From the NCBI RefSeq assembly GCF_030012175.1, contig NZ_JASCXW010000001.1:124001-188000 (forward strand): DNA of 64,000 bases. The letters run 5' to 3'. The DNA comes from Peloplasma aerotolerans. GTDB lineage: Bacteria > Bacillota_I > Bacilli_A > Acholeplasmatales > Acholeplasmataceae. The position numbers were made by a program, and so were the translations under genes. Numbering within the stretch: the stretch's first letter is position 1; each line of letters begins with the position of its first letter. Shown one piece after another: positions 1-64,000 of the stretch. The notes beneath the pieces are model-generated. The model was not told where the DNA came from and ran no database searches. It saw only the letters and a list, made by a program, of their open reading frames with translations.

Positions 1-698
1 TCGATCAGCTCACTTATTTGAAATAATTCTGTAATATGTTCGATCACATGACCAATTGATGCTTCACGTTCAGCTTTTTTAGCTTGAATCATATTAGAAA
101 CACGATAATACATTGGTGGATCTGTATACCGAAGCGAACGATCTTCTAATTCAGCCTTAATTCTAAAGATACCTAATCGATGGGCAAGTGGTGCATAAAT
201 TTCTAATGTTTCAGTTGCGATTTTATATTGTTTATCTGGAGACATAGAATCAAGTGTACGCACATTATGCAATCTATCCGCAATTTTAATTAAGATCACA
301 CGAATATCTTTAGCCATCGCTAACAACATTTTTTGATGATTATCAGCTTGAGATGCTTGTGTATTAAATGAAAGCTTACTAATTTTAGTTACGCCATCAA
401 CGAGTAGTGCAATATCTTTTCCAAAAGTTTTTTCAACATCTGCTAATGTTAGAATAGTATCTTCTACCGTATCGTGAAGTAATGCAGCTATTAAGGTTGC
501 AGGACCACCTCTTAGATCAGCTAAGATTTTAGCGACTGCAACAGGGTGTGTAATATAAGGTTCTCCACTCTTTCGCATTTGCCCCTCATGTTTTTCTTTC
601 GACAAAAAATAAGCTTTTTTAATAAGCTCAATGTCAGACTCTCTTTTGATGTAAGAATCGAAAGATTCGAAGAGGGATTGAAACAGTGGATCGTTCAT
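1..698 (-). CDS. rel: RelA/SpoT-family (p)ppGpp synthetase/hydrolase, N-terminal part
   Basis: Partial gene: the window starts inside it and only the first 232 or so codons are visible. The translated N-terminus carries the HD-type hydrolase domain, with His37, His51 and the HD pair at residues 75-76 in a LLHDTVEDT block, followed by a conserved DRLHNVRT segment. The family makes and degrades the stringent alarmone (p)ppGpp. The start is the ATG at 696-698, with AGGAAGTG just upstream. It lies 13 bp downstream of apt on the same strand, an arrangement widespread in Firmicutes, so the two are probably co-transcribed. Whether the synthetase half is intact cannot be seen here. Confidence 0.93.
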   Translation of the reverse strand, partial: MNDPLFQSLFESFDSYIKRESDIELIKKAYFLSKEKHEGQMRKSGEPYITHPVAVAKILADLRGGPATLIAALLHDTVEDTILTLADVEKTFGKDIALLVDGVTKISKLSFNTQASQADNHQKMLLAMAKDIRVILIKIADRLHNVRTLDSMSPDKQYKIATETLEIYAPLAHRLGIFRIKAELEDRSLRYTDPPMYYRVSNMIQAKKAEREASIGHVIEHITELFQISELI

Positions 699-711
699 AA
701 AAACACTTCCT

Positions 712-1224
712 TTAGTAAGTGATTAATGTTAATATATCATAATTTCTTAAATTGTCTCTACCTTTTAGTTCAGAAAGTTCTATAAGAAATGCTAAACCAA
801 CAACTTCTCCACCTAGTTTTTCAACTAACTTGACGGTTGCATCCATCGTTCCGCCTGTAGCAAGTAAATCATCGACGACTAAAACTCTATCACCTTTTTT
901 GATAGAATCAGAATGTAAACATAGTTCATTAGAGCCATATTCTAAATCATAGGATACACTAACATATTCTCTAGGTAATTTGCCAGGTTTTCTTACAGGA
1001 GCAAATCCAATACCTAAACCAGCTGCAACAGGACATCCAAAAATAAAGCCCCTTGCTTCAGGACCAACAATTAATGTTGCTTTTTTATCTTTAGCAAATT
1101 GAATAAATTGGTCAGCAGCATATTGAAATGCTTTGCCGTTTAACATGAGTGGTGTTATGTCTCTAAAAAGGATACCTTTTTTGGGAAAATCAGGCACATC
1201 TGCAATGTAATCTTTTAAATTCAT
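712..1224 (-). CDS. apt: Adenine phosphoribosyltransferase
   Basis: Converts adenine and PRPP to AMP in purine salvage. The 170-residue length is normal for the family. The PRPP-binding loop [11 protein letters not shown] lies at residues 116-126 and the adenine-site segment GPEARGF at 54-60. The start has a strong AGGAGG site seven bases upstream. The gene precedes rel on the same strand with a 13-bp gap, linking purine salvage to the alarmone enzyme as in many Firmicutes. It is divergent from rarA, and the 113-bp gap must hold both promoters. Confidence 0.96.
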
Positions 1225-1337
1225 TAATAAATCCTCCTAGGTGTCTCTTTTATAAAAAAAGAGCATTGTTATACCGTTCTATTTTAACTCATTTCTAAAC
1301 TTTTAGCAAGTATGCTATAATCTAAATAGGTGATGAA

Positions 1338-2570
1338 ATGAAGCCATTAGCTTATCGTATGCGACCACAAAAATTTGAAGATGTTTTTGGACAAGACCAT
1401 CTGGTTGGACATGATGGTGTTTTAGTTTCCATGTTAGAAAAAAAGAAACTACTTTCATTTATTTTACATGGTCCTCCTGGTACAGGAAAAACGACGATTG
1501 CTCAACTGTTTGCACAACAATCAGAACTCGATTTTTATTTTTTTAATGCTTCTACAGATAGTAAAGCTAAATTAAAAGATATTATTGAAACGACCAATTA
1601 TCATGATATCTTAATCGTTATCGATGAAATTCATCGAATGAAGACAGATGTTCAAGATTATTTATTACCTTATATGGAAAATGGTAATGCTACAGTTATT
1701 GGTTTAACAACCTTAAATCCATATCAAAGCATCAATATGGCGATTAGATCAAGGTGTCATTTGTATGAAGTAAAGAAATTGGATGATGAAGCGATTGAAA
1801 AAGCCTTAATGAGTGCAATTAAAGAATTAGATGTTGATATTAGAATTGATAAAAATGCGTTAAGTGCTATAACAAGGTACTCAAACTCTGAGGTAAGAAC
1901 AGCATTAAATATTTTGGAAAGTGCATCTTTAGTTTTAAATGATGGCGACCTTTTAACAGCACAAACCGTTTATCGTGTTGCTGGTAAGGTGAGCCATGAT
2001 CTAGATGATCATGAGGACCATTTTTATAATCTTTTATCTGCATTACAAAAATCAATAAGAGGATCAGATGTAGATGCATCAATCCATTATTTAGCACGTT
2101 TAATAACGTTAGGTGATCTTCAATCTATCATTAGAAGACTTCTAGTTATTGCCTATGAAGATATAGGCTTAGCAAATCCATTAATGGGTGGTAAAGTCTT
2201 AAATGCGTGTGATGCAGCCATTCGTGTTGGGTTTCCTGAAGCTAGGATTATCCTTGCGAATGTCGTTATTGATATGGCGATATCTCCGAAGTCAAATACT
2301 GCTATAGCAGCAATCGATAATGCAATTGCAGATTATGAAAATACAGATACTGGAACTGTACCTGATCATGTTAATAATCGAAAGATTAAGTTAAACCCTG
2401 AAATTTATCATTATCCTCATCTAGATGCTGATAGCATTAATGATCAAACACATTTACCAGATAAAATTAAAGATAAAACATATTATCATCCTAAAACAGA
2501 GTCAAGCTATGAAAAAGCATTAGCTGAACGATTGAAAATTATTGATAAAGTTAAGAAAATTAAGCGATAA
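1338..2570 (+). CDS. rarA: Replication-associated recombination protein A (MgsA/RarA AAA ATPase)
   Basis: A 410-residue clamp-loader-like AAA ATPase. The Walker A motif GPPGTGKT lies at residues 45-52 and Walker B VIDEIHR at 93-99. The C-terminal half matches the MgsA tetramerisation region (YEDIGLANP, PEARIILA and a long helical tail). RarA proteins act at stalled or gapped replication forks with SSB and RecA. A TATAAT at 1316-1321 just upstream is a plausible -10 element; the -35 is weak. The gene ends in a bidirectional terminator shared with the converging RNase J gene. The length is slightly under the usual 420-450 residues. Confidence 0.93.
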   Translation: MKPLAYRMRPQKFEDVFGQDHLVGHDGVLVSMLEKKKLLSFILHGPPGTGKTTIAQLFAQQSELDFYFFNASTDSKAKLKDIIETTNYHDILIVIDEIHRMKTDVQDYLLPYMENGNATVIGLTTLNPYQSINMAIRSRCHLYEVKKLDDEAIEKALMSAIKELDVDIRIDKNALSAITRYSNSEVRTALNILESASLVLNDGDLLTAQTVYRVAGKVSHDLDDHEDHFYNLLSALQKSIRGSDVDASIHYLARLITLGDLQSIIRRLLVIAYEDIGLANPLMGGKVLNACDAAIRVGFPEARIILANVVIDMAISPKSNTAIAAIDNAIADYENTDTGTVPDHVNNRKIKLNPEIYHYPHLDADSINDQTHLPDKIKDKTYYHPKTESSYEKALAERLKIIDKVKKIKR

Positions 2571-2596
2571 AAAAATACCCAAATTTGGGTATTTTT
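2571..2596. terminator. Bidirectional intrinsic terminator between rarA and rnjA
   Basis: A perfect 26-bp palindrome with a GC-containing core (ATACCC/GGGTAT) flanked by A and T runs. It can act in both directions between converging genes and overlaps the last two bases of the RNase J stop region. Confidence 0.85.
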
Positions 2597-4268
2597 AATT
2601 TTCAGTAGAGATAATAACTGGAATCGTAATTGGAGATCTTCTCGTTTCTTGGTAAATAAAACGATTCACTTCATTACGAACATCCCTTTTATATTCATTC
2701 CAGTTGATATATTTGCCTTCCAAATGTTTTTGACTGACTTCAATGAATTTCTCTTTAACTTTATTTAAAATCTCTTCGGACTCTTGTACATAAACGAATC
2801 CTTTAGTAATAATTTTAACTTCTCCGATGATTTTCTTAGTTCTTGGACTAATATGTGCAACCACCAATAAAGCCCCATCTTCAGCCAATAATTCACGGTC
2901 TTTCATCACAAAGTCATTAACATCCCCAACAGCAGTACCATCAATTAGAATTTCTCCTACATTGATTTCACTACGTGAAACATATGTTTCTTTATTATCG
3001 AATGTCAAGACATCTCCATTATCTAATAAATGGACTTGATTTTCTTTATAATTGATTTCTTGTGCAAGTCTTCTCACACCAAACTGGTGACGAAATTCAC
3101 CAATCGTTGGGATGATATATTTAGGTTTGAGCAAATTAATCATCATTTTGATTTCTTCAGCAGTCGCGTGTGCTGCTGTTAATAATCTCTTATCAACGAC
3201 TTCTACTTTCGCATCACTTCGATATAAGATATCTAATGTGCGTGCTGCCATTTTTTCTGTACCAGGTACTGGTGCAGTCATTAAAATAACCGTATCTTCG
3301 TCAGTAATATTAATGAGTCGATCAACCTTTTTACACATTCTTTGTAACATAAAGAACGGTTCATGACGGTTACCAGTAACTAGTGCAACGATGTTTTTAT
3401 CATCATTTTTATTTTTATCATCGATATAACGTAATGTTATTAAAGATTCCTTTGGAATGTTTAAATAACCGTTTTGAATAGCAATATCAACAATTCTTTG
3501 TGCCCTTCTACCAATAATCGCTATTTTTCTATGATGCATTAACGATATGTCGATGATTCTTTGTATTTTTCTTAAATCTGATGAAAATAGCGATACAATA
3601 ATTCTTCCTTCAGCATTGGTATATATACTATTAATTTTATGGTTTAAATTGGTAGAGACACCACCTTTAAGTTCTAGTGTAGAACCTAAGGATTCGATTA
3701 ATAATGCTAAAACATTTTTTTCTGCCAACTCATTAATCTTTCTAAAATCAGTTTGATACATCACATCACCGCTTTGATCAAACGTAAAATCACTTGTATA
3801 AACAATAACTCCATCTACTGTATGCACAGCAATCCCAACTGATTCTGGAATGGAATGTGTCGTATTAAAAAATGTGACTCTAACGTGTCCAAATTTAATA
3901 ATGCTATTTTGAGAAATTGTATTTAAAGTTAAATCATCAAGATTAAAACCCTCATCTTTCAATAAATCCTTTAATATTTGCATCGTGAAGTTCGTTGCAT
4001 AAACAGGAACATTTAAATCCTTTAGAATATGTGGGAGTGCACTGATATGATCTTCATGAGCATGCGACAAAAAAATGCCTGCTATACGATCTTTAGCACG
4101 TATTAAAACTTTATAATCTGGAATGATTTCATCGACACCATACAGTTCAGCGCTTGGATACTTAATCCCCGCATCCAATATAAATAGTTGTTGATCAACC
4201 TCGATGACATACATATTTTTCCCATTTTCGCCTAGTCCACCTAATGCAAAAAATCTTATTTTACTCAA
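2595..4268 (-). CDS. rnj: Ribonuclease J
   Basis: A 557-residue metallo-beta-lactamase/beta-CASP ribonuclease that processes and degrades mRNA from the 5' end or internally. The metal-binding HAHEDH motif is at residues 69-74, and further conserved segments follow (LDAGIKYP, TSDFTFD, SGH-region equivalents). The start is TTG, inferred from the MSKIRF frame and an AAGGAAG ribosome-binding site about nine bases upstream; no ATG is better placed. A good promoter lies upstream. Length and domain order match RNase J1. It cannot be assigned to J1 or J2 without the rest of the genome. Confidence 0.94.
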   Translation of the reverse strand: MSKIRFFALGGLGENGKNMYVIEVDQQLFILDAGIKYPSAELYGVDEIIPDYKVLIRAKDRIAGIFLSHAHEDHISALPHILKDLNVPVYATNFTMQILKDLLKDEGFNLDDLTLNTISQNSIIKFGHVRVTFFNTTHSIPESVGIAVHTVDGVIVYTSDFTFDQSGDVMYQTDFRKINELAEKNVLALLIESLGSTLELKGGVSTNLNHKINSIYTNAEGRIIVSLFSSDLRKIQRIIDISLMHHRKIAIIGRRAQRIVDIAIQNGYLNIPKESLITLRYIDDKNKNDDKNIVALVTGNRHEPFFMLQRMCKKVDRLINITDEDTVILMTAPVPGTEKMAARTLDILYRSDAKVEVVDKRLLTAAHATAEEIKMMINLLKPKYIIPTIGEFRHQFGVRRLAQEINYKENQVHLLDNGDVLTFDNKETYVSRSEINVGEILIDGTAVGDVNDFVMKDRELLAEDGALLVVAHISPRTKKIIGEVKIITKGFVYVQESEEILNKVKEKFIEVSQKHLEGKYINWNEYKRDVRNEVNRFIYQETRRSPITIPVIISTEN

Positions 4269-4305
4269 ACTAACACTTCCTTCTGTAACGTTTTTGACTA
4301 AAAAT

Positions 4306-4333
4306 ATTATACCATGTTTTTCAAATTACACAA
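4306..4333 (-). promoter_or_regulatory. Predicted sigma-A promoter of rnj
   Basis: On the minus strand, TTGTGT (4333-4328) and TATAAT (4311-4306) are separated by 16 bp, about 40 bp upstream of the RNase J start codon. Confidence 0.5.
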
Positions 4334-4380
4334 TGAATTTGTCTTATAACTATGTTATGATTATAGTAGGTGATGAACAT

Positions 4381-4977
4381 ATGGTAAATTATCCAATTAA
4401 AAGAAAAAAACAAGTGAAATCAACAAATTATGCGAATCTAGGGATGACATTGGAATCAGATATTGAATCTACGAATTCCTATTATCTTGATATGGGTATT
4501 GCAGTTATTCATAAAAAACCTACACCTATACAAGTCGTCAACGTTAGTTATCCAGCAAGAAACAAAGCAAAAATAACTGAAGCTTATTATAAAACACCTT
4601 CAACAACCGACTTCAATGGTATTTACAAAGGTATGTATATTGATTTTGATGCTAAAGAAACGAATTCGAAAACATCAATGCCTTTAAAAAATGTCCATCC
4701 CCATCAAATTGATCATCTTCGAAATGTAGATAAGCAAAAAGGGATTTCTTTTTTGATTGTCCATTTTAAAGCATATAACGAGTATTATTTATTACCAGCA
4801 CAAGTCTTATTTGAATATTGGGATATGCAATATGATAAAGAAAAGGGACGAAAATCCATCCCTTATTCCACTTTTGTTGAACGCGCTTATTTAATTCCCT
4901 TTGGTTATCAACCAAGATTAGATTACTTAAAAGCAGTTAACTTGTTGCTGGCGTCTGAGACATCATCTGATCATTAA
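4381..4977 (+). CDS. recU: Holliday junction resolvase RecU
   Basis: A 198-residue RecU that resolves recombination intermediates. The active-site block TTDFNGIYKGMYIDFDAKET spans residues 75-94: Asp77, Asp88 and Lys92 are kept, but the usual Glu before Ala-Lys is Asp90. The reading frame is open further upstream (to 4204), but that part overlaps the RNase J start and promoter. The ATG at 4381 has AGGTGATG ahead of it and gives the family N-terminus (VNYP, then GMTLESDIESTN). Its last 41 bp overlap the 3' end of thiT on the other strand. In Firmicutes recU usually neighbours a penicillin-binding protein gene; none is present here. Confidence 0.92.
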   Translation: MVNYPIKRKKQVKSTNYANLGMTLESDIESTNSYYLDMGIAVIHKKPTPIQVVNVSYPARNKAKITEAYYKTPSTTDFNGIYKGMYIDFDAKETNSKTSMPLKNVHPHQIDHLRNVDKQKGISFLIVHFKAYNEYYLLPAQVLFEYWDMQYDKEKGRKSIPYSTFVERAYLIPFGYQPRLDYLKAVNLLLASETSSDH

Positions 4978-5512
4978 GATCTAAGACACGTTTTCTAATA
5001 AGCAATGCAATGATCATCGTCAATGCAGTCGATGTAACCATATAACCTAAGTTATAGACAACAAATGAATAAATCCATGCATCAAAATTTGCAGCTTCAG
5101 TCCAAAAGATAACGCCAGCAAAAGAAACAGATAAATATCTTACAAAACCTGCAACTGCTATACCAATGATTGTCCATTTAGCACTACCTAGTTTACCAAC
5201 AAATAAACCCGTGAGTCCAAATGCAGTAAAACCTAACAAATAATCTAGCATAAATGACCATCCAATGATATAACCACTTGGTGCTAAAATAATCTCAAAG
5301 ATACCGTACACAAAGCATGCTAATATACCGTATTTCAATCCATAAAGAAATCCGATAAAGATTAATGGCAACATTGATAATCCAATAAAGTTACCACCAA
5401 ATGGCATACTGAAGATTGGCAAAACAAATTTGATGAGCAATTCAATCACGAAAGCGATTGCTACTAAACCACTACTCATCGTAATCTTCTTTAATTCTCT
5501 ACTTGCATTCAT
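4937..5512 (-). CDS. thiT: Thiamine-specific ECF transporter S component (ThiT)
   Basis: A 191-residue hydrophobic protein with about six membrane segments. The family residues in the loop and last helices are present (GGNFIGLSMLP, GWSFMLDYLLGF, FWTEAANFDAWIYSFVVYNLGYM), which match the thiamine-binding aromatic/Asn cluster of ThiT. It would capture thiamine and share an ECF ATPase module encoded elsewhere. A TPP riboswitch with its own terminator precedes the gene, which independently supports the substrate. An AAGGAGG site is just upstream of the start. The 3' end overlaps recU in a tail-to-tail arrangement. Confidence 0.95.
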   Translation of the reverse strand: MNASRELKKITMSSGLVAIAFVIELLIKFVLPIFSMPFGGNFIGLSMLPLIFIGFLYGLKYGILACFVYGIFEIILAPSGYIIGWSFMLDYLLGFTAFGLTGLFVGKLGSAKWTIIGIAVAGFVRYLSVSFAGVIFWTEAANFDAWIYSFVVYNLGYMVTSTALTMIIALLIRKRVLDLNDQMMSQTPATS

Positions 5513-5532
5513 TTTCTTTTCCTCCTTAGAAA

Positions 5533-5564
5533 ATAAAAAAATTTCTATGGATGACCTAGAAATT
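5533..5564 (-). terminator. Expression-platform terminator of the TPP riboswitch
   Basis: The minus strand reads an 8-bp perfect stem (AATTTCTA / TAGAAATT, 9-nt loop) followed by a run of T residues. It sits between the TPP aptamer and the thiT ribosome-binding site, so thiamine pyrophosphate binding probably controls transcription read-through. Confidence 0.8.
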
Positions 5565-5582
5565 GATAGTTATTGTGATTTA

Positions 5583-5671
5583 CATCTCAACTATCCCTCC
5601 GCTGGTACAATCCAGATCAGGTTCTCGGGTCGACTTTCGTCCTCTCAGCACATGGCTCCCCGTAGTGATCA
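5583..5671 (-). promoter_or_regulatory. TPP riboswitch (THI element) upstream of thiT
   Basis: The minus strand contains the conserved THI-box landmarks in order: ACGGGGAGCC, GTGCTGAGAGG, CCCGAGAACCTGATCTGG and ACCAGCGGAGGGATAGT. These are the core segments that form the pyrimidine- and pyrophosphate-sensing helices. It lies about 70 bp upstream of thiT and just before a terminator hairpin, consistent with repression of thiamine uptake when TPP is plentiful. Confidence 0.96.
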
Positions 5672-5733
5672 TCTATATATTATCATAAGGCATTATGAAT
5701 ATCAAAACATTTGTATGAAAAGAGGTTTTATTA

Positions 5734-6183
5734 ATGAAAGAAGTTATAATCGCAGTCATTGTCTTGCTATTTTTGGTTGTACTTGTTATCGTTCCAAATA
5801 TTAAAATATTATCGAAAAATCATGCGATGGTGATTGAGCGATTTGGTGTCTTTCTTAAAGTTATAGAGGAACCTGGTGTTTATATCTTAATTCCATTATT
5901 TGATCGAGCAATTCAAGTTGTTTGTCTTGATCAAATGGAAAGAAAGTTCACTTTTTCTATGCCAAGTGAAAATGATACGATTACTTATATGGTAGACTAT
6001 TATTATCAAGTGACCGATGTCAAACTCTTTGTATACTCAGCATTAGATGCTTTATCTGTATTTGAGAAAAAGATTAAATATTATTTAACTAACTTTATAC
6101 CAATTGATGACAAAATTTTCCACGAACTCAAGGAACATGCGGAAAACTTTGGGATTGAACTGAAATCAATTGTCTCAAAATAA
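5734..6183 (+). CDS. Short SPFH/band-7 membrane protein
   Basis: A 149-residue protein with one N-terminal membrane helix (residues 3-23), followed by the first half of an SPFH domain (NHAMVIERFGVFLKVIEEPG, then LDQMERKFTFSMPSENDTITYMVDYYYQVTD). It resembles the larger SPFH protein 1 kb downstream but lacks the second half of the domain and the coiled-coil tail. It has a good AAAGAGG site upstream and a clean stop, so it may be a genuine short paralogue rather than a recent frameshift. SPFH proteins organise membrane microdomains; what this short form does is unknown. Confidence 0.7.
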   Translation: MKEVIIAVIVLLFLVVLVIVPNIKILSKNHAMVIERFGVFLKVIEEPGVYILIPLFDRAIQVVCLDQMERKFTFSMPSENDTITYMVDYYYQVTDVKLFVYSALDALSVFEKKIKYYLTNFIPIDDKIFHELKEHAENFGIELKSIVSK

Positions 6184-6208
6184 CGAATAATAATTTTTTG
6201 TAATTTTG

Positions 6209-6236
6209 TTGCATTTTGTATAATTAGGTGTATAAT
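6209..6236 (+). promoter_or_regulatory. Predicted sigma-A promoter of the SPFH/NfeD operon
   Basis: TTGCAT (6209-6214) and TATAAT (6231-6236), 16 bp apart, lie directly upstream of the small gene at 6260, which begins the NfeD and SPFH run. Confidence 0.6.
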
Positions 6237-6259
6237 ATAAAGTGTAAGGAGTGATTACA

Positions 6260-6634
6260 ATGGAGATAACTTGGTTTAACGAAAAACCCAAAGATTGTGT
6301 TGTTACTTTAGCAGCGGGTAATATTACATTGAATAAACCTGCAACAACTTTTTTCGAGAATGCTTATAGCGTTATGTTGGGTTTAGAGAAAAATAAACAT
6401 CTGCTCGTCATCAAACCTCTTAGTAAAGAAGATGCAATGAGGCATGATATTCCAGATAAGAATAAATATCGCATCACTGTACGTTCCTCTTATAGTAGAG
6501 TAACTAATAAAGCTTTTATGGAAGAGATTAGCAATATGTATGAGATTCGTCTTGATGACGAAACACATAAGTTTAAGGCAACATGGGACTATAAAGAGCA
6601 AATCCTTGTTGTCAATCTTAAGGAGGAAATATAA
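6260..6634 (+). CDS. Small cytoplasmic protein of unknown function
   Basis: A 124-residue protein that I do not recognise. It has no signal peptide or membrane helix and looks like a mixed alpha/beta domain with a lysine-rich middle. The ATG at 6260 is preferred over an in-frame GTG at 6251, because TAAGGAG sits seven to eight bases before the ATG and overlaps the GTG. It starts the unit with NfeD (1-bp gap) and the SPFH protein, so it may work with that membrane pair or be unrelated housekeeping. Confidence 0.75.
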   Translation: MEITWFNEKPKDCVVTLAAGNITLNKPATTFFENAYSVMLGLEKNKHLLVIKPLSKEDAMRHDIPDKNKYRITVRSSYSRVTNKAFMEEISNMYEIRLDDETHKFKATWDYKEQILVVNLKEEI

Positions 6635-6635
6635 T

Positions 6636-7064
6636 ATGGAATTCATGGTTTGGATGTGGTTAGGATTATTTATCGCAGCAATCGTTGTTGAATTTGCAAC
6701 ATCAGATCTTGTAAGTATTTGGTTTGCTATAGCTGCTGTTCCTAGTTTCATTATGGCTTTATTAAAGGTTAACATCGTTATTCAAGTCATTGTTTTTGTA
6801 TTGATTGCAGTATTATTGCTACTTCTGACTAGACCATTTGTAATGAAGTATTTTAAGACAAATGAAATTAAAACAAATGTAGATTCTTATATCGGAGCAA
6901 CCGGAGTTGTTACGAAAACGATAACTCCAGATACTATTGGTAGAGTTCAAGTCAAAAATGGAGATTGGTCTGCAATAGCACATGACACATTAGAAATTGG
7001 AACTAAAATTAGAGTTCTAGATGTCGAAGGCGCAAAATTAATCGTAGAAACAATAGAAAAATAA
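6636..7064 (+). CDS. NfeD-family membrane protein
   Basis: 142 residues: two or three membrane helices in the first 65, then a soluble OB-fold-like NfeD C-terminal domain (YIGATGVVTKTITPDTIGRV, GDWSAIA, GTKIRVLDVEGAKLIVE). The start at 6636 has a perfect AGGAGG eight bases upstream; an upstream in-frame extension overlaps the preceding gene and is rejected. Short NfeD proteins pair with SPFH/flotillin proteins, here the next gene 20 bp downstream, and the pair is thought to act in membrane microdomains. Confidence 0.88.
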   Translation: MEFMVWMWLGLFIAAIVVEFATSDLVSIWFAIAAVPSFIMALLKVNIVIQVIVFVLIAVLLLLLTRPFVMKYFKTNEIKTNVDSYIGATGVVTKTITPDTIGRVQVKNGDWSAIAHDTLEIGTKIRVLDVEGAKLIVETIEK

Positions 7065-7083
7065 ATAGAAAAGAGGTATTATC

Positions 7084-8022
7084 ATGGAATTCTTAAATTT
7101 ATTCATCAATCCAATCGCACTTAATGCATTGGAAACAGCATTAATCATTGTTGCAATCGTATTGTTCGTGATTCTTGCTGCTAGTTTTAGATTGGTTACA
7201 CAAACCAAAAAGGTTATTGTTGAACGTCTTGGTGGTTATCATACCACTTGGGGTGTAGGTATTCACTTTTTAATCCCTGTTGTTGATCGCATGGTCAAAA
7301 CAGTATCTCTAAAAGAGCAAGTTAAAGATTTCGATCCACAACCTGTTATTACTAAAGATAATGTTACTATGCAAATTGATACCGTTGTCTTCTTCTCTAT
7401 TACCGATCCTAAGGCATATACTTATGGTACAGAAGATCCAATGTCAGCAATTGAAAACATTTCAGCAACAACATTACGTAACATCATTGGTGATTTGGAC
7501 TTAGACCAAACATTGACATCAAGAGATTTAATTAATACTAAGATGAGAGAAATTCTTGATGAAGCAACTGACCCATGGGGAATCCGTGTAAGTCGTGTTG
7601 AAGTTAAGAACATTGTTCCACCAAAAGATATTCGCGACTCTATGGAAAAACAAATGCGTGCTGAACGTGAAAAACGTCAAAACATTTTGATTGCTGAAGG
7701 TGAAAAACGTTCTCAAATTCTTAAAGCTGAAGGTGAAGCTGAAGCAGTTATTCTTAGAGCTGAAGCTGATAAGAAACAAAGGATCTTAAAAGCTGAGGGT
7801 GAAGCAGCAGCAATCTTTAAGATTAAAGAGGCTGAAGCATTAGGTATTAAGTTAATTAAAGATGCTGGTGCAGATCAAGCAGTTCTTACATTAAAGTCAC
7901 TTGAAGCTCTTGCTCAAGTTGCTAATGGACAAGCTACGAAGATTGTTGTTCCAACAAATATTACAGATATCGCTGCAACCGTTATGATGGCAGCTGAAAT
8001 AGCTAAAGGCGATAAAAAATAA
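7084..8022 (+). CDS. SPFH/band-7 protein (stomatin/QmcA type)
   Basis: 312 residues. A membrane anchor (about 17-37) is followed by an SPFH domain (RLGGYHTTWGVGIHFLIPVVDR, then ISATTLRNIIGDLDLDQTLTSRD) and a long charged coiled coil with repeated AEGE units (about 200-265), then a small hydrophobic C-terminal segment. This is the classic prokaryotic stomatin layout, expected to form membrane-attached oligomers. It is preceded by its NfeD partner and followed by a strong terminator, which closes the operon. Confidence 0.92.
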   Translation: MEFLNLFINPIALNALETALIIVAIVLFVILAASFRLVTQTKKVIVERLGGYHTTWGVGIHFLIPVVDRMVKTVSLKEQVKDFDPQPVITKDNVTMQIDTVVFFSITDPKAYTYGTEDPMSAIENISATTLRNIIGDLDLDQTLTSRDLINTKMREILDEATDPWGIRVSRVEVKNIVPPKDIRDSMEKQMRAEREKRQNILIAEGEKRSQILKAEGEAEAVILRAEADKKQRILKAEGEAAAIFKIKEAEALGIKLIKDAGADQAVLTLKSLEALAQVANGQATKIVVPTNITDIAATVMMAAEIAKGDKK

Positions 8023-8038
8023 TTAAGGTACAAAAATT

Positions 8039-8059
8039 AAGGGCAATTGCCCTTTTTTT
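8039..8059 (+). terminator. Terminator of the SPFH operon
   Basis: AAGGGCAATTGCCCTT stem followed by seven T residues, 17 bp after the SPFH stop codon. Confidence 0.88.
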
Positions 8060-8068
8060 GTGCTTTGG

Positions 8069-8101
8069 AAAAAAAAAGACACTTAAACTTTTAAGTGTCA
8101 A
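8069..8101 (-). terminator. Terminator of the phosphatase gene
   Basis: On the minus strand, the stem GACACTTAAA / TTTAAGTGTC is followed by a run of nine T residues. It overlaps the stop codon of the phosphatase gene. Confidence 0.85.
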
Positions 8102-9206
8102 TTGTGGTGTGATAAATAATCAAAGGAACTTCCATTTCACCTCTAGTAAGCCCTGCATGGTGTGCTTTAAAGCTTGAACCTTTTAAAAACTCGAGCATGT
8201 ACTCATCGGTTGCAACAGCTACAAAGTCTCCAAGAAATGAATCTAGCATTGGATGTTTCTTTCCATAACCTAGTAAACCTGATTTGATGATTTCATTTTT
8301 TGTGTAGAGTTTAAAAAATGCACCATAATTATCTTCAAAAACGGATTTGAATTTCTTCTTTTTAAATGGCTTAACGAAGAAATTGGTAGCTCTTGACTCT
8401 ATCGAAGGATTTCTTTTTAATAGTCTTATTAAAGGCTTATTATCTGTTAAATCAAATGCTTTCACATCAACAAGTCCATGATCTGCAATAAAAATGAGTA
8501 GGGTTTGATCATTGATTTTGTTTGCTAATTCTTCTGCTTCTTCATTGAGTTTCCTTAAAATGTTTTTAGTTTCTAAACTATCAATACCATAATCATGTTG
8601 GACCATATCTGGTTGTGCCCAATAGACATAGGTAAATGTTTTGCTTTTTTGTTCAATAATCTCAAGAACTTTTTCTGTTTGTTCCTTAAAGCTAGCAAAA
8701 CCATTTGGTCTAAAATTTGGAAATAGTTCATAAGTTTTTGTTCTAGGATTGAAAGCTTTGATTTGATCATAAATTAATGGATATTTCAAGTATTTATCTC
8801 TTAATACCTCATCAAATATTCGCTTGTGATCATAAAAATCTTGATTGGTGAAAACCGTTAAGTTTGTGTTTTCTTTTTTAAAATATTGAACCCAACCTAA
8901 ATAACCAGAGGAAAAAGGTGGTAGTCCGGATAACACAGTGTTCGTTGCAGCCACTGTTGTAGGTGGAAAAATAGATGTTATTGTTTTAACGACATGCGCA
9001 GATAAAAAATCTTTATAATTCAGGTGTCTATCTATAATATTCATGCCCATACCATCTAGTAAAATCAGAACCACATGTTTAAAATTCTTTTTTAATTCCT
9101 TTTCTAACTCTGGAATTGATGGATAAATTGTTGGTGCTTTATAATGCTTTAAAATTGTTGATGTTACATTAAGTATTGAATTTGTAAAATCAGGATAAAC
9201 TATCAT
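8091..9206 (-). CDS. Alkaline-phosphatase-superfamily protein (nucleotide pyrophosphatase/phosphodiesterase type)
   Basis: 371 residues from the ATG at 9206. The metal and nucleophile sites of the type I phosphodiesterase/PglZ-like family are visible: LILLDGMG with Asp51, the nucleophile region PPTTVAATNTVLSG near residue 83, WAQPDMVQHDYG, IADHGLVD, and a late His (KAHHAG). No signal peptide is seen, so it is cytoplasmic or loosely membrane-attached. It starts 13 bp after the pdp stop, so it is probably co-transcribed with nucleoside phosphorylase. That suggests, but does not prove, a nucleotide or phosphodiester substrate. The GTG at 9215 is unlikely because it abuts the ribosome-binding site. 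Confidence 0.82.
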   Translation of the reverse strand: MIVYPDFTNSILNVTSTILKHYKAPTIYPSIPELEKELKKNFKHVVLILLDGMGMNIIDRHLNYKDFLSAHVVKTITSIFPPTTVAATNTVLSGLPPFSSGYLGWVQYFKKENTNLTVFTNQDFYDHKRIFDEVLRDKYLKYPLIYDQIKAFNPRTKTYELFPNFRPNGFASFKEQTEKVLEIIEQKSKTFTYVYWAQPDMVQHDYGIDSLETKNILRKLNEEAEELANKINDQTLLIFIADHGLVDVKAFDLTDNKPLIRLLKRNPSIESRATNFFVKPFKKKKFKSVFEDNYGAFFKLYTKNEIIKSGLLGYGKKHPMLDSFLGDFVAVATDEYMLEFLKGSSFKAHHAGLTRGEMEVPLIIYHTTIDT

Positions 9207-9218
9207 CTTAAACACTTC

Positions 9219-10514
9219 CTATTTAATCGTTTTTTTGATCAATTGAAGTCGTTTATGCTCATCCCCTATAGAAATTGCTTCTAATACGAGTTTTTCGGCT
9301 TCTTTAACTCCTTTATCTCTAGTATATAATGTAGCAATCACGTGTCCTTTTTTAACATGATCTCCAATCTTTTTGTGTAAATCTATACCAACCTCAAGAC
9401 AAATGACATCATCTTTTGTTTCACGGCCTGCACCTAAGCGCATCGCTGCTCTACCGATATCAAGTGCATTAATCTCAGTGATATAACCTTCTTTTTGAGA
9501 TAACACTTCAACAGTGTTTTTTGATAATAATTGCTCAGGTTGACTTAATCGATTAATATCTCCACCTTGTGCTTTTACTAAATCTAGAAACTTTTGATAA
9601 GCCGTCCCATTTTGGAGTGCTTCTTGCAGCTTAATTTTTGCGGTTTCAAAATCGGATTCAGTTCCTGAATCCAACAGCAAATGTGCTCCAATTTCAACAG
9701 TTACATCAACTAAATCCTTCGGTCCTTGACCATTTAATGTTTCAATCGCTTCATAGACTTCAAGTGCATTTCCGATTTTATGACCCAAAGGTTCATCCAT
9801 ACCTGTTAAAATAGCAGTCATCTTTTTACCAGATTTTCTACCTATTTCAACCATAAGTTCAGCAAGTTTTGTTGCTTCTTCTTCAGTCTTCATGAATGCA
9901 CCATGACCAACTTTAACATCTAAAACAATCGCATCCGCTCCACTTGCTAACTTCTTTGACATAATGCTAGACGCGATTAAAGGAATAATATCAACGGTTG
10001 CTGTAACATCGCGAAGTGCGTATAATTTTTTATCTGCTGGTGCGACATCTCCACTTTGCCCAACAATAGCAATTCCAATATCATTAACTTGTTTGATAAA
10101 GTCTTGAACCGGTAACTCAACTTTATAGCCAGGAATACTTTCTAGCTTATCGATTGTGCCTCCAGTATGGCCAAGACCACGTCCGCTCATTTTGGCAAAT
10201 TTAACACCTAAACTGGCTAGTAAAGGTCCTAAAATAAGGGTCACTTTATCCCCAACACCACCAGTTGAATGTTTATCTACTTTAATCCCAGGAATTTTTG
10301 ATAAATCAATGATATCACCAGAGTCTCTCATCGCAAGCGCTAAAAAAGTGGCTTCCTCATCATTCATGTTCTGAAAGTAGGTCGCCATCAAGAAGGCACT
10401 CATTTGGTAATCCGGGATATTTCCATTGGTATAATTTTTTATTAAATAATCTATTTCTTCTTTAGTTAAAACTTTGCCATCTCTTTTTTTAGAGATAATA
10501 TCTACAATATGCAT
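9219..10514 (-). CDS. pdp: Pyrimidine-nucleoside phosphorylase
   Basis: Phosphorolyses uridine, thymidine and deoxyuridine to base plus (deoxy)ribose-1-phosphate. The 431 residues carry the signature SGRGLGHTGGTIDKLESIPG near 110-130, the phosphate-binding KHSTGGVGDK and the C-terminal barrel-sandwich domain. It fits Pdp or DeoA; Firmicutes usually carry Pdp. AAGGAG precedes the start. It forms a unit with the phosphatase downstream. The deoxyribose branch it feeds (deoC, deoD) is encoded 10 kb away. Confidence 0.94.
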   Translation of the reverse strand: MHIVDIISKKRDGKVLTKEEIDYLIKNYTNGNIPDYQMSAFLMATYFQNMNDEEATFLALAMRDSGDIIDLSKIPGIKVDKHSTGGVGDKVTLILGPLLASLGVKFAKMSGRGLGHTGGTIDKLESIPGYKVELPVQDFIKQVNDIGIAIVGQSGDVAPADKKLYALRDVTATVDIIPLIASSIMSKKLASGADAIVLDVKVGHGAFMKTEEEATKLAELMVEIGRKSGKKMTAILTGMDEPLGHKIGNALEVYEAIETLNGQGPKDLVDVTVEIGAHLLLDSGTESDFETAKIKLQEALQNGTAYQKFLDLVKAQGGDINRLSQPEQLLSKNTVEVLSQKEGYITEINALDIGRAAMRLGAGRETKDDVICLEVGIDLHKKIGDHVKKGHVIATLYTRDKGVKEAEKLVLEAISIGDEHKRLQLIKKTIK

Positions 10515-10606
10515 ATCATCACAACTCCTTATTTATATTTTATCATATATGATAAACAATATGTATAAATCCGTGTTATAATGATGTGGATGAAAAGAGG
10601 GATTTT

Positions 10607-11164
10607 ATGATACTAGCAATGGTCCGTCATGGCCAAACTTTCTTCAATGAAAAAGGTTTGGTTCAAGGTAGAGTCGATAATCCATTAAATGAAACTGGAA
10701 AAGAACAAGCAAGAACTTTAGGTAAATTATTAAAACAAAAAGGTGAAACATTCGATATGATCGCATCCTCACCTTTATCAAGATCTTTAGAAACTGCTTA
10801 TATATTGTCACGAGAACTTCAAATGAATCAACCTATTTTTGTTGATCATGCATTTGTTGAACGTGATTTCTATCACCTAGATGGTACACCTGTAGAAACA
10901 GCTATGCCTTTCGTTAGACAAGAAAACTATACATTTGAAAGATATGAAACTGATCAAATGTTAGTGAAACGTGTTACCAAAGGATTAGATAGATTTTATC
11001 ATATGCACAGCGATAAAAAAGTATTATTTGTTGCCCATTCTCACGTCATAAAAGCTGTTCGTAAGCGTATAGATCCAGAAAAGTATTCTTTTGCAGATTT
11101 AATTAAAAATGGTGATATTCTATACTTTGAAGTCAAAGATGGAAACATAAAAGTTATCGATTAA
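10607..11164 (+). CDS. Histidine phosphatase (phosphoglycerate-mutase-like) family protein
   Basis: 185 residues. The phosphohistidine motif VRHGQTF is near residue 6, with the flanking GRVDNPLNETGKEQA and the second catalytic His in VAHSHVIK near 145. The family includes cofactor-dependent mutases and broad acid phosphatases; this short member cannot be assigned a substrate. The ATG at 10607 sits behind AAAAGAGGG; a GTG at 10586 in frame would place the ribosome-binding site inside the gene. TATAAT at 10577-10582 is a likely -10. A second family member is encoded at 32,344. Confidence 0.88.
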   Translation: MILAMVRHGQTFFNEKGLVQGRVDNPLNETGKEQARTLGKLLKQKGETFDMIASSPLSRSLETAYILSRELQMNQPIFVDHAFVERDFYHLDGTPVETAMPFVRQENYTFERYETDQMLVKRVTKGLDRFYHMHSDKKVLFVAHSHVIKAVRKRIDPEKYSFADLIKNGDILYFEVKDGNIKVID

Positions 11165-11190
11165 AAAAAGGCGATTAGCCTTTTATTTTT
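11164..11190. terminator. Bidirectional terminator
   Basis: AAAGGCGATTAGCCTTT stem with A and T runs on either side, between the converging phosphatase and plsC genes. Confidence 0.8.
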
Positions 11191-11971
11191 GTAAACTTTC
11201 ATTAATAATATTAAATATTTTATCAGCAACTTCACCTGTTGATAATTTTTTTATGTCCTCATAATAAACAACAGGATGGATAACAACATGTATTTTAGTT
11301 CTTCTAAAAGGTGCACGATGTTTAATTTGAGTAGAACCATGTATGCTAACAGGAAGTAAGTTAGCTTCTGCTTTCATAGCAACCCTGTAAGCTCCAGCAC
11401 GCATTGCTACCATTTTAATATCATTTCTATCTTTAATTCCACCTTCAGGAAAAATAGCCATTGCCATACCCGATTTAACAACTTTAATCGCATCAACCAT
11501 CGCTCTAGCTGTGTTACGATCACTTGATCTATCAATTGGGAATGCACCTAAATATTTTAACCATGATCCTATTAAAGGAGCTTTGTAAACACTCATTTTT
11601 GGAGTAAATGTTGTTGGTCTTTTCATCATTTCAAATATAATAAATGGGTCTGCATAAGACTTATGATTTGCATAAATCGTAAGTGGTCCATCTTTTGGAA
11701 TGTTTTTTAAACCTTCAACTTGTATCTTTAATCTTAATGGGAAAATATTAACCCATCTTGCTGTACTTCTTGATAAAAAATATTTATATTTATTGTCATA
11801 TTTCGTTATTTTAAATAATGGGAAATGTAACAATAAAAATAAGACCATGACGATAAAGCCTACAATAGGTCCTAAAACGAACCATAAGGGGATGAAATAT
11901 AAGTTTGGGACAATGATTGTCATCATATAAACAAATGCGGCCCAACCTAATAAAAATATGATACTAATCAT
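11183..11971 (-). CDS. plsC: 1-acyl-sn-glycerol-3-phosphate acyltransferase
   Basis: 262 residues with two N-terminal membrane helices (about 2-50). The acyltransferase motifs are NHKSYADP near residue 95 (NHxxxxD) and FPEGGIKDR near 170 (FPEG). It adds the second acyl chain to lysophosphatidic acid at the membrane. It overlaps folA by 4 bp (ATGA) and is the last gene of the pepV-thyA-folA-plsC run, so it is probably translationally coupled. The terminator overlaps its 3' end. Confidence 0.9.
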   Translation of the reverse strand: MISIIFLLGWAAFVYMMTIIVPNLYFIPLWFVLGPIVGFIVMVLFLLLHFPLFKITKYDNKYKYFLSRSTARWVNIFPLRLKIQVEGLKNIPKDGPLTIYANHKSYADPFIIFEMMKRPTTFTPKMSVYKAPLIGSWLKYLGAFPIDRSSDRNTARAMVDAIKVVKSGMAMAIFPEGGIKDRNDIKMVAMRAGAYRVAMKAEANLLPVSIHGSTQIKHRAPFRRTKIHVVIHPVVYYEDIKKLSTGEVADKIFNIINESLQK

Positions 11972-12441
11972 GAATTTTTCCTTTCATAGACGGCAAAGAT
12001 GAGTCCTTCCTCTATCTTTTTGTCTATTAGTTTGTATTGTGATAAATCGAATTTAGGAAAATATACATTGCCCTCATGTGCTTTTAAAACATAGGTGATA
12101 TATAATCTTTTCGAAAATGGTAGAGAAAGCTCATAAATTGTCTTTCCACCAATAATAAATATATCTTCATCTACATGTCTAAAAAACTCAAAAATGTTTT
12201 TAACATGAACTGCATCTGGGTAATCAACATCACTTATATTAGCAACATATGATTTTCCAAATGGCAAAGGTTTTGTTTTATAATACGATTTAAGAGACTG
12301 ATACGTCATGTCTCCCATTAAAACTGATTGACCTTGAGTCATTTTTTTGAAATATGCTAAATCTTTTGCATAATGCCAGGGGAGCAAATTGTCTTTACCA
12401 ATTAACCAGTTTTCGTCCATTGCCCATATCATTGAAATCAT
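11968..12441 (-). CDS. folA: Dihydrofolate reductase
   Basis: 157 residues. The N-terminal [20 protein letters not shown] matches the family, with the acidic active-site Asp expected in the AKDLAYFKK helix. The NADPH-binding GG ([11 protein letters not shown]) is near 95. The region normally written MGRKTxES reads MGDMTYQSL here, so the usual Arg/Lys of the NADPH phosphate clamp is not obvious. It recycles the dihydrofolate made by thymidylate synthase, whose gene overlaps it by 4 bp upstream. Confidence 0.93.
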
Positions 12442-13304
12442 ATAGCCACCTTACCTTTAATTGCAGGATGTGGATGATAATCTTTTAGTTCAAAATCTTC
12501 ATATTTGTAATCAAATAACGATTTTACATTAGGATTAATTACCATTTTAGGTCTAGCTTTTGGCTCTCTTGAAAGTTGTAGCTCAATTTGTTCAAAATGA
12601 TTTGAGTAAATATGTGCATCTCCTATTGTATGGACAAACTCACCAGTTTTTAAACCTGTCACTTGGGCAACCATCATTAATAACAATGCATAGGATGCAA
12701 TGTTAAATGGAACCCCTAAAAATATATCTGCACTTCTTTGATATAACTGTAAAGATAATTTGTTATCTCGAACATAAAATTGAATTAAGGTATGACATGG
12801 TGGTAATGCCATGTTTTTGATTTCAGCAGGATTCCATGCACTTAGAATCATTCTTCTAGAGTCTGGATTATTTTGAATTTCATCTAAAATATATTGGAGT
12901 TGATCAACTCCATTAAACTGTCTCCACTGTGCACCATAAACAGGTCCTAAGTCACCATGCTTTTTCGCAAATGCTTCATCATTTTTTATTTTTTCGATGT
13001 ATTCATCCATCGTTTCATTTTGATAATCAACACTCTTCTTAAACGCTTCATATGGCCATTCATTCCAGATTTTTACGCCATGATTAATAAGATATTTTAT
13101 ATTTGTATCTCCATTGATGAACCACAAAAGCTCATGTATGATTGATTTTAAATGTACCTTTTTTGTTGTCAAAAGAGGAAATCCTTCAGCTAGATCATAG
13201 CGCATTTGGTAACCAAAAACACTTTTTGTTCCAGTACCTGTTCGATCCATCTTAAAACTTCCGTGTTCCATAACATGACGACATAAATCTAGATATTGCT
13301 TCAT
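12438..13304 (-). CDS. thyA: Thymidylate synthase
   Basis: 288 residues. Catalytic Cys170 lies in [13 protein letters not shown], with [19 protein letters not shown] after it and the dUMP phosphate-binding RR pair at 150-151. It methylates dUMP using methylene-tetrahydrofolate. The length is nearer the compact 264-residue enzyme than the longer forms. AGGAGG precedes the start. The gene is followed with a 4-bp overlap by folA, and it lies 12 bp downstream of pepV. Confidence 0.96.
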
Positions 13305-13316
13305 AGAAACCTCCTG

Positions 13317-14696
13317 TTATTTAGCGAGTTCGTATAATGCTTCCGTGTAAATGATTGTTGCTAATAATAAATCGTTGATATCGATAAATTCATTTTTTTG
13401 ATGAATAAATGTTGGCTTATCTAAGAAATGTGGTCCGAATGCTACACTATTTGGTAACGCTCTTGCAAATGTACCACCGCCAATTGTGATGGGTTTAGCT
13501 TGTTGGTCATTTGTATGCTTTTTATAAACATTCATTAATGTTTTAACTAAATCTGAGTTAGGGTCATTATATAATAATTTTTGATGTCCATCAACTGAAA
13601 CATTTGCTTCAAATGGAGCAACCTTTTGTTTAATAGTCTCAACAACTTCATCAAAAACAACACCATTTGGATAGCGCAAGTTTAATTTTAACTCATAATG
13701 ATCTTGATCGGTTGAAATAACACCAAAATTATTCGTTAAATGTCCCATTTCTTCATCATGGTATTGGACACCTAACTTTTCACCTCGAACATCATGAATC
13801 AGTAATTTGTCAACCAATTGAACAAGTTGGTCATCAATTTTATTTTCAATAAAAAATTCAAATAAACGGTCAATTGCATTTTCACCAAACTCAGGTGTAG
13901 AGCCATGAGCACTCTTTCCAATGACTTTAATTGATACATTTCCATCTTTTATTGCAACCGAACCATCATATCCCTTTTTTATTAAAAATTGATTAAATAA
14001 CGATTGATAGTCTTTTGATGACTTTAATTCTGCTGATGCATAATCAGGAACCATATTATCTCTGAATCCACCCTGAATCGACACGATATCTTTATTTTTT
14101 AATTTCCCTTTAATTAAAATTCTAGAAATACCCTTTTCTGCATATATTAATGGGAAATCAGCATCAGGTATAAATCCTGAAACAGGAGCTTCTGGGTAGA
14201 CACTAAAATAACGTCTTACACCACGCCATCCGGTTTCTTCATCAGTACCTAAAATTAACTTAATGCGCTTAGATAAAGGCAAATTAAGTTCTTTTAATAT
14301 TTTCAGTGCATAATAAGCAGCAATCGTTGGTCCTTTATCATCTTCAGTTCCACGACCATACATTTTGCCATCATGAATTTCTGCGCCATATGGATCAAAT
14401 GTCCAATCGTTACCCGCAGGAACAACATCAAGATGTCCAACCATTCCGACATATTCTTTTTGATTTCCATATTCGATATGACCAGCATATCCTTCAAGAT
14501 TTACTGTCTCGAAACCATCTTTTTTCCCAATTTCTAACATTAAATCAAGTGCTTCTTTAATACCTTCTCCAAAAGGAGCATCCTTACGTTTTGGATCATA
14601 AGTAGTTAATTCTGAATTGATTTGAATCAGTTTCGTTAAATCTTCAATTAATTCATCTTTTCTTTTTAGTACTTCTTCTTTAAAATTAATAGACAT
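13317..14696 (-). CDS. pepV: Dipeptidase PepV (M20 metallopeptidase)
   Basis: 459 residues. Metal site residues include His88 and Asp90 in VGHLDVVPAGNDW, Asp119/120 in GRGTEDDKGP and the Glu pair in GTDEETGWRG near 153. A lid domain follows, then the final metal His in GPHFLDKPTFIHQKNEFI. PepV cleaves dipeptides and some tripeptides in the cytoplasm. It has an AAAGGAG site, probably begins the transcription unit leading into thyA, and has no terminator after it. Confidence 0.93.
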   Translation of the reverse strand: MSINFKEEVLKRKDELIEDLTKLIQINSELTTYDPKRKDAPFGEGIKEALDLMLEIGKKDGFETVNLEGYAGHIEYGNQKEYVGMVGHLDVVPAGNDWTFDPYGAEIHDGKMYGRGTEDDKGPTIAAYYALKILKELNLPLSKRIKLILGTDEETGWRGVRRYFSVYPEAPVSGFIPDADFPLIYAEKGISRILIKGKLKNKDIVSIQGGFRDNMVPDYASAELKSSKDYQSLFNQFLIKKGYDGSVAIKDGNVSIKVIGKSAHGSTPEFGENAIDRLFEFFIENKIDDQLVQLVDKLLIHDVRGEKLGVQYHDEEMGHLTNNFGVISTDQDHYELKLNLRYPNGVVFDEVVETIKQKVAPFEANVSVDGHQKLLYNDPNSDLVKTLMNVYKKHTNDQQAKPITIGGGTFARALPNSVAFGPHFLDKPTFIHQKNEFIDINDLLLATIIYTEALYELAK

Positions 14697-14776
14697 TTTT
14701 TATCATCTCCTTTTTTCATTGTAGCATAAATAAAGCCCAATATAAAGGAAGTCAGCCGATATTTTATTTTATAAAT

Positions 14777-14807
14777 AAAAAACGCACAAGAACTAGTCTT
14801 GTACGTT
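14777..14807 (-). terminator. Terminator of the padR / DUF1700 / DUF4097 operon
   Basis: On the minus strand, AACGTACAAGA pairs with TCTTGTGCGTT (one mismatch), followed by a T-rich run. It overlaps the end of the DUF4097 gene. Confidence 0.82.
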
Positions 14808-15809
14808 AATTGTAATGTTTCCAGTAGTCACTCTTGCTGTAATAGAAACTGAGCCAGTTGAAGTAACATGGGAGTTACCTTGATTAGCTCCAGCAACCAT
14901 TATTTTTCCAATAGTAGCTTTTAAGTCTAATTTCATCTCACTTAAACTTTCAACTGTTATGATAATGTCACCCGTAGTTGCTCTTAAATCATAACTGTTT
15001 GCTGTTGTTTTTTCCATTGTGATTCTTCCTGTCGTTGTCTTATATGATAAATCCCCTGATGCTAAAACATTTTCGGAAGTAATCCGTCCTGTATCGTTAT
15101 TTGCAGTGACATTGAAAGCTGTTAAATTTTGCAATCTTATATTACCAGTGCTTGATTTAACTGCTACATCGTTAACACCTACATTATCAACATGTATAGT
15201 CCCTGTATCTGTATTAATCACTAAATCATTTTCTATCATAACATCGATTAAACTACTAGAACCTGTATTTAATTTGATATCGACTGAATCAACATTCAGT
15301 TTTTTCAAGTAAACTCTGCCTGTATTAGATTCAATAGACAATGCTTTATGATATACTACATCATCAAATTCTAGTCTCATTGTCCCAACATTTGATTTTA
15401 GTGTTAAATCTAAAACCCATGTTTCAGGAACTTCAATATATATCGTTCTCACTTCACTAGATGCTGTTTTGAAGTTGATAAATCTAAAAAACTCTGTTTT
15501 TTGTTCTTGAATAATCGATAACACGCCACCTGTTTCTGATATTGTCCATGTATCTTTTTCTTGTGCATAATATCTAATCGTTATAAAATCATCTTCTGTA
15601 GCACTTAAAATAACATTTCTAGTCTCAGAACTAAGATGAATACCATCTATAAGATCATTTTGAACATATACAATCTCTTCTCCATATGATTCATCATCAT
15701 TAAAGAAATCAGAAAGCCCTTGAATGTTTAGTCCCATTAAAACAGCAGCAGTTGCCATGACTAAACCTAATACAAACATAACTAACAATAATTTAACTAT
15801 AATTCTCAT
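14793..15809 (-). CDS. DUF4097-type membrane-anchored beta-helix protein
   Basis: 338 residues: an N-terminal membrane helix (about 5-28), then a repetitive beta-rich region whose units look like SNTGRVYL, KLNTGSSSL, NTDTGTIHV, SSTGNIRL, NDTGRITS and TTTGRITM, spaced about 20 residues apart. This is the DUF4097 (adhesin-like, beta-solenoid) pattern. Such proteins are usually the last gene after padR and a DUF1700 protein, as here (4-bp overlap), and are associated with envelope stress responses. The exact function is not known. Confidence 0.85.
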   Translation of the reverse strand: MRIIVKLLLVMFVLGLVMATAAVLMGLNIQGLSDFFNDDESYGEEIVYVQNDLIDGIHLSSETRNVILSATEDDFITIRYYAQEKDTWTISETGGVLSIIQEQKTEFFRFINFKTASSEVRTIYIEVPETWVLDLTLKSNVGTMRLEFDDVVYHKALSIESNTGRVYLKKLNVDSVDIKLNTGSSSLIDVMIENDLVINTDTGTIHVDNVGVNDVAVKSSTGNIRLQNLTAFNVTANNDTGRITSENVLASGDLSYKTTTGRITMEKTTANSYDLRATTGDIIITVESLSEMKLDLKATIGKIMVAGANQGNSHVTSTGSVSITARVTTGNITINVQD

Positions 15810-16381
15810 CTTAGTTCACCCTTTTTTCTTGCGATATTACTAAACCACACCAACATCTTCTTTGATAAATGCCAAGCTATTTGATAGATCCAAACTGACA
15901 CGAGTACTGCAAAAGAAAACGTCATCATCGAAAATCCAGCAATACCTAATATATTTGCAGTCTCCATATTCGATTGGATAAGATCTAATACCATCAAATA
16001 TATCCCTGCGAAACTACTTAAAATTAATATTCCTGTAACCAACATCATTGAAAACGCAACGATTAAAAATGTAACATAAAGAATACCTAGCGGTAATAGA
16101 AATGGTGTGGATAACAACACCACAACAAGTTGTTTCGTATTTTTTGTAATATCTTTATGTGTGCGATTAGGTCTTTTTAATAAGACGTTTGGTGTCATTG
16201 TTTTAACAATCTCACTGATTTTATATTCACTTAATATATCATCAATATTTTCCCCTGATGAACGTCTTTCTTCAATCATTTCTTCATAATATGAAACAAT
16301 GTCCTTAACTTCATCCTCATAAAATTTTCTGCTTAATGCCTTTTCTAGCTCTTTTAACCACGTTTTCATTTTCTCACTCAT
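15806..16381 (-). CDS. DUF1700-family membrane protein
   Basis: 191 residues. The N-terminal cytoplasmic segment (about 1-80) has the DUF1700 pattern of a helical EKALSRKFYEDEVKDIVSYYEEMIEER block; three or so membrane helices follow. It overlaps padR by 4 bp upstream and the DUF4097 gene by 4 bp downstream, giving a tightly coupled three-gene operon. The family partners PadR regulators and probably acts as an anti-factor or sensor at the membrane; that role is inference from context. Confidence 0.85.
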   Translation of the reverse strand: MSEKMKTWLKELEKALSRKFYEDEVKDIVSYYEEMIEERRSSGENIDDILSEYKISEIVKTMTPNVLLKRPNRTHKDITKNTKQLVVVLLSTPFLLPLGILYVTFLIVAFSMMLVTGILILSSFAGIYLMVLDLIQSNMETANILGIAGFSMMTFSFAVLVSVWIYQIAWHLSKKMLVWFSNIARKKGELR

Positions 16382-16680
16382 TTCATTAAAATATCATATA
16401 TTTTTCTAATGTCTTCCCATTCATTCAAAAACTCATCAATGTGTTTTTTACCTTTAGCTGTTATTTGATAGTATTTTCTATTTCTTCCCTGGAAGATGAC
16501 ATTATATGTTTTAAGTTCATCTGCTTTTTCCAATCTTCTTAAAATCGGATATAAAGTAGATTCACTAATTTCTATATATTGAATAAGATCATTTACAATC
16601 TTATATCCATATGAATCGCCTCTAGCTAATATCGCTAAGACAAATATTTCTAGTACACCTTTTTTAACTTGCTCTTTCAT
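16378..16680 (-). CDS. PadR-family transcriptional regulator
   Basis: 100 residues, the minimal PadR winged helix: KGVLEIFVLAILARGDSYGYKIV, then ESTLYPILRRLEKADEL (recognition helix) and NRKYYQITAKGKKHIDEFL. It lacks the long C-terminal dimerisation helix of subfamily 1, as in subfamily-2 regulators. GAGGTG precedes the start. It heads the operon, and a dyad of the PadR type lies in its promoter, so negative autoregulation is likely. Confidence 0.92.
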   Translation of the reverse strand: MKEQVKKGVLEIFVLAILARGDSYGYKIVNDLIQYIEISESTLYPILRRLEKADELKTYNVIFQGRNRKYYQITAKGKKHIDEFLNEWEDIRKIYDILMK

Positions 16681-16710
16681 AATTCACCTCAATGCTACCT
16701 TACGCCTTAT

Positions 16711-16739
16711 ATTATACATTGCATAGTATTGTTTGTCAA
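16711..16739 (-). promoter_or_regulatory. Promoter with PadR-type operator
   Basis: On the minus strand a consensus TTGACA (16739-16734) and TATAAT (16716-16711) are exactly 17 bp apart. The spacer and -10 edge contain ATAC-N8-GTAT (16714-16729), a dyad of the ATGT/ATAC-N8-ACAT/GTAT type known for PadR regulators. Binding there would block RNA polymerase. Confidence 0.75.
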
Positions 16740-16756
16740 TAAAAAAAGTTCAATTT

Positions 16757-17113
16757 TTATGAACTTTCTTCTGACACTTTAGTGTCATTTTTTGAAGATG
16801 ATGACAAATACGTGATTCTTTCAGCAATAACTTCTAGCATATTGAGTTTTTTATCATCTGGTAATTCATACTTCCAACATTGAATTCTTGCTTTGACAGC
16901 AATCATAATGCCTTTTGTACAATATGATTCAATCGCTGTTGCCAGGCCTTCCCATACTGAGATTTTGATGAAATCAGTATCGTAGAGTCCATCCATATTC
17001 TTAAATCCTCTTTGTACTGCAAGTGAAATATAGCTCACCTTTCTACCATCTTCTAAAATTCTAACTTCTGGATCGTGAGTTAAACGTCCGATTAAAATAA
17101 CTTGATTTAGCAT
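16757..17113 (-). CDS. ssb: Short single-stranded DNA-binding protein
   Basis: 118 residues with a single OB fold: MLNQVILIGRLTHDPEVRILEDGRKVSYISLAVQRGFKN, then TDFIKISVWEGLA and GIMIAVKARIQ. It is shorter than a typical replicative SSB (about 150-170 residues), and the C-terminus ends in a Ser-rich tail (KNDTKVSEESS) without the acidic DDDLPF-type tip that recruits partner proteins. It is therefore likely a secondary SSB; the primary one would be elsewhere. It has AAAGGAG upstream and stands alone. Confidence 0.88.
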   Translation of the reverse strand: MLNQVILIGRLTHDPEVRILEDGRKVSYISLAVQRGFKNMDGLYDTDFIKISVWEGLATAIESYCTKGIMIAVKARIQCWKYELPDDKKLNMLEVIAERITYLSSSSKNDTKVSEESS

Positions 17114-17266
17114 AATGACTCCTTTTTTTATCTAGTATATAAGAGTCAATTAAATAATCGAAATGGCCAAATTAAATTTTATAATCTAAACTATACATAT
17201 TTTTCTAGATTCAAGATCTTTTCATTGTTGGACCTCTTTTTAAAAAGAAAAAATGGTTGGAATTAT

Positions 17267-17293
17267 AAAAAAAAGACCTTTATCAGGCCTTTT
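17267..17293 (-). terminator. Terminator of the M16 peptidase operon
   Basis: On the minus strand, AAAAGGCC pairs with GGTCTTTT (one G-T pair), followed by a T run. It spans the stop codon of the ymfH-like gene. Confidence 0.8.
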
Positions 17294-18557
17294 TGTGAAT
17301 CAATGTTGTTACATATTTCTTTTCTATAAATGTTAGTGCTTCTAAAACATCTTGATAATTAAGTTCAGTTAAGATATCGACGACTTCGAATAATGATGAA
17401 CCTAAATGAAAGTATTTACCATATAAATAAGCTTTGGTTTCAAGATTGTTTAATGCATAAACAAATTGTCCTAAATATACTTTCCGATAACGCTCAAATG
17501 ATTTTTCACTTAATTCATTCTTCGCATCATTGATAAGAAAGTCAATCAATCTTTTTTTAAGTTTATATACTTTTTTTGACTCAGCAAAAATCATAATATT
17601 TTCAGCTTTACGTTCAAAAGATGCTTGAATATAAAAACTTTGGTTAATAAGTTTTTCTTCTAGCAACAAAGTATACATCTTTGAAGAAGACCCCAATAAC
17701 ATATTGAGCATCATGCTCATTGCCATTTCTTTTTTGATTTGAGCTGATTTAGATAACGTTTTTGGTTGTAATTTAATGCCAATCATTAATTTATCAATAC
17801 AGTTATCTGTATCTTCAACTTCATGTTTCACAACCAATCGATTAGGTTCTTTAGGAAACAATGTTTTAGGTTTTCGGTGTTTATCCGGATATTTAGCATC
17901 ATATATCTTAAAAAACTTTTTAATATCCGATAAATTAACTTTGCCAGCAATCGTGATTAACCGATTACTAGGATTGTAGAAATGTTCGTAAACTTGATTT
18001 AATATCTCAGGTGTAACATCCATGATAGATGATATAGTCCCCCCAATATCATAGCGAATAGGGTGAACATGATACATATTTTCCATCAACTTGTTTTGCA
18101 TAACAGTATTTGGATCGTCTAGATACATTTTTAACTCTTCAGCAATGATATTTTTTTCTTGTTCAACATTATCATGATTAAAGAATGGTGTATCCATCAT
18201 ATCCATGAGATGACTTAATGCATCCATCACATTTTCTGTAGCAGAAAATAAATATGATGTTTGATTATAAGATGTCATCGCATTTGCTTCAACACCGAGT
18301 GTTGAAAATTTAACGAAAGCATCACCATCAGGCATTGCGAAAATTTTATGTTCCAAAAAATGAGCAGTTCCATAAGGTGATTGAATATTTTCATCACCTA
18401 CTTTAAAGTTCAAATCTAGAGCTCCATAAGGAATAGAAAGTTCTACATAAGTTGTGAAATATGGGTCATCTTTAGGTAAAATATGAACCTGCATCCCATT
18501 TTTTAGTTTAATAATATAGACTTCTTCGTTGAAGCGTTCATATGATTTTTTAATCAT
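17283..18557 (-). CDS. ymfH: M16-family metallopeptidase (YmfH-like)
   Basis: 424 residues from the ATG at 18557. It carries the inverted zinc motif HFLEH in GTAHFLEHKIFAMPDGDAF near residue 70 and the downstream Glu in EKNIIAEELKMYLDDP, so it should be the catalytic member. The start is fixed by GGAGGTG six bases upstream; it overlaps the end of the partner gene by 8 bp. In Firmicutes the YmfF/YmfH pair is conserved, although its substrate is not established. Confidence 0.9.
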   Translation of the reverse strand: MIKKSYERFNEEVYIIKLKNGMQVHILPKDDPYFTTYVELSIPYGALDLNFKVGDENIQSPYGTAHFLEHKIFAMPDGDAFVKFSTLGVEANAMTSYNQTSYLFSATENVMDALSHLMDMMDTPFFNHDNVEQEKNIIAEELKMYLDDPNTVMQNKLMENMYHVHPIRYDIGGTISSIMDVTPEILNQVYEHFYNPSNRLITIAGKVNLSDIKKFFKIYDAKYPDKHRKPKTLFPKEPNRLVVKHEVEDTDNCIDKLMIGIKLQPKTLSKSAQIKKEMAMSMMLNMLLGSSSKMYTLLLEEKLINQSFYIQASFERKAENIMIFAESKKVYKLKKRLIDFLINDAKNELSEKSFERYRKVYLGQFVYALNNLETKAYLYGKYFHLGSSLFEVVDILTELNYQDVLEALTFIEKKYVTTLIHKKA

Positions 18558-19761
18558 TTTTAACACCTCCATGAAGCACATATATCGTATCTAAAGTTAA
18601 TTGACTAAGCGCAGTTTCAACATCTTTACTTGAAACTTTTGAAATCGATATAATTTTATCTTCGATTGTCTCATGATCATCTAACAAATCTTTAATAAAC
18701 GTTCTTTTGGTTAAAACAGATTGATTGTCTAAACTGCTTTTAACTTGATGAATGAAATATGCTTTCGCTTGGACTAATTCAACTTCAGTAATCCCATGAA
18801 GAATCATCAAATTGACTTGCTTTTTAATTTCTTCGACAGCAATCTCATTTTTCTCAGAAGCAACTCCACTACTAATCATTAAAACACCTTTATAATAATC
18901 GTAATTCGTTGAAATATCATAACATAATCTTAATCTCTCACGAATTTCTTTAAATAATCGGCTATCAGGATATCCACCTAATATGGTCTCTAATAAGACT
19001 GATGCATGATATAAATCATCATTTCTAAAAATAGGAAAATGATACCCTATTTTAATAATCGCTTGCTTCATATTCGTTTTTTCTTTAACGATTTTTACAT
19101 CTCTTGATTTTCTAAACTTTGTTACAAAAGGGATATCTTTATGCATATCTTTAACTAAAACATTATTGATCTTAGCCATATCATTATTCTCTAGGTGTCC
19201 ATTGACAATAACTTTTTTCATATTATTTAAAAACACTTTCTGATAATATTCAAAAAGTTGATCAACGGTTATTTTTTTAATGTCTTTTAATTTTCCACTC
19301 ATCGGATATCCATACAAGTCATCACCAAAAAAGATTTCAAAAAATCTTGTATTCGCATAATGTCTTTTTCTATCTTTTAACGTTTCCCATTGCTCAATTA
19401 ACATTCTTTTTTCTTCTTCAAAAATTTCAGGGCTAAAAAACTCATGCTCAAATAACACATCATTAAATAGACTTAGTGCTTCATCAAGCAATTGAGAATC
19501 GTTTACAATTTTTGGATCAACAAAAGTCATCACTAAACTAATAACATTAAGATTTGCCATATGTTCTGCACTAACGTTAAAATAAGCACCATAAAGATCC
19601 TCTAATTTTTCACTCATCATTTGTCTATTTATAAGCTTATTTGTATGTGAAATCAATAATTTAGGCAATAGAAAACGATATACACGTGTGTCTTCATCGT
19701 CTATATCTGTAAAGTACACAGCGAGTTGAATCGTTTTAAAATCCTTTTGAATCGATATCAT
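18550..19761 (-). CDS. ymfF: M16-family peptidase-like protein (YmfF-like, probably non-catalytic)
   Basis: 403 residues with the M16 fold. Where the zinc motif should be the sequence reads RFLLPKLLISHTNKLINRQ, so HxxEH is absent. The C-terminal half keeps GYHFPIFRNDDLYHASVLLETILGG and LFKEIRERLRLCYDIS. Non-catalytic partners of this kind pair with an active M16 subunit, here the overlapping downstream gene. Its start overlaps the deoD stop (TAATG), so it is likely co-transcribed with the deoxynucleoside genes. Confidence 0.88.
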   Translation of the reverse strand: MISIQKDFKTIQLAVYFTDIDDEDTRVYRFLLPKLLISHTNKLINRQMMSEKLEDLYGAYFNVSAEHMANLNVISLVMTFVDPKIVNDSQLLDEALSLFNDVLFEHEFFSPEIFEEEKRMLIEQWETLKDRKRHYANTRFFEIFFGDDLYGYPMSGKLKDIKKITVDQLFEYYQKVFLNNMKKVIVNGHLENNDMAKINNVLVKDMHKDIPFVTKFRKSRDVKIVKEKTNMKQAIIKIGYHFPIFRNDDLYHASVLLETILGGYPDSRLFKEIRERLRLCYDISTNYDYYKGVLMISSGVASEKNEIAVEEIKKQVNLMILHGITEVELVQAKAYFIHQVKSSLDNQSVLTKRTFIKDLLDDHETIEDKIISISKVSSKDVETALSQLTLDTIYVLHGGVKND

Positions 19762-20471
19762 TATAAACTATTTAGTGCAACTTCCATCATCTTTGTAAAT
19801 GCTTCTTGACGTTCTTGTGAGGTTGTTGCCTCATGTGTAATTAATGAATCAGAAACGGTTAATAAACAAGCCGCTTTCTTCTTTAATGCTTTTGCGTTTG
19901 CGAATAAGGCAAATGACTCCATTTCCACAGCATCAGCACCATACTTCTCGTGAATTTCTTTAAATTCATCATGTTTTAAACGATAAAAAACATCAGATGA
20001 ATGAATATTGCATATGTGTAACTTTATATTCAATTTTTCGCCTGCTTTAATAATTTTATTATTAAGCGGTTTAGAAGCACTTAATGTTTTTCTAGATGAA
20101 ACACCCATTGTTTTCGCATAACTTGATTCTGAATATGCTTGATTAACTAAAACAACATCGTAAAGATTTAAGTCTTTTGTATAAGCTCCACAAGAGCCTA
20201 TTCGAATAATATTTTCTACGCCATAAAAGTTATAGAGTTCATAACTATAAATACCAATACTTGGCATGCCCATACCAGAACCCATAACGGTTACTTTCTT
20301 TTTACCATAATAACCTGTATACCCCCACATGTTTCTAACATCGTTAATTTTCTCAACCTTTGTTAAAAAATTGTCAGCAATATATTTAGCCCGTAGAGGA
20401 TCTCCTGGCATTAAAACTGTTTTTGCGATTAAATCTTTATTTTCTACTTCAATATGAGGTGTTGGAATCAT
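19761..20471 (-). CDS. deoD: Purine-nucleoside phosphorylase (DeoD type)
   Basis: 236 residues. TPHIEV at the N-terminus, the phosphate/ribose-binding VLMPGDPLRAKYIADNFL, VMGSGMGMPSIGIYSYELY, and the MESFALFANA and TVSDSL segments identify the hexameric PNP family. It phosphorolyses purine (deoxy)nucleosides. The ATG at 20471 with GGAG upstream is used; an in-frame extension to 20,495 overlaps deoC. It starts 23 bp inside the deoC 3' end, a tight operon link. Confidence 0.94.
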   Translation of the reverse strand: MIPTPHIEVENKDLIAKTVLMPGDPLRAKYIADNFLTKVEKINDVRNMWGYTGYYGKKKVTVMGSGMGMPSIGIYSYELYNFYGVENIIRIGSCGAYTKDLNLYDVVLVNQAYSESSYAKTMGVSSRKTLSASKPLNNKIIKAGEKLNIKLHICNIHSSDVFYRLKHDEFKEIHEKYGADAVEMESFALFANAKALKKKAACLLTVSDSLITHEATTSQERQEAFTKMMEVALNSL

Positions 20472-21123
20472 TTTCTTTTCTCCTTTTATTGACAATATCT
20501 ACGCCATTTGACGTCCCAATTCTTGTTGCTCCAGCTTCAATCATTTTTATAGCATCTTCATATGTTCTAACGCCACCACTTGCTTTAACTTCTGCTTTGT
20601 CTTTAACTGTTTCTTTCATCAGTTTCACATGTTCAACTGTAGCTCCGTGTGTACCAAATCCAGTTGATGTTTTAACGAACTGTGCACCAGCTTGAACAAC
20701 AAGTTCAGAAACTTTTGCGATTTGCTCATTACTTAAGTAACAAGTTTCTATAATCACTTTAACTGTTTTGCCTTGTGCTTGTTCAACAACGCCTTTAATT
20801 TCTTCTATGATTGTATGATAATCTTTCGATTTAAGCGCATTGACGTTAATCACCATGTCTAACTCATCTGCTCCATCTAAAATCGCTCTTTTCGCCTCAT
20901 AAGACTTTACGTCAGCTTGATGTGTACCATGAGGAAAACCAATAACTGTACAAACCAAAACGTCTGTTTTCTTTAACTTGTGTTTTGCATATTTTACCCA
21001 TATAGGATTCACACAAACGCTTTTGAAATCGTATGTCTTCGCTTCTTCAATTAATTGATCAATTTGACTTTTTTCAATATTAGCTCCTAATTTCGTATGA
21101 TCAATTGTTTTATTTAATTCCAT
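20449..21123 (-). CDS. deoC: Deoxyribose-phosphate aldolase
   Basis: 224 residues, class I aldolase. The Schiff-base lysine lies in KTSTGFGTHGATVEHV near residue 157, with VCTVIGFPHG, DELDMVINV and KASGGVRTYEDA as further family blocks. It splits deoxyribose-5-phosphate to acetaldehyde and glyceraldehyde-3-phosphate, completing the nucleoside degradation begun by PNP and Pdp. AAAGGGAG precedes the start. It overlaps both neighbours, the membrane protein upstream by 14 bp and deoD downstream by 23 bp. Confidence 0.95.
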   Translation of the reverse strand: MELNKTIDHTKLGANIEKSQIDQLIEEAKTYDFKSVCVNPIWVKYAKHKLKKTDVLVCTVIGFPHGTHQADVKSYEAKRAILDGADELDMVINVNALKSKDYHTIIEEIKGVVEQAQGKTVKVIIETCYLSNEQIAKVSELVVQAGAQFVKTSTGFGTHGATVEHVKLMKETVKDKAEVKASGGVRTYEDAIKMIEAGATRIGTSNGVDIVNKRRKENDSNTSY

Positions 21124-21751
21124 GTACTTCTACTCCCTTTCTTTTTTGTTTGTTAATGAGATCAACAAACATTGAGATAAATGGCCCAATACCTAATACT
21201 AAAATAAGTGTATAAACATGAACTTGCTCAAATAATAATCCAGTAATCAATCCCATAATAACAGCCAAAATCAAGAACGTTCCCTCCATCATGATTTTCG
21301 ATAACATAAGGTTGTTTACTTTTCTATTGATAATGATGAGTAATCTTTCAAAAGGTGAACTTGCAAGTCCTGTTGTTAGAGTTAATGCTGCACCAAATGT
21401 AATACTAATTAAACTAAATCCAGCTAAAGGAATTCGAATAAAAAAACTATCGATACCTAATGGAAAAATGATTTCAAACAAAAACTTCCAGCCGTCAATA
21501 AATAGACCAACTAAAAACAAAAATCCAATGGATATCAACATATCCTTTTTGGGGTCTAATAAATAGGCGATTGTCGATACGACTAACCCTGATATAACCG
21601 CTATAGTTCCCAGTGTTAATGGTGTTAGTGTATAAACAAAATAATTAAAGGCATCTAGTGGAGTCGCTCCTACTCTTGAGAATATGACACCAACAATACC
21701 TAATGCGATGAACATAAACCCACTAAGATGAATCATGATTTTCTTGATCAA
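21110..21751 (-). CDS. YczE/YyaS-like integral membrane protein
   Basis: 213 residues with about five membrane helices. The opening GFMFIALGIVGVIFSRVGATPLDAFNY and the later ITFGAALTLTTGLASSPFERL match the YczE/YyaS group of membrane proteins. Start at TTG 21751: AAGGAG sits seven bases before it, whereas the first in-frame ATG (21736) has none. It overlaps deoC by 14 bp. The family has no established substrate; co-transcription with deoC suggests, but does not prove, a link to nucleoside uptake. Confidence 0.75.
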   Translation of the reverse strand: MIKKIMIHLSGFMFIALGIVGVIFSRVGATPLDAFNYFVYTLTPLTLGTIAVISGLVVSTIAYLLDPKKDMLISIGFLFLVGLFIDGWKFLFEIIFPLGIDSFFIRIPLAGFSLISITFGAALTLTTGLASSPFERLLIIINRKVNNLMLSKIMMEGTFLILAVIMGLITGLLFEQVHVYTLILVLGIGPFISMFVDLINKQKRKGVEVHGIK

Positions 21752-21763
21752 TGTATACTCCTT

Positions 21764-22618
21764 TTAATCTAACAACCTCTTGACATTCTCTTTAGCAAAG
21801 GTGTGATTAACTAACATAAATTTTGTTTTTTTCATAGTTTTGTAAACTTTTTTAGCTGTTTTCTTAGGAATGACTTTCGTTCCCTTGATGAAACCTGGTA
21901 CATCTTGAAGATTTTTTTCTATTAATGGAAGTGCTTCATCATAAGAAATGACTTTGATTTCATTTCCCACACGATAGAAAATATAGTCTAGTTGTGGTGG
22001 AAAAACAGTTAGTGTATGTTCTTTCCATTCAATGCCGATAACTAACTTTTTCTTCTCTGTCGTTAAAAAATGGTATTTCGGAACATACGTATCTAATTCT
22101 TTATAATAATTTTGTAATTCATACAAGTCATCTAAATATCTAAATATTTGATGAAGTTTTTCTTTAGACATTAAATGATAATCTGACAATAAGACAGGGT
22201 TTTTAGAGATGTAGGCTTCTTTAACCATATGAAAAACTTTAAAGACAACATCCATCTTAAATGGAAGTACATCTTCAAACATTTCATTATAGATGTGGAA
22301 GTCATACGTATCGCAAACTTTTCTAACAAGCTCAAATAATTGTCTTGCTACATAATCAGGTGTCAATATTGGCATTTCTAAGTGAAAATTCAAATCCAAA
22401 AATTTAGGACTCAAACGGTAAATGTCTGGAACCTGAGATTTTGGTGTAATAACAAATAAAGCATCGTAATTTAATCTTGGATGCAAATATTTGAAACGGA
22501 CACTTTTTTCATCCATTTCAACAGTTATACCTTCTACTTGTTCGAAGAAAGCAATGAGTTGTTCAAGATCAATTTTACGACTTTTTTCTTTGAAAAAATG
22601 TATATTGAATTGTGCCAT
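21764..22618 (-). CDS. Protein of unknown function
   Basis: 284 residues, no membrane helix or signal peptide. I do not recognise the family. It has an alternating alpha/beta N-terminal half (FFEQVEGITVEMDEKSVRF, then a YALFVITPKS-like strand region) and a very basic C-terminal end (KGTKVIPKKTAKKVYKTMKK) that could bind nucleic acid or a phosphate-rich partner. The ATG at 22618 is chosen because the GGGTGGGTGA site precedes it; an in-frame GTG at 22,630 lies inside that site. It is the first gene of the run into deoC and deoD, separated from surE by about 50 bp. Confidence 0.72.
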   Translation of the reverse strand: MAQFNIHFFKEKSRKIDLEQLIAFFEQVEGITVEMDEKSVRFKYLHPRLNYDALFVITPKSQVPDIYRLSPKFLDLNFHLEMPILTPDYVARQLFELVRKVCDTYDFHIYNEMFEDVLPFKMDVVFKVFHMVKEAYISKNPVLLSDYHLMSKEKLHQIFRYLDDLYELQNYYKELDTYVPKYHFLTTEKKKLVIGIEWKEHTLTVFPPQLDYIFYRVGNEIKVISYDEALPLIEKNLQDVPGFIKGTKVIPKKTAKKVYKTMKKTKFMLVNHTFAKENVKRLLD

Positions 22619-22671
22619 GTTTTCACCCACCCTATGTTATAAGTTTACCATAAATCATATGGTTTAACAAT

Positions 22672-23406
22672 TTATTGATTGTCAAATATTTCCTTAATTC
22701 TTTGATAATCTGAACGATTTAGTGTTAATGGAGTAATTGAAATATATCCCTCGTCAAAAGCAACAACATCTGATTCAGGATCTTCTTGATAATTAATGAT
22801 GCTCGATTGAATATGAAAGATATCTGGTTTTTCACTTTTAATGAACTCAGCATGTTGAAGTCTAAGACCTTGAACTGTGATTTTTACACCTTTAGGTCTT
22901 GCATATGTTTCTTTAGGAAAATTAATGTTTAAAATACTATCACCCTCATACAATTTAGCTTCAATGATTTCATCCATTAACTTAATGGTTTCATCATAAA
23001 GATAAGGCAAATTTGTTGTTGGGGCAGAAATAGCGATTGCATCAACGCCTAATATTTTCGCTTCCATTGCTGCTGCGACTGTTCCTGAATACAAAATATC
23101 TTTTGCTATATTAGGACCATAATTAATCCCTGAAACAACAAGGTCAAAATCAACGTTAAAAACTTTTAAACCTAATCTAGTCGCATCAGCAGGTGTTCCA
23201 TCGACGACAAGTGTCGCTGTTGAACCTAAAATAGGTTCAGTAACAAATGTCTCGATACGGCTTTTTATTGTAATTGAATGACTTTTTGCACTTTGATGTT
23301 CTTTAGGTGCTGATACATAAATATTGCCATAAGGCTGCAAAGCACGAACCAATATTTCTAACCCTTGTGCTTGATATCCATCATCATTGACAACTAATAT
23401 ATTCAT
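22672..23406 (-). CDS. surE: 5'/3'-nucleotidase SurE
   Basis: 244 residues. The metal-binding MNILVVNDDGYQAQGL at the N-terminus, APKEHQSAKSHSIT, and DLVVSGINYGPNIAKDILYSGTVAAAMEA are diagnostic of SurE. The enzyme dephosphorylates nucleoside monophosphates. It begins 4 bp after the ileS stop codon; its ribosome-binding site GGGAGC lies inside the ileS end, so it is co-transcribed and subject to the same T-box control. Confidence 0.94.
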   Translation of the reverse strand: MNILVVNDDGYQAQGLEILVRALQPYGNIYVSAPKEHQSAKSHSITIKSRIETFVTEPILGSTATLVVDGTPADATRLGLKVFNVDFDLVVSGINYGPNIAKDILYSGTVAAAMEAKILGVDAIAISAPTTNLPYLYDETIKLMDEIIEAKLYEGDSILNINFPKETYARPKGVKITVQGLRLQHAEFIKSEKPDIFHIQSSIINYQEDPESDVVAFDEGYISITPLTLNRSDYQRIKEIFDNQ

Positions 23407-23410
23407 ATGT

Positions 23411-26110
23411 TTATTTGCTCCCTATAACTTGTTGACAGCGATCACATAATCCATTTTCATGAACATGATCGACGATGTTCCAACAACGATCACATGTTTC
23501 ACCTATCGCAGGTGATACAAGAACTTCAAATTTACTTCCAACTGATAAATTAACTTTTGAAACAATTAATACTTGATGTATTTTCATATCTAGGAAATCA
23601 ATCGCATCTCTTTGTTCTTGTGTAACGACCATATCCAGTTGAGCAGCTAATGATTTGCCAATCACTTTTAGTTCTCTTGCTTGCTCAAGTTTCTTCAAAA
23701 CATTTTCTCGCATGTGATCAAAAACCTTGAATGCTTTCATCAAGTCATCTTCTTTTTTTGTGCTGATTTCTGGTAAATTCTCTAAGTATATATCTTCTTT
23801 AGCTTTGTATGGTAACAACAAATATGCTTCTGATGCTGTATGTGGCAATATCGGTGTTAACAATTTTAAGACACCTAAAGTGATATCATATAAAGTTGAT
23901 TGAACACCTTTTCTTTCAGCATCATGTTCTTTTTCGATATATAAAATATCTTTTGTGTAATCTAGATAAAATGCACTTAAATCATTGGTCATAAATGGAA
24001 CAACAAGACGATAAACTTTGTCGAACTCATATTTCTCATATGCTAAAAGCACTTGTTTGACTAATGTATTATATTTTAGTGTCATCACTTTATTTAGTTT
24101 ACTTCTAAAGTCGTAGTTTATATATTGTGTCATTGGATCGAAACCATCTAAGTTACCTAACATAAAACGTAAAGTGTTTCTGATTTTGCGATAACCTTCT
24201 GAGATTTGATTCATCATTTCTTTTGAAATTCTAACATCACTTTGATAATCAACTGTTGCTACCCATAGTCTTAATAAGTCTGCACCTTGTTGCTTCATAA
24301 CAACCAATGGATCAACAGCATTACCTAATGATTTACTCATTTTTTTACCTTGACCATCGAGTACAAACCCATGAGATACAACTTTTTTATATGGTGCTTG
24401 TCCATATGCCGCAACGCCTGTAATTAAAGAAGAATTGAACCATCCTCGATATTGGTCAGATCCTTCTAAATATAAATCTGCAGGATATGGTAAGTTTCTT
24501 GCATGTAATACAGAATGTGAAGTACCTGAATCAAACCAAACATCCATGATATCAGTTTCTTTTCTAAAGATGTTATTTGGACTACCTGGATGTGTAAAAC
24601 CTTTAGGAAGCAAATCTTTAGCTTCTTTTTCATACCAAATATCTGAACCAAACTCTCTAAATAGATTGCTGATATGTTCTAAAACTTCTTGTGTCATAAT
24701 AGGCTCATCATTTTCAGCATAAAAGACTGGAATTGGAACACCCCATGCACGTTGTCTTGATATACACCAGTCTTCTCTACCAGTAATCATATTTGAGATA
24801 CGGAGTTCTCCCCATAGAGGAAGCCAATCCGCTTTTTTAACTTCGTTAAGTAAATCTTGTTTTAATTGATCAATACTTGCAAACCATTGAGGTGTAGCTC
24901 TAAAGATGACAGGTTTTCTCGTTCTCCAGTCATGTGGATAAGAGTGGGTAAATTTATTTTGTTTAAGGAGCACACCTTTTTCTTCAAGTGCAACAACGAT
25001 TGCTTCATTTGCAACTTCATAATACTGACCTGCAAATGGACCAGCATCTTCGGTCATAAACCCTTTATCATCGACAGGGCAAAAAACATCTAAATCATAA
25101 ACTTTTCCAATACGATAATCATCTTCACCATGCCCTGGAGCCGTATGTACAAGTCCAGTACCATCTGAATCAGTAACATGTTCACCAACAATAATTGGTG
25201 ATATACGACCATATAACGGATGTTTATACTTCATAAACTCTAGATCTTTACCTTTGATGGTATCAACAACTTTGTATTCATCCCAATTTAAGGTGCTAGC
25301 TAATGTTTCAACTAATGTTTCAGCAACCACATAACGATTTCCTTTAACTTCAACCACTGAATAGTTAAATCTTGGGTGTACTGAAATTGCTAAGTTTGCT
25401 GGAAGTGTCCATGGTGTTGTTGTCCAAATCAAAAAGGATGCATCTTTTAAGGTATCTTTTGCATCTATAGATGGAAAAGCAACATATACAGATATAGATT
25501 GTTTATCTTGATACTCAATTTCTGCTTCTGCTAATGCAGATTCTGATGATGGCGACCAATAAACTGGTTTAAGTCCTTTATAGATGAGTCCACGATCAAC
25601 CATTTTGGCAAATATTTTTATTTGATTTGCTTCATAATCATTGGTTAAAGTGATATAAGGATTTTCCCATTCACCTAAAATACCTAATCTAGCGAATTGT
25701 CCCTTTTGTTTTTCAACTTGATCGAGTGCATATTCTCTACATAATTTTCTATACTCAACAAGTGATATCTCTTTTCTTTTAACACCTTTTTTGGTTAATG
25801 CAGTTTCAATCGGTAAACCATGTGTATCCCATCCTGGTACATATGGGACATATCTACCTTTCATGGTTTGATAACGCAAAACAAAATCCTTTAAGATTTT
25901 ATTGAGTGCATGTCCGATATGAATATCCCCATTTGCATATGGTGGTCCATCATGCAAAATAAAGGGTATTGATGCCTTATTTTTTTCTAATACTTTTTTA
26001 TAGAGATCGATATCATTCCATCTTTGTTGAAATTCTACCTCTCTGACACCTAAGTTCCCTCTCATTTGGAAATCAGTTTTAGGCATCAATAATGTGTCTT
26101 TATAATCCAT
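23411..26110 (-). CDS. ileS: Isoleucyl-tRNA synthetase
   Basis: 899 residues. HIGH is at 64-67, the KMSKS loop in GKKMSKSLGNAVDP near 595, and a C-terminal zinc ribbon CDRCWNIVDHVHENGLCDRCQ near 875. The CP1 editing domain (TTTPWTLPANLAISVHP) is present. It charges tRNA-Ile and edits valine. AGAGGAG precedes the start. A T-box leader upstream ties expression to uncharged tRNA-Ile. It follows the ftsZ-ychF-yggS-sepF run, echoing the Firmicutes order in which ileS follows the division cluster. Confidence 0.98.
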   Translation of the reverse strand: MDYKDTLLMPKTDFQMRGNLGVREVEFQQRWNDIDLYKKVLEKNKASIPFILHDGPPYANGDIHIGHALNKILKDFVLRYQTMKGRYVPYVPGWDTHGLPIETALTKKGVKRKEISLVEYRKLCREYALDQVEKQKGQFARLGILGEWENPYITLTNDYEANQIKIFAKMVDRGLIYKGLKPVYWSPSSESALAEAEIEYQDKQSISVYVAFPSIDAKDTLKDASFLIWTTTPWTLPANLAISVHPRFNYSVVEVKGNRYVVAETLVETLASTLNWDEYKVVDTIKGKDLEFMKYKHPLYGRISPIIVGEHVTDSDGTGLVHTAPGHGEDDYRIGKVYDLDVFCPVDDKGFMTEDAGPFAGQYYEVANEAIVVALEEKGVLLKQNKFTHSYPHDWRTRKPVIFRATPQWFASIDQLKQDLLNEVKKADWLPLWGELRISNMITGREDWCISRQRAWGVPIPVFYAENDEPIMTQEVLEHISNLFREFGSDIWYEKEAKDLLPKGFTHPGSPNNIFRKETDIMDVWFDSGTSHSVLHARNLPYPADLYLEGSDQYRGWFNSSLITGVAAYGQAPYKKVVSHGFVLDGQGKKMSKSLGNAVDPLVVMKQQGADLLRLWVATVDYQSDVRISKEMMNQISEGYRKIRNTLRFMLGNLDGFDPMTQYINYDFRSKLNKVMTLKYNTLVKQVLLAYEKYEFDKVYRLVVPFMTNDLSAFYLDYTKDILYIEKEHDAERKGVQSTLYDITLGVLKLLTPILPHTASEAYLLLPYKAKEDIYLENLPEISTKKEDDLMKAFKVFDHMRENVLKKLEQARELKVIGKSLAAQLDMVVTQEQRDAIDFLDMKIHQVLIVSKVNLSVGSKFEVLVSPAIGETCDRCWNIVDHVHENGLCDRCQQVIGSK

Positions 26111-26140
26111 TTTTATCTCTCCTCTTAATCTAATATAAAA

Positions 26141-26330
26141 ATAAAATTCGCCCTTATAGCTAAGGACGAAATAAAATTCCGCGGTACCACCTTAGTTCTA
26201 GAATAAAATTCTAGCACTTCGTTTTTTGATGTTTGCTCAAAGGTGATGCATACTAATCGAGTGGTTCTTAGGCTTACACCATCCCTAAATCGCTTGAAAC
26301 TTCAATTGAGTTTGCTTGTCCTTTTCAACG
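26141..26330 (-). promoter_or_regulatory. T-box riboswitch leader of ileS
   Basis: The minus strand carries AAGGTGGTACCGCGG (26193-26179), the conserved T-box sequence whose TGGTACC bulge pairs with uncharged tRNA. It is followed by a terminator hairpin (TTCGTCCTTA / TAAGGGCGAA) and a T-rich run at 26141-26172. An ATC triplet at 26247-26245, followed by A and then a helix strand pairing near 26280, is a plausible isoleucine specifier. That assignment is inference; the 5' boundary is approximate. Confidence 0.93.
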
Positions 26331-26337
26331 CAATATT

Positions 26338-26679
26338 CTATTCTACTACATCTTTTAAAAATTCTTCCATTGATCCATCATCATAAACATCGCTAGCTGC
26401 GAACATAAATACTTTTTCTTGAACATTTGCTATTTCTCCATGAATGGCATAAATGACACCTGAAAGAAATGCGATGACTTTGTTTGCTTGATCAATATCA
26501 AGCGGTTCAAAGTTTAGGATTAATGGATGTCCATTGATCATTTTTTCTGCAAGACCAGTTATGTATTGATCCTCATCAGTCAAAAGATTTTCAAAAATAA
26601 TTTTGTCAGACATTAATTCATTATCAACATTTAATTGATCTTCATTTTTCTTCTTCTTACCAATGCTAAATAATCCCAT
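26338..26679 (-). CDS. sepF: Cell division protein SepF
   Basis: 113 residues. The conserved core GHPLILNFEPLDIDQANKVIAFLSGVIYAIHGEIANVQEKVFMF matches SepF, which polymerises on FtsZ filaments and tethers them to the membrane. The N-terminus MGLFSIGKKKK could be a short amphipathic or basic membrane tether, shorter than usual, and the total length is below the typical 140-150. AGGAGG precedes the start. It lies in the ftsZ-ychF-yggS-sepF order, a remnant of the Firmicutes division cluster. Confidence 0.92.
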   Translation of the reverse strand: MGLFSIGKKKKNEDQLNVDNELMSDKIIFENLLTDEDQYITGLAEKMINGHPLILNFEPLDIDQANKVIAFLSGVIYAIHGEIANVQEKVFMFAASDVYDDGSMEEFLKDVVE

Positions 26680-26687
26680 ATTTCCTC

Positions 26688-27278
26688 CTATTCAAGCAGT
26701 TCAAGAAATTTTCTACCAATCCGAACATGTGTTGCATGATGTTTCATCGCAAGTTCGTAATCATTGGTCATCCCCATTGAACGATATGGCAGTTTGTAGG
26801 TCTTAGCTAACTCATCTAGTTGATGAAACACTTGGTCAGTTATCATTCGATCTTCATCTTTACCAATGGTCATAAAACCGATTAACTCTATTTTATCATA
26901 TTTTTTAATTTCTAAAAGAAATTGAGCCAAATTCGAGAGTAAAATCCCGCTTTTTTGATCTTCTTCTGTTAAATTAACTTGAACGAAGCATTTAATAGGC
27001 TTTGTTGCGTGCTTTTGAATGCTGTTTGCTAAGCTGATTCGGTCAAGTGTATGAAGATAGTCAATTTGATTGATGATATCTTTAACTTTATTGGACTGAA
27101 GATGACCAATAAAATGCCACGTGATGTTTAAATCTTTGAGTTCTTCTATTTTTTTGAGTAAATCTTGTGCGCGATTTTCTCCAAAATGAAAGACACCTTT
27201 TAGATACAAGGCTCTCATTTGATTTGTATCAAAATATTTAGATGCACAAATCACAGTCGCATTGATATCAAATAACAT
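26688..27278 (-). CDS. yggS: YggS/YlmE-family PLP-binding protein
   Basis: 196 residues, about 25-30 shorter than usual at the N-terminus. The PLP lysine (ATVICASKYF), FHFGENRAQDLLKK, WHFIGHLQSNK, VNLTEEDQKSGI and SMGMTNDYELAMKHHATHVRIGRKF all match. The family maintains vitamin B6 and amino-acid balance. The start overlaps the ychF stop (TAATG), so the two are coupled. The neighbour SepF reproduces the ylmE-sepF pairing of Firmicutes division clusters. Confidence 0.9.
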   Translation of the reverse strand: MLFDINATVICASKYFDTNQMRALYLKGVFHFGENRAQDLLKKIEELKDLNITWHFIGHLQSNKVKDIINQIDYLHTLDRISLANSIQKHATKPIKCFVQVNLTEEDQKSGILLSNLAQFLLEIKKYDKIELIGFMTIGKDEDRMITDQVFHQLDELAKTYKLPYRSMGMTNDYELAMKHHATHVRIGRKFLELLE

Positions 27279-28375
27279 TATACATTAAACCTAAAGAGCA
27301 TGATGTCACCATCTTTGACAACATAGTCTTTCCCTTCTAATCTAACTCTTCCATTTTCTTTTGCTACTTGTGGTGTTCCATATTTGATAAGGTCATCATA
27401 AGCTAGCGTTTCCGCTTTGATAAACCCTCTTTCAAAATCGCTATGAATAATACCAGCACACTGAGGTGCTTTCATACCATTTTTAAATGTCCAGGCTCTT
27501 ACCTCTGGTTCCCCAGCTGTAAAGTATGTTTTTAAACCAAGTAGATCATAACTTTTTTCGATCACTTCGTTTAACCCTGATTTTTCTAATCCGTAAGCTT
27601 CTAGGAAAGTGAGTTGTTCTTCTGGTTGTAATGAAGCAATTTCCATTTCTACTTGTGCTGAAATTAATACAACCTCTGTTTTTTCTTGTTTCGCATAGGA
27701 TAAAACGTTTTGATAATGCGGGTTTTTTTCTGGTTCATGAAGCCCTTCTTCTGCAACATTTGCAATATAAATCATAGGTTTCATTGTTAACAAATTAAAG
27801 TTTTTAATAATCTTTAATTCTTCCTCAGTAAAATCTAGAAGTCTCGGACTTTCATTTTTATCAAGCGTATCTTTTATATGCTTTAATAATTCTTGTTCTT
27901 GAATCGCTTCTTTTGATTTCGTCTTAACCTTTTTTTCTAGTCTTTGAATGCGTTTTTCAATGGATTCAATATCGGCTAAGTTCAGCTCTATCTTAATGGT
28001 TTCGATATCTCTAATTGGATCTACTTTTCCATCAACATGCGTCACATTTTCGTCATCAAAACAACGCACTACTTGACAAATAGCGTCGACTTCGCGAATA
28101 TGACTTAAAAATTGGTTACCCAATCCTTCACCTTTAGAAGCGCCTCTAACTAACCCAGCAATATCGATGAATTCATATGCTGTAGGCACTACCTTTTTTG
28201 GTTTATATTTTTGAGCTAAAACATCTAGTCTTTTATCTTGTACAAAAACAATACCTACATTCGGTTCAATTGTAGCAAACGGGTAGTTTGCTGCAAGTGC
28301 TTCTGCTTTTGTAATGGCATTAAAGAGCGTAGATTTCCCTACATTCGGTAGCCCAACAATTCCTGCTTTTAACAT
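27278..28375 (-). CDS. ychF: Ribosome-associated ATPase/GTPase YchF (OLA1 family)
   Basis: 365 residues. P-loop GLPNVGKST at 8-16, switch DIAGLVRGASKGEGLGNQFL, the family's non-canonical YIANVAEEG in place of NKxD (which relaxes the specificity toward ATP), and a C-terminal TGS domain (LKTYFTAGEPEVRAWTFKNGMKAPQCAGIIHSDFERGFIKAE). It lies between ftsZ and yggS; its presence inside the division cluster is not typical of most Firmicutes. Confidence 0.97.
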   Translation of the reverse strand: MLKAGIVGLPNVGKSTLFNAITKAEALAANYPFATIEPNVGIVFVQDKRLDVLAQKYKPKKVVPTAYEFIDIAGLVRGASKGEGLGNQFLSHIREVDAICQVVRCFDDENVTHVDGKVDPIRDIETIKIELNLADIESIEKRIQRLEKKVKTKSKEAIQEQELLKHIKDTLDKNESPRLLDFTEEELKIIKNFNLLTMKPMIYIANVAEEGLHEPEKNPHYQNVLSYAKQEKTEVVLISAQVEMEIASLQPEEQLTFLEAYGLEKSGLNEVIEKSYDLLGLKTYFTAGEPEVRAWTFKNGMKAPQCAGIIHSDFERGFIKAETLAYDDLIKYGTPQVAKENGRVRLEGKDYVVKDGDIMLFRFNV

Positions 28376-28392
28376 TTTTTATATCCTTCCAG

Positions 28393-28416
28393 TAAAAAAG
28401 GCTTTCGCCTTTTAAA
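28393..28416 (-). terminator. Terminator of ftsZ
   Basis: On the minus strand, the AAAAGGC / GCCTTTT stem with a 3-nt loop is followed by a T run. It overlaps the end of ftsZ and the leader of ychF. Confidence 0.8.
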
Positions 28417-29557
28417 ATTTTCCTTTTTTTACTAACCATGAAGGTAGGTTGCGTTTCTTACCTTCAGAAGGTTGATTGCTTTCTAAATCATCTTCTTCAT
28501 ACTCTTGTGATTTCAATCCTTGTTTTGTAAGTTTCATTTGTTCGTCTGAAGACTTATTGAAAATCTCACTTGCCAAGTTTTCAATCGTTGAGTCTTTAGC
28601 TTTTAATTCATAACCAGTAGCAATAACTGTTACAATTAATTCTTCATCTAAATCTTGGTTTACTGTAGTTCCGTAAATAATGTTTAAATCTCTATCTGTT
28701 GCATTTCTAATTTCAGATAATGCTTGTTCTGTTTCAAATAGTGTGATATTTGTGCCTGAGGTAATATTAACGATTGCATCAGTTGCTCCATCAATACTGA
28801 CTTCTAACAATTTAGAGTGAATTGCTTTTCTTGCTGCTTCAATTGCGCGATCTTCACCTGATGCAATACCAATACCCATTAATGCAGTACCTTTATTTTC
28901 CATAACTGTCTTAACATCAGCAAAGTCAACGTTAATTAAACCAGGAATCGCAATAATTTCAGCAATACCTTGAACACCTTGACGCAATACATTATCAGAT
29001 TCTCTAAATGCGTCTAACAACTGAGTTGTTGGACCAGAGATTGCTAATAATCTTTCGTTAGGAATCACGATTAATGTGTCAACATGAGGTTTTAACTCTT
29101 CTAATCCATAAATTGCTGCTTGCATACGAGCAGGTCCTTCAAAAGCAAATGGTTTTGTTACGATACCTATTGTTAAGCATCCCATTTCTTTAGCTTTTTG
29201 TGCAATGATTGGTGCAGCACCTGTTCCAGTACCTCCGCCCATACCAGCTGTAATAAAGACCATATCAGCATCTCTTAAAACATCTTCTATCTCTTCAATT
29301 GACTCTTCTGCAGCTTGACGTCCAACTTCTGATTTAGCACCAGCACCAAGTCCTCTTGTTAAATATTTACCAAGTTGAACTCTGGTTTCAGCTTTCGATA
29401 CTTTTAGTACTTGAGCATCGGTATTCATAGCAACAAAAACAACGCCTTTAACATCGTTTTCAATCATTCTATTGATAGCGTTACCTCCGCCCCCACCAAC
29501 ACCAATAACTTTTATAACGGGCTTTTGATTGAAATTATCTGATTCGCCAAATACCAT
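28412..29557 (-). CDS. ftsZ: Cell division protein FtsZ
   Basis: 381 residues. The tubulin-type GGGTGTG motif is at 107-113, and [26 protein letters not shown] and the T7 synergy region ([11 protein letters not shown]) are present. The C-terminal tail ends [12 protein letters not shown], resembling the conserved peptide that binds SepF/FtsA. It polymerises at midcell. The start at 29557 is set by AGGAGG nine bases upstream; an in-frame GTG further upstream lies across the site. The gene follows tgt by 60 bp. FtsA and the murein-linked division genes are absent from this neighbourhood. Confidence 0.98.
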
Positions 29558-29616
29558 AGGTATCCCTCCTAGCACTATCTCTATTTTACAATATAATCTC
29601 TATAAATGAAAGATTT

Positions 29617-30732
29617 TTATCTAGATTTAAAATAATTTGTTTTTTTCTTCATTTCTTCTTTAAAATCAAGAAGACGATCTTCTTTAATTGCTGTTCTAAT
29701 TTCTTGCATCAAATGCTTTAGATAAGCCAAATTTTGATAAGTGACTAAACGCATCCCTAACATTTCTTCTGCCTTAAATAAATGTCTGATATAAGAGCGA
29801 GTGTATTTAGAAACTTTAGTTTTTAGATATGGATCTAATGGTTTCATATCATGTTCATAAGTTTGATTTTTGATAACGATTTTACCTTCTGTTGTTAATG
29901 CTGTCCCATGACGTGCAATCCTTGTTGGGAGTACACAATCAAACATATCGATACCATGAATTACATTTTCAACTAAATCATCAGGTGCACCAACACCCAT
30001 TAAATATCTAGGTTTATCAAAAGGTAGAATAGGGTTTAAATACTTCGTCATTTGATACATTTCTTCTTTAGTTTCTCCAACTGACAAACCACCAATAGAG
30101 TATCCAGGAAAATCCATTTCTATTAATTTTTCTGCACAGTATTTCCTTAATTCTTCATTTAAGCCACCTTGGACAATACCAAATAGCGCTTGATCAGTTG
30201 ATAATGCATCTTTTCCTCTTTTTGCCCAACGCAATGTTCTATCGACAGAGTCTTTCATATACTCATAAGTTTCATAAGGTGGTGGACACTCATCAAAACT
30301 CATGATAATATCAGCACCTAGTTTTTCTTGTACTTTAATTGAGTCTTCTGGAGACATAAATAATGCAGATCCATTTTTATGATGTTTAAAATGTACACCT
30401 TCTTCAGTAATCTTACGCATTTCGGTTAACGAAAATACTTGATAACCACCACTATCTGTTAAAACGGATCCATCCCAATTCATAAAACCACGGATACCTC
30501 CATGTTTTTCAACAAGATCTTCTCCCGGCTGTAGCCACAAGTGGTAAGTGTTGCCTAATATAAGCCCTTCTGAGACCTCTTTAATTTCTTTTGGCTCCAA
30601 GGTTTTAACAGTTGCTTGAGTGCCAACTGGCATAAAAAAAGGCGTTTCAAAAACCCCGTGAGGTGTCGTTAATCTCCCTAAGCGTGCTCCACTTTGTTTA
30701 CATACATGTAAGACTTCAAATTTTATACTCAT
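29617..30732 (-). CDS. tgt: tRNA-guanine transglycosylase lacking the usual zinc cysteines
   Basis: 371 residues. It exchanges guanine-34 for preQ1 in queuosine tRNAs. Catalytic Asp93 is in [12 protein letters not shown], with FGIVQGG, GGLSVGE and the second Asp in [15 protein letters not shown]. The C-terminal zinc loop, normally CxCxxC before the final His, reads [17 protein letters not shown] (about 303-319): all three Cys are missing while the following His (IRHLFK) remains. The ATG at 30732 is preferred because AAGG abuts the first ATG (30741). It is divergent from queT, the preQ1 importer. Confidence 0.93.
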
Positions 30733-30749
30733 GTTTATCATCCTTCATC

Positions 30750-30778
30750 TTGTAATTATAGCATATCTTTGATAAAAT
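30750..30778 (+). promoter_or_regulatory. Predicted promoter of queT
   Basis: TTGTAA (30750-30755) and TAAAAT (30773-30778) with a 17-bp spacer lie just ahead of the preQ1 riboswitch. The region overlaps a minus-strand TATAAT (30760-30755) that could serve tgt. Confidence 0.5.
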
Positions 30779-30790
30779 GTTTAAGTAATA

Positions 30791-30832
30791 TTAGCTGTAC
30801 CCTAGGAAACCAGCTAAAACAAAACAGGGAGA
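30791..30832 (+). promoter_or_regulatory. preQ1-I-type riboswitch upstream of queT
   Basis: An H-type pseudoknot layout: AGCTG (30793-30797) pairs with CAGCT (30811-30815), followed by an A-rich tail. ACCC in the loop (30799-30802) can pair with the GGG of the Shine-Dalgarno sequence CAGGGAG. A C that could contact preQ1 ends the loop. The tail AAAACAAAACAGG closely resembles known class I examples. The Shine-Dalgarno lies in the pseudoknot, so translation control is expected. Nucleotide-level folding is inference. Confidence 0.85.
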
Positions 30833-30838
30833 TTACAA

Positions 30839-31324
30839 ATGAATAAAATGGTATTAAGAGATTTTTTGAAGCAGTCGATGATTGCTTCGGTGTATGTTGT
30901 GTTAGTCTATGTGTTTCAATTTGCTAGTTTTGGATTGATTCAATTTAGAATTGCCGAAGTGTTAATGATCTTAGTTTTCTTTGATAAGAAAAGTATCATC
31001 GGACTGACGGTTGGTTGTTTTATAGCTAACTTGGTAGGTGGAGCGATTATTATTGATGTAATATTTGGAACCATGGCAACCACAATTGCTGGATTTCTGA
31101 TGTGGTATACGAGAAAAGTTCCATTATTCGCGATGGTTTGGCCAGCAATTATCAATGGCGTCATCATTGGTTTAATCTTAACTTATGGTTATCATCTTGG
31201 TCCTTTATATATTACAATGCCTTCCGTATTTATTGGAGAGTTTGTTGTTTTATATGTTTTAGGTGTTCCAATCTATTATTCACTTAAAGATAATCAAGAC
31301 TTCTTAGAATTCTTTAAAAATTGA
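30839..31324 (+). CDS. queT: Queuosine-precursor ECF transporter S component (QueT)
   Basis: 161 residues, about five or six membrane helices, with the family features QFRIAEVLMILVFFDKKSIIGLTVGCFIANLVGG and the C-terminal YVLGVPIYYSL. QueT binds preQ1 (or preQ0) for uptake with a shared ECF module. The preQ1 riboswitch ahead of it and the divergent tgt gene define a preQ1 salvage locus. AGGGAG lies eight bases before the ATG and inside the riboswitch. Confidence 0.93.
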   Translation: MNKMVLRDFLKQSMIASVYVVLVYVFQFASFGLIQFRIAEVLMILVFFDKKSIIGLTVGCFIANLVGGAIIIDVIFGTMATTIAGFLMWYTRKVPLFAMVWPAIINGVIIGLILTYGYHLGPLYITMPSVFIGEFVVLYVLGVPIYYSLKDNQDFLEFFKN

Positions 31325-31341
31325 CCTTAGGGTCTTTTTTT
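31323..31341 (+). terminator. Terminator of queT
   Basis: GACC / GGTC stem around TTAG, then a run of T residues, overlapping the queT stop region. Confidence 0.65.
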
Positions 31342-32344
31342 ATTTTTTAATCTTTTTATGTGCAACTGCCATCGGTGCTTGATGGATTTGGTCTAAATCC
31401 ATACAAATCCAATCTTCTAGCTTTCCAGAAATAAGTTTAGCTTCGTATACATCCATATGCCATACTTGGTGTGTAAATACATGTTTATACGTTTTATGAT
31501 GATTATATACATCAAGAATAATATCTTGTTCTTCTAACATCTCTATCACTGAATTTATACTTTCACTTTCAAATTGAGGATACTCATACATCCCCTTTAA
31601 AAGTTCTTCATCTCTTTTTCTTAAAAATAGTCCATGTTCACTATGAATGAGTAATGTTATATAGTTAAACTCTTTTTTATCGTTTAGCTTAGATAATACA
31701 GGGTATTGATCGACCAAATCATTTTGATATGCAAAACAATGTTCTTGAAGCGGACACGTTTCACATTTAGGATTTTTAGGCCGACAGACTAAAGCACCAA
31801 GTTCCATCATCGCTTGAGTATAAACATTTGGATTTGCTTGTTCTATATAGGATTGATTAATTTGATCTAATGCCTTTTTGTTTTTCTCAACTCTCATATC
31901 AGAATCATTTCCTAAATATCTAGATAACACACGAATTACATTGCCATCAAGTGCACTATAAGGCTGATGATACGCAATTGACATAATAGCTCCTGCTGTA
32001 TATTTACCAATACCAGGTAACTTGATGATTTCTTCATATGTACTAGGAAACTTGCCATCATATTTATCTTTAATTATTTTGGCTGCCAAATGCATATTTC
32101 TAAAGCGACGATAATATCCCAATCCTTCAACAGCTTTTTGAAGCGTTTCTTCTTTTGCGTCTGCAAGATCTAAAACAGTTGGATACTTTTTCATAAAGCG
32201 TTCAAAAAAAGGTAAGACGGTTTCAACTTGTGTTTGTTGTAACATCACCTCGCTTACCCAAATATCATATGGACGATTTGATTCTCTAAAAACAAGCTTT
32301 CGATGATTTTTCTCATACCAAGCTTCCAACTTCTTAATATTCAT
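31340..32344 (-). CDS. mutY: A/G-specific adenine glycosylase
   Basis: 334 residues. It removes adenine opposite 8-oxoguanine. Catalytic Glu32 in SEVMLQQTQVETV, the helix-hairpin-helix LPGIGKYTAGAI, Asp in SALDGNVIRVLSR, the 4Fe-4S loop CRPKNPKCETCPLQEHC, and a NUDIX-like C-terminal domain are all present. The start at 32344 overlaps the stop of the upstream histidine phosphatase (TAATG); an in-frame extension to 32,371 starts inside that gene and is rejected. Confidence 0.96.
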   Translation of the reverse strand: MNIKKLEAWYEKNHRKLVFRESNRPYDIWVSEVMLQQTQVETVLPFFERFMKKYPTVLDLADAKEETLQKAVEGLGYYRRFRNMHLAAKIIKDKYDGKFPSTYEEIIKLPGIGKYTAGAIMSIAYHQPYSALDGNVIRVLSRYLGNDSDMRVEKNKKALDQINQSYIEQANPNVYTQAMMELGALVCRPKNPKCETCPLQEHCFAYQNDLVDQYPVLSKLNDKKEFNYITLLIHSEHGLFLRKRDEELLKGMYEYPQFESESINSVIEMLEEQDIILDVYNHHKTYKHVFTHQVWHMDVYEAKLISGKLEDWICMDLDQIHQAPMAVAHKKIKK

Positions 32345-32871
32345 TAAAGTGTAACTTCCCTCACGCCACAATGCTCAATCATATCATTAAATCTTGTAAG
32401 TGTTGATATCACAACACCATGACACACAACAATAACTTTTTTGTGATTCTGATATTTACTCAGTGCTAAACGAACACGTTTTTTCAAATGTTCATAAGAC
32501 TCCCAATGATAAACCGTTGATTCATTTCTAACACCTTTTGACTCAACATACTCATCAAAAGCATTACCTGCATTAAGTTCAAACTTAAATGTCGTGTCTG
32601 GCATCCACTCATGTAAATCATTTTCAACTGTCAAAGGGATACCCGTAATTCTCGAAATAATTGATGCTGTTTGTAAAGCTCTCGTATAAGGTGAAGAAAC
32701 AATGATTTCTGCGTCTTTAAAAATTGGGTCTTCTGCTCTTTCTTCTGCTTGTTTAACACCTAAATCTGTTAATTTACCTAAATCATAGCCCATTCCAAAA
32801 TATCTTCTTTCTAATACTTCATCATATCTAGGCTCACCATGTCGAACCAATATAAATTTTGTCATCATCAT
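32344..32871 (-). CDS. Histidine phosphatase family protein
   Basis: 175 residues. The phosphohistidine motif is LVRHGEPRYDE near residue 7, with SSPYTRALQTASII and the second catalytic His in VVCHGVVISTLT near 150. It is smaller than phosphoglycerate mutase; substrate unknown. A cluster of three ATG codons starts at 32871, behind AGGAAGG. It overlaps mutY, so the two share a message. It is the second such enzyme in the window and not closely similar to the one at 10,607. Confidence 0.87.
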   Translation of the reverse strand: MMMTKFILVRHGEPRYDEVLERRYFGMGYDLGKLTDLGVKQAEERAEDPIFKDAEIIVSSPYTRALQTASIISRITGIPLTVENDLHEWMPDTTFKFELNAGNAFDEYVESKGVRNESTVYHWESYEHLKKRVRLALSKYQNHKKVIVVCHGVVISTLTRFNDMIEHCGVREVTL

Positions 32872-32969
32872 CTTCCTTCCTATTTCGATTATAGCACATG
32901 TAAGCAATCATAAACACTAAATGAAATCACTATGCATGATATAATGATTTTAGATGAGGAGGAGAGCAA

Positions 32970-33578
32970 ATGTCGAAAATTACAGAGCGTAGATCAATTA
33001 GAATCTACGATCCCAGGGTGAAAATTAGCAAAGACGAAATGACTGAAATACTTGAAAAAGCTACCAGAGCTCCATCATCTATGAATATGCAGCCATGGCG
33101 ATTTATCGTTATAGAGTCTGATGAAGCAAAAGAGAAACTAAGACCTGTTTTATACGGAAATGTCAGCCAACTAGAAACATCAGCAGCTATGATCGTTATC
33201 TTAAACGATTTAAAGAAATATGAGTTTGCTGAAAAAATATATGACAAAGCCGTTAAAGCTGGGGTTATGCCTATAGAAGTCAGGGAAAAACAGCTAAGAA
33301 GTATTTCAAATATGGTCAACACCGTTTCTGCAGATCGCTTAGAGAAAACAGGATTAATCGATGGTGGTTTAGTTGCAATGCAACTGATGCTCATCGCGAA
33401 AGAATATGGATATGATACTTGTTCAATTGGAGGTTTCCGTCACGAACTGCTTGTTAAATCATTAGGTTTAGATGATCAAAGATACAAACCAGTAATGATT
33501 GTATCAATTGGCAAAAAAGCTGAAGATGGTTACAGATCAGTTAGACTTGATATTAATGACATAACAACCTGGATGTAA
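32970..33578 (+). CDS. Nitroreductase-family flavoprotein
   Basis: 202 residues. The opening TERRSIRIYDPRVKISKDEM matches the FMN phosphate-binding ERRSIRxF motif, and KATRAPSSMNMQPWRFIVI, then IDGGLVAMQLMLIAKEYGYDTCSIGGF complete the family pattern. Such enzymes use NAD(P)H to reduce quinones, nitro groups or other electrophiles; the physiological substrate is unknown. GAGGAGG precedes the start. It stands alone with a strong bidirectional terminator after it. Confidence 0.9.
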   Translation: MSKITERRSIRIYDPRVKISKDEMTEILEKATRAPSSMNMQPWRFIVIESDEAKEKLRPVLYGNVSQLETSAAMIVILNDLKKYEFAEKIYDKAVKAGVMPIEVREKQLRSISNMVNTVSADRLEKTGLIDGGLVAMQLMLIAKEYGYDTCSIGGFRHELLVKSLGLDDQRYKPVMIVSIGKKAEDGYRSVRLDINDITTWM

Positions 33579-33607
33579 AGAAAAGAGCCGATTGGCTCTT
33601 TTTTTTA
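33579..33607. terminator. Bidirectional terminator
   Basis: AAAAGAGCCGATTGGCTCTT stem with A and T runs on the two sides, between the converging nitroreductase and ABC transporter genes; it overlaps the latter's stop codon. Confidence 0.85.
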
Positions 33608-36067
33608 AATATCATATTGTGCAAGAATTTGTGCTGGTGTTTTTCTAAGGAGTAAGAATATTGGAAACATACCACCAATTAAATTAATAAGATATAAAAT
33701 AATTATTCCTATCAATATCGTTAATGGTGTTACAAGAAATGCCCTAAACATACCTATTAGTGTATTCGAAGATTGAATTAAGCCAATCGTAGCTATACCA
33801 TATCCAATTAATGATGTAACAGTTGATAAAATCAAGATTTCAATCATAAAGGAGAAGAAAATTTCTGTTTTTTTCATACCTAATGCTCGATAAACAGATA
33901 TTTCATAAATTCTTGAGACCATCGATGAGTGCATAATGAAATAAAATCCTAATAACGTAAAGCCAATAATGACTAAAGTCACGATTGTCGTTGTAATTCT
34001 TGCTTGAATGGTTGCTTGGTTAAAGATGTTGGTTTGCTCGTCAAGTTCAAGAATAGCTTCGATGTCATCAGCTTCCAAAGTACTAACTAAAGCCCTTGGT
34101 CGACTTGAATAAACATAAAAACTGCTCACTTTATCGTATCTTGCTTTTTCAATGATTTGGTTTGAACCAACGATTAATCTTTCTGTGTCAGTAAATACTC
34201 CGCTAATTGTATAATCAAAATCATCAAATGTTTTGGGCCAATCTTGACCTGATGGTAATTTATATAATGCATCATATAATGCTTGTGAGACAATCACCTG
34301 ATCTCCTGTTGGTAACTGTCCTTGAGTAATTAGACTCTCATCTAGATAATGATCACCTATTATAGTTGCATTTAAGGTTCCTACATAAATAGGTGCTTGT
34401 GTTAAATAAGAAGTTGGTTTGATCATATTAGCAAAATCTCTTGTTGTATAAACAATATTTCGATCACTTTTTGTAATACCTACTAATTTTACAGGAACAC
34501 CAGATATCTCAAAATCTTCTAACATCAAATGGTCCCACGACCAGACACCAAATTCCGCACCTTGTGTTTGTATGGATTGATCTGCAAGTTCACTCGTTAT
34601 CACAAACTCGTTATGTGTTTGAGGCATTCGCCCTTTGACGATTTTAGATCTTGAAACATGATCAATAATATCTAAAGTGATTTCAGAATCTGCTGGTTGG
34701 AACATACCTTTTGAATACTGAAGTTTGAATAATGCTTTGTCCTCATTTAATGGATCAAGTACTGAAATTTCAATCGTTCCTAATGTATTTACATATAATT
34801 TCGCATCATCATCAGAATATGCTACTAATTCATCATAATCCATTTTGCTAAACTGTGTTTGTCTGACTCTAACATAATTATTTTCATATCGCATGTTAGA
34901 TAAATCTGGAATGATGGTTGCAGAAACCATTGCGATAGATAAAGCAATGACTGCACCAGACATGATAAAGCTAAACAGCATGATTTTACCTTTTCGAGAT
35001 GAATATAAAATCTTTTGCAAAGCAAGCATGAAAATTTGCTTAATTGAAACAATGGTTCTAAAACTCTTATGAACGTCTTTGTTATCCAGCATATCAGTTT
35101 TAAAAGCTGTCTCTAATAACTGCTCTTTATTCTTCTTGACATAATGTTCGTCTTTAACTAATAAGTTGCTAGATTCATTGATTAACCTAACTTTGGTTAA
35201 GCTGCTGTCTATATCTAAATAAAGCGTTTTATTTTTTACAATTAAACGTATATTTACAGGATCAATGACTTGATCTGAATCGTTATAAAGCGATAATTTG
35301 ACGTTGCTATTTCCCAATTCAGTGATTTGATTCATATCTTTTAGATATAAAATGTTTTCTTCTGATACGTTATGTTCATGATCCGACTCGTTTAGATGGT
35401 CATCAATGATTTGTCCATCTTTGATTTCAATAATACGATCTCCATAAACATTTGCAATATTTCTTTCATGCGTCACCAAAACAACCAATTTTTGTTTGGA
35501 TATTTCCTTAATAATATTCATAATGTCGATTGTATTTTTAGAATCCAAATTACCGGTTGGTTCATCAGCGATAATAACACGAGGATTTTTAACTAATGCT
35601 CTTGCAATAGCAACTCTTTGTTGTTGTCCACCAGAAAGTTGCGTTGACTTCTTTTTTCTAAATGGATACATCTTCACAGCTTTTAGGATATACGCAACTC
35701 TTTGATCGATAATATTAGGATCATGAATTCCGACCATCTTTAAGACTAATGCGATATTATCATATACAGATAGTTGTGGAAGTAAATTATAATTTTGGAA
35801 TATATAACCTACAGACTCATTTCGAATCTTATCCCATGTGCTAGATTTATAACGGTTTATTTGTTGATCATCAAATTCAATTGTCCCTTGTTGGACACTA
35901 TCGAGTCCACCAATAACATTTAATAATGTTGTTTTCCCTGAGCCTGATGGTCCTAATAAAACGACAAGTCCGGATTCAGGGAAATCAATAGTCATATCAT
36001 TTAAAACATGGATTTCATTACGTTTATGTCTGAAGAAATATTTTTGTAAACCTTTGACTCTAATCAT
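33605..36067 (-). CDS. ABC transporter ATPase-permease fusion (MacB/FtsX type)
   Basis: 820 residues. The N-terminal ATPase (about 1-230) has Walker [10 protein letters not shown], signature [14 protein letters not shown], Walker [10 protein letters not shown] and the H-loop VTHE. After a linker with beta-rich insertions comes one membrane helix (about 355-385), a large extracytoplasmic domain (about 390-675), and three helices at the C-terminus, the FtsX arrangement. A role in lipoprotein or peptide export or resistance is plausible. It follows the second fused transporter by 2 bp, so they are expected to be co-expressed, possibly as a heterodimer. Confidence 0.9.
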
Positions 36068-36069
36068 GA

Positions 36070-38343
36070 TTATTCCTCCCTACTTAATACGATTGATTCA
36101 ATAACTGATTGTTTGAAAATTTTCTTATTGAATCTTAAACCTAACCATGCACCAAAGAATAGGAAGATGCCAATTAAGATGACGTAATCTATATTTTCCA
36201 TATATTGAATAATTCGATAAATAAATGGAACATAAAGCCCTAAGATATACAAGACAATAAACATCATGACTGAGCTAATAAGTGCTATAAAGACCTGTTC
36301 TAATACAACAAGGCGAGCAAGTGTTGTTTTATTCGTACCAATAGACCTATAAATTGCAAAATCTTTTTGTCTTGTTTTCATCATATTCTTGGTTACTGCA
36401 TGAACGATTGAGTATAATAAAACACCAAATATAAATAAGAAAACTCCTGTAAATAATGATTGCATAAAGACAAAGATACCACCAGTAGGATCAGGGATGT
36501 TTGCAGGATATATCACGCGATATTTTTCATAGTCAATCGTTCTAATTGCTCGATTGCCTGCACTTAAACCACTAACGCTGAGTGACAATACTGGTCTATT
36601 CTCTGATAAATAAAAATGTGAGTACTGATCTAAAACATAATCTTTGATAATATCTGCTAATTCACCACTCATCGTCGCGTAATAAGTCACATTGTTATAA
36701 TGGATGTGAACATCCTCAACTGTAATAAGTACTTCTTCTGTACTCCAAGTGCTTTCATTATATATGTAACCATTAAACGTTATCGATTGAGTCGTCACAT
36801 ATTCAATAGGATCACCACTACCATCATCAAATCGAATGACTTTTCCAGGTATATCAATGCTACTTTTTTCTAAATTATGATAATTTGATCCAAATAAAAA
36901 TCCAAATCCATAATATGCTTGATTTATTAATGAGTTCTTTACGCTTATATTTTCTATGTATCGAGGCACTTCATCTTCAGCACTTAAAAATGCTTCAGAA
37001 AAATATAATATATTAGATTTTGTTTTATCGATACCTGAGATAACAAAATTACCTATAAAGTCGTCATTATTTATAGGTACACCATCATAAACATATGAGT
37101 ATGATGTTCCTATTTTAACAGTTTCACCAACCTGATAATTATACCAGTTATGGCCAATAACAATTTCATTTTTGGCAATAGGCATCGAGCCTTCTATATT
37201 GAACTCTCGAAGTGTACTTGCTGCATCAGTACCTTCAACATACATACCATCCATATAGGTTGAATTTCCCCATGTGTGTATGTTTTCTGATTTAAAAATA
37301 TACAACCTTGTAGAGTTATAAAAATTAAGTCCCTGTTCATAAACATTAGAAACAAAACGGATGTTATTGAAATATGTTAAATCATCAATATCAAAATCTT
37401 GTCCATCTCTTTTTTCAATTAGGACTCTGGTTTCTGGAACATTTGGAAATCTTTGAGATTGGGCAACTTCCATTTCTCTAATAGAGCTTAATCTAAACGT
37501 ATAAAAAAGTGTAAATGCAACCATGACAAGCATTTGCATAAACACTAAGAACACCAATCGTTTTGGTGTGGCAAATAGATTTCTTAAAGTAAATCTTAGA
37601 AGCGTATGAAAAGGCATACCTTTAATTTTAGGTGCGTCTTTTTGTTTTACATCTTCAGGTTTCTTTATTTTTTTGTCTTCAACGACTTCTCCATCGTGCA
37701 TTTTAATACGTCTAGTTGCATATTCTGCAACTTGACTATACTCATGTGTGACGACAATAATCAATTTGTCTTTACTAAGCTCATGAAGCACTTTTAAGAC
37801 TTGGGCACCAGATGCAGAATCTAAGTTACCAGTTGGTTCATCAGCAACAATAATTGGACAATCTTTTGCAAGTGCTCTTGCGATGACTGTACGTTGCTTT
37901 TGTCCACCTGATAATTTCGAAGCTTTATGATTTTTATGACTTGTTAAACCAACTTTATCAATCAGTTCTAAAGCTCTTTGTTTTCTTGTTTTTGGATCAT
38001 AACCTTGAACCTCAAGCGCTAATAGAACATTTTGAAGAACTGTGTAGGAATCAATAATGTTATAGTTTTGGAAAACAAAACCAATATGTGTTCCACGATA
38101 CTTTTCCCAATCTGCAATTGTGTAGTGAGAAGTTTCTTCACCAAATAAATAAAGTTCTCCATCCTCATAACCATCTAAACCACTAATCACGTTGAGTAAA
38201 GTTGACTTACCTGAACCTGATTCACCCGTAACAGCAATAAATTCGCCTAGGCTAAACTCTAGGTTTATATTTTTCATCCCTACGGATACAGTTTCCTCGG
38301 ATTTATAATATTTAGATACATTCTCTAACTTAATCATGCTCAT
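36070..38343 (-). CDS. ABC transporter ATPase-permease fusion (MacB/FtsX type), partner
   Basis: 757 residues, same layout as the gene that follows it: ATPase (Walker A GESGSGKST, LSGGQKQRTVIARAL, VADEPTG, VTHEYSQV), one helix near 275, a large extracytoplasmic region (about 300-620), then three helices at the end. It is shorter because its outer domain is smaller. The start overlaps the HAD phosphatase stop by 4 bp. The two fused proteins may heterodimerise; substrate unknown. Coupling to a phosphatase gene may be fortuitous. Confidence 0.9.
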   Translation of the reverse strand: MSMIKLENVSKYYKSEETVSVGMKNINLEFSLGEFIAVTGESGSGKSTLLNVISGLDGYEDGELYLFGEETSHYTIADWEKYRGTHIGFVFQNYNIIDSYTVLQNVLLALEVQGYDPKTRKQRALELIDKVGLTSHKNHKASKLSGGQKQRTVIARALAKDCPIIVADEPTGNLDSASGAQVLKVLHELSKDKLIIVVTHEYSQVAEYATRRIKMHDGEVVEDKKIKKPEDVKQKDAPKIKGMPFHTLLRFTLRNLFATPKRLVFLVFMQMLVMVAFTLFYTFRLSSIREMEVAQSQRFPNVPETRVLIEKRDGQDFDIDDLTYFNNIRFVSNVYEQGLNFYNSTRLYIFKSENIHTWGNSTYMDGMYVEGTDAASTLREFNIEGSMPIAKNEIVIGHNWYNYQVGETVKIGTSYSYVYDGVPINNDDFIGNFVISGIDKTKSNILYFSEAFLSAEDEVPRYIENISVKNSLINQAYYGFGFLFGSNYHNLEKSSIDIPGKVIRFDDGSGDPIEYVTTQSITFNGYIYNESTWSTEEVLITVEDVHIHYNNVTYYATMSGELADIIKDYVLDQYSHFYLSENRPVLSLSVSGLSAGNRAIRTIDYEKYRVIYPANIPDPTGGIFVFMQSLFTGVFLFIFGVLLYSIVHAVTKNMMKTRQKDFAIYRSIGTNKTTLARLVVLEQVFIALISSVMMFIVLYILGLYVPFIYRIIQYMENIDYVILIGIFLFFGAWLGLRFNKKIFKQSVIESIVLSREE

Positions 38344-38999
38344 AATTTGTTAATCCCTTCAATGATTGGATATAGTTCAGTAGGTTCATCTATAATATAG
38401 TTTGCTTGATGATCGACTAGAACCTGTCGGTCTCTAAATCCCCATGTAACACCAATGGATGTTATTTTAGCATTTCTTGCCGTTAACATATCAACATCCG
38501 AATCTCCAATAAATATGACTTCTTCTTTAGATATATTGAGTAGATTGATAGCTTTTAGCAACATGTCTGGTTCAGGTTTAATCGGTATACCTTCAACCAT
38601 ACCGATAGAAACATCAAAATAGTTTCTAAACATTTTTATATTGAGTTCATGCACTAAATACTCGTGTTTATTGGAAACAACAGCAAGTTTATAATCTTGT
38701 TCTTTTAAGGTTTTAAGTAAGTCTAAAATACCATCATAAGGTCCGGTACGATTGGAGCTGTTTTGATCATAGTGTTCTTGATAGATTTGATAGACTTCTT
38801 TTTTTTCTTCTTCATCGTAATGTGCTGGTACAACCTTTTCAATTAACTGAAAAGCTCCACTACCAACAGCTTGTTTAACATCATCAACTGATTTTTCTGG
38901 AAGATTCTTCATAGAAAGTGCGTAGTTAACGCTATCTGTAATGTCATCAATTGTATTTAAAATTGTTCCATCCATGTCAAATATGATTGCTTTTATCAT
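38340..38999 (-). CDS. HAD-superfamily hydrolase (phosphoglycolate phosphatase/pyrophosphatase type)
   Basis: 219 residues. Motif I IFDMDGTILNT (nucleophile Asp in FDMDGT), motif II VSNKHEYLV (with Asn), motif III lysine in PIKPEPDML and motif IV GDSDVDMLTARN are visible; a helical cap lies between. Typical of the Gph/PpaX/PgmB group; the substrate cannot be deduced. GGGGAC precedes the start. It leads the run into the two ABC transporter fusions with a 4-bp overlap. Confidence 0.9.
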   Translation of the reverse strand: MIKAIIFDMDGTILNTIDDITDSVNYALSMKNLPEKSVDDVKQAVGSGAFQLIEKVVPAHYDEEEKKEVYQIYQEHYDQNSSNRTGPYDGILDLLKTLKEQDYKLAVVSNKHEYLVHELNIKMFRNYFDVSIGMVEGIPIKPEPDMLLKAINLLNISKEEVIFIGDSDVDMLTARNAKITSIGVTWGFRDRQVLVDHQANYIIDEPTELYPIIEGINKL

Positions 39000-39169
39000 G
39001 TAAAGTCCCCTTTGTAAATCCTAATTTATTATATCACTTAAATTATGCAATATATAGATTATTTTGTGCATTTCATCTTATCATTGGTTATAAATTGATT
39101 CTGGAATATTGATAACCCCCTCTTTTTTATATTATACCACCCTTATTTTTGTAAAATGAATGTTTAGAC

Positions 39170-39198
39170 TTTACAAAAGCAGTGCTTTGATGTAAGAT
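39170..39198 (+). promoter_or_regulatory. Promoter of tmRNA
   Basis: TTTACA (39170-39175) and TAAGAT (39193-39198), exactly 17 bp apart. The mature 5' end of tmRNA (G39208) lies ten bases after the -10. Confidence 0.75.
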
Positions 39199-39207
39199 AT
39201 ATGCGCT

Positions 39208-39547
39208 GGGGATGTTCTGGATTCGTCACGGCATGGAGTAGAGTATAAGCATGTCTTGGTTGCTCAAGTAAAAAAGCCGAGGTTATTATAACCGGAAACC
39301 AATCTTTAAGTTTCGCTGCCTAAGAAAAGGTGCGAGCCAATTCTGAATTCACTTACGGTTCTGATGCGGCCCAATTTTAGTAAGTTATACTTATTGTTTT
39401 TCCTAGGACAATAAAAGAACCTTATAGGATCGTGTTATAACCTTTTGTTTGTTTAGGTTAAAGCATTAAATCATAAACAGACTAAACATGTAGAAAGTGC
39501 TTTATGAAGTGTTTTGCACAGGGGTTCAATTCCCCTCATCTCCACCA
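39208..39547 (+). ncRNA. ssrA: Transfer-messenger RNA
   Basis: The 5' GGGGATG pairs with the 3' CATCTCC, followed by A and the encoded CCA; the T arm reads GGGG-TTCAATT-CCCC. A short reading frame after ribosome-stalling-type A-rich sequence ends GCTGCCTAA and gives a tag of about 15 residues, AEVIITGNQSLSFAA (resume codon uncertain), which ends in the usual small-residue degron FAA. Pseudoknot-rich sequence lies between. The gene marks the left edge of the accessory region; tmRNA 3' ends are common integration sites. Total length is about 340 nt. Confidence 0.95.
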
Positions 39548-39558
39548 AACATATGAAT

Positions 39559-39587
39559 TAAAACGGCTTATTTTAGCCGTTTTATAT
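39559..39587 (+). terminator. Terminator of tmRNA
   Basis: AAACGGCT / AGCCGTTT stem with a 7-nt loop, then a T-rich run, 12 bp after the encoded CCA end. Confidence 0.88.
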
Positions 39588-39675
39588 TTAAGTGTTTAAA
39601 TAATTGTAGTGCCTACTTTGAGGGGATCATATCAATTTGCTCTAGGTGGTATTTTTGTATGAGGAGTCGAAATCC

Positions 39676-39709
39676 ATCCTGGTGGAAAATGACGGAATTC
39701 CACCAGGAT
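39676..39709. repeat. Perfect 12-bp hairpin
   Basis: ATCCTGGTGGAA (39676-39687) pairs perfectly with TTCCACCAGGAT (39698-39709) around a 10-nt loop. No strong T run follows, so it may be a decayed terminator or a recombination-site relic. It occupies the same position relative to the dispersed repeat as the terminator hairpin does in the copy at 45,338. Confidence 0.6.
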
Positions 39710-39746
39710 TATTATGATTTGATAATTATGTTTACACAATCTTTCT

Positions 39747-39862
39747 GCGTGGAGTTTATCTGATTGCTCGAAAATATGTCGGTTCGTGTATGTCGGAAAC
39801 ATATTTTTGGCTATTTTATGTTCCCCTATTCCAGACTTTTTCCAGTGAGGGAACATATTCTT
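39747..39862. repeat. Dispersed repeat, distal segment, copy 1
   Basis: Starts GCGTGGAGTTTATCTGATTG and includes TATGTTCCC (39817-39825) facing GGGAACATA (39849-39857). The same about 115 bp, without indels and mostly identical, occurs at 45,472-45,587. The 9-bp inverted arms are intact in both. Confidence 0.85.
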
Positions 39863-39925
39863 CGATAATAATCGATTGTTTTTGATTTATTCGGTGTTCA
39901 ACTTTATTATGTAAAAATACTTTTA

Positions 39926-40528
39926 TTAAAACGAAACAATAGCTATTTCTTTATCGATACTAATTATTTCGTCCCTGTTAAAAAAATTACTTTTCACAAC
40001 AACATGGACATGCGATTCATCAATCAAAGTATATTCGAAAATGATTGAGTTTTCAATTGTTTGAGGTTTACCATAATAGTAGTGTTTCCAAGTAATCATG
40101 GTAGCTTTCTCGATTCTCACACCTTTTTGACCCCAATCAATCCCAACTGGATTCTCAACAATACACTCTTCACCACCATTAAATTGAAATTTGATAGTTT
40201 TTTGATCAACATCTATTTTTTTGCTTTTCAATTCATATGCATTATCATAGGGTCTTCCTGGACCATCTCCCCAAATGCAAAAGGAAACATAATTACTTGT
40301 ATTTTCTACAAGATTTTGGTTTTTTATTTTTAATCTTTTTTTTCTATATATTTTAACTGTTAATCTATCTATGAAGAATAATAACAAGATAATAAGGCAA
40401 AGTGTAACAACTCCAACTATTGTATCCTTCAACCAATTGTCGATTACCTCACCATGTCCAAGCATTGCAGAAAACAACAGCATTACACACCTTAATGCAT
40501 ATACAATAAAATCTAGTATTTTATCCAT
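39926..40528 (-). CDS. Membrane protein of unknown function
   Basis: 200 residues from the ATG at 40528 (AAAGGAAC upstream); an in-frame ATG at 40558 lacks a good site. Two membrane helices lie in the first 65 residues, then a basic linker and a beta-rich cytoplasmic domain (VSFCIWGDGPGRPYD, VGIDWGQKGVRIEKATMITWKHYY). I do not recognise the family. It is one of three similar small two-helix proteins in a row (with 40,652 and 41,280), each preceded by its own ribosome-binding site, in the accessory island. Confidence 0.7.
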   Translation of the reverse strand: MDKILDFIVYALRCVMLLFSAMLGHGEVIDNWLKDTIVGVVTLCLIILLLFFIDRLTVKIYRKKRLKIKNQNLVENTSNYVSFCIWGDGPGRPYDNAYELKSKKIDVDQKTIKFQFNGGEECIVENPVGIDWGQKGVRIEKATMITWKHYYYGKPQTIENSIIFEYTLIDESHVHVVVKSNFFNRDEIISIDKEIAIVSF

Positions 40529-40651
40529 CTTCTTGTTCCTTTCAAATAAGTAGCTCACCTAGTCTTTTTAATAATGGTAGACTACTCTCTAGATGATATC
40601 GAGACAATTCATAAATTGAAATGCAAGTTTATCATAGTTACAATGCACTTG

Positions 40652-41173
40652 CTAGTTTTTATTTCCTTGAACTCGCAACATAAGATGATTATAGATTTCT
40701 TCCGCTTTATCTGTTTGAACTATTGCTGTTCTCGAATCATTCATATATATGTATATCAAATCGGATGCAACTTTATCAATTTTCTTTATAGCATAATATT
40801 CATACAAGACATTTGACTTTGAATACTTTGTAACTGTTTCAATTGTTATTGTGTCGGCATTTAGTGTAAAAGAAGATTTAACAGGTAACCCCACTCTATT
40901 AATTAATATACTCTTCCTTATTTTTGATATGCGAGTCTGAACCAACGCAGTAAGTGATAAAGCAGAAAACGCAGAAAAGAAAACCCCCGCATACAAGGTA
41001 TGAATGTTATCTGGTCCCACGATATCTAAGATAATTAAAAATGCTGATAATAAGGTGAGTAGAAAAAAGTATATTAATAATCTCTTTCTCTTTAGATCTA
41101 TAATATGCTTACTCAATTGAACCAACATTTCATCTGTATATACAACGTCAAATTTATAGTCATTATACTCCAT
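40652..41173 (-). CDS. Two-helix YcxB-like membrane protein
   Basis: 173 residues. A short cytoplasmic N-terminus, two membrane helices (about 30-75), then a soluble domain with a PH/YcxB-like strand pattern (FTLNADTITIETVTKYSKSNVLYEYYAIKKIDKVASDLIYIYMNDSRTAIV). YcxB-like proteins are common accessory genes of unknown role. GGAGG precedes the ATG. It sits in an array of similarly built small genes with separate gaps of about 100 bp rather than overlaps. Confidence 0.72.
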   Translation of the reverse strand: MEYNDYKFDVVYTDEMLVQLSKHIIDLKRKRLLIYFFLLTLLSAFLIILDIVGPDNIHTLYAGVFFSAFSALSLTALVQTRISKIRKSILINRVGLPVKSSFTLNADTITIETVTKYSKSNVLYEYYAIKKIDKVASDLIYIYMNDSRTAIVQTDKAEEIYNHLMLRVQGNKN

Positions 41174-41279
41174 ATTTTATTCCTCCAAATGTCTGAATTA
41201 GGTCATTCGCGAATTGTTCAATGTTTTTACTATAGTATATTGTTACCATTACATACTTCATAATTCATATTTTAATACA

Positions 41280-41753
41280 TCAGACTGGATATTTCATTAA
41301 GTCTTTGTATTTTTTAGGCAGTCTTTCAAAGTCTTTGTACTTAAGGCGAATGAAATATGGTCCTTTTTTGCTATTGTGTTTTTTGATGTTTATCCTTAAA
41401 AATCCTGGAAATAAATATGAACTTGACCCAGCGGTGCTTGTTAGATAATTAAATAGTGAAGGTTTTATATAATCAATATCACTTATACTATTGAAATCAA
41501 TAAATATTTCGTTTTTTCTCTTTACGGCATTAATACCTTTAATTTCAAACTCTGCTTCATAAATATATAGCAATCCATATAACAACATCAATAATCCAAA
41601 TAGTGTGCCACTTGCACCGAAAATAATCGAAATAATTGCTATTTCTGGATATTTGTCATAATAAATCAGTGCGTCAATAACACCAAATAACAAGAGTAAT
41701 CCAAAAGGTACTAAAAATAAAACAAATTCAGGTTTTTTATACTTGATATCCAT
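41280..41753 (-). CDS. Two-helix membrane protein with PH-like domain
   Basis: 157 residues from the ATG at 41753. AAGGAG lies nine bases upstream; a TTG one codon further upstream extends the frame and is less likely. Two membrane helices (about 9-65) are followed by a small beta domain (EFEIKGINAVKRKNEIFIDFNSISDIDYIKPSLFN). Layout resembles the protein at 40,652, with clear sequence differences. Family not recognised; accessory context suggests immunity or stress function only weakly. Confidence 0.7.
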   Translation of the reverse strand: MDIKYKKPEFVLFLVPFGLLLLFGVIDALIYYDKYPEIAIISIIFGASGTLFGLLMLLYGLLYIYEAEFEIKGINAVKRKNEIFIDFNSISDIDYIKPSLFNYLTSTAGSSSYLFPGFLRINIKKHNSKKGPYFIRLKYKDFERLPKKYKDLMKYPV

Positions 41754-41849
41754 CAATAACTGCTCCTTGTATAGTTTTTAATATACTTTTTATATATTAA
41801 TAAATTCAAGTTAAACAATATATTTTGTGTTTAGCTCTGTGAAAAATTA

Positions 41850-42794
41850 CTACTTCGTCCAAATTATATTAGGATCATCTTTTCCAAGTTCTAGATCTGA
41901 CAATAACACTCTCTTGCCTGTGTAATTAGAGTCATGATATGCTACATACTTTTTTGGCAGATCTTTATCTATCAAATTATAATTTGAGTAGAATTTGAAG
42001 ACTTCTGCATGCTTTGATTTTAATAGTGGTTTTAAATTCCCGTCCTCTATTTTGAAGTTACATATATATTCATCTATTTTTGTTGAGTTCACGAATTCCA
42101 AATTTGGTAATTTTATAGGTGCCATTGAATGCGAGTTTACAATAAATACATTTGTCAATTCCTTAAGATCATTTAAAAAATCGAAATTTATGACTTTATT
42201 GCATTCCATTACACGTAGAGCTTTCAAAGTTTTAGATAATGACGAGATAGATTCGATGTCTTTTAGCTTGGTACAATAGTCTAATGAAACTAGATTTAAA
42301 CTAGTGAGATTTTCGATACCTTCGATTGATACTAACTTTGAGGAGTTATCAATATAGAGTTCTCTTAGTTGAATGAAAGATTTTAAAGGCAATAAATTCT
42401 TAAAGCCAAATCCTTGAAAATATACACTCACGAGTGATTTAGGAAAATTAAAGTTTGACAATACATCATCTTCAATGATGTGTAAATGCTCTAGGTTAAT
42501 CAAATGACTGATGTCAATCTTATTTAGAGCACTCGAAAAAAGTTTTAGTGCTTTTAAGTGTGTTAGTTGAACTATTACATCAATGTTCTCTACATCTCTC
42601 GGTAAGGATGCATAGTACAAATCAGGAACATCGGGCAAATAGCTAACATCATTGTCTTGTGATATAACACCTTTAGCATGTTGAATGATATAATTATCAA
42701 TGTTACGTTTTTTAGTTAAAGGACTATAGCAGTCATCGATAACAATACAATTATCCTCAAAAAATCTAATTTTATCAAAACTATTTGTTTGCAT
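41850..42794 (-). CDS. Leucine-rich-repeat protein of unknown function
   Basis: 314 residues, cytoplasmic, no signal peptide. Repeats of about 22 residues of the type LTHLKALKLFSSALNKIDISHLINLEHLHIIEDDVLSNF, then LREL, LNLVSLDYC and LKALRVMECNKV blocks, from about residue 80 to 235. It resembles the cytosolic LRR proteins often found near toxin-immunity genes, but I cannot assign it. It overlaps the truncated HEPN-like frame by 14 bp and has AGGAGAG upstream. Confidence 0.75.
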   Translation of the reverse strand: MQTNSFDKIRFFEDNCIVIDDCYSPLTKKRNIDNYIIQHAKGVISQDNDVSYLPDVPDLYYASLPRDVENIDVIVQLTHLKALKLFSSALNKIDISHLINLEHLHIIEDDVLSNFNFPKSLVSVYFQGFGFKNLLPLKSFIQLRELYIDNSSKLVSIEGIENLTSLNLVSLDYCTKLKDIESISSLSKTLKALRVMECNKVINFDFLNDLKELTNVFIVNSHSMAPIKLPNLEFVNSTKIDEYICNFKIEDGNLKPLLKSKHAEVFKFYSNYNLIDKDLPKKYVAYHDSNYTGKRVLLSDLELGKDDPNIIWTK

Positions 42795-43077
42795 AGTTCT
42801 CTCCTAGTTTAAAATACGCTTTCGATGGAATTGTGTCCACAAACCCAGGATCATCCTTATCATTCTTTGCTCTATTTAATTCATTAATGATAAAAGCCTT
42901 ATAGAATGGATTTATAAGAATTGATAAGTTAATGACATTTGCTGTTAAGCTATCACTAATTATATTATCCACGATGCACTCATCAAAGTCTTCATAAACA
43001 AATAACATTCTGTGGTGACTTACGGCATTTCTTAGTCCTCTAACTGCACGAAGATTAATTGCTCTGCTACGACTTTC
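42781..43077 (-). pseudogene. 5'-truncated HEPN/Abi-like protein fragment
   Basis: Only the C-terminal part remains: the minus-strand frame is open right to the end of the IS3 element at 43,078 and continues LESRSRAINLRAVRGLRNAV, then SHHRMLFVYEDF, down to GENYANK. The RNAVSH (R-x4-H) motif followed by a second His and hydrophobics is the signature of HEPN RNases, especially the Abi_2/AbiF group (typically RNxxxHHxRL). A short ATG frame begins at 43008 but is probably not a native start. The IS insertion or a deletion removed the N-terminal part. Function is inferred from one motif. Confidence 0.6.
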
Positions 43078-43171
43078 TAGGACACATGCCCCCCCTTTAG
43101 GTCTAAAAAATAGGACATGTAACTATCTTTGTTACTTATATTTTATCATAACTAGTTATGCTTGATGCACT

Positions 43172-44059
43172 TTACTTAAATCCTTCAATAGTTCTATATT
43201 CTACTGGGGTAAGATAATCAAGTTTCCAAGCTGGTCTATTGTTATTGAAGTAATTGATGTATAGCTCTATTGCTGTTTTTATGTCTGTAAAATCATGTAT
43301 TTTCAAATTGTGTTTCAACTCCGCTTTGATCCATCCATTTAAAGATTCAATAACTGGATTATCAGTAGGCGTAGCTGCTCTACTCATACTTCTAGTAATT
43401 GGATATGTTTTATGTGTTTTTTCAAACTTGCTTGATGCATATACAATGCCTTGATCACTATGAAGAATGGTATGCTTATCTTTATATCCTCTACTCTCTT
43501 TAATACGAAGAAAGTCTTTTAGACTTCTTAAATGATTCATAACGCCATTACAGTGCTTGTAACTTGCTACATCAGATCCTACAATTTCATTATTATAGAC
43601 ATCTACATGATAATTCCAATCATATTTTACTCCCTTATGAATGATCATTGTCGTATCACTACACACTTTCTCAAAGGGTCCTTTAGTAGACCAATCACCT
43701 TTGATGATATTAGGATACTTATCAGAGATTCCCTTTGGTCTTCTAAAGGCTTTCCTGCGTGCTTTACTTGATATGCCCAACTCTTTAAAACATTGATACA
43801 TCAGGTAATATGAGACAATCCAACCTGTATCAGTAAAAATATCCTTTTTTATTGCTCTATATCCTTTAGCTGGATACATGTCGTGATAATTCATAATGAT
43901 TGATTTTAAGTAGTCTTTTGTTTCTTGTCTTTGTGTTTTATGTGATTTTCTGCTTAGCCATCTATAGTATCCGCTTCTTGTAACTCCTATATATCTACAT
44001 AGCTCATTGATATAGAATTTAGATCTGAATTTATGAACCAGACTGTATTCATCATTCAT
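43172..44059 (-). CDS. IS3-family transposase OrfB (copy A)
   Basis: 295 residues. An N-terminal helix-turn-helix_21 region (YYRWLSR) is followed by the rve integrase core with the DDE triad: first Asp in KVCSDTTMI, second in ILHSDQGIVY, Glu in NPVIESLNGWIKAEL. The frame is intact, so the enzyme could be active. The ATG overlaps the orfA stop (ATGA), and an A-rich run (AAAAAAAAAG) precedes it, the usual site for a -1 frameshift that yields the OrfAB fusion. Confidence 0.92.
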   Translation of the reverse strand: MNDEYSLVHKFRSKFYINELCRYIGVTRSGYYRWLSRKSHKTQRQETKDYLKSIIMNYHDMYPAKGYRAIKKDIFTDTGWIVSYYLMYQCFKELGISSKARRKAFRRPKGISDKYPNIIKGDWSTKGPFEKVCSDTTMIIHKGVKYDWNYHVDVYNNEIVGSDVASYKHCNGVMNHLRSLKDFLRIKESRGYKDKHTILHSDQGIVYASSKFEKTHKTYPITRSMSRAATPTDNPVIESLNGWIKAELKHNLKIHDFTDIKTAIELYINYFNNNRPAWKLDYLTPVEYRTIEGFK

Positions 44060-44376
44060 GATTTCTTTTTTTTTATGTATTTTACATCTTCACTATTATA
44101 GCCTCTTTTTAAACGCTCAATTTCTATTCTTAAAAGGAGTATCTCATGCTTTAGTGTCTCCACTTGATCTACTTCATGATCAGTATATAGTTTATCCCTA
44201 ATCTTTCTTTTACTGACAAGTCCACTTACACCCTCTGTCTCATAATTACTTACCCAGTCTCTTTGTGTTTTCCTAGCCACTTTATATGTTCTTTCTATTT
44301 CGTGCTTACTTATATTTTCATTAAGAATCATCTTTACTATTTTTAGCTTAAAGTCTACACTGTACTGATTAACCAC
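44056..44376 (-). CDS. IS3-family OrfA helix-turn-helix protein (copy A)
   Basis: 106 residues. A DNA-binding helix-turn-helix (SVDFKLKIVKMILNENISKHEIERTYKVARKTQRDW), followed by a leucine-zipper-like coiled coil (VETLKHEILLLRIEIERLKR). The start is GTG 44376 with AAAGGAG eight bases upstream. It ends in an A-rich slip region overlapping orfB by 4 bp. OrfA alone usually regulates; the OrfAB fusion transposes. Confidence 0.9.
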   Translation of the reverse strand: MVNQYSVDFKLKIVKMILNENISKHEIERTYKVARKTQRDWVSNYETEGVSGLVSKRKIRDKLYTDHEVDQVETLKHEILLLRIEIERLKRGYNSEDVKYIKKKKS

Positions 44377-44440
44377 ACTATCAACTCCTTTGTATTATTA
44401 TACTATATTTAATACCTTCAGGGAGGGGGAACGTGTCCCA

Positions 44441-45224
44441 CTTATTCATAGCAGTGCAGAACCTGGCTAAGTACAATGTAACCTATCCTTTCTCAGCATT
44501 TATCGTTTGCTCAGAGTGTGGGCGAACCTTGAAAAGACGCTATTGGAACTACGGTACACCAGCTCAAAGAGTCATGCAGCAATGTGGTGGTTACATCGAC
44601 GGTAAAGCTCACTGCAAGGCTAAAGCAACATACCAAGAGATGATTGAAGGTGCGACTGTGAAAATGCTAAACGAGGTGTTTTTACAGGAAAAGGACATCA
44701 TCCCAAATATACAGAAGATCATCAAATCAACCATACGAGTTAGTGATGTTGAAATCAAGATTCAAAAACTTCAAGCACAAGGCGATGAGATTGAAAGAAT
44801 GATATCAAACCTCATTGATGTTCAAGTGAAGAATCCTAATCTTTCCCAGGAGGATTTCAACAGCAAATACCAATCATTGACTTTGCAGCTTCACAATAAT
44901 AAAACCGAGATCAGAAAGCTTGAGGGTGAGTACTTAAAAAACTACGATACACGTTCAAGACTTGCAAAGATTGAAACCACACTCAACAATTTACTAGAAC
45001 CCATCCAGGAAGTTGATAGTGACACCTTACGCTCATTCATTTACAAGATCATCTCAGTAACACCTGAAAACATTGTCTTCTGTGTAGCAGGAACAAAGAA
45101 CTATACCGATAAAGAATTCTCAGAAAATAGACATGCTTTTGAAGCATTAAAACCTTTAGCAACAGGTACTTATCACAACGAAAAGTACGATAAGATTATG
45201 AATTATAAGGTCGTTATTATCTAA
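44441..45224 (+). pseudogene. 5'-truncated large serine recombinase (zinc-ribbon and coiled-coil part)
   Basis: Open frame directly abutting the IS3 right end. It starts FIAVQNLAKYNV, then YPFSAFIVCSECGRTLKRRYWN, the recombinase zinc beta ribbon (C-x2-C, then CGGYIDGKAHCKAK), and the typical long coiled coil (EIKIQKLQAQGDEIERMISNL) plus the C-terminal cap. The catalytic N-terminal resolvase domain and the DNA-binding recombinase domain are missing; they are not on the other side of the IS. The GTG at 44,433 lies in the IS end, so translation from it would be accidental. A strong terminator hairpin follows within a repeat copy. Confidence 0.85.
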
Positions 45225-45238
45225 TTTTTTTTGAAGTA

Positions 45239-45592
45239 AAATATGTTGCGTAAGACAACCATTCGGACAAAAAAGGCCATTTTTCACCAAAAAATATGTT
45301 CCCACAATGGACGAAATTTGCACATATAGACAAAAAAAGCCATCGGATACCTTTGAAGGTCATCTGATGGCTGATTTTTATTGAGTTGGGTTAAAAATAG
45401 AGTGTTGTCAAGTATGTGTCAAGTATATAACAAGTGCTATTTTAATGAAAGCAACGTGATAGACTCTACATGCGTGGAGTATATCTGATTGCTCGAAAAA
45501 ATGTCGTTGCATGTACGTCGGAGACATATTTTTAGGCATTTTATGTTCCCCCATTCCAGACTTTTTCCAGTGTGGGAACATATTGCACTTGA
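45239..45592. repeat. Dispersed recombinase-associated repeat, fullest copy
   Basis: The proximal segment (45239-45476) is nearly identical to 47803-48037 and begins AAATATGTTGCGTAAGACAAC. It holds TATGTTCCCACAATGG (45295-45310), a terminator hairpin, and direct copies of TGTCAAGTAT around 45406-45428. The distal segment (45472-45592) matches 39747-39862 and has TATGTTCCC (45542-45550) facing GGGAACATA (45574-45582). Confidence 0.85.
45338..45380. terminator. Strong hairpin terminator downstream of the recombinase fragment
   Basis: AGCCATCGGAT pairs with ATCTGATGGCT (one G-T pair) and an inner CCTT / AAGG helix; an A run precedes it and a T-rich run follows. Also present, slightly diverged, at 47903-47933. 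Confidence 0.8.
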
Positions 45593-45742
45593 AAACCTAT
45601 CTAGACTCGTGCTAGGTCGTCATTGATACGCTAAAGCATACGATAACTTCTAATTGTTTGATAACTAACGTCATTCCTTGTTGTTAATTCTATACATGAA
45701 TCCGTGATATAACATTGAACTTTCGACTAACGATAATTCATT

Positions 45743-46210
45743 TCACTTCTTCAGGATGTATGAAACATCAAAATCCCAATGCATGAAATCATGAATAATT
45801 TCAACTTTAGAGTTCTCTACAGTGTTGCATAAGTCATATAACTTTGAAAAATCATGATCGTTTTTTGTATAAATACATATTTCAGTAGTGTCAGCAACCT
45901 GGATTGCAAATCTTGTGTTGCTATTCATTAAATCTTCCATACTTCTGATGGGAGTACTTGGTTGAGTCATGGAGACATAAGTTGTCAAGAAAAATACCAC
46001 TAATTGTTCATAATTATCATCAATAAACTTTTTCATGTCGCTTGTTAAAATTACTTCTTTATGAATTTGTATAAGACTGGAAAGATTTGGTCTCAAACAC
46101 CAGTCGTTATATGCTCTAAAATCCCAATACATCTCACCATCAAATGCGTTTACTGTGATATTTAATAACTTATATATTTCTTCTGAACTCACGTATATAA
46201 TTTTCATCAT
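45743..46210 (-). CDS. Small cytoplasmic protein of unknown function
   Basis: 155 residues, no signal or membrane segment. A tyrosine/tryptophan-rich N-terminus (MYWDFRAYNDW) and an acidic middle are visible; family not recognised. AGAGG precedes a double ATG. It lies alone between repeat copies in the accessory island, with no overlap to neighbours. The compact acidic build is compatible with an immunity protein but does not demonstrate one. Confidence 0.65.
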   Translation of the reverse strand: MMKIIYVSSEEIYKLLNITVNAFDGEMYWDFRAYNDWCLRPNLSSLIQIHKEVILTSDMKKFIDDNYEQLVVFFLTTYVSMTQPSTPIRSMEDLMNSNTRFAIQVADTTEICIYTKNDHDFSKLYDLCNTVENSKVEIIHDFMHWDFDVSYILKK

Positions 46211-46364
46211 TTATCCTCTCTGGTCTCATTATAGAAAACCAATAAAAATATTTTTCCCCTATATATCTTAGAATTCAAAGTCCATCGATACACTTATTAG
46301 CAACTGAATAATTTCAAATTTCTTAATAAATTCACGCAGTCAAAAGTGTAAACAAAATAGATTT

Positions 46365-47669
46365 TTAGTGCTTCAAACAACCTATGGGTATAATCTTAAT
46401 TCCATCTTCTCTTGTGTATGCCATTTCACCACCTGTTATAATCATCAATAATTCTGGATCTTTTAATTTTTGAGAGTTTCTAGTTTCATTTGCTTTTCTA
46501 ATAAGATCAACCACTTCAAGAAGATGTTTTGCTGCTTCTTCTATTTGCTTTGTTCCCAACTTAAACTCTATCAATGCGAATCTTCCATCATTTAAATGTA
46601 GTACTGCATCGACTTCAAGATTCATTCGATCTCTATAATATGATAAACTTCCTCCAAGTGACGTTGCATAAACCTTTAAGTCCCTTACACATAAGTTTTC
46701 AAACATAAAGCCAAAAGTTTCAAAATCTTGTAACAACATTTGAGGTGAGACGCCGAGAGCAGCAGCTGCTATTGATGGGTCAATGAACATTCGTTTATTC
46801 GAACTTCTGATGGAGGTTTTTGAGCGAATTGATGGATTCCATGCTGGTATATCTTCAATTACATAAAGCTTGTTCAGTGCGTTAACATATTCATAATATG
46901 CAGATTCAGACAGGTTTGTGTTTGAATTAACATCGTCAATGATGGTTTTATTCGATGAGATTGTGCCTATGTTTCTTGCATATGATCTAAGTAAATATTG
47001 AACTTTTAATGGTTCTCTTTTTTTACCATCAACTGTAGAAATATCTATTTGGATAATGTTATCTAAATATGATTTAGCTACAAGTAGTTTAGCAGCATCT
47101 GTTTTTTTAGTTAAACTCGATGGCCAACCACCTCTACAAGTTGCAAAAATCAAGTTTTCAATGGTTAAATTTGATTTTAAGCCATCAATATTGTAATTTT
47201 TGTCGTTAAACAATTGTTTTAATGATATTATACCATTCGACTCCTTAGACTCGAATAAGCTCATTGGATACATCTTCAAACGAGCGATTCTACCCGTTCC
47301 AGTATGCATGATTTTCGACTCATCAACAACTGTTGATCCTGTTAATATGTATAGCCCTTCATCCCTCACATTATCAACTGACGTTCTAATCGCATCCCAT
47401 AACACAGGTGCCATCTGCCACTCATCAATTAATCGAGGTTTATCACCCTCAAGTAGTAGTGAGGGTTTTGTTTGTGCAGTTAATAAATAACCCTGAGATT
47501 TGTCTGGATCCTGTAGTTTCAAAATACTTTTTGCCTTCATGGATGCGCTTGTTGTTTTACCGCACCACTTTGGCCCTGTAATAAGTACAGCACCAAAAGC
47601 CTCAAGATAGGATTCAAGTTCACTATCAATGTTTCGAACAAGGTATATTGTATTCAAGATATCACTCAC
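46365..47669 (-). CDS. AAA ATPase with DUF4143-type C-terminal nuclease-like domain
   Basis: 434 residues. Walker A GPKWCGKTTSA near 33, Walker B RLIDEWQM near 78, arginine-containing sensor region LTGSTV near 113. The second half is the DUF4143 domain, ending LEVDAVLHLNDGRFALIEFKLG (about 350-375), whose Asp and Glu-x-Lys resemble a PD-(D/E)xK nuclease core. Common scattered accessory ATPases; the biological role is unknown. The GTG start at 47,669 is weakly supported; TTG twelve bases downstream is possible. It stands alone between two repeat copies. Confidence 0.88.
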   Translation of the reverse strand: MSDILNTIYLVRNIDSELESYLEAFGAVLITGPKWCGKTTSASMKAKSILKLQDPDKSQGYLLTAQTKPSLLLEGDKPRLIDEWQMAPVLWDAIRTSVDNVRDEGLYILTGSTVVDESKIMHTGTGRIARLKMYPMSLFESKESNGIISLKQLFNDKNYNIDGLKSNLTIENLIFATCRGGWPSSLTKKTDAAKLLVAKSYLDNIIQIDISTVDGKKREPLKVQYLLRSYARNIGTISSNKTIIDDVNSNTNLSESAYYEYVNALNKLYVIEDIPAWNPSIRSKTSIRSSNKRMFIDPSIAAAALGVSPQMLLQDFETFGFMFENLCVRDLKVYATSLGGSLSYYRDRMNLEVDAVLHLNDGRFALIEFKLGTKQIEEAAKHLLEVVDLIRKANETRNSQKLKDPELLMIITGGEMAYTREDGIKIIPIGCLKH

Positions 47670-48328
47670 TTTCTTATCTATATTTTATCACACGTTTATT
47701 GAATATGCAATTCAAATGGAGTCTTTTGCACTATATTGACGGAGTGTTTTGTTTTATCTTGATGGAGTGTTTTGTATAGTTTCCTATTCAATTCTTAAAA
47801 GCAAATATGTTGCGTAAGACAACCATTCGGACAAAAAAGGCTATTATTCATCAAAAAATATGTTCCCACAATGGACGAAATTTGCACAGATAGACAAAAA
47901 AACCATCGGATACCTATGAAAGTTATCTGATGGCTGATTTTAATAATTTAGACTAAAAATATAGTGTTGTCAAGTATGTGTCAAGTATATGACAAGTGCT
48001 ATTTTAGAGAAAGCAACACAATAGACTCTACATGCGTTGAAAAAACCATATTGCTTGCAAAATCAACCTTGTGTGTATTAAAGTAACATCAAAATCGACT
48101 AAAATATGTTTCCCCTTACATGGTTAGACAGGTGGCTAAAATACCAAAGTAACATATTTTTGAGTTGTTACATTGAAGTCATCTAGTTGAAACACCATCG
48201 TTGATTTTTTCACAACAAAAATAATCAATAGGGTTTAAATCCCCTTTACTGGACTGTCTAAGGTAACCGGTGCTAATACAATTTAGCACCCTACTAATAT
48301 TTTAGCACCCTACTAATATTTTAGCACC
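47670..48328. other. Intergenic region with repeat copy B and GCACCC array
   Basis: About 660 bp. The proximal repeat segment lies at 47803-48037 and the tandem array at 48268-48332. From 48,038 to 48,267 the sequence shows scattered AACATATTTTT- and TATGTTTCCCC-like pieces, possibly a decayed distal repeat segment, and no gene. Confidence 0.65.
47803..48037. repeat. Dispersed recombinase-associated repeat, copy B (proximal segment)
   Basis: Nearly identical to 45239-45476, including TATGTTCCCACAATGG (47859-47874), the hairpin at 47903-47933 and the TGTCAAGTAT direct repeats. No recombinase frame precedes it, so the copy has lost or never carried one. Confidence 0.85.
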
Positions 48329-48332
48329 CTAT
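48268..48332. repeat. Tandem array with 19-bp period (TTTAGCACCC units)
   Basis: An inverted pair GGTGCTAA / TTAGCACC (48269-48291) is followed by units starting TTTAGC at 48282, 48301 and 48320, exactly 19 bp apart. The array overlaps the stop codon of the following minus-strand gene. Confidence 0.8.
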
Positions 48333-48712
48333 CTAGCATAAAACCCTTCACTCAGACTATTCTTATTGAATATTTCCCTTAACTTATCTCTTGTATAACC
48401 CTTTAGCCCCTCTGGGTGATCAATTCCAATTGTATTACTATCACGCCAAGAAATTTGCACAATTATGGTTTGTTTGCTTCCCAAATGATCGTTTCCAAAC
48501 CCACCTTGATTTAAAACCTGGGTTACCCATGCTAAAACTTCACTGTCCCTTGCAGAGATATTATGTGTAACACTTATTTTGTTGTTATTAATTTCTACAA
48601 TCAAATAATACTCAAACAAAAATAACTGGAATGCTTTCTTTAAATCATTTTCTAGTTCTTTCTTATTGTAAATCAATCTATTCCCATATGTCTTTTTATA
48701 GTAATCTCCCAT
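48329..48712 (-). CDS. Small protein of unknown function
   Basis: 127 residues, mixed alpha/beta, no signal or membrane helix. Notable segments: YYLIVEINNNKISVTHNISARDSEVLAWV and IDHPEGLKGYTRDKLREIF. Family not recognised. AGGAGA precedes the ATG. It is one of six small genes on the same strand (48.3-51.0 kb) with gaps of 9-134 bp, each with its own ribosome-binding site. No toxin gene is adjacent. Confidence 0.65.
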   Translation of the reverse strand: MGDYYKKTYGNRLIYNKKELENDLKKAFQLFLFEYYLIVEINNNKISVTHNISARDSEVLAWVTQVLNQGGFGNDHLGSKQTIIVQISWRDSNTIGIDHPEGLKGYTRDKLREIFNKNSLSEGFYAR

Positions 48713-48754
48713 TTTATTATCTCCTATACATGTTTTTTACTACACTAATTTATC

Positions 48755-49183
48755 TTATATATATATTACGGCATCAACACCATACATGAGTGCATCATTC
48801 CATTTTTCAAAATCTATTTGCGATAGTTTCTCCTCAGTTGTTCCAAAAGCTTGAATTTCAAATTCTTCTAGCACGTTTATTGAACATGTGTGCAGAACGG
48901 GTTGACCTGATTCAAACAACTTGATCATCATTCCGTTTTTTGAGAAACCATAGCCATATTCGCCCCATTTAGAATCCATGCCTTTGATAAAACCTGGAAC
49001 ATTCTTCTTCAGTGCGCGAAATATATTGAATCCGACGAGCATTGTAGACTCAGGGAGTTTTAATGGATCTCTAAATCCCGGCATCAATTTAGCCATTCTT
49101 TCAGAAGAACTTAATGAGTCCTTATTTCTATCATCTCGATGAGCTATTGTTGAATCTTGATATTGAAATTTTAAATTTATCAT
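48755..49183 (-). CDS. Small protein of unknown function
   Basis: 142 residues, cytoplasmic. A strand-rich pattern with FKYQ-like N-terminus and later SINVLEEFEIQAFGTTEEKLSQIDFEKW and DAVIYI is seen. I do not recognise the family. AGAGGG precedes the start. It begins 9 bp after the Sel1-type gene stop, so those two are probably translated from one message. Accessory-island context; function unknown. Confidence 0.66.
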   Translation of the reverse strand: MINLKFQYQDSTIAHRDDRNKDSLSSSERMAKLMPGFRDPLKLPESTMLVGFNIFRALKKNVPGFIKGMDSKWGEYGYGFSKNGMMIKLFESGQPVLHTCSINVLEEFEIQAFGTTEEKLSQIDFEKWNDALMYGVDAVIYI

Positions 49184-49192
49184 TTTTGCCCT

Positions 49193-49669
49193 CTAATAAT
49201 CATTAATTGCTTGATCAAACAAATCTTTAAAGCGTCGATATTCAAAGTCACCTTGTGGTAAACTTGCTGGTAAGAAAGCGGCATTAAAATACTTCATCGA
49301 AGCTTGATAAGCCGTGTTTGCTACATCAGCATTTGTGGTTTTATAAAACATGTCCGGTGATACTGTTGAAAAATCTTTTCCTCTTGCTTGTCCATATTCG
49401 AAAAAACCCGAAAGAAAATTTTGTAAAGCGGCCATTTTGTAATATTTTATAGCTAGTTTAGTGTTTTGATTAACACCCTCGCCTATTTCATAACTATAGC
49501 CAACAAACATCTGTGATACTTGATGACCTTGATCGGCAGCAAGTTTTAGCCAATAAAAAGCCTCTTTATCATCACGAAATCTTTCATCACCGTAATATTT
49601 ACCAAGATAAAACTGCGATTCAATATCACCATTTTTTGCTTTTGCCTTAATCTTGTTAACGTCTACCAT
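49193..49669 (-). CDS. Sel1-repeat protein
   Basis: 158 residues. At least two Sel1-like units are visible: AKNGDIESQFYLGKYYGDERFRDDKEAFYWLKLAADQGHQVSQMF, then GYSYEIGEGVNQNTKLAIKYYKMAALQNF. Sel1/TPR-like proteins mediate protein contacts and are frequently found as immunity-like accessory genes. AGAGGT precedes the start. It is followed by the gene at 48,755 with a 9-bp gap. Confidence 0.8.
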   Translation of the reverse strand: MVDVNKIKAKAKNGDIESQFYLGKYYGDERFRDDKEAFYWLKLAADQGHQVSQMFVGYSYEIGEGVNQNTKLAIKYYKMAALQNFLSGFFEYGQARGKDFSTVSPDMFYKTTNADVANTAYQASMKYFNAAFLPASLPQGDFEYRRFKDLFDQAINDY

Positions 49670-49753
49670 CGATACATTACCTCTTTCTAAAAAAATCTTC
49701 TAGCACACAAATTGAATACTACTCACTTTTCGTTTTATTTTCGATCTGGTCTT

Positions 49754-50134
49754 TTAACCTTGTTGAAATCTTACAGTATAATCAAGAACATTTTTATACT
49801 CACGAATAGTGCTATATTTTTCACTTAGGAGAGCAAATGAACTAAGTGGTAAATTGGTAAAATTATTGAGATTAGTTTCTGTGATAGACGCATAAATCAC
49901 TTTACACTCTGGGCAAGTAAATAAATTGAATAAACTATATGTCTGTCCTTTGAATACAGTATTTGCTCCTCTAACCCTCATTTTATATAGGACTGAATTA
50001 TAGCATATTGGACATTCATAGGAAGATATATAATAGGCGGGTGAATAAGATAATACCTCATCAAACTGCATAAGATTTTTACTTGTATTTTTTATAGCAT
50101 TTTGTAAACTTTGTTTCCAACTTATATCAATCAT
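49754..50134 (-). CDS. Small protein with two CxxC pairs (zinc-ribbon-like)
   Basis: 126 residues from the ATG at 50134; the GGAGG upstream is farther away than usual (about 12 bases), and an in-frame ATG 11 codons further upstream also exists. Two pairs, CPIC near residue 43 and CPEC near 76, suggest a zinc ribbon. Family not recognised. Part of the run of small genes in the island. Confidence 0.6.
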   Translation of the reverse strand: MIDISWKQSLQNAIKNTSKNLMQFDEVLSYSPAYYISSYECPICYNSVLYKMRVRGANTVFKGQTYSLFNLFTCPECKVIYASITETNLNNFTNLPLSSFALLSEKYSTIREYKNVLDYTVRFQQG

Positions 50135-50230
50135 TGTTTTTAATAACCTCCAATGTATTTTTATCAATAATACTAGTTATATTAGGCAATTTAATAAATT
50201 CTTATGTAAAACAAAAATCTTGAAATTAAA

Positions 50231-50542
50231 TCAATAATATATTCTCAGCTGTGATTTAAGCTCAGATTTGGAAGGAACCCCAACAAAACTATCAACTGGT
50301 CGGCTATTCTTAAATAGCACTACTGTTGGTAATCCAGTTAAACCCACTTCATTTTCTAAGTATCTATGTTCACGATAAGATACTTTTACAAAATCAACAC
50401 TTGAAAATTCTTTCGAAACATCTTCAATCAAAGCAAGTAATTCTCTACAAGGGAGATTCACATCTCTCGCATGAACTATGACAACTGTATCTCCAACAAT
50501 GTCATCAAAACTAAACCTATTTCCCCGAAACTCCCTAACCAT
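50231..50542 (-). CDS. Divergent thioredoxin-like protein
   Basis: 103 residues with the thioredoxin fold order: DTVVIVHARDVNLPCRELLALIEDVSKEF, VDFVKVSYREHRYLENEVGLTGLPTVVLFKNSRPVDSFVG. The cis-Pro loop (TGLPTVVLF) is conserved but the active site reads NLPCRE where WCGPC is expected: only one Cys remains. It may therefore not act as a dithiol oxidoreductase. AAAGGAG precedes the start. It sits in the accessory gene run. Confidence 0.8.
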   Translation of the reverse strand: MVREFRGNRFSFDDIVGDTVVIVHARDVNLPCRELLALIEDVSKEFSSVDFVKVSYREHRYLENEVGLTGLPTVVLFKNSRPVDSFVGVPSKSELKSQLRIYY

Positions 50543-50675
50543 ATTTTATGTCTCCTTTAATCAACACAATTCCTTAATTTTTGTAATGTAGGTATACTCG
50601 TGTCCGTGTTTCTTTGATTAACAAAATATAAGTGCTTGGTGATTTGAAACCACACTTATCTATGCTAAAAATCCC

Positions 50676-50960
50676 CTAGATTGGAAGATTAGCTACATAA
50701 TATGTTTTGTCTAAAGATGGACCGAATCTTTTCTCATTTAAATATTTAGTCATCTTAGGGGTATTTTCTCCATTATTGCATGTGCCAATCCAAACACCTT
50801 TAGATGCATCAAATAACCCTGCCCCCATCCCTTGTGCTGACAATTTTATTACTTTTTTGTACTTCATCTTTGCTTGAAATTTACTTTCAATAGGATAATC
50901 CAGTAAACACTCGATACTAAATCTACCTTGATTATAATTTAATCCATAAATGTGATACAT
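50676..50960 (-). CDS. Small protein of unknown function
   Basis: 94 residues from the ATG at 50960, preceded by GGGAGG; an in-frame TTG four codons upstream lies within that site. Beta-rich, with a Gly-rich middle (SAQGMGAGLFDASKGVWIGTCNNGENTP). Not recognised. First gene (in transcription order) of the small-gene run, 190 bp beyond the end of the second IS3 element. Confidence 0.62.
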   Translation of the reverse strand: MYHIYGLNYNQGRFSIECLLDYPIESKFQAKMKYKKVIKLSAQGMGAGLFDASKGVWIGTCNNGENTPKMTKYLNEKRFGPSLDKTYYVANLPI

Positions 50961-51201
50961 ATTTCCTCCCAAAAATTGTGTCTATATATTATATATTAGC
51001 ACAAAAAATATACTGATGAAAGCGCTTTTTTGATATTGGATTAAATTATCTCTGATCATTTATGATTTTATATATGAGAGTATTTAAAACCAAGTTGTTT
51101 AAGTGAGGTTAATATAAAACCAAACCTTAAATAATAAAAGCCACACAACTGAATTGATACCATTTTCTTGTACTTTATGTTCTTTGTAGTTATTGTATCA
51201 T

Positions 51202-52050
51202 TTATTGATTCATGAGTCTATATTGTATAGGAGAATATCCTCCTAATGTCAACTTAATTCTTTCGTGATTATACCAATAGATATATTCATCGATTGTTCG
51301 AATCAAATCTGCTAATGATTTAACCTTTTGTAAATAGATTGTTTCACACTTAAGTGTTCCGAAGAAGCTTTCAACCACTGCATTATCATAAGCGTTACCT
51401 TTAGCACTCATAGATTGCACAAATGATGATTTTTTTAGGTAGTTACGATATTTAGGGGATTGATATAGAATACCTTGATCAGAATGAATGAGTAGCTTCG
51501 ATAAATCCTCATTTGAATTGATTGCCTTCTTAAGTGTTCTAAGAATCAAATCCTGGTTTTGACTTCTAGAGATTTGATAACCTTTGACCTCACCATTATA
51601 AAGATCTTGAATGACCGATAAATATAAACGTTTACGATTAAATCTAAATTCCGATACATCTGTGACCCATGCGATATTAGGATCATCCTTCTTAAAGTCT
51701 CTTTTGAGTAGGTTTGGTGTAATTTTATTGGATATTTGAGAGATATAGCGATATCTCTTTTTTCTTACCTTACAAACGATATGTAGCTCTTTCATGAGCT
51801 TTACAACAGTCTTATATGCTATTTTAATCTGATAGAAGTTCTGAAGAGCGAGTTTAATACGTCTATAGCCATATGTACGATTACTCGCTTCAAATATTTC
51901 TGATATCAGTATCTTGATATCATGATATTTATCAGTCTCTTTGTGGTGTTCATAATAGTAATAAACAGACCTAGGCAGACCAGATATCTCAAGTAGATCT
52001 TTTAATGCATATTTTCGCCTTAATTCTTTGACTACTTGGTATTTTTGTTT
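51202..52050 (-). CDS. IS3-family transposase OrfB (copy B)
   Basis: The frame is open for about 283 codons and continues upstream past the orfA stop, in the -1 frame (KQKYQVVKELRRKYALKDLL at its start). It has no ATG at its head; the ATG at 51,795 is internal. Triad: Asp in WVTDVSEFRF, Asp in LIHSDQGILY, Glu in NAVVESFFGTLK. Expression must come from frameshifting on the A-rich ACAAACAAAAAT stretch before the orfA stop. Frame and triad are intact, so the element may be active. Confidence 0.9.
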   Translation of the reverse strand, partial: KQKYQVVKELRRKYALKDLLEISGLPRSVYYYYEHHKETDKYHDIKILISEIFEASNRTYGYRRIKLALQNFYQIKIAYKTVVKLMKELHIVCKVRKKRYRYISQISNKITPNLLKRDFKKDDPNIAWVTDVSEFRFNRKRLYLSVIQDLYNGEVKGYQISRSQNQDLILRTLKKAINSNEDLSKLLIHSDQGILYQSPKYRNYLKKSSFVQSMSAKGNAYDNAVVESFFGTLKCETIYLQKVKSLADLIRTIDEYIYWYNHERIKLTLGGYSPIQYRLMNQ

Positions 52051-52406
52051 GTTCGTTCCTGTTTTTGAACTAAGGCGATAAGTTTTTTTGTATATTCAAG
52101 TTCCATTTCTAGATGTTTGACTTTCAATTCTAAATCTTGTTCTACCTCTTTAGATGGTTTATGGAACTGTCTAACTGGATTCTTACGATAGTCTTTAGGT
52201 GTTTGAAAAAAACGCTCTTTCCCATAGAGCCTATACTGATATACCCATCTCGCAGGCAATGTATCATTTAAACTCCCTGATGTTAAATACATATCGTATT
52301 TTCGTGCTGCTTGACTATAAGAAAGTTCATTTTCAATGATATCTAAAACCACTTTAAGTTTGAATTCTCCGCTCCATAGTCTATTCTTTTTCTTCTTATC
52401 TTTCAT
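52032..52406 (-). CDS. IS3-family OrfA helix-turn-helix protein (copy B)
   Basis: 124 residues. Helix-turn-helix (SGEFKLKVVLDIIENELSYSQAARKYDMY) followed by a lysine-rich leucine-zipper-like coiled coil (EVEQDLELKVKHLEMELEYTKKLIALV). AGGAGGT precedes the ATG. The stop overlaps the -1 orfB frame. Confidence 0.88.
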   Translation of the reverse strand: MKDKKKKNRLWSGEFKLKVVLDIIENELSYSQAARKYDMYLTSGSLNDTLPARWVYQYRLYGKERFFQTPKDYRKNPVRQFHKPSKEVEQDLELKVKHLEMELEYTKKLIALVQKQERTNKNTK

Positions 52407-52465
52407 TAGATACCTCCTGCATATATCCTAGTTTACACTAAGTACAGGTTTTTGGTATCAGTTCA

Positions 52466-52764
52466 AAAAATGATATTAAGAGACTCACAAGATTAAGAAA
52501 TAGAACCATGTATAGTATTAATAAAGATATACTGCCATTTAAGAATTAATAATAGTTTGAGTTTTGACAAGTTACAAAAGTGCAAGAGTCAGTCCAATAG
52601 TATTGTATCTGCAAATGCAAAATTTTAAGAAGTAGTCATATAAGAATCCTATGAATTTTTCACAAGCTAGAAAAAATAAACTCATTCTATGGAATAAAAA
52701 AAGTTAAATCACCTGATCCAGATGATTTAGCTCTTTATAATTTGAACCATTATAAATTGAAAAT
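52466..52764. other. Gap after IS3 copy B
   Basis: About 300 bp. Apart from the terminator of the next gene at 52694-52731 I see no gene or structure. Confidence 0.5.
52694..52731 (-). terminator. Terminator of the small membrane protein gene
   Basis: On the minus strand, TAAATCA pairs with TGATTTA around a loop, followed by a run of seven T residues after an AAC spacer, 34 bp after the 52,765 stop. Confidence 0.75.
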
Positions 52765-52959
52765 TTAATTTGGTAAATCAACAAAATCAAAAATATCATT
52801 TAAAACAAAAATAGCAACCATGACAATGTAAACAATGAAAACTACTTTCCAATTCACCTGTTTTTCTTCTTTATATAACACTTTTTGGTGGATTAACATT
52901 AATGGTATTAAAATTAGTCCTAGTAAACTATATTTAATGATAGATGATATAATCTCCAT
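52765..52959 (-). CDS. Small two-helix membrane protein
   Basis: 64 residues: helix 1 (about 4-24), a short charged loop (HQKVLYKEEKQVNWK), helix 2 (about 38-56), then DIFDFVDLPN. GAGGTAGAG precedes the ATG and a terminator follows, so it is likely a real gene. No recognised family. Isolated between IS3 copy B and the FN3 remnant. Confidence 0.65.
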   Translation of the reverse strand: MEIISSIIKYSLLGLILIPLMLIHQKVLYKEEKQVNWKVVFIVYIVMVAIFVLNDIFDFVDLPN

Positions 52960-53093
52960 AATCTCTACCTCTTTTCAGTTTTGCACTACAATATATATAT
53001 GTATTTGATTTAAAATATATTTTCTTTCTTTTAGGATTGTCAACAATGCATTTCAATCTATATTAAAATATAGATTGAAACCTCATTTCCAAC

Positions 53094-53750
53094 TTAACAA
53101 CTGCCACCTAATGTCTTGATTGTTAGTGATGAAACACTCGTAAGATCATTATCGTTATCATCCTTAAATACGGCATAAAAAGTGTAAAAGGCACCAGATT
53201 CCAAACCATTGAACGACACAATATAAGAGTCTTGACTATATAAAGAAGTTATATAGATGTCTGGTGAGGAATCGTTTAACTCAGCAAACAACATTAATGC
53301 ATCGGTGGAACTGCTAACATTGGTAACTAAGAAATTAACATATGTGTATCCCTTCGATAAAATATCTATTTTAGGTTTTTCATGGAATCTTGTATTGGTT
53401 GTTACATCTATATAAACAGTGTAGCTAGATAAACCGTTTCTATCATCTTCAAACTTAGCAAAAAATGTATAATCTGTATTTGGATATAAGTTATGAAAAG
53501 TATAATCTATAAAATCACCTGTTTCAACCACACCAACATTTAAATTAGGTGTAGAATCAGATATATCCATTAAAAGTTTAAGCGGTCCAACATTATCTAT
53601 CGGATTAAAGACTCTAAATGTTATCGAATTTTCTGTTACATTATTAATAGAAATGTTTGGGCTCTGAATGGGGTAATTATAGTCAAGCGAATACGTACCA
53701 ACTGCTTGATCAAGTTCAGTAAAATCACCTATTTTTATACAATTGCGCAC
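53094..53750 (-). pseudogene. FN3-like surface protein remnant
   Basis: 218 codons encoding two beta-sandwich domains of fibronectin-III type (VTENSITFRVFNPIDNVGPLK and YVNFLVTNVSSSTDALMLFAELND, each followed by a LYPNTDYTF / LESGAFYTFYAVF-like strand). No signal peptide or anchor exists and the apparent start (GTG) lies inside the 53,745 tandem array, so the 5' part of a larger surface protein is probably missing. It ends TLGGSC. It follows the LRR lipoprotein and the WapA-like gene on the same strand. Confidence 0.6.
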
Positions 53751-53813
53751 CCTATAGAAAAGTTACGCACCCCTAGCGAGATTTTACGCACTCTTACCCC
53801 TATTTTTACGCAC
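53745..53813. repeat. Tandem array of GCACC units with 20-22 bp period
   Basis: GCGCAC at 53745 and ACGCAC at 53765, 53786 and 53808, each preceded by T/A-rich sequence such as TTTTACGCAC. Spacing grows by one base each time (20, 21, 22). The core resembles the array at 48,268 (TTTAGCACCC) in the same orientation. Confidence 0.75.
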
Positions 53814-53866
53814 CACTATAAAAATGGCTTAACAAAGAGAAGTGTTTGAAGTACTGCTGAATTCGC

Positions 53867-54970
53867 TCAATCATTCGAATTAATAAACTCAAATGTAATT
53901 TCTGGAAAATCATTATGAATAGATTTGGCAATATCCAATGATGTTTCAATTGCATATTGGAGTTCAGCGGATTCTGTCATATTTTGAGGAAGAACTATTT
54001 GAATTGGAGACGTGTTTTGATACCCATACCGAAATGTGAAATAAACAAATAGGTTTGTAAAATCGACTAGATTCTCTTCACTTAGTTTAAAACTTGCAAA
54101 TTTTATGGAGTTGATTTTATTATAATTGTTTGATGCATTTAGTGAGTTACTGAATGCTGAATAGTGCAAATATGATAGGTTGGAAGGCAATATAATCGAT
54201 TCAATATTAGAGTCGGAAAAGACGTTAGCTTCTAAAACATTAAGATTTGCTGGCAATATGAGTTCAGTTGGTGGATTTGATTTGTAATATGCTGCTTCTC
54301 CTATGATTTCGACAGACTGTGGAATGTTTATATAAGTTGATTTAGTCTCAAAGAATGCCCCTGATTCAATTGTTTCAATAGAGTTTGAAAGAATAATTGA
54401 AGAAAAAGTTGTATACATGAATGCAGAGTGTCCTATTATTGTAATGTAATCAGGTATTCTATAAACAGCATCATAATTTCTTGTATTATATACATAAATC
54501 AGTTCTGATTGATCTTTTGTTATAATTGATAAATATCCATTAATTGTTCTTTCCATTAAATATGTGTGGTCTGCCGGGATAATAAAACTCGTTTCCTTAT
54601 AACGACCAAAAGCTGGGGCGAAATATTTTAAGTTTTTAGGTATCCTAAACTGAGTTAATTTCAATGATTCCAGACTAAATCGCTCTAGTTCAAGAATTGA
54701 GTCCGGAAGAGTAATAGATTCAATTTCTAAATCTAAATTCCTAAATGCATGAGCATCAACTCTAGTCACTGGTAAACCATTATGTGTTTCTGCAATGACG
54801 ATGTTTTCTGAAGTACCAGTATACCCAACAATTGTATATTCGTCTTTACCTTCGATTTTCTCAAAGACAACCCCTTCAGTTGTAACTACTTTATTATCCT
54901 GGCAAGATATTAAAATCAGCACCATTATTAGTGCAAAAAATATACATATGGTAGCATTTAATGATTTCAT
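53867..54970 (-). CDS. BspA-type leucine-rich-repeat lipoprotein
   Basis: 367 residues from ATG 54970 (AGGAGG seven bases upstream). The signal peptide ends in a lipobox LILISC with Cys near 23. After a short linker come LRR_5 units: VTRVDAHAFRNL, ITLPDSILELERFSL, FRIPKNLKYFAPAF, ITIIGHSAFMYTTFSSIILSNSIETIESGAFFETKSTYINIPQSVEIIGEAAYY. Extracellular surface lipoproteins of this type mediate adhesion or protein contacts. It overlaps nothing but lies 12 bp after the WapA-like gene, so both are probably one operon. Confidence 0.87.
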   Translation of the reverse strand: MKSLNATICIFFALIMVLILISCQDNKVVTTEGVVFEKIEGKDEYTIVGYTGTSENIVIAETHNGLPVTRVDAHAFRNLDLEIESITLPDSILELERFSLESLKLTQFRIPKNLKYFAPAFGRYKETSFIIPADHTYLMERTINGYLSIITKDQSELIYVYNTRNYDAVYRIPDYITIIGHSAFMYTTFSSIILSNSIETIESGAFFETKSTYINIPQSVEIIGEAAYYKSNPPTELILPANLNVLEANVFSDSNIESIILPSNLSYLHYSAFSNSLNASNNYNKINSIKFASFKLSEENLVDFTNLFVYFTFRYGYQNTSPIQIVLPQNMTESAELQYAIETSLDIAKSIHNDFPEITFEFINSND

Positions 54971-54981
54971 CGTCATTCCTC

Positions 54982-56781
54982 CTATGTTTGAATTTTTATA
55001 GCAAGATACAAAATATCTCCATAATAAACATCATATGGCTCTTGCCCTGGTGGATTTTGCAGACACCATATTACATGAACTGGATTTACACGTTGTGGTG
55101 CAAAAAAACTAGATGGTGTCATGGTAAATTTGTCAAACCAACCTTCATTAAAATTTCTTCTAATAAAATGGTAATCACTACCAAACCATGAGGATGGATT
55201 ATACCCTGTTCGCATCCCAATTATATATTCATTAGCGTCTATAGTTTCATCATAACTTGAAAGTCTCCGATAATCGATACCTAGATAATCTAAATCATTT
55301 TCTACTCTCTCACGTATAGTTTCAACATGAGTGTATGTTGAATCTTGAGTGCCAGAAAAATATCCTGGACTAATATTAGCATTTATACCTAGGGCAAATG
55401 CATAACAATTGAGATATGTTCGAGTATCAGGGACATACCATTCACCTAGATTGATTTCTATTGAAGGTTGATATGTACTACTGGAATAATTACTCGCATA
55501 AAATCTTGTAGAATATCTAACGAATGGCTGTCTAGGATATAATCTCAAAGTGAGGCTTTCTTCTAACATGTTATGTTTGTAAATTTCATTATCAATGTTG
55601 AATTCATAGAATGAACCAGAACCAGATAATACGTCAATATCTAGGTAATCATAATCTGATATTCCATTCATTGAATCATAACTTAATGGATCTGATATAT
55701 CTTGAACTAAAATACCACTTGTTGGAGTTTGGTTTTCCTTAATATGTAGTTTTAACTTGATATCATCTATCGAAGTATAACTGGAATTATTATATATACT
55801 CATTATGTTATCATATATGTCTTTTGCGTTCAATTCAATTAAACTAAAAACTAATGTTTCAGTTTGTGGTTCTACAAAATAAAGGTCATCATACTGCACA
55901 CGGAAGTAAGAATTATCTGTACAAGAGGCTGAACCCACATAACAATATTTATCTCTCATGAATTGATTTGTTGTATTCATTTTGAAATTAACAATTGGAT
56001 CAATAATAACAGGATATTCTCTATCTGAATCCATCAGCCATTTTTGATTCGGTTTAACTTGGAAACGATAAAATCCTTTAAAGACTTCTTCAAAGGTTAC
56101 AGTGACATCGTCAGAATAGACTTCATTACTATCAAACATGAAGTAAGGCTCAAATTCAAAAATGATTTCACCTTGAGGATTAATGAAGATTAAAGATGCG
56201 TCTTCGAGAGATACCATTGACAAATTATTCAAAATTAAATAATAGTCAACTTTGAAATCCTCTACATATTCACTTAAGACAAAACTTTCTTTTAACTGTG
56301 TAGGTGATAAATCTAGTACTAAATCAGTATTACTCTTAATATTGTTGTATGTCAATTGGCTTTGAGCTTTTTCTATCCCTTTAGACCCTAAGTCATTCGA
56401 TACAGAAAAATTAGACTCTATACTATTTGGGTAATAAAACTTAATACTTGAGTCTTGATGTTGAACTTCAATCAAGTTTCCTTTAGCAAGTGTTTCAGGA
56501 AGACTAACTTGATAATTCGAATTTTTAGTTTGATAAGTATTCTTATTCTTATTCTTAACCAGAGACATATCAATGTCATTATACTTACCATTTTCAAAAA
56601 AGTGAACATCATGATTATATAATACCATTTTTCCGCTACCATCATCTGTCTGAAATGTTTTTGAATTCGCAGTGCGTAATTCTATCATCTCACTACTTAT
56701 GAGCTCTGAAGCGCTAGAATTCATTTGAGATAAAAAGCCAATACATGTGAATAACAGAAAAAATAAAATAATCCTTTTCAT
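54982..56781 (-). CDS. Secreted WapA-like protein with C-terminal Cys/His domain
   Basis: 599 residues from ATG 56781. Signal peptide (MKRIILFFLLFTCIGFLSQ). The N-terminal region has the SKTFQTDDGSGKMVLYNHDVHFFENGKYNDIDMSL block found at the start of Rhs/WapA-like proteins; the middle (YPVIIDPIVNF and a later DNRLRE-like beta domain) also fits. No YD repeats exist. The C-terminal 130 residues have NCYAFALGINANISPGYFSG and later GSDYHFIRRNFNEGWFDKF, a Cys...His pair (about 459 and 538) resembling NlpC/P60-like or papain-fold domains. It could be a cell-wall enzyme or a toxin; neither is shown. Confidence 0.8.
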   Translation of the reverse strand: MKRIILFFLLFTCIGFLSQMNSSASELISSEMIELRTANSKTFQTDDGSGKMVLYNHDVHFFENGKYNDIDMSLVKNKNKNTYQTKNSNYQVSLPETLAKGNLIEVQHQDSSIKFYYPNSIESNFSVSNDLGSKGIEKAQSQLTYNNIKSNTDLVLDLSPTQLKESFVLSEYVEDFKVDYYLILNNLSMVSLEDASLIFINPQGEIIFEFEPYFMFDSNEVYSDDVTVTFEEVFKGFYRFQVKPNQKWLMDSDREYPVIIDPIVNFKMNTTNQFMRDKYCYVGSASCTDNSYFRVQYDDLYFVEPQTETLVFSLIELNAKDIYDNIMSIYNNSSYTSIDDIKLKLHIKENQTPTSGILVQDISDPLSYDSMNGISDYDYLDIDVLSGSGSFYEFNIDNEIYKHNMLEESLTLRLYPRQPFVRYSTRFYASNYSSSTYQPSIEINLGEWYVPDTRTYLNCYAFALGINANISPGYFSGTQDSTYTHVETIRERVENDLDYLGIDYRRLSSYDETIDANEYIIGMRTGYNPSSWFGSDYHFIRRNFNEGWFDKFTMTPSSFFAPQRVNPVHVIWCLQNPPGQEPYDVYYGDILYLAIKIQT

Positions 56782-57185
56782 CAGTATCCTTTTTTGACTG
56801 ATCATAATTTATGGATATTTTTATGTCAAGTGATGATGTTTCCCCCATCGAATCAATCTTTATTTACATTATATATGTTTATCTATTTTTTTGCAACACA
56901 AAATTTGAATCAGATTCACGTAAAAAAATGGCTTGTCATTATGGACTTTATCACTGTTTTTGATAACCTCTATACTAACTTTACTATAAATGATGCTATA
57001 AGTTTATATTTTTTAAAAAATAAATAGCCTGCTATTTAGTGGATAAACCCTATACCATTGAATGTGAGAACATAAAGAACACTTGTGGCCTCAATAGAGA
57101 GATTATAATGATTTTTTAGTGTCAAAAAAAGTAGTAATACATGTTTACCCAAACAAACCTCGACTATCATTTTCAATCTATTTGA

Positions 57186-57350
57186 ACAAAAAATATGTTC
57201 CCACAATGAGAGTGAGATGTTCCCGCAATGGCCAAAAAATAAAAAAAAGGCAATATTTACACTTTGATATGTAGAATCACCTTTGATATCTATTATTAAA
57301 TGGCTTTGTTAGGCTGTTTTTAAAGAAAGCATTGCGATAGTTTCAACATG
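57186..57350. repeat. Dispersed repeat, degenerate copy D
   Basis: Begins ACAAAAAATATGTTCCCACA like the proximal segment, repeats an ATGTTCCCGCAATGG (57217-57231) nearby, and later has GAAAGCATTGCGATAG followed by CAACATG as in the intact copies. The terminator hairpin and direct repeats are lost. Confidence 0.65.
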
Positions 57351-57436
57351 AGATGAGCAACTACTGTTGTTTGAATATATGCCAAATTATGTGTATGGGA
57401 AACACCTTTTAATTGTAAATCTCTCTTTAACGTCAC

Positions 57437-57589
57437 TTACTGTTTTTTTGTTGGCATGGTCATTAGAACTTTCTGTTTTCTATGCATATGGTTCACAAAC
57501 CACTGTTTAATCTGCATACCTTTCCAAAACCAATCTTCCCAGTTGTCGTAACTAGTGATGACAGTATTTGTTATTTCTTCATTTTCGAT
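57437..57589 (-). pseudogene. Unrecognised gene fragment
   Basis: On the minus strand a 50-codon frame between two stops translates with low ambiguity into IENEEITNTVITSYDNWEDW, FWKGMQIKQWFVNHMHRKQK, then VLMTMPTKKQ. The Trp- and basic-rich composition is unlike random AT-rich DNA, but there is no start codon at its head, so it is probably the C-terminal remnant of a gene. Family unknown. Confidence 0.45.
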
Positions 57590-57733
57590 TTACAACTTAT
57601 TGACAATATAATATAAAAATGATAAAAAGAAGATAAACAAGAACTTTACTTAAATACAAATTGGTTTTAGCATAGTTTAATAGATACAAAGAGTAAAAAT
57701 CCTTCATATGTAAAATATCAAGGAGGGAGATTG

Positions 57734-58270
57734 TTGATTATGAAACAATTTTTAATTCTATTAATCTTTCTACTTTCAGCATTAATGCTTTTCGGATGCT
57801 CTCTATTGAGTTCAAATAATATCGAGCAAATTATTATAGTTGATGAAGATCTAAAGCAATCTCTACCTCAAACTTATAGTCTACTTCACTATGAATATAC
57901 TGAGAACCATAATAATGAATATACTTTAGTTATTCACACCTATGATATGTTTTTAATAAATCTCGAGCAAGGATTGCTGGTTTCATTTGAAGCATCAAAT
58001 ATCACAAAATCATATTTTGATATGTATTCAATGATTATTATAAGTTTTGGATGGGGAGATACACAAGAAAACTTTACGATTGGAAGCCTTAGTAAGAATA
58101 GCGAAAATAAGATAGATTTAGTCATTGATGTGCTTTATGATGAACTAGTAGGTTACCCATATGATCGAAGAGTTTTAGTCATTGAAGTAGGTAAAGGATT
58201 GATTGGATCAGCCACTGAAGTGAATCACACTTTCAATGTAATTGAGGTGAAGAATAATATCGACTCATAA
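57734..58270 (+). CDS. Lipoprotein of unknown function
   Basis: 178 residues. A signal peptide with lipobox (LMLFGC, Cys near 22) is followed by a beta-rich domain (EQIIIVDEDLKQSLPQTY, then SMIIISFGWGDTQENFTIGSL, IDLVIDVLYDELVG). The AGGAGG at 57721 is seven bases before the TTG at 57734; the ATG at 57740 is thirteen bases away, so TTG is a little better supported. Family unknown. It is the rightmost accessory-looking gene, with a terminator at 58,548. Confidence 0.72.
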   Translation: MIMKQFLILLIFLLSALMLFGCSLLSSNNIEQIIIVDEDLKQSLPQTYSLLHYEYTENHNNEYTLVIHTYDMFLINLEQGLLVSFEASNITKSYFDMYSMIIISFGWGDTQENFTIGSLSKNSENKIDLVIDVLYDELVGYPYDRRVLVIEVGKGLIGSATEVNHTFNVIEVKNNIDS

Positions 58271-58547
58271 AATTGGTTTTATTTCAGGTTCACTTTAAGG
58301 AAATGTTTTGATATCTAGACAATCAATTTTAGATAACTCGAATAACAAATCATTGAATATGGTTTTTTAGCAAATTATATTAAATGTCTAATTTTTTCGG
58401 TTCATCAGTGCTGGTCAAAAATAAACACAGTCTACTTGATAGAAGACTGTTCATTTATTTTGGTGGTATATTTTCTTGTAAGCCTGATTAGCTAAGAAAA
58501 TATCGTTTATACTTTTATTATATCAAAGTGCAATTTTTTATAGATAT
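58271..58547. other. Gap at the right edge of the accessory region
   Basis: About 280 bp with a weak hairpin (ACAGTCT / AGACTGT near 58427-58451). No gene seen. Confidence 0.5.
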
Positions 58548-58573
58548 AACGCCTCTATTGGGCCGTTTTTTTC
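58548..58573 (+). terminator. Terminator after the lipoprotein gene
   Basis: AACGCC pairs with GGCCGTT (one bulge), then a T-rich run; it ends at the stop codon of the converging SRPBCC gene. Confidence 0.6.
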
Positions 58574-59013
58574 TATTCACTATGTTTTTCTGCTAGAATT
58601 TTTATTTGTTTTAGTGCTTCAGGCAACCTTTCATTAAAAGTATCTCTATGAATTTCTGGTACATCGGTATTAAGTATCAATCTAGTAACACCATCTTCTT
58701 CCATAAGTGTGTAACTCTCAGTTCCACCTGTCCACTCTTTTTCTCTACCTCTTTTTCCGGTTTCTTTTGTATCTGCAGCATGTTTAAATGAAATAAACTG
58801 ATTAGGAATGAGTTTATCTATATAATCTGTAACTCCATATCCATTGACTGATGATATGAACTGAACTTCATTTCCTTCCTGCAGTTCACCTTTGATATAT
58901 GTACCTTCATCTATTATATTTGCCCAAATACGGAATGTCTCGTCATCCCAAAGTGTTTTCCATACTTTTTCTTTTGGTGCATTAATTACTATTGAATATT
59001 GTAGTGATTTCAC
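58573..59013 (-). CDS. SRPBCC/AHSA1-family protein
   Basis: 146 residues with the START/Bet v1-like pattern: YSIVINAPKEKVWKTLWDDETFRIWANII, then GEVQF-like strands and VPEIHRDTFNERLPEALKQIKILAEK at the end, matching the family's C-terminal helix. These proteins bind small lipophilic ligands or assist partners; a substrate cannot be named. It is 43 bp downstream of a DUF1801 gene on the same strand, so the two may be co-transcribed. Confidence 0.82.
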   Translation of the reverse strand: MKSLQYSIVINAPKEKVWKTLWDDETFRIWANIIDEGTYIKGELQEGNEVQFISSVNGYGVTDYIDKLIPNQFISFKHAADTKETGKRGREKEWTGGTESYTLMEEDGVTRLILNTDVPEIHRDTFNERLPEALKQIKILAEKHSE

Positions 59014-59055
59014 AGACTCACTTCCTTATCACATATGTTTAAAACGTTTCCTATT

Positions 59056-59445
59056 TCATCTATTTTTTCGATTATACTTTTTATTCTTTAGCATATTTTC
59101 TTCCACACGCGCTTTAACAATTTTTTCGATTAATTCATATGGAATAGGTTTATCGTAAGGAAAAATAACGGATCCTTTTGCTCGCACATATGGTTCCAAT
59201 TCTTCTTGAAATGAAGTTATTCCACTTGGTGTAGGATAAAATCCTATATGATTTTTAAATGCACCAAAATGCACTAAGTTCCCAAATAAATCAAATGTTG
59301 GTATTTGATAACTGATCTTTTCTGTAGCATTTGGTGCAGCATCCTGTACCACTTTTCTAATTTTGTGCAGTTTATGCTGAACATCATTTGGAAATTGTGC
59401 AATATACTCATCAATGTTTTTTACTGTTCCAACATGCTTATCCAT
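59056..59445 (-). CDS. DUF1801-family protein
   Basis: 129 residues from ATG 59445. Typical DUF1801 blocks: NIDEYIAQFPNDVQHKLHKIRKVVQDAAPNATEKISYQIPTFDL and HFGAFKNHIGFYPTPSGI, and the end rich in Lys/Arg. Family members are small cytoplasmic proteins of unclear function (some annotated iron-chaperone-like). AAGGG precedes the ATG; an upstream in-frame ATG at 59,469 lies before the site and is less likely. Confidence 0.82.
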   Translation of the reverse strand: MDKHVGTVKNIDEYIAQFPNDVQHKLHKIRKVVQDAAPNATEKISYQIPTFDLFGNLVHFGAFKNHIGFYPTPSGITSFQEELEPYVRAKGSVIFPYDKPIPYELIEKIVKARVEENMLKNKKYNRKNR

Positions 59446-59553
59446 ATAGCAACCCTTCTTTTTTAACAAGATTCGATATAAACCTCTTTTTTTAAATTAT
59501 ATCACACTGAAAAGTTAGATTTAACCATATAGCATTATTCATTTAAAAAAGTA

Positions 59554-59581
59554 TTGTATCTTTTAACTTCTATGATATAAT
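59554..59581 (+). promoter_or_regulatory. Predicted promoter of the GntR-ABC operon
   Basis: TTGTAT (59554-59559) and TATAAT (59576-59581), 16 bp apart, 40 bp upstream of the regulator. A direct repeat of AATACAG follows (59592-59608), a possible operator; inferred only. Confidence 0.55.
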
Positions 59582-59621
59582 AAATCTAAATAATACAGTT
59601 AATACAGATGGGGAGGATTAT

Positions 59622-59966
59622 ATGAATGAAAAAATAGATCTATACCTACGTATAAAAAATGATATTCAGCACCTGATTGAAACAGGAGCTTATTTAGAAG
59701 GTGAAGCTTTACCAAGCGTTAGAAAAATTGCTATGGATTTAGGTGTTAATCCCAATACAGTCATGAAAAGCTACCAACTTTTAGAAACTGATGGTCTCAT
59801 TGAAATCATACCTAAAAAAGGTGCTTATGTTAAATCATTTCAATCCAAACCAACGTCTGAACTGTCCATCCTTGATCCAATGATTAACAAACTTAAAGAA
59901 AATCATAATAATGATGAAATCATCAAACACATAAAAGCTTTACTTGGGGGTAAAAAAAATGATTAA
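59622..59966 (+). CDS. GntR-family regulator (YtrA subfamily)
   Basis: 114 residues. Winged helix (YLRIKNDIQHLIETGAYLEGEALPSVRKIAMDLGVNPNTVMKSYQLLETDGLIEIIPKKGAYV) and only a short C-terminal tail instead of an effector domain, as in YtrA-type regulators. It likely represses the ABC transporter encoded immediately downstream; GGGGAGGAT precedes the start. Overlaps the ATPase gene by 8 bp. Confidence 0.9.
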   Translation: MNEKIDLYLRIKNDIQHLIETGAYLEGEALPSVRKIAMDLGVNPNTVMKSYQLLETDGLIEIIPKKGAYVKSFQSKPTSELSILDPMINKLKENHNNDEIIKHIKALLGGKKND

Positions 59967-60834
59967 TGTCAAAAATTTAAACAAATCGTTTGGAAAATTG
60001 GATGTCATAAATAACATGAATTTAGAGCTTGAACCAGGGACTATTTTTGGCTTAGTTGGGGTCAATGGTGCTGGTAAATCTACTTTCCTAAAACTTTTAT
60101 CTGGTGTGTTGATTCCAGAATATGGTGTAATCAAAATAGATCAACAATCACTAGATGAAAATCAAGATGTTAAAAAAAATATCTTCTTTTTATCAGACCA
60201 ACCAATTCATTCACACGGGATGACTATCAAAGACTTAAGAAATCTGTATCATGTCTTTTATCCATTTGATAATGCTAAATATTTGTCGATCTTGTCACTA
60301 TTTAACCTATCAGAAAATATGTCATTAAGTCATATATCTAAAGGGATGAGAAGACAAGCTTATATTGCAATAGCATTTGCATCCAATGCTAAATATTTGT
60401 TACTTGATGAAGTATTTGATGGCTTAGATCCAATTGCACGACTTAAGTTTAAGCAACTGATGATTGAAGAAAATCAAGCCGATAAAATATTTATATTAAC
60501 AAGTCATTCTCTACGAGAACTCGAGGATATCTGTGATTCTTTTGGCATCATAGATGAGGGTCGCTTTAAGCGATTTGGCCATTTGAGTGATGAATTATCG
60601 CGACTTAAGAAATACCGAATTATATTAAAAGATATCTTACCCTATCAATTAACTACAAGCTCTTTAAAAATCTTATTTCAGCAACAAGAGGGTCGTGTAT
60701 TAACGGTTGTTATTGAAGGTGAACATTCATCACTTGAAAATACGATAGATGCTAAGGATTATCATGTTATTGATGAACTACCTATCAATTTTGAAGAATA
60801 TTTTATGGTTTACCAAGGTGGTGGCTCAAAATGA
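59959..60834 (+). CDS. ABC transporter ATP-binding protein
   Basis: 291 residues from the ATG at 59959 (GGGGGT upstream; the TTG at 59944 sits on that site). Walker A GVNGAGKST, signature LSHISKGMRRQAYIAIA (with SKGM in place of SGGQ), Walker B LLLDEVFDGLDP, H-loop TSHS. The C-terminal half contains an extra domain. With the permease it forms a GntR-controlled exporter of the YtrBC or antimicrobial-peptide-resistance type; substrate not shown. Confidence 0.9.
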   Translation: MINVKNLNKSFGKLDVINNMNLELEPGTIFGLVGVNGAGKSTFLKLLSGVLIPEYGVIKIDQQSLDENQDVKKNIFFLSDQPIHSHGMTIKDLRNLYHVFYPFDNAKYLSILSLFNLSENMSLSHISKGMRRQAYIAIAFASNAKYLLLDEVFDGLDPIARLKFKQLMIEENQADKIFILTSHSLRELEDICDSFGIIDEGRFKRFGHLSDELSRLKKYRIILKDILPYQLTTSSLKILFQQQEGRVLTVVIEGEHSSLENTIDAKDYHVIDELPINFEEYFMVYQGGGSK

Positions 60835-61874
60835 AATTATATCTCATATACTTAATTAAAAATAAGTGGCTACAAACTCTAGTTATGGCTTTAATTCCTA
60901 CACTCATTTTCCTTATTTCAGTATTGATGAATACATATCGTTATTATCATGAACTCATCCCTGGAAGACCAACTTTTCGCACACCTGACGTTTTTGCATC
61001 AGCGCTTGTTTTTATAATGATACTGATTCCGATTGTTACTATTTTTAGATTATACATTTTTAGAAATTCGAAAGATGTTGATCTTTATTATAGTCTACCT
61101 GTTTCAAGACAACAACTACTTCTTACACAGCTTTTCTTTGGGTTTATTCAACTATTGTTTATTTGGACAACTATGTATTTTATAGGTCTTATAGCTTTTT
61201 CTATCCTAACGGATGGTAGCTTTTTAACTGGATATCTTTTGTTACTTTACTTGGTCACTATTTTTTATATTGCAGTATTATATGGATTAACTTCATATTT
61301 ATTCCTAAAAGCTAATACACTTGTTGATGGGATTGCTTTTATAATCATTTTCCACACAGCTTTCCTTTTTTTGTCAACATTTTTAGCGAGTACACAGATA
61401 AGAATGCTTGGCTTTACTCATGCCTTTATGTTCAATCCCTTCTATTCGATAAGTCAACTCACATACAATCTTTTATACATCTCAAGGCCTGATATAGGTG
61501 GTTCTGTTCCTATCACACACAGTCTAGAAATACCTCATGTTTTCATCAATTCACTCATTTTTGTTACTTTATCTATTTTTGGTTTTATATTAAGTTACCA
61601 ATCGATACGTACAGAAAAATCTGAAAATATTGGAAGACTAAGCTTAAGTAAAATTGGTTATAAATCCTTAATCCCTCTAAATCTATTGTTTATTTCAGCA
61701 AGCACATATACTTTTTTCTATAGCACATCATTTATTGCTATTGCAATCATAGCAGCAGCTGGTTTTATTGGTTATTTTATTATGCGTCGCTCTGTTAAAA
61801 TAACTTGGGTAGACATCGCTTCAGTTGTAACACCTATTATCATCGCAATCATTTATATATCGATCATGAGATGA
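60831..61874 (+). CDS. ABC transporter permease
   Basis: 347 residues, about seven or eight membrane helices, one of which is near the start (VMALIPTLIFLISVLM). A charged loop follows (RNSKDVDLYYSLPVSRQQLLLTQL), the typical coupling pattern of bacterial ABC-2-like permeases. It overlaps the ATPase gene by 4 bp, so stoichiometric expression is expected. No substrate signature. Confidence 0.82.
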   Translation: MKLYLIYLIKNKWLQTLVMALIPTLIFLISVLMNTYRYYHELIPGRPTFRTPDVFASALVFIMILIPIVTIFRLYIFRNSKDVDLYYSLPVSRQQLLLTQLFFGFIQLLFIWTTMYFIGLIAFSILTDGSFLTGYLLLLYLVTIFYIAVLYGLTSYLFLKANTLVDGIAFIIIFHTAFLFLSTFLASTQIRMLGFTHAFMFNPFYSISQLTYNLLYISRPDIGGSVPITHSLEIPHVFINSLIFVTLSIFGFILSYQSIRTEKSENIGRLSLSKIGYKSLIPLNLLFISASTYTFFYSTSFIAIAIIAAAGFIGYFIMRRSVKITWVDIASVVTPIIIAIIYISIMR

Positions 61875-61898
61875 TAGTTTTTTTAAGGAGGTCATTTA

Positions 61899-62867
61899 AT
61901 GACAATACGAGAAATCAATCAAGATGATTTAACCAATGCATTAACCTTTTGGAATAACAGTATAAAAAGAGAATCAATGATTTATAAGTCTTTAGATCAA
62001 GATTCTTTTTCGTCTAAATTTTTAAAAAGCGATTTAAATATTGAGATTAAAACATATCTTTACACAGAACATCAAATCATTTATGGTTTTATAAGTGGTT
62101 CTATTGATCTAGATAAACAAAAAGCATATATTTCTACTGTTTTAGTTGACCAAGACCATAGAAGAAAAGGAATTGCTTCTGTTTTGTTGAACCATTTTGA
62201 AGATTATATAAAGACAAAGTATCCTTTCATTCAGTCCATTGATATCGTGTTTTTCAATCCAATACACCTTGAATGGATTATTCCTAACACAATGTCTCAT
62301 ATTCATCCAAATGCTCCAGGTATTGATGAAAACTCATCTGGCTACCACTTCTTTAAGCATCATGGCTATATCGAGTATGCTAAACAAAATAGCTATTACC
62401 AAAATATATTAGGTTACACATATAGTCGTCATATTGAGCAAGTTTTTGAGTCTCTAGGAGAAAAACATATTTCAGTTACATTTTATGATTCAAGTAAGCA
62501 CATTGGCTTTGATGAGTTATTTAATAACTTGAATAACGAGAATTGGAGTGTTGAAATAACAAGAGGAATCAAGCAACATGAACCTATTTTGATTGCTCTA
62601 CATCATGATAAATTCATTGGTTTTACTGGACCACTTAAGGTTGAATCGAATCTAAGAGGATATTTTGCAGGGATAGGTATACATTCTGATTATCGAGGAT
62701 TAGGTATTGGTAAAGCATTATTTTCTGTATTATGTATGGAACTCAAAAATTTGGGTGCTCACTATATGTCTTTATTTACTGGCAACAATAATCCAGCTCG
62801 AAATATTTATGAAAAAGAAGGTTTTAATATTGTTCGTTCATGGTCAAATATGAGGAAAACTATTTAG
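61899..62867 (+). CDS. Two-domain GNAT acetyltransferase
   Basis: 322 residues with two tandem GNAT folds. The N-terminal domain has the acetyl-CoA loop VLVDQDHRRKGIASVLLNHF near 86-105; the C-terminal has IGIHSDYRGLGIGKALFSVLCMEL near 265-290 and ends FTGNNNPARNIYEKEGFNIV. The family acetylates small molecules or peptides; substrate unknown. AAGGAGG precedes the start. It is probably co-transcribed with the ABC genes (24-bp gap) and ends in a bidirectional terminator. Confidence 0.88.
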   Translation: MTIREINQDDLTNALTFWNNSIKRESMIYKSLDQDSFSSKFLKSDLNIEIKTYLYTEHQIIYGFISGSIDLDKQKAYISTVLVDQDHRRKGIASVLLNHFEDYIKTKYPFIQSIDIVFFNPIHLEWIIPNTMSHIHPNAPGIDENSSGYHFFKHHGYIEYAKQNSYYQNILGYTYSRHIEQVFESLGEKHISVTFYDSSKHIGFDELFNNLNNENWSVEITRGIKQHEPILIALHHDKFIGFTGPLKVESNLRGYFAGIGIHSDYRGLGIGKALFSVLCMELKNLGAHYMSLFTGNNNPARNIYEKEGFNIVRSWSNMRKTI

Positions 62868-62880
62868 TTGTAAAAAAGAA

Positions 62881-62910
62881 AAAACGGTTCAGTTTGTGAG
62901 CCGTTTTTTG
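62881..62910. terminator. Bidirectional terminator
   Basis: AACGGTTCA / TGAGCCGTT stem with a G-T pair, T run on the plus side and an A run (T run on the minus strand) on the other, between the converging acetyltransferase and MFS genes. Confidence 0.85.
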
Positions 62911-62930
62911 TTGTTTATTCATTTATATTT

Positions 62931-64000
62931 TTAAACCTCTTCAACCATGCCTTGTGTTTGCTTTGCAATATACATCTGACTGATACGAACTTGACGATGT
63001 ATCAAACTAGCAATTACAAATGATATACCTATTAATACCAAGACTAACATATAAAGATTTGTTGTCCATCTTAATAGATCCATAATCATTCCTGATACGA
63101 CTGTTCCTATAATAGCTCCAACACCATAACCTGTAAACATAACACCATAGACTCTACTATATAATTTCATACCATAAAATGACTTAACAGCTGCTGGCAC
63201 AATCGCTAACCATGCACCTAAGTTAAACCAAAATAATGAAAATGACATAATGAATAAAATTAATGAATTGCCTTGATTCAATATGCCAATAACCGATGCG
63301 ATGCCTATCAGCATTAAACTAAGCCTTACACTAAATACAAACCCTTTTTTATCCATCAATCTACCAAATATCGGTCTAGCAATTCCATTCATAATGGCAA
63401 AGAAAGATAACGATGCTGTCACTTCAAGGACATTAAACTCATAATAAACGACACCAATTTGATAAGATAATCCAATCATCATTAAACCGATTGTAGATGC
63501 GATTACAAAAAGTATATATATACTCTTAAATGGTTTAATACCATAATGCTTTATTTCTACTTTTGAAGTTGCTACTTCTTCATCAATACTCGTATCATAA
63601 ATAAACGATATCGGAAGTTGTATCACTAAAAAGATTGCTCCAAAGACGATAAATGCTGGTTGAATTGTTAATAAGTCAATAAGTACTTTGACGAGTGGTG
63701 CAGTAATCAATGGTGACATCCCAAACCCCAAAAGTATAATTCCAGTAATTAAACCACTCTTTTCAGGAAATTGTTTTTGGGCAATGTAAATAGGTATTCC
63801 ATAAACGATACCTACACCTGATCCAATAAGTACACCATATGAGAAAATCAGAACACCTAATGATGGTGCAATTCCTGATATAAACCATCCTAAGGCAATC
63901 AATATCGTTCCAATCACTACAAAACCTCTTAATCTTGATGGTTTCATAAGTCTTCCAGTGACCATAACCCCAAGTGCATAAAATGCGAGCGAGGTCATAT
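62931..64000 (-). CDS. Major facilitator superfamily transporter, C-terminal part
   Basis: The window ends inside this gene; the last 355 or so residues are visible and the N-terminus (about 50-60 residues) is missing. Ten or so membrane helices. The A-motif-like GRLMKPSRLRGFVVIG and its repeat GRLMDKKGFVFSVRLSLM, plus FSYGVLIGSGVGIVYGIPIYIAQKQFPEKSGLITGIILLGFG, match the oxalate/formate antiporter (OFA) group. Substrate not assignable. It converges on the acetyltransferase gene with a shared terminator. Confidence 0.87.
   Translation of the reverse strand, partial: MTSLAFYALGVMVTGRLMKPSRLRGFVVIGTILIALGWFISGIAPSLGVLIFSYGVLIGSGVGIVYGIPIYIAQKQFPEKSGLITGIILLGFGMSPLITAPLVKVLIDLLTIQPAFIVFGAIFLVIQLPISFIYDTSIDEEVATSKVEIKHYGIKPFKSIYILFVIASTIGLMMIGLSYQIGVVYYEFNVLEVTASLSFFAIMNGIARPIFGRLMDKKGFVFSVRLSLMLIGIASVIGILNQGNSLILFIMSFSLFWFNLGAWLAIVPAAVKSFYGMKLYSRVYGVMFTGYGVGAIIGTVVSGMIMDLLRWTTNLYMLVLVLIGISFVIASLIHRQVRISQMYIAKQTQGMVEEV

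Follow-up and report, generated by a model that had tools for sequence, protein, structure and literature searches.

The window analysed here – a stretch of 64,000 nucleotides from one contig of Peloplasma aerotolerans – carries a genomic island whose left neighbour is the tmRNA gene ssrA (Table 1). In the closest relative (G004, 87–92% identity), window positions 39583 and 59544 lie 105 bp apart, so the island runs from about 39584 to 59543, reaching past the end given in a first-pass annotation made from the sequence alone. Rfam matches are limited to the tmRNA and a TPP riboswitch. The island comprises three cassettes, and within it lies a family of repeats which that annotation had described as dispersed and linked to a 'decapitated' large serine recombinase (LSR). 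All four listed copies are present: 45239–45500 recurs at 47803–48062 (88% identity over 262 bp), 45471–45584 recurs at 39746–39859 (89% identity), and a degenerate copy lies at 57192–57350 (nhmmer E 9e-17). Their supposed confinement to the island holds with one exception: contig C8 carries a 30-bp remnant, next to which lies a further remnant of this recombinase family.

Table 1. Features of the island and its left flank (window coordinates).
Feature	Position	Strand	Remark
ssrA (tmRNA), left neighbour of the island	39208–39547	+	ARAGORN, Rfam RF00023
Whole island	39584–59543		105 bp instead in G004
Site C, left half: attB-type half-site TATGTTTACACAATCTTTC	39727–39745	+	TATGTT at −19; also in G012 (L149)
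Site C, P' arm	39746–39860	+	core TG 39746–39747; motifs 39795–39803, 39817–39825, 39849–39857
Cassette 1, 5.7 kb	39746–45472	+	four small minus-strand genes, IS3, recombinase remnant
IS3-family transposase ORFs	43172–44376	−	NCBIfam NF033516; at expected place of recombinase N-terminus
LSR C-terminal remnant	44433–45224	+	homology from 44457, residues 318–572; 97% to intact 572-aa relatives
Site A, P arm	45242–45472	+	TATGTT at 45242, 45295; bidirectional terminator hairpin; rumA tail
Portable rumA C-terminus HVESITLLSLK-stop, within site A P arm	45437–45472	−	used by host genes too
attP palindrome, 42 bp	45451–45492		14/20 symmetric positions; central TG 45471–45472; sequence read directly
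Site A, P' arm	45471–45585	+	AACATA-type motifs at about +52, +106; TATGTT at +71
Cassette 2, 2.56 kb	45471–48034	+	without recombinase
DUF2691 gene in cassette 2	45743–46210	−	
DUF4143 ATPase in cassette 2	46365–47669	−	
Site B, P arm	47805–48034	+	rumA tail HVESIVLLSLK-stop
Site B, P' arm	48033–48160	+	other class (TGCGTTGAAAAAACC...); motif pair span 52
Cassette 3, 9.3 kb	48033–57350	+	eleven ORFs, all minus strand, IS3 among them
Site D, decayed P arm	57192–57350	+	HVETIAMLSLKTA-stop still encoded
Site D, decayed P' after P arm	57349 to ~57405		

Rather than a single dispersed element, the repeats belong to one attachment site, of which they represent the two arms, P (~230 bp) and P' (~115 bp), and they form the chimeric junctions of a cassette array. 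The arms meet at a 2-bp TG core (45471–45472), around which 42 bp form an imperfect palindrome whose half-sites agree at 14 of 20 positions; this core is the very border between the 'proximal' and 'distal' repeats of the first-pass annotation, which missed that these are two recombining arms. Site A has the structure P·P', site B joins P to a P' of a different class, site C joins a target half-site to P', and site D is a decayed P·P'. The core itself is established by comparison: nearly all of 67 sites (~50 loci) align on the TG, where P arms finish and P' arms start. The arms have also been shuffled, as a single P class was found paired with five P' classes and the similarities of P and P' are uncorrelated across 26 P·P' sites (r = −0.035, Mantel p = 0.68); homologous recombination within the repeats could partly explain this lack of correlation but would not put the breaks at TG. 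Each full P arm bears a strong bidirectional terminator hairpin; this hairpin and the TGTCAAGTAT direct repeats, both noticed before, are confirmed. The hairpin would suit dispersed terminators or REP-like repeats with no link to mobility, an idea that has next to no chance of being right, refuted as it is by the sharp TG limits, the arm shuffling, and the joining to rumA and transfer between species described below.

The recombinase is indeed decapitated. Zinc ribbon and coiled coil (PF13408) are all that its ORF retains, similarity to intact relatives begins at residue 318, and the N-terminus, with the catalytic domain, was removed by the IS3 element. The intact enzyme, of 572 aa, combines Resolvase (PF00239), Recombinase (PF07508) and zinc-ribbon (PF13408) domains in one chain (e.g. 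9050–10765 of locus L031) and is encoded at the end of a siphovirus-type prophage with terminase, portal, head, tail and tape-measure genes (G453/L188–L190), which places the source of the LSR in a phage; neither a relaxase nor VirB4 was noticed among the scanned proteins. Wherever the sequence extends far enough, the intact LSR has an Xre-type helix–turn–helix (HTH) gene ahead of it, and the core lies ~247 bp downstream of the LSR stop codon. The P. aerotolerans genome itself is without a cognate intact LSR, the two LSRs on contig C34 being only 28–36% identical. The earlier view that the repeats mark a mobile unit carried by a recombinase is borne out; they travel with relatives of the recombinase, and an empty site exists. 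The sites also have the features expected for an LSR, namely a 2-bp central dinucleotide, palindromic half-sites and an attP unlike attB.

The target of the enzyme emerges from 14 relatives in which a P arm abuts a gene of the rumA/rlmD family (PF05958) exactly at the TG. All P arms contain, in frame, the coding sequence for a rumA C-terminus (HVESITLLSLK-stop), which identifies the 3' end of rumA as the primary attB. The RumA proteins at these P·B' junctions differ by host, yet almost all finish in the P-encoded tail, whereas the tails of unoccupied rumA genes vary. The attB itself reads TATGTT-N13-TG-N13-AACATA: the half-site ATGTTTCC is supplied by conserved Asp-Met-Phe codons of rumA, the TG lies in the next His-Val codons, AACATA is found at +15 in all 14 rumA junctions, and TATGTT occupies the mirror position, −19, in 11 of the 22 readable junctions of the other (B·P') kind (≤1 mismatch; 9 exact). 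Tail replacement can be followed in G017 (L076), where a 2.68-kb recombinase-free cassette sits between rumA and its displaced original tail (HVESIAYLTLKG-stop), and where joining the flanks without the cassette restores a 442-aa rumA frame. In the window, the left half-site of the array is not rumA and the right end lacks a P·B'. The adjacent ssrA was considered as an LSR target and rejected: the core lies 199 bp past it, the island has no ssrA repeat, and the window contains only one copy of the ssrA end. A clean empty attB at ssrA was not found in G004, whose 105-bp gap has no evident half-sites, and a search of the window for further intact attB sites gave matches at chance level only.

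Taken together, the genome comparisons make it highly probable that the repeats are the attachment-site joints of a cassette array built by a phage-encoded LSR at rumA. In this reading the phage attP is P·P', with P directly after the integrase gene, and its partner is an attB within the final codons of rumA/rlmD-family genes, strands being exchanged by the LSR at the central TG. Integration replaces the last ~11–13 rumA codons by the equivalent tail and terminator on P, so that the host rumA stays whole. Later elements would enter at the same place, probably by reuse of P·B' as a target, which yields the order B·P' – cassette – P·P' – cassette – P·B'. Recombinase-free cassettes (2–3 kb, with about two genes oriented as rumA, often of DUF4143, Fic or AbiE immunity or toxin–antitoxin type) travel with these sites too, so that the LSR would have to act on them in trans. 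In the window such an array lies beside ssrA, stranded by the loss of the LSR catalytic domain to IS3. The sequences themselves show the core, the rumA target, the exchange of the tail, the cassette units with ends at cores, the shuffled arms and the prophage origin; that every junction was made by the LSR is what we infer. Two points tell against the reading. A strict serine integrase pairs attP with attB, and P·P' junctions could arise only if it also took P·B' (attR) or a second attP, an unusual behaviour; and the array of the window, as noted, has neither rumA as its left half-site nor a P·B' at its right end.

The cassettes behave as units bounded by the core. Although the species compared are otherwise only 73–80% alike, homology blocks of 2.7–8.5 kb at 97–99.97% identity stop at cores: up to the core, G003 and G002 have 8,548 bp in common at 99.97%, and beyond it P' follows in one and rumA in the other; identity at their ssrA loci is 73%. 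Most array cassettes have no recombinase of their own, 54 of 59 cassette ORFs point in one direction, and DUF4143, Fic or AbiEii occurs in eight of nine short cassettes. Most of the genomes compared are metagenome assemblies, and arrays are present in single-contig genomes too (G074, L053). An improbable alternative is that the array arose by decay, several complete phages or islands integrated in tandem having lost most of their genes, so that the short cassettes are immobile leftovers and their apparent mobility reflects homologous recombination between the long arms. Recombinase remnants inside some cassettes (cassette 1 of the window, L040, L053) and degenerate sites such as D speak for it, and the scarred P arm carried in phage cargo beside the LSR would fit fusion and deletion. 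Decay accounts poorly, however, for the recombinase-free 2.7-kb cassette that stands alone in the G017 rumA with the displaced tail on its other side, and for its recurrence within the array of G012 (2,686 bp, 97.1% identity, both ends ≤1 bp from the TG; ssrA identity of the two genomes 80%). Nor would random deletion be expected to yield a single orientation and such tight sizes (2.1–3.0 kb in 9 of 15 units).

The first-pass annotation had proposed the inverted TATGTTCCC/GGGAACATA motifs as an attachment or binding site. Their link to the recombinase stands, because they are the half-site motif of the chromosomal attB; strand exchange, on the other hand, takes place 70–110 bp away, at the TG. 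With up to one mismatch, TATGTTCCC occurs 26 times in the window (12.4 ± 3.3 in shuffled sequences), and all seven exact copies lie within the repeats; the inverted pair, with 9-bp arms 23 bp apart, is identical in two copies (39817–39857 and 45542–45582), as had been noted. The pair spans 41/42 or 51/52 bp, lengths differing by one helical turn, compared with 40 bp in attB. TATGTTCCC is the attB half-site motif, of which both arms contain repeats in helically phased spacing, and not the crossover: all breaks fall on the TG core, no junction was found inside a pair, and two apparent insertions into a pair (L045, L064) both sit just past the P' arm.

What the repeated motifs do may be approached in two ways. 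Unlikely, though less so than decay, is that they are operators for a regulator, such as the Xre-type HTH protein encoded beside the LSR, or sites for a host architectural protein; the inverted pairs, with their spans of 41/42 or 51/52 bp, resemble a dimer-binding or looping layout, and the HTH gene is there ahead of the intact LSR in every locus long enough to tell. Yet at four loci the motif is missing from the 350 bp upstream of the HTH gene, whose promoter can therefore be discarded as an operator, the TATGTTYCC-type motif of L030–L034 is confined to the vicinity of att sites, and the symmetric placement in the targets (−19 and +15) requires that it be read there by the recombinase. In the arms, the TATGTT motifs would be extra LSR-binding sites, and the conservation of the arms suggests accessory binding of the recombinase, of which we know no example for this enzyme class. 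A tentative extension of this reading, possible rather than probable, is that the system is a serine-recombinase counterpart of the integron, in which attB-like half-sites in the extended arms, catalytically silent and helically phased, act as accessory sites. They might extend the partners of the LSR to P·B' and P·P'; small immunity cassettes would then stack one way at a self-repairing rumA end, and phages would capture them later.

These sites provide an exact model – core, attP, attB and many natural chimeric junctions – for an uncharacterised serine integrase family, and they allow a direct test of how serine-integrase islands grow in tandem despite a supposedly one-way attP × attB reaction. 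Recombinase-free cassettes of 2–3 kb pass between species as defined units, and a phage attachment site is tied to the accumulation of immunity-type genes. In the literature covered by our search, which was partial, no report of a serine-recombinase cassette array was found.

Among known systems, integrons likewise form one-orientation arrays of short cassettes rich in toxin–antitoxin and immunity genes, one recombinase serving many cassettes, but they rely on the tyrosine recombinase IntI and on folded single-strand attC sites. The array described here has the co-oriented short cassettes and neither IntI nor attC; the likeness is one of behaviour only, their place being taken by a serine recombinase and by P·P' sites that are double-stranded and joined at TG. 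CIMEs of the ICESt1 type are attL/attR units without a recombinase that arise by accretion and deletion, with a tyrosine integrase at fda instead of the LSR and rumA found here.

Staphylococcal and enterococcal cassette chromosomes (SCC/ECC) share an LSR, an rRNA methyltransferase gene entered at its 3' end, ~50-bp inverted-repeat att sites and variable cargo, and differ in having their own ccrAB/ccrC, rlmH as target and another core (PMC6222049). CcrB is the best NCBIfam match of the LSR, and tandem recombinase-less cassettes are also found; membership of that family is still very improbable, as the match scores 134.6 bits against a cut-off of 900 (CcrC 87.7 against 900, CcrA 70.1 against 700), rumA stands in place of rlmH, the TATCATAA core is absent, and there is one LSR, borne by a prophage. 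The array behaves like SCC, yet it is not SCC.

Closer in target are the streptococcal rumA ICEs, which have a single serine integrase, and C. difficile CTn5, both of which insert in the 3' part of rumA and exchange its C-terminus (PMC4701971). The 14 P·B' junctions show a single serine integrase inserting in rumA here, too; those elements, however, are conjugative and have their att inside the integrase gene (PMC4701971), where ours lies well past the stop codon, and the elements here are phages and cassettes that form arrays. The ssrA-specific islands of Dehalococcoides combine a CcrB-like serine recombinase (DsiB) with the tandem stacking of many islands at one gene end, and about half of them lack an integration module and have been proposed to be cis-mobilizable by accretion (PMC3146451); a CcrB-like recombinase, stacking and units without an integration module are thus common to both. 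There, the ssrA target has a 20-bp repeat, the recombinase gene overlaps att, and the cargo includes dehalogenases, with vcr islands of ~12 kb (PMC3146451), whereas here rumA is the target, a prophage provides the LSR as its integrase, the cassettes come down to 2–3 kb and two genes, and the att arms are long and structured. Related islands are known, then, but without such small, uniformly oriented immunity-type cassettes or such an att-site design.

All four copies of the repeat reported by the first-pass annotation are borne out in the window, as are its TATGTTCCC motif, its hairpin and the truncation of the recombinase. The island limits, however, were drawn too narrowly, as positions 39583 and 59544 lie only 105 bp apart in the closest relative, G004. 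Alignment of the window copies with about 50 loci of relatives resolves the repeats into two independent arms with a single 2-bp meeting point, a TG: left-hand P arms (~230 bp) end there, and right-hand P' arms (~115 bp) start there. In the window sequence this TG lies at the centre of an imperfect palindrome, GCAAnnnGATAnACTCnACn-TG-nGTnGAGTnTATCnnnTTGC; a common central dinucleotide with palindromic flanks is the expected trace of a serine integrase.

Features of the window
Feature	Position (strand)	Composition or remark
Site A	45242-45585	P·P'
Core TG	45471-45472	meeting point of the arms
Site B	47805-48160	P joined to P' of another class
Site C	39727-39860	target half-site·P'
Site D	from 57192	P·P', decayed
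Large serine recombinase (LSR), C-terminal remnant	44433-45224 (+)	N-terminus removed by IS3
Hairpin repeat, 61 bp	39640-39700	CCTGGTGGAA...TTCCACCAGG
TPP riboswitch (Rfam RF00059)	5577-5672 (-)	score barely above gathering threshold

The left half-site of site C is a secondary site outside rumA, also present in another genome (G012, locus L149), and a recognisable P·B' joint (P arm to target half) is absent from the right end of the window array. The 61-bp hairpin repeat, which recurs at several contig ends of genome G019 (C193, C278, C42, C212, C188) and, in G010:C7, near apparent transposase sequence, probably marks where a different mobile element ends.

Between unrelated contigs, homology ends at the cores. 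Loci L041 and L076 have 2,686 bp in common at 97.1% identity, each end falling within 1 bp of TG; L040 and L048 have 8,548 bp in common at 99.97% up to TG, beyond which one continues into P' and the other into rumA; and common blocks in L044, L052, L054, L055, L064 and L069 begin exactly at the P' core. The hosts have diverged far more than the blocks (ssrA identity 80% for G012/G017 and 73% for G002/G003). Across 26 P·P' sites, P-arm and P'-arm similarity are uncorrelated (r=-0.035, Mantel p=0.68), and five P' classes occur joined to one P class. Such core-bounded homology and arm shuffling are the signature of site-specific exchange among elements that have diverged. Of 101 close relatives, 33 have the family, which also extends to several further families of the same class.

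In relatives, 14 P·B' junctions lead directly into an opposite-strand gene of the RumA/RlmD family. The host RumA-type proteins diverge (mostly 28-45% identity to reference RumA), and nearly all those at junctions share the P-arm-encoded terminal codons HVESITLLSLK or a close variant; rumA genes without an insertion have varied tails. Every P arm, decayed site D included, keeps the in-frame tail and stop – and the main P class also a bidirectional terminator; the P arm is thus a portable gene end. L076 shows both sides of the insertion: B·P' retains the original tail that was displaced (HVESIAYLTLKG, then stop), while P·B' has the regenerated tail, and an unbroken 442-aa rumA frame results when the flanks are joined.

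The rumA targets carry AACATA exactly at +15 (14/14), and among the other target halves 11 of the 22 that are readable have TATGTT at -19, the mirror position, so TATGTT[CT][CA]C is the attB half-site. In P' arms the motif stands at +52 (reverse), +71/72 (forward) and +106/107 or +117/118 (reverse), with pair spans of 41 (27 cases), 42 (5), 51 (8) and 52 (1); P arms carry forward copies at spacings of 53/54 (16), 22 (5) and 84 (4). Among P' arms less than 60% identical to each other, conservation is 85% in motif columns, 66% in the core half-site and 42% in the remainder; the motif was not found in the 350 bp upstream of the HTH gene that precedes the recombinase, at four loci. We infer from these sequence patterns that the arm motifs are extra predicted recombinase-binding sites. 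The 41/42 and 51/52 spans lie one helical turn apart and none matches the attB span of 40, so the arm pairs should be silent in strand exchange.

Ahead of the intact relatives of the LSR (572 aa; Resolvase, Recombinase and zinc-ribbon domains) lies an Xre-type HTH gene, and in most of them also a small ORF, which has 87 aa in L031. Among curated families CcrB matches best, but its 134.6 bits fall far below the cut-off of 900. On an IMG/VR contig an identical LSR forms the end of a prophage that has genes for terminase, portal, head, tail and tape measure; the same contig opens with a second LSR, 62% identical, after which come P·P', a DUF4143 cassette and P·P'. In five loci (L031 10900-18313, L048, L056, L057, L058) the LSR is separated from the full P arm by 7.4 kb of conserved cargo, which in L031 consists of glycosyltransferase, patatin, DegV and ABC genes, and a scarred P arm remains behind the LSR; we infer that this cargo was once an adjoining cassette and became joined to the phage when a core was lost. 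The prophage of the IMG/VR record (52 kb, L188-L190) has, besides its rumA-type LSR, a tyrosine integrase (L190 6782-7702) and an AlwI-type restriction enzyme gene. In the window's own genome, L060 (C34) 8531-11717 encodes two adjoining large serine recombinases; their identity to the rumA-type LSR is 36% and 28%.

In 15 units, 54 of 59 ORFs run against the P-to-P' direction, that is, in the rumA direction. Nine units fall in the range 2.1-3.0 kb and hold two or three ORFs each; eight of these encode a DUF4143 ATPase (PADLOC candidate PDC-S01), a Fic protein or AbiEii; the short cassette of the window holds DUF2691 and DUF4143. Five of the 12 DUF4143 genes in the five genomes concerned lie in att cassettes, which make up ~0.3% of their DNA; two of these five genes represent the same cassette in two species. 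Elsewhere, a cassette gene in L040 (3352-10275) encodes a 2,307-aa RHS-repeat protein; blocks of up to ~10 kb beginning exactly at a P' core are common to different genera (L044, L052, L053, L054, L055, L064), that of L052 carrying copper/heavy-metal P-type ATPases and two-component genes.

In the most likely mechanism, a phage attP (P·P') recombines with the attB of rumA (B·B') to give B·P' ... P·B', mending rumA; a later circle would then enter at P·B', yielding P·P2' ... P2·B', so that the newest unit would always lie beside rumA and every internal joint be chimeric. Serine integrases usually refuse attR as a partner; either the present LSR is more permissive, perhaps owing to its arm sites or to a directionality factor, or there is another route. 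Units lacking an LSR would need the enzyme in trans, and as the window LSR is cut by IS3 and no close intact LSR was found in its genome, the window array is probably stranded.

Tandem serine-recombinase islands, some members lacking a recombinase, occur at ssrA in Dehalococcoides (PMC3146451), SCC/ECC cassettes at rlmH (PMC6222049), and ICEs with a serine integrase in rumA (PMC4701971). The present system unites these features in a phage-linked array, in which the cassettes are small and co-oriented and the att arms structured; in a literature of which coverage was partial, we found no report of this combination.

What the first reader, a model, noticed from the sequence alone, without database searches (positions are those of the whole stretch)
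54982..56781. WapA-like secreted protein with no YD repeats and a C-terminal Cys/His domain
The N-terminal half resembles the leader region of Rhs/WapA proteins, but the YD-repeat shell is absent and the last 130 residues carry a NCYAFAL...DYHFIRR pattern that fits an NlpC/P60 or papain-like fold. Signal peptide, LRR lipoprotein downstream, and an FN3 remnant make a surface operon. A toxin or hydrolase domain directly fused to this leader would be an unusual architecture. No peptidoglycan genes are seen in this window, so a wall target in the host itself is questionable.
Basis: partly seen in the sequence, partly recalled or inferred. Interest (0 to 1): 0.6.

Follow-up and report, generated by a model that had tools for sequence, protein, structure and literature searches.

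The report
Secreted papain-like toxin with lipoprotein immunity
A wall-less bacterium carries a secreted protein that joins the front part of a WapA/Rhs-type toxin directly to a little-known cysteine-histidine enzyme domain, and the membrane-anchored protein encoded next to it is very probably its antidote.

Summary
The gene is real but lies on the minus strand (ATG 56781 to stop 54982, 599 aa). Residues 26-450 are homologous to the front of ~2000-aa YD-repeat proteins of the same genus; the YD shell is absent. Residues 451-599 belong to a widespread domain family with no Pfam or NCBIfam model. Cys459 and His538 are invariant in all 79 aligned members, and a confident model of a relative (pLDDT 92) resembles papain-like cysteine enzymes, though no single PDB match is significant. 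The same domain ends Rhs-core proteins in six or more lineages.

The downstream LRR_5 lipoprotein behaves as immunity. It co-diverges with the toxin domain (36%/32% identity to G005's pair behind an 82% leader; the genome's own leaderless second copy is 76%/75%). In two relatives it persists under purifying selection where the toxin gene is precisely absent. Across the family the next gene is unusually often exported (31/45 against 104/467). The genome lacks the Transpeptidase, MurG and MraY-type families, so its own wall cannot be the target.

Best reading: an extracytoplasmically acting polymorphic toxin with LRR-lipoprotein immunity. NlpC/P60 membership was not supported. The substrate is unknown. 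A new variant of a known kind.

The parts
54982..56781 (-). Toxin gene, 599 aa (ORF extends to 56805, 607 aa)
   Evidence: 71% full-length homologue in G005; leader dN/dS 0.13
56801..56829 (-). Promoter-like TTGACA-17-TATGAT; a second, TTGCAA-17-TATAAT, at 56896-56868. The region is conserved upstream of G005, of the own-genome leaderless copy, and of the toxin-less LRR loci in G003/G019
   Evidence: consensus match only, no expression data
56707..56781 (-). Signal peptide, residues 1-25 (MKRIILFFLLFTCIGFLSQMNSSAS)
   Evidence: read from sequence; no signal-peptide predictor was run
55972..56706 (-). WapA/Rhs-type leader, about residues 26-270
   Evidence: homologous to the N-termini of ~2000-aa YD-repeat proteins in the genus and order
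55432..55971 (-). DNRLRE-like region, about residues 271-450
   Evidence: aligned region of the Rhs relative L025 carries a DNRLRE domain; the window protein itself has no DNRLRE hit
54985..55431 (-). C-terminal papain-like domain, residues 451-599
   Evidence: family profile E 2.6e-19; AF2 pLDDT 75, pTM 0.74; relative L064 pLDDT 92, pTM 0.89
55405..55407 (-). Cys459 codon (predicted nucleophile, first residue of the helix)
   Evidence: invariant in 79/79; helix position
55168..55170 (-). His538 codon (predicted catalytic His, in a central strand)
   Evidence: invariant in 79/79 (partly biased by the search pattern) and in 14/14 members not selected by it
55394..55401 (-). Where DNA similarity to the own-genome leaderless copy and to G014 ends: the leader/cassette junction, just after the NC motif
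53867..54976 (-). LRR_5 (BspA-type) lipoprotein, 369 aa, 5 bp after the toxin stop: candidate immunity protein

Best explanation
A polymorphic toxin-immunity locus. A Sec-exported protein uses a WapA/Rhs-type leader with no YD-repeat shell to carry a C-terminal papain-like Cys-His enzyme, which is most likely released or presented at the cell surface and hydrolyses an amide, peptide or ester bond in a target outside the cytoplasm of a competing cell. Because the producer lacks the wall-synthesis genes tested, the target in its own lineage is more likely a membrane or surface component than peptidoglycan. The adjacent LRR lipoprotein, anchored on the outer face of the membrane, binds the cognate domain and blocks it. 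The enzyme part and the lipoprotein gene evolve and are replaced together behind a conserved promoter and leader. Shown: homologies, Cys/His invariance, papain-like tendency of the model, co-divergence, orphan and toxin-less loci, exported partners. Inferred: secretion, catalysis, toxicity, neutralisation, target.
For: Cys459 and His538 invariant over 79 members and over 14 members not chosen by the motif. Model of relative L064 has pLDDT 92; its PDB matches are mostly papain-like (Josephins, RavD, PCAT1 C39, USPs, Tse1, CHAP). The domain is C-terminal to Rhs cores in L033, L088, L090, L096, L101 and L120. Window against G005: leader ~82%, C-terminal domain 36%, LRR lipoprotein 32%; the own-genome second copy matches G005 at 76%/75%. 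Synonymous divergence jumps from 0.83 (leader) to about 2 (domain, LRR), which fits replacement rather than fast protein change alone. G003 and G019 keep promoter + LRR with the toxin gene absent; that LRR is under purifying selection (dN/dS 0.14), and neither genome has the domain. Downstream gene exported in 31/45 against 104/467 background, p 4e-10. LspA is present.
Against: The third conserved Asp of the wider family is Gln563 here. LRR_5 proteins are common surface proteins in this order, so the partner could have another role. Only four toxin/LRR pairs are known. In proteobacterial members the common partner (SGRPNP family) is often not exported, and some members have only housekeeping genes downstream. 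Delivery without an Rhs shell is unexplained.
Confidence: 0.7

Rival explanations
1. A secreted papain-like processing or nutritional enzyme that works with, or is anchored by, the LRR lipoprotein on the producer's own surface; the pair is a functional complex, not toxin and antidote.
For: Some family members are simple secreted proteins with no partner gene (L058, L059, L066, L067), and some are next to housekeeping genes (L046, L047, L057). LRR_5 proteins are common in the order.
Against: The LRR gene is kept under purifying selection in two relatives without any copy of the enzyme; enzyme and partner diverge together behind a stable leader; partners across the family are many unrelated, mostly exported proteins; Rhs-core fusions.
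Confidence: 0.17
2. A peptidoglycan amidase/endopeptidase of NlpC/P60 or CHAP type aimed at walled competitors.
For: Tse1 and CHAP lysins appear among the weak Foldseek matches; a family member lies shortly after a phage holin.
Against: No NlpC_P60 or CHAP profile match. The producer lacks Transpeptidase, MurG and MraY families, so a wall hydrolase would need no self-immunity, yet the partner is retained even where the enzyme is absent.
Confidence: 0.08
3. A decayed Rhs/WapA gene: the shell was lost by deletion and the remnant is not functional.
For: Genuine deletion derivatives exist in this group (own-genome leaderless copy; toxin-less G003/G019).
Against: The full-length architecture is shared with G005 at 71% identity with leader dN/dS 0.13; similar shell-less proteins exist in G016 and G159; reading frame, Cys and His intact.
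Confidence: 0.05

Closest known systems
WapA/Rhs polymorphic toxins of Gram-positive bacteria (e.g. S. suis WapA, PMC12704120)
   Same: Sec signal, DNRLRE/leader N-terminus, variable C-terminal domain with a linked downstream gene, truncated orphan copies
   Different: No YD-repeat shell in the window protein; partner is an LRR lipoprotein; wall-less producer
Tox-PL1, PL2, PL3 papain-like polymorphic toxins (PMC3482391; PF15644 is now named Gln_amidase; that this is Tox-PL1 is from memory)
   Same: Papain-like, NC...H signature, Rhs-linked C-terminal position
   Different: No profile relation: PF15644 not hit, hhalign against one member probability 0.2%; the signature here is NCYxYA ... DYHxxR ... 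W..K, not NC-H-DxQ
DUF7689 (PF24738)
   Same: Nearest Pfam model; sub-threshold hits in several members (best E 0.0017, 19.5 bits against 22.6)
   Different: No member scanned, the window included, passes the cut-off; true DUF7689 members were not compared directly
Imm-LRR (PMC3482391) and membrane/periplasmic immunity such as TipC and BamE-like proteins of Lipocone toxins (PMC12419801, PMC6193138)
   Same: LRR immunity is a described class; exported or lipid-anchored immunity points to action outside the cytoplasm; BamE-like partners also occur in this family
   Different: BspA-type LRR_5 lipoprotein partnered with a papain-like toxin; I found no report of it in the open-access papers searched

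Membership tests
WapA/Rhs polymorphic toxins | Signal peptide plus WapA/Rhs leader | tested here: met
   Homology of residues 26-450 to leaders of YD-repeat proteins
WapA/Rhs polymorphic toxins | YD/RHS repeat shell and Rhs_assc_core | tested here: not met
   No hit in Pfam or NCBIfam
WapA/Rhs polymorphic toxins | Variable C-terminal domain behind a conserved N-terminus, with linked co-varying gene | tested here: met
Polymorphic toxin-immunity systems | Toxicity of the domain and neutralisation by the neighbour | not testable with these tools
   Needs a bench assay
Polymorphic toxin-immunity systems | Orphan toxin cassettes and orphan immunity genes | tested here: met
   Own-genome leaderless copy; toxin-less LRR loci in G003, G019
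Papain-like cysteine enzymes | Invariant Cys at a helix N-terminus and His in the sheet | tested here: met
Papain-like cysteine enzymes | Significant structural match to a solved member | tested here: inconclusive
   Best E 0.017; most of the top 50 are papain-like but none is significant
Papain-like cysteine enzymes | Cys and His within catalytic distance | not testable with these tools
   Model coordinates not provided
NlpC/P60 | NlpC_P60 profile match | tested here: not met
DUF7689 | Score above Pfam cut-off | tested here: not met
Tox-PL1 / Gln_amidase (PF15644) | Profile match or NC-H-DxQ signature | tested here: not met
   the hhalign test used only one member

The most novel reading that the evidence does not exclude
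A new, broadly distributed papain-like toxin family, with relatives in bacteria, a Hodarchaeota MAG, a phage and predicted proteins of large DNA viruses, whose members in wall-less bacteria attack a non-peptidoglycan membrane or surface target, with a BspA-type LRR lipoprotein as the specific extracellular inhibitor.
Probability: 0.35. Interest if true: 0.75.

Novelty: new variant of a known kind. Interest (0 to 1): 0.6.

Why it matters
It names a large family of probable cysteine-enzyme toxins that the curated libraries searched do not cover, gives a natural series of intact, leaderless and toxin-less loci that points to the immunity gene, and raises a testable question: what does a wall-less bacterium attack, and guard, outside its cytoplasm? 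BspA-type LRR lipoproteins are usually annotated as adhesins; some may be immunity proteins.

Tried and rejected
Pfam, NCBIfam, PADLOC: no family for the window protein. PHROGs: the leader matches a virion structural protein profile (phrog_37549, E 5e-10), not followed. PDB sequence search with family profiles: nothing credible. Viral contigs with the full window protein: no relative. Plasmid and phage records: one relative each. Papers: no hit for DUF7689 or the DYHWYRQ motif. A wall target in the producer was rejected because Transpeptidase, MurG and MraY families are absent.

Full report
OBSERVATION. The gene runs on the minus strand, ATG 56781 to stop 54982; an upstream in-frame ATG at 56805 is overlapped by a promoter-like TTGACA-17-TATGAT. 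The 599-aa product has no Pfam, NCBIfam or PADLOC match. Five bases after its stop an LRR_5 lipoprotein of 369 aa begins on the same strand.

LEADER. Residues 26-450 align with the N-terminal regions of YD-repeat proteins of the same genus and order (26-33% identity, open frames up to ~2300 aa). One such relative, L025, carries DNRLRE, YD repeats and Rhs_assc_core. In the window protein the repeats are absent and the C-terminal domain follows directly. A full-length homologue exists in G005 (71%), and other shell-less leader+domain proteins in G159 and G016. Three clostridial proteins join DNRLRE to the same domain without an Rhs hit (L060, L063, L065).

C-TERMINAL DOMAIN. The window group (A1) and a canonical group (A2) are one family by profile comparison (probability 99.2%, E 2.6e-19). 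A genome scan gave 79 loci in Bacilli, Clostridia, Proteobacteria, Acidobacteria, Myxococcota, a Hodarchaeota MAG and others. Cys459, Gly473, Asp496, Asp536, His538, Arg541 and Lys551 are invariant in 79 aligned sequences. DYHWYRQ was a search pattern, so that part is biased; the 14 members found by profile or similarity search instead also keep N-C and D-x-H without exception. The Asp that is common elsewhere 25 residues after His is Gln563 in the window. AlphaFold models: window domain pLDDT 75, pTM 0.74; Paenibacillus relative L064 pLDDT 92, pTM 0.89. Cys starts a helix and His sits in a strand in both. Foldseek against PDB gave no significant match, but most of the top 50 for L064 are papain-like cysteine enzymes. 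Three viral predicted proteins match well (E down to 5e-13). I read the domain as a papain-like enzyme of an uncurated family, not as NlpC/P60.

TOXIN CONTEXT. The domain closes Rhs-core proteins in L033, L088, L090, L096, L101 and L120. The next gene downstream is predicted exported (lipoprotein, signal peptide or single anchor) in 31 of 45 loci that have one, against 104 of 467 other genes in the same loci (Fisher p 4e-10; simple rules, not a trained predictor; related loci were not collapsed). The partners fall into many unrelated groups, including BamE-like ones, a type reported as immunity for membrane-acting Lipocone toxins (PMC12419801). A proteobacterial/archaeal group instead has a mostly non-exported SGRPNP-family partner.

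CASSETTE EVOLUTION. Against G005 the window protein is about 82% identical up to residue ~450 and 36% beyond; the LRR lipoproteins are 32% identical. The second copy in the window's own genome (C4, L002) lacks the signal peptide and most of the leader but keeps the upstream promoter region, and its domain and LRR protein are 76% and 75% identical to those of G005. Synonymous divergence window-G005 is 0.83 in the leader but about 2.2 and 2.0 in domain and LRR (near saturation, so approximate). In G003 and G019 the conserved promoter region runs straight into the LRR gene; in G005 the toxin gene lies between. The junction is at the shared TGATGAAAAG of the two start codons. That LRR gene evolves under purifying selection (dN/dS 0.14 between G003 and G019), and neither genome has a domain relative. 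Retention without the enzyme is the strongest argument for immunity rather than for a co-factor.

TARGET. The genome (99.6% complete) has no match to Transpeptidase, MurG C-terminal or MraY-type families, while controls rang; it has LspA. The producer is therefore probably wall-less but processes lipoproteins. A lipid-anchored immunity protein in such a cell suggests action at the membrane surface on something other than peptidoglycan. This step is inference.

LIMITS. The direction of change in G003/G019 (loss rather than gain of the toxin gene) is inferred.

Noticed in passing
L043 4276-7307 (phage PV036447.1): Anaeroplasmataceae phage gene two positions after the holin: trypsin-like domain fused to this Cys/His domain, followed by a lipoprotein gene that is homologous to the partner in L044.
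   Followed up: partly
L074, L078, L080, L083-L086, L122 and others: Uncurated 'DVFSGRPNPxW' family (~115 aa): downstream of the Cys/His domain in 26 loci and often also fused to its N-terminus. No Pfam match in the two scanned.
   Followed up: partly
window 51202-52406 (-): IS3-type transposase pieces a few kb from the toxin locus; the second ORF looks truncated.
   Followed up: no
window 56233-56694 (-) (leader, residues 30-183): Leader matches a phage 'virion structural protein' profile (phrog_37549, E 5e-10).
   Followed up: no
model m690cddc79fec (L064 domain) against BFVD: Three viral proteins (M1HB16, F2Y2U4, Hokovirus A0A1V0SF80) share the fold with E 7e-6 or better.
   Followed up: no
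window 57731-58270 (+): Small lipoprotein-like ORF divergent from the toxin gene; no family.
   Followed up: no
G014:C45 start and G014:C89 end (L010, L136): G014 has a domain+LRR pair at one contig end and the G005-site permease near another contig end; probably a broken copy or assembly break.
   Followed up: no
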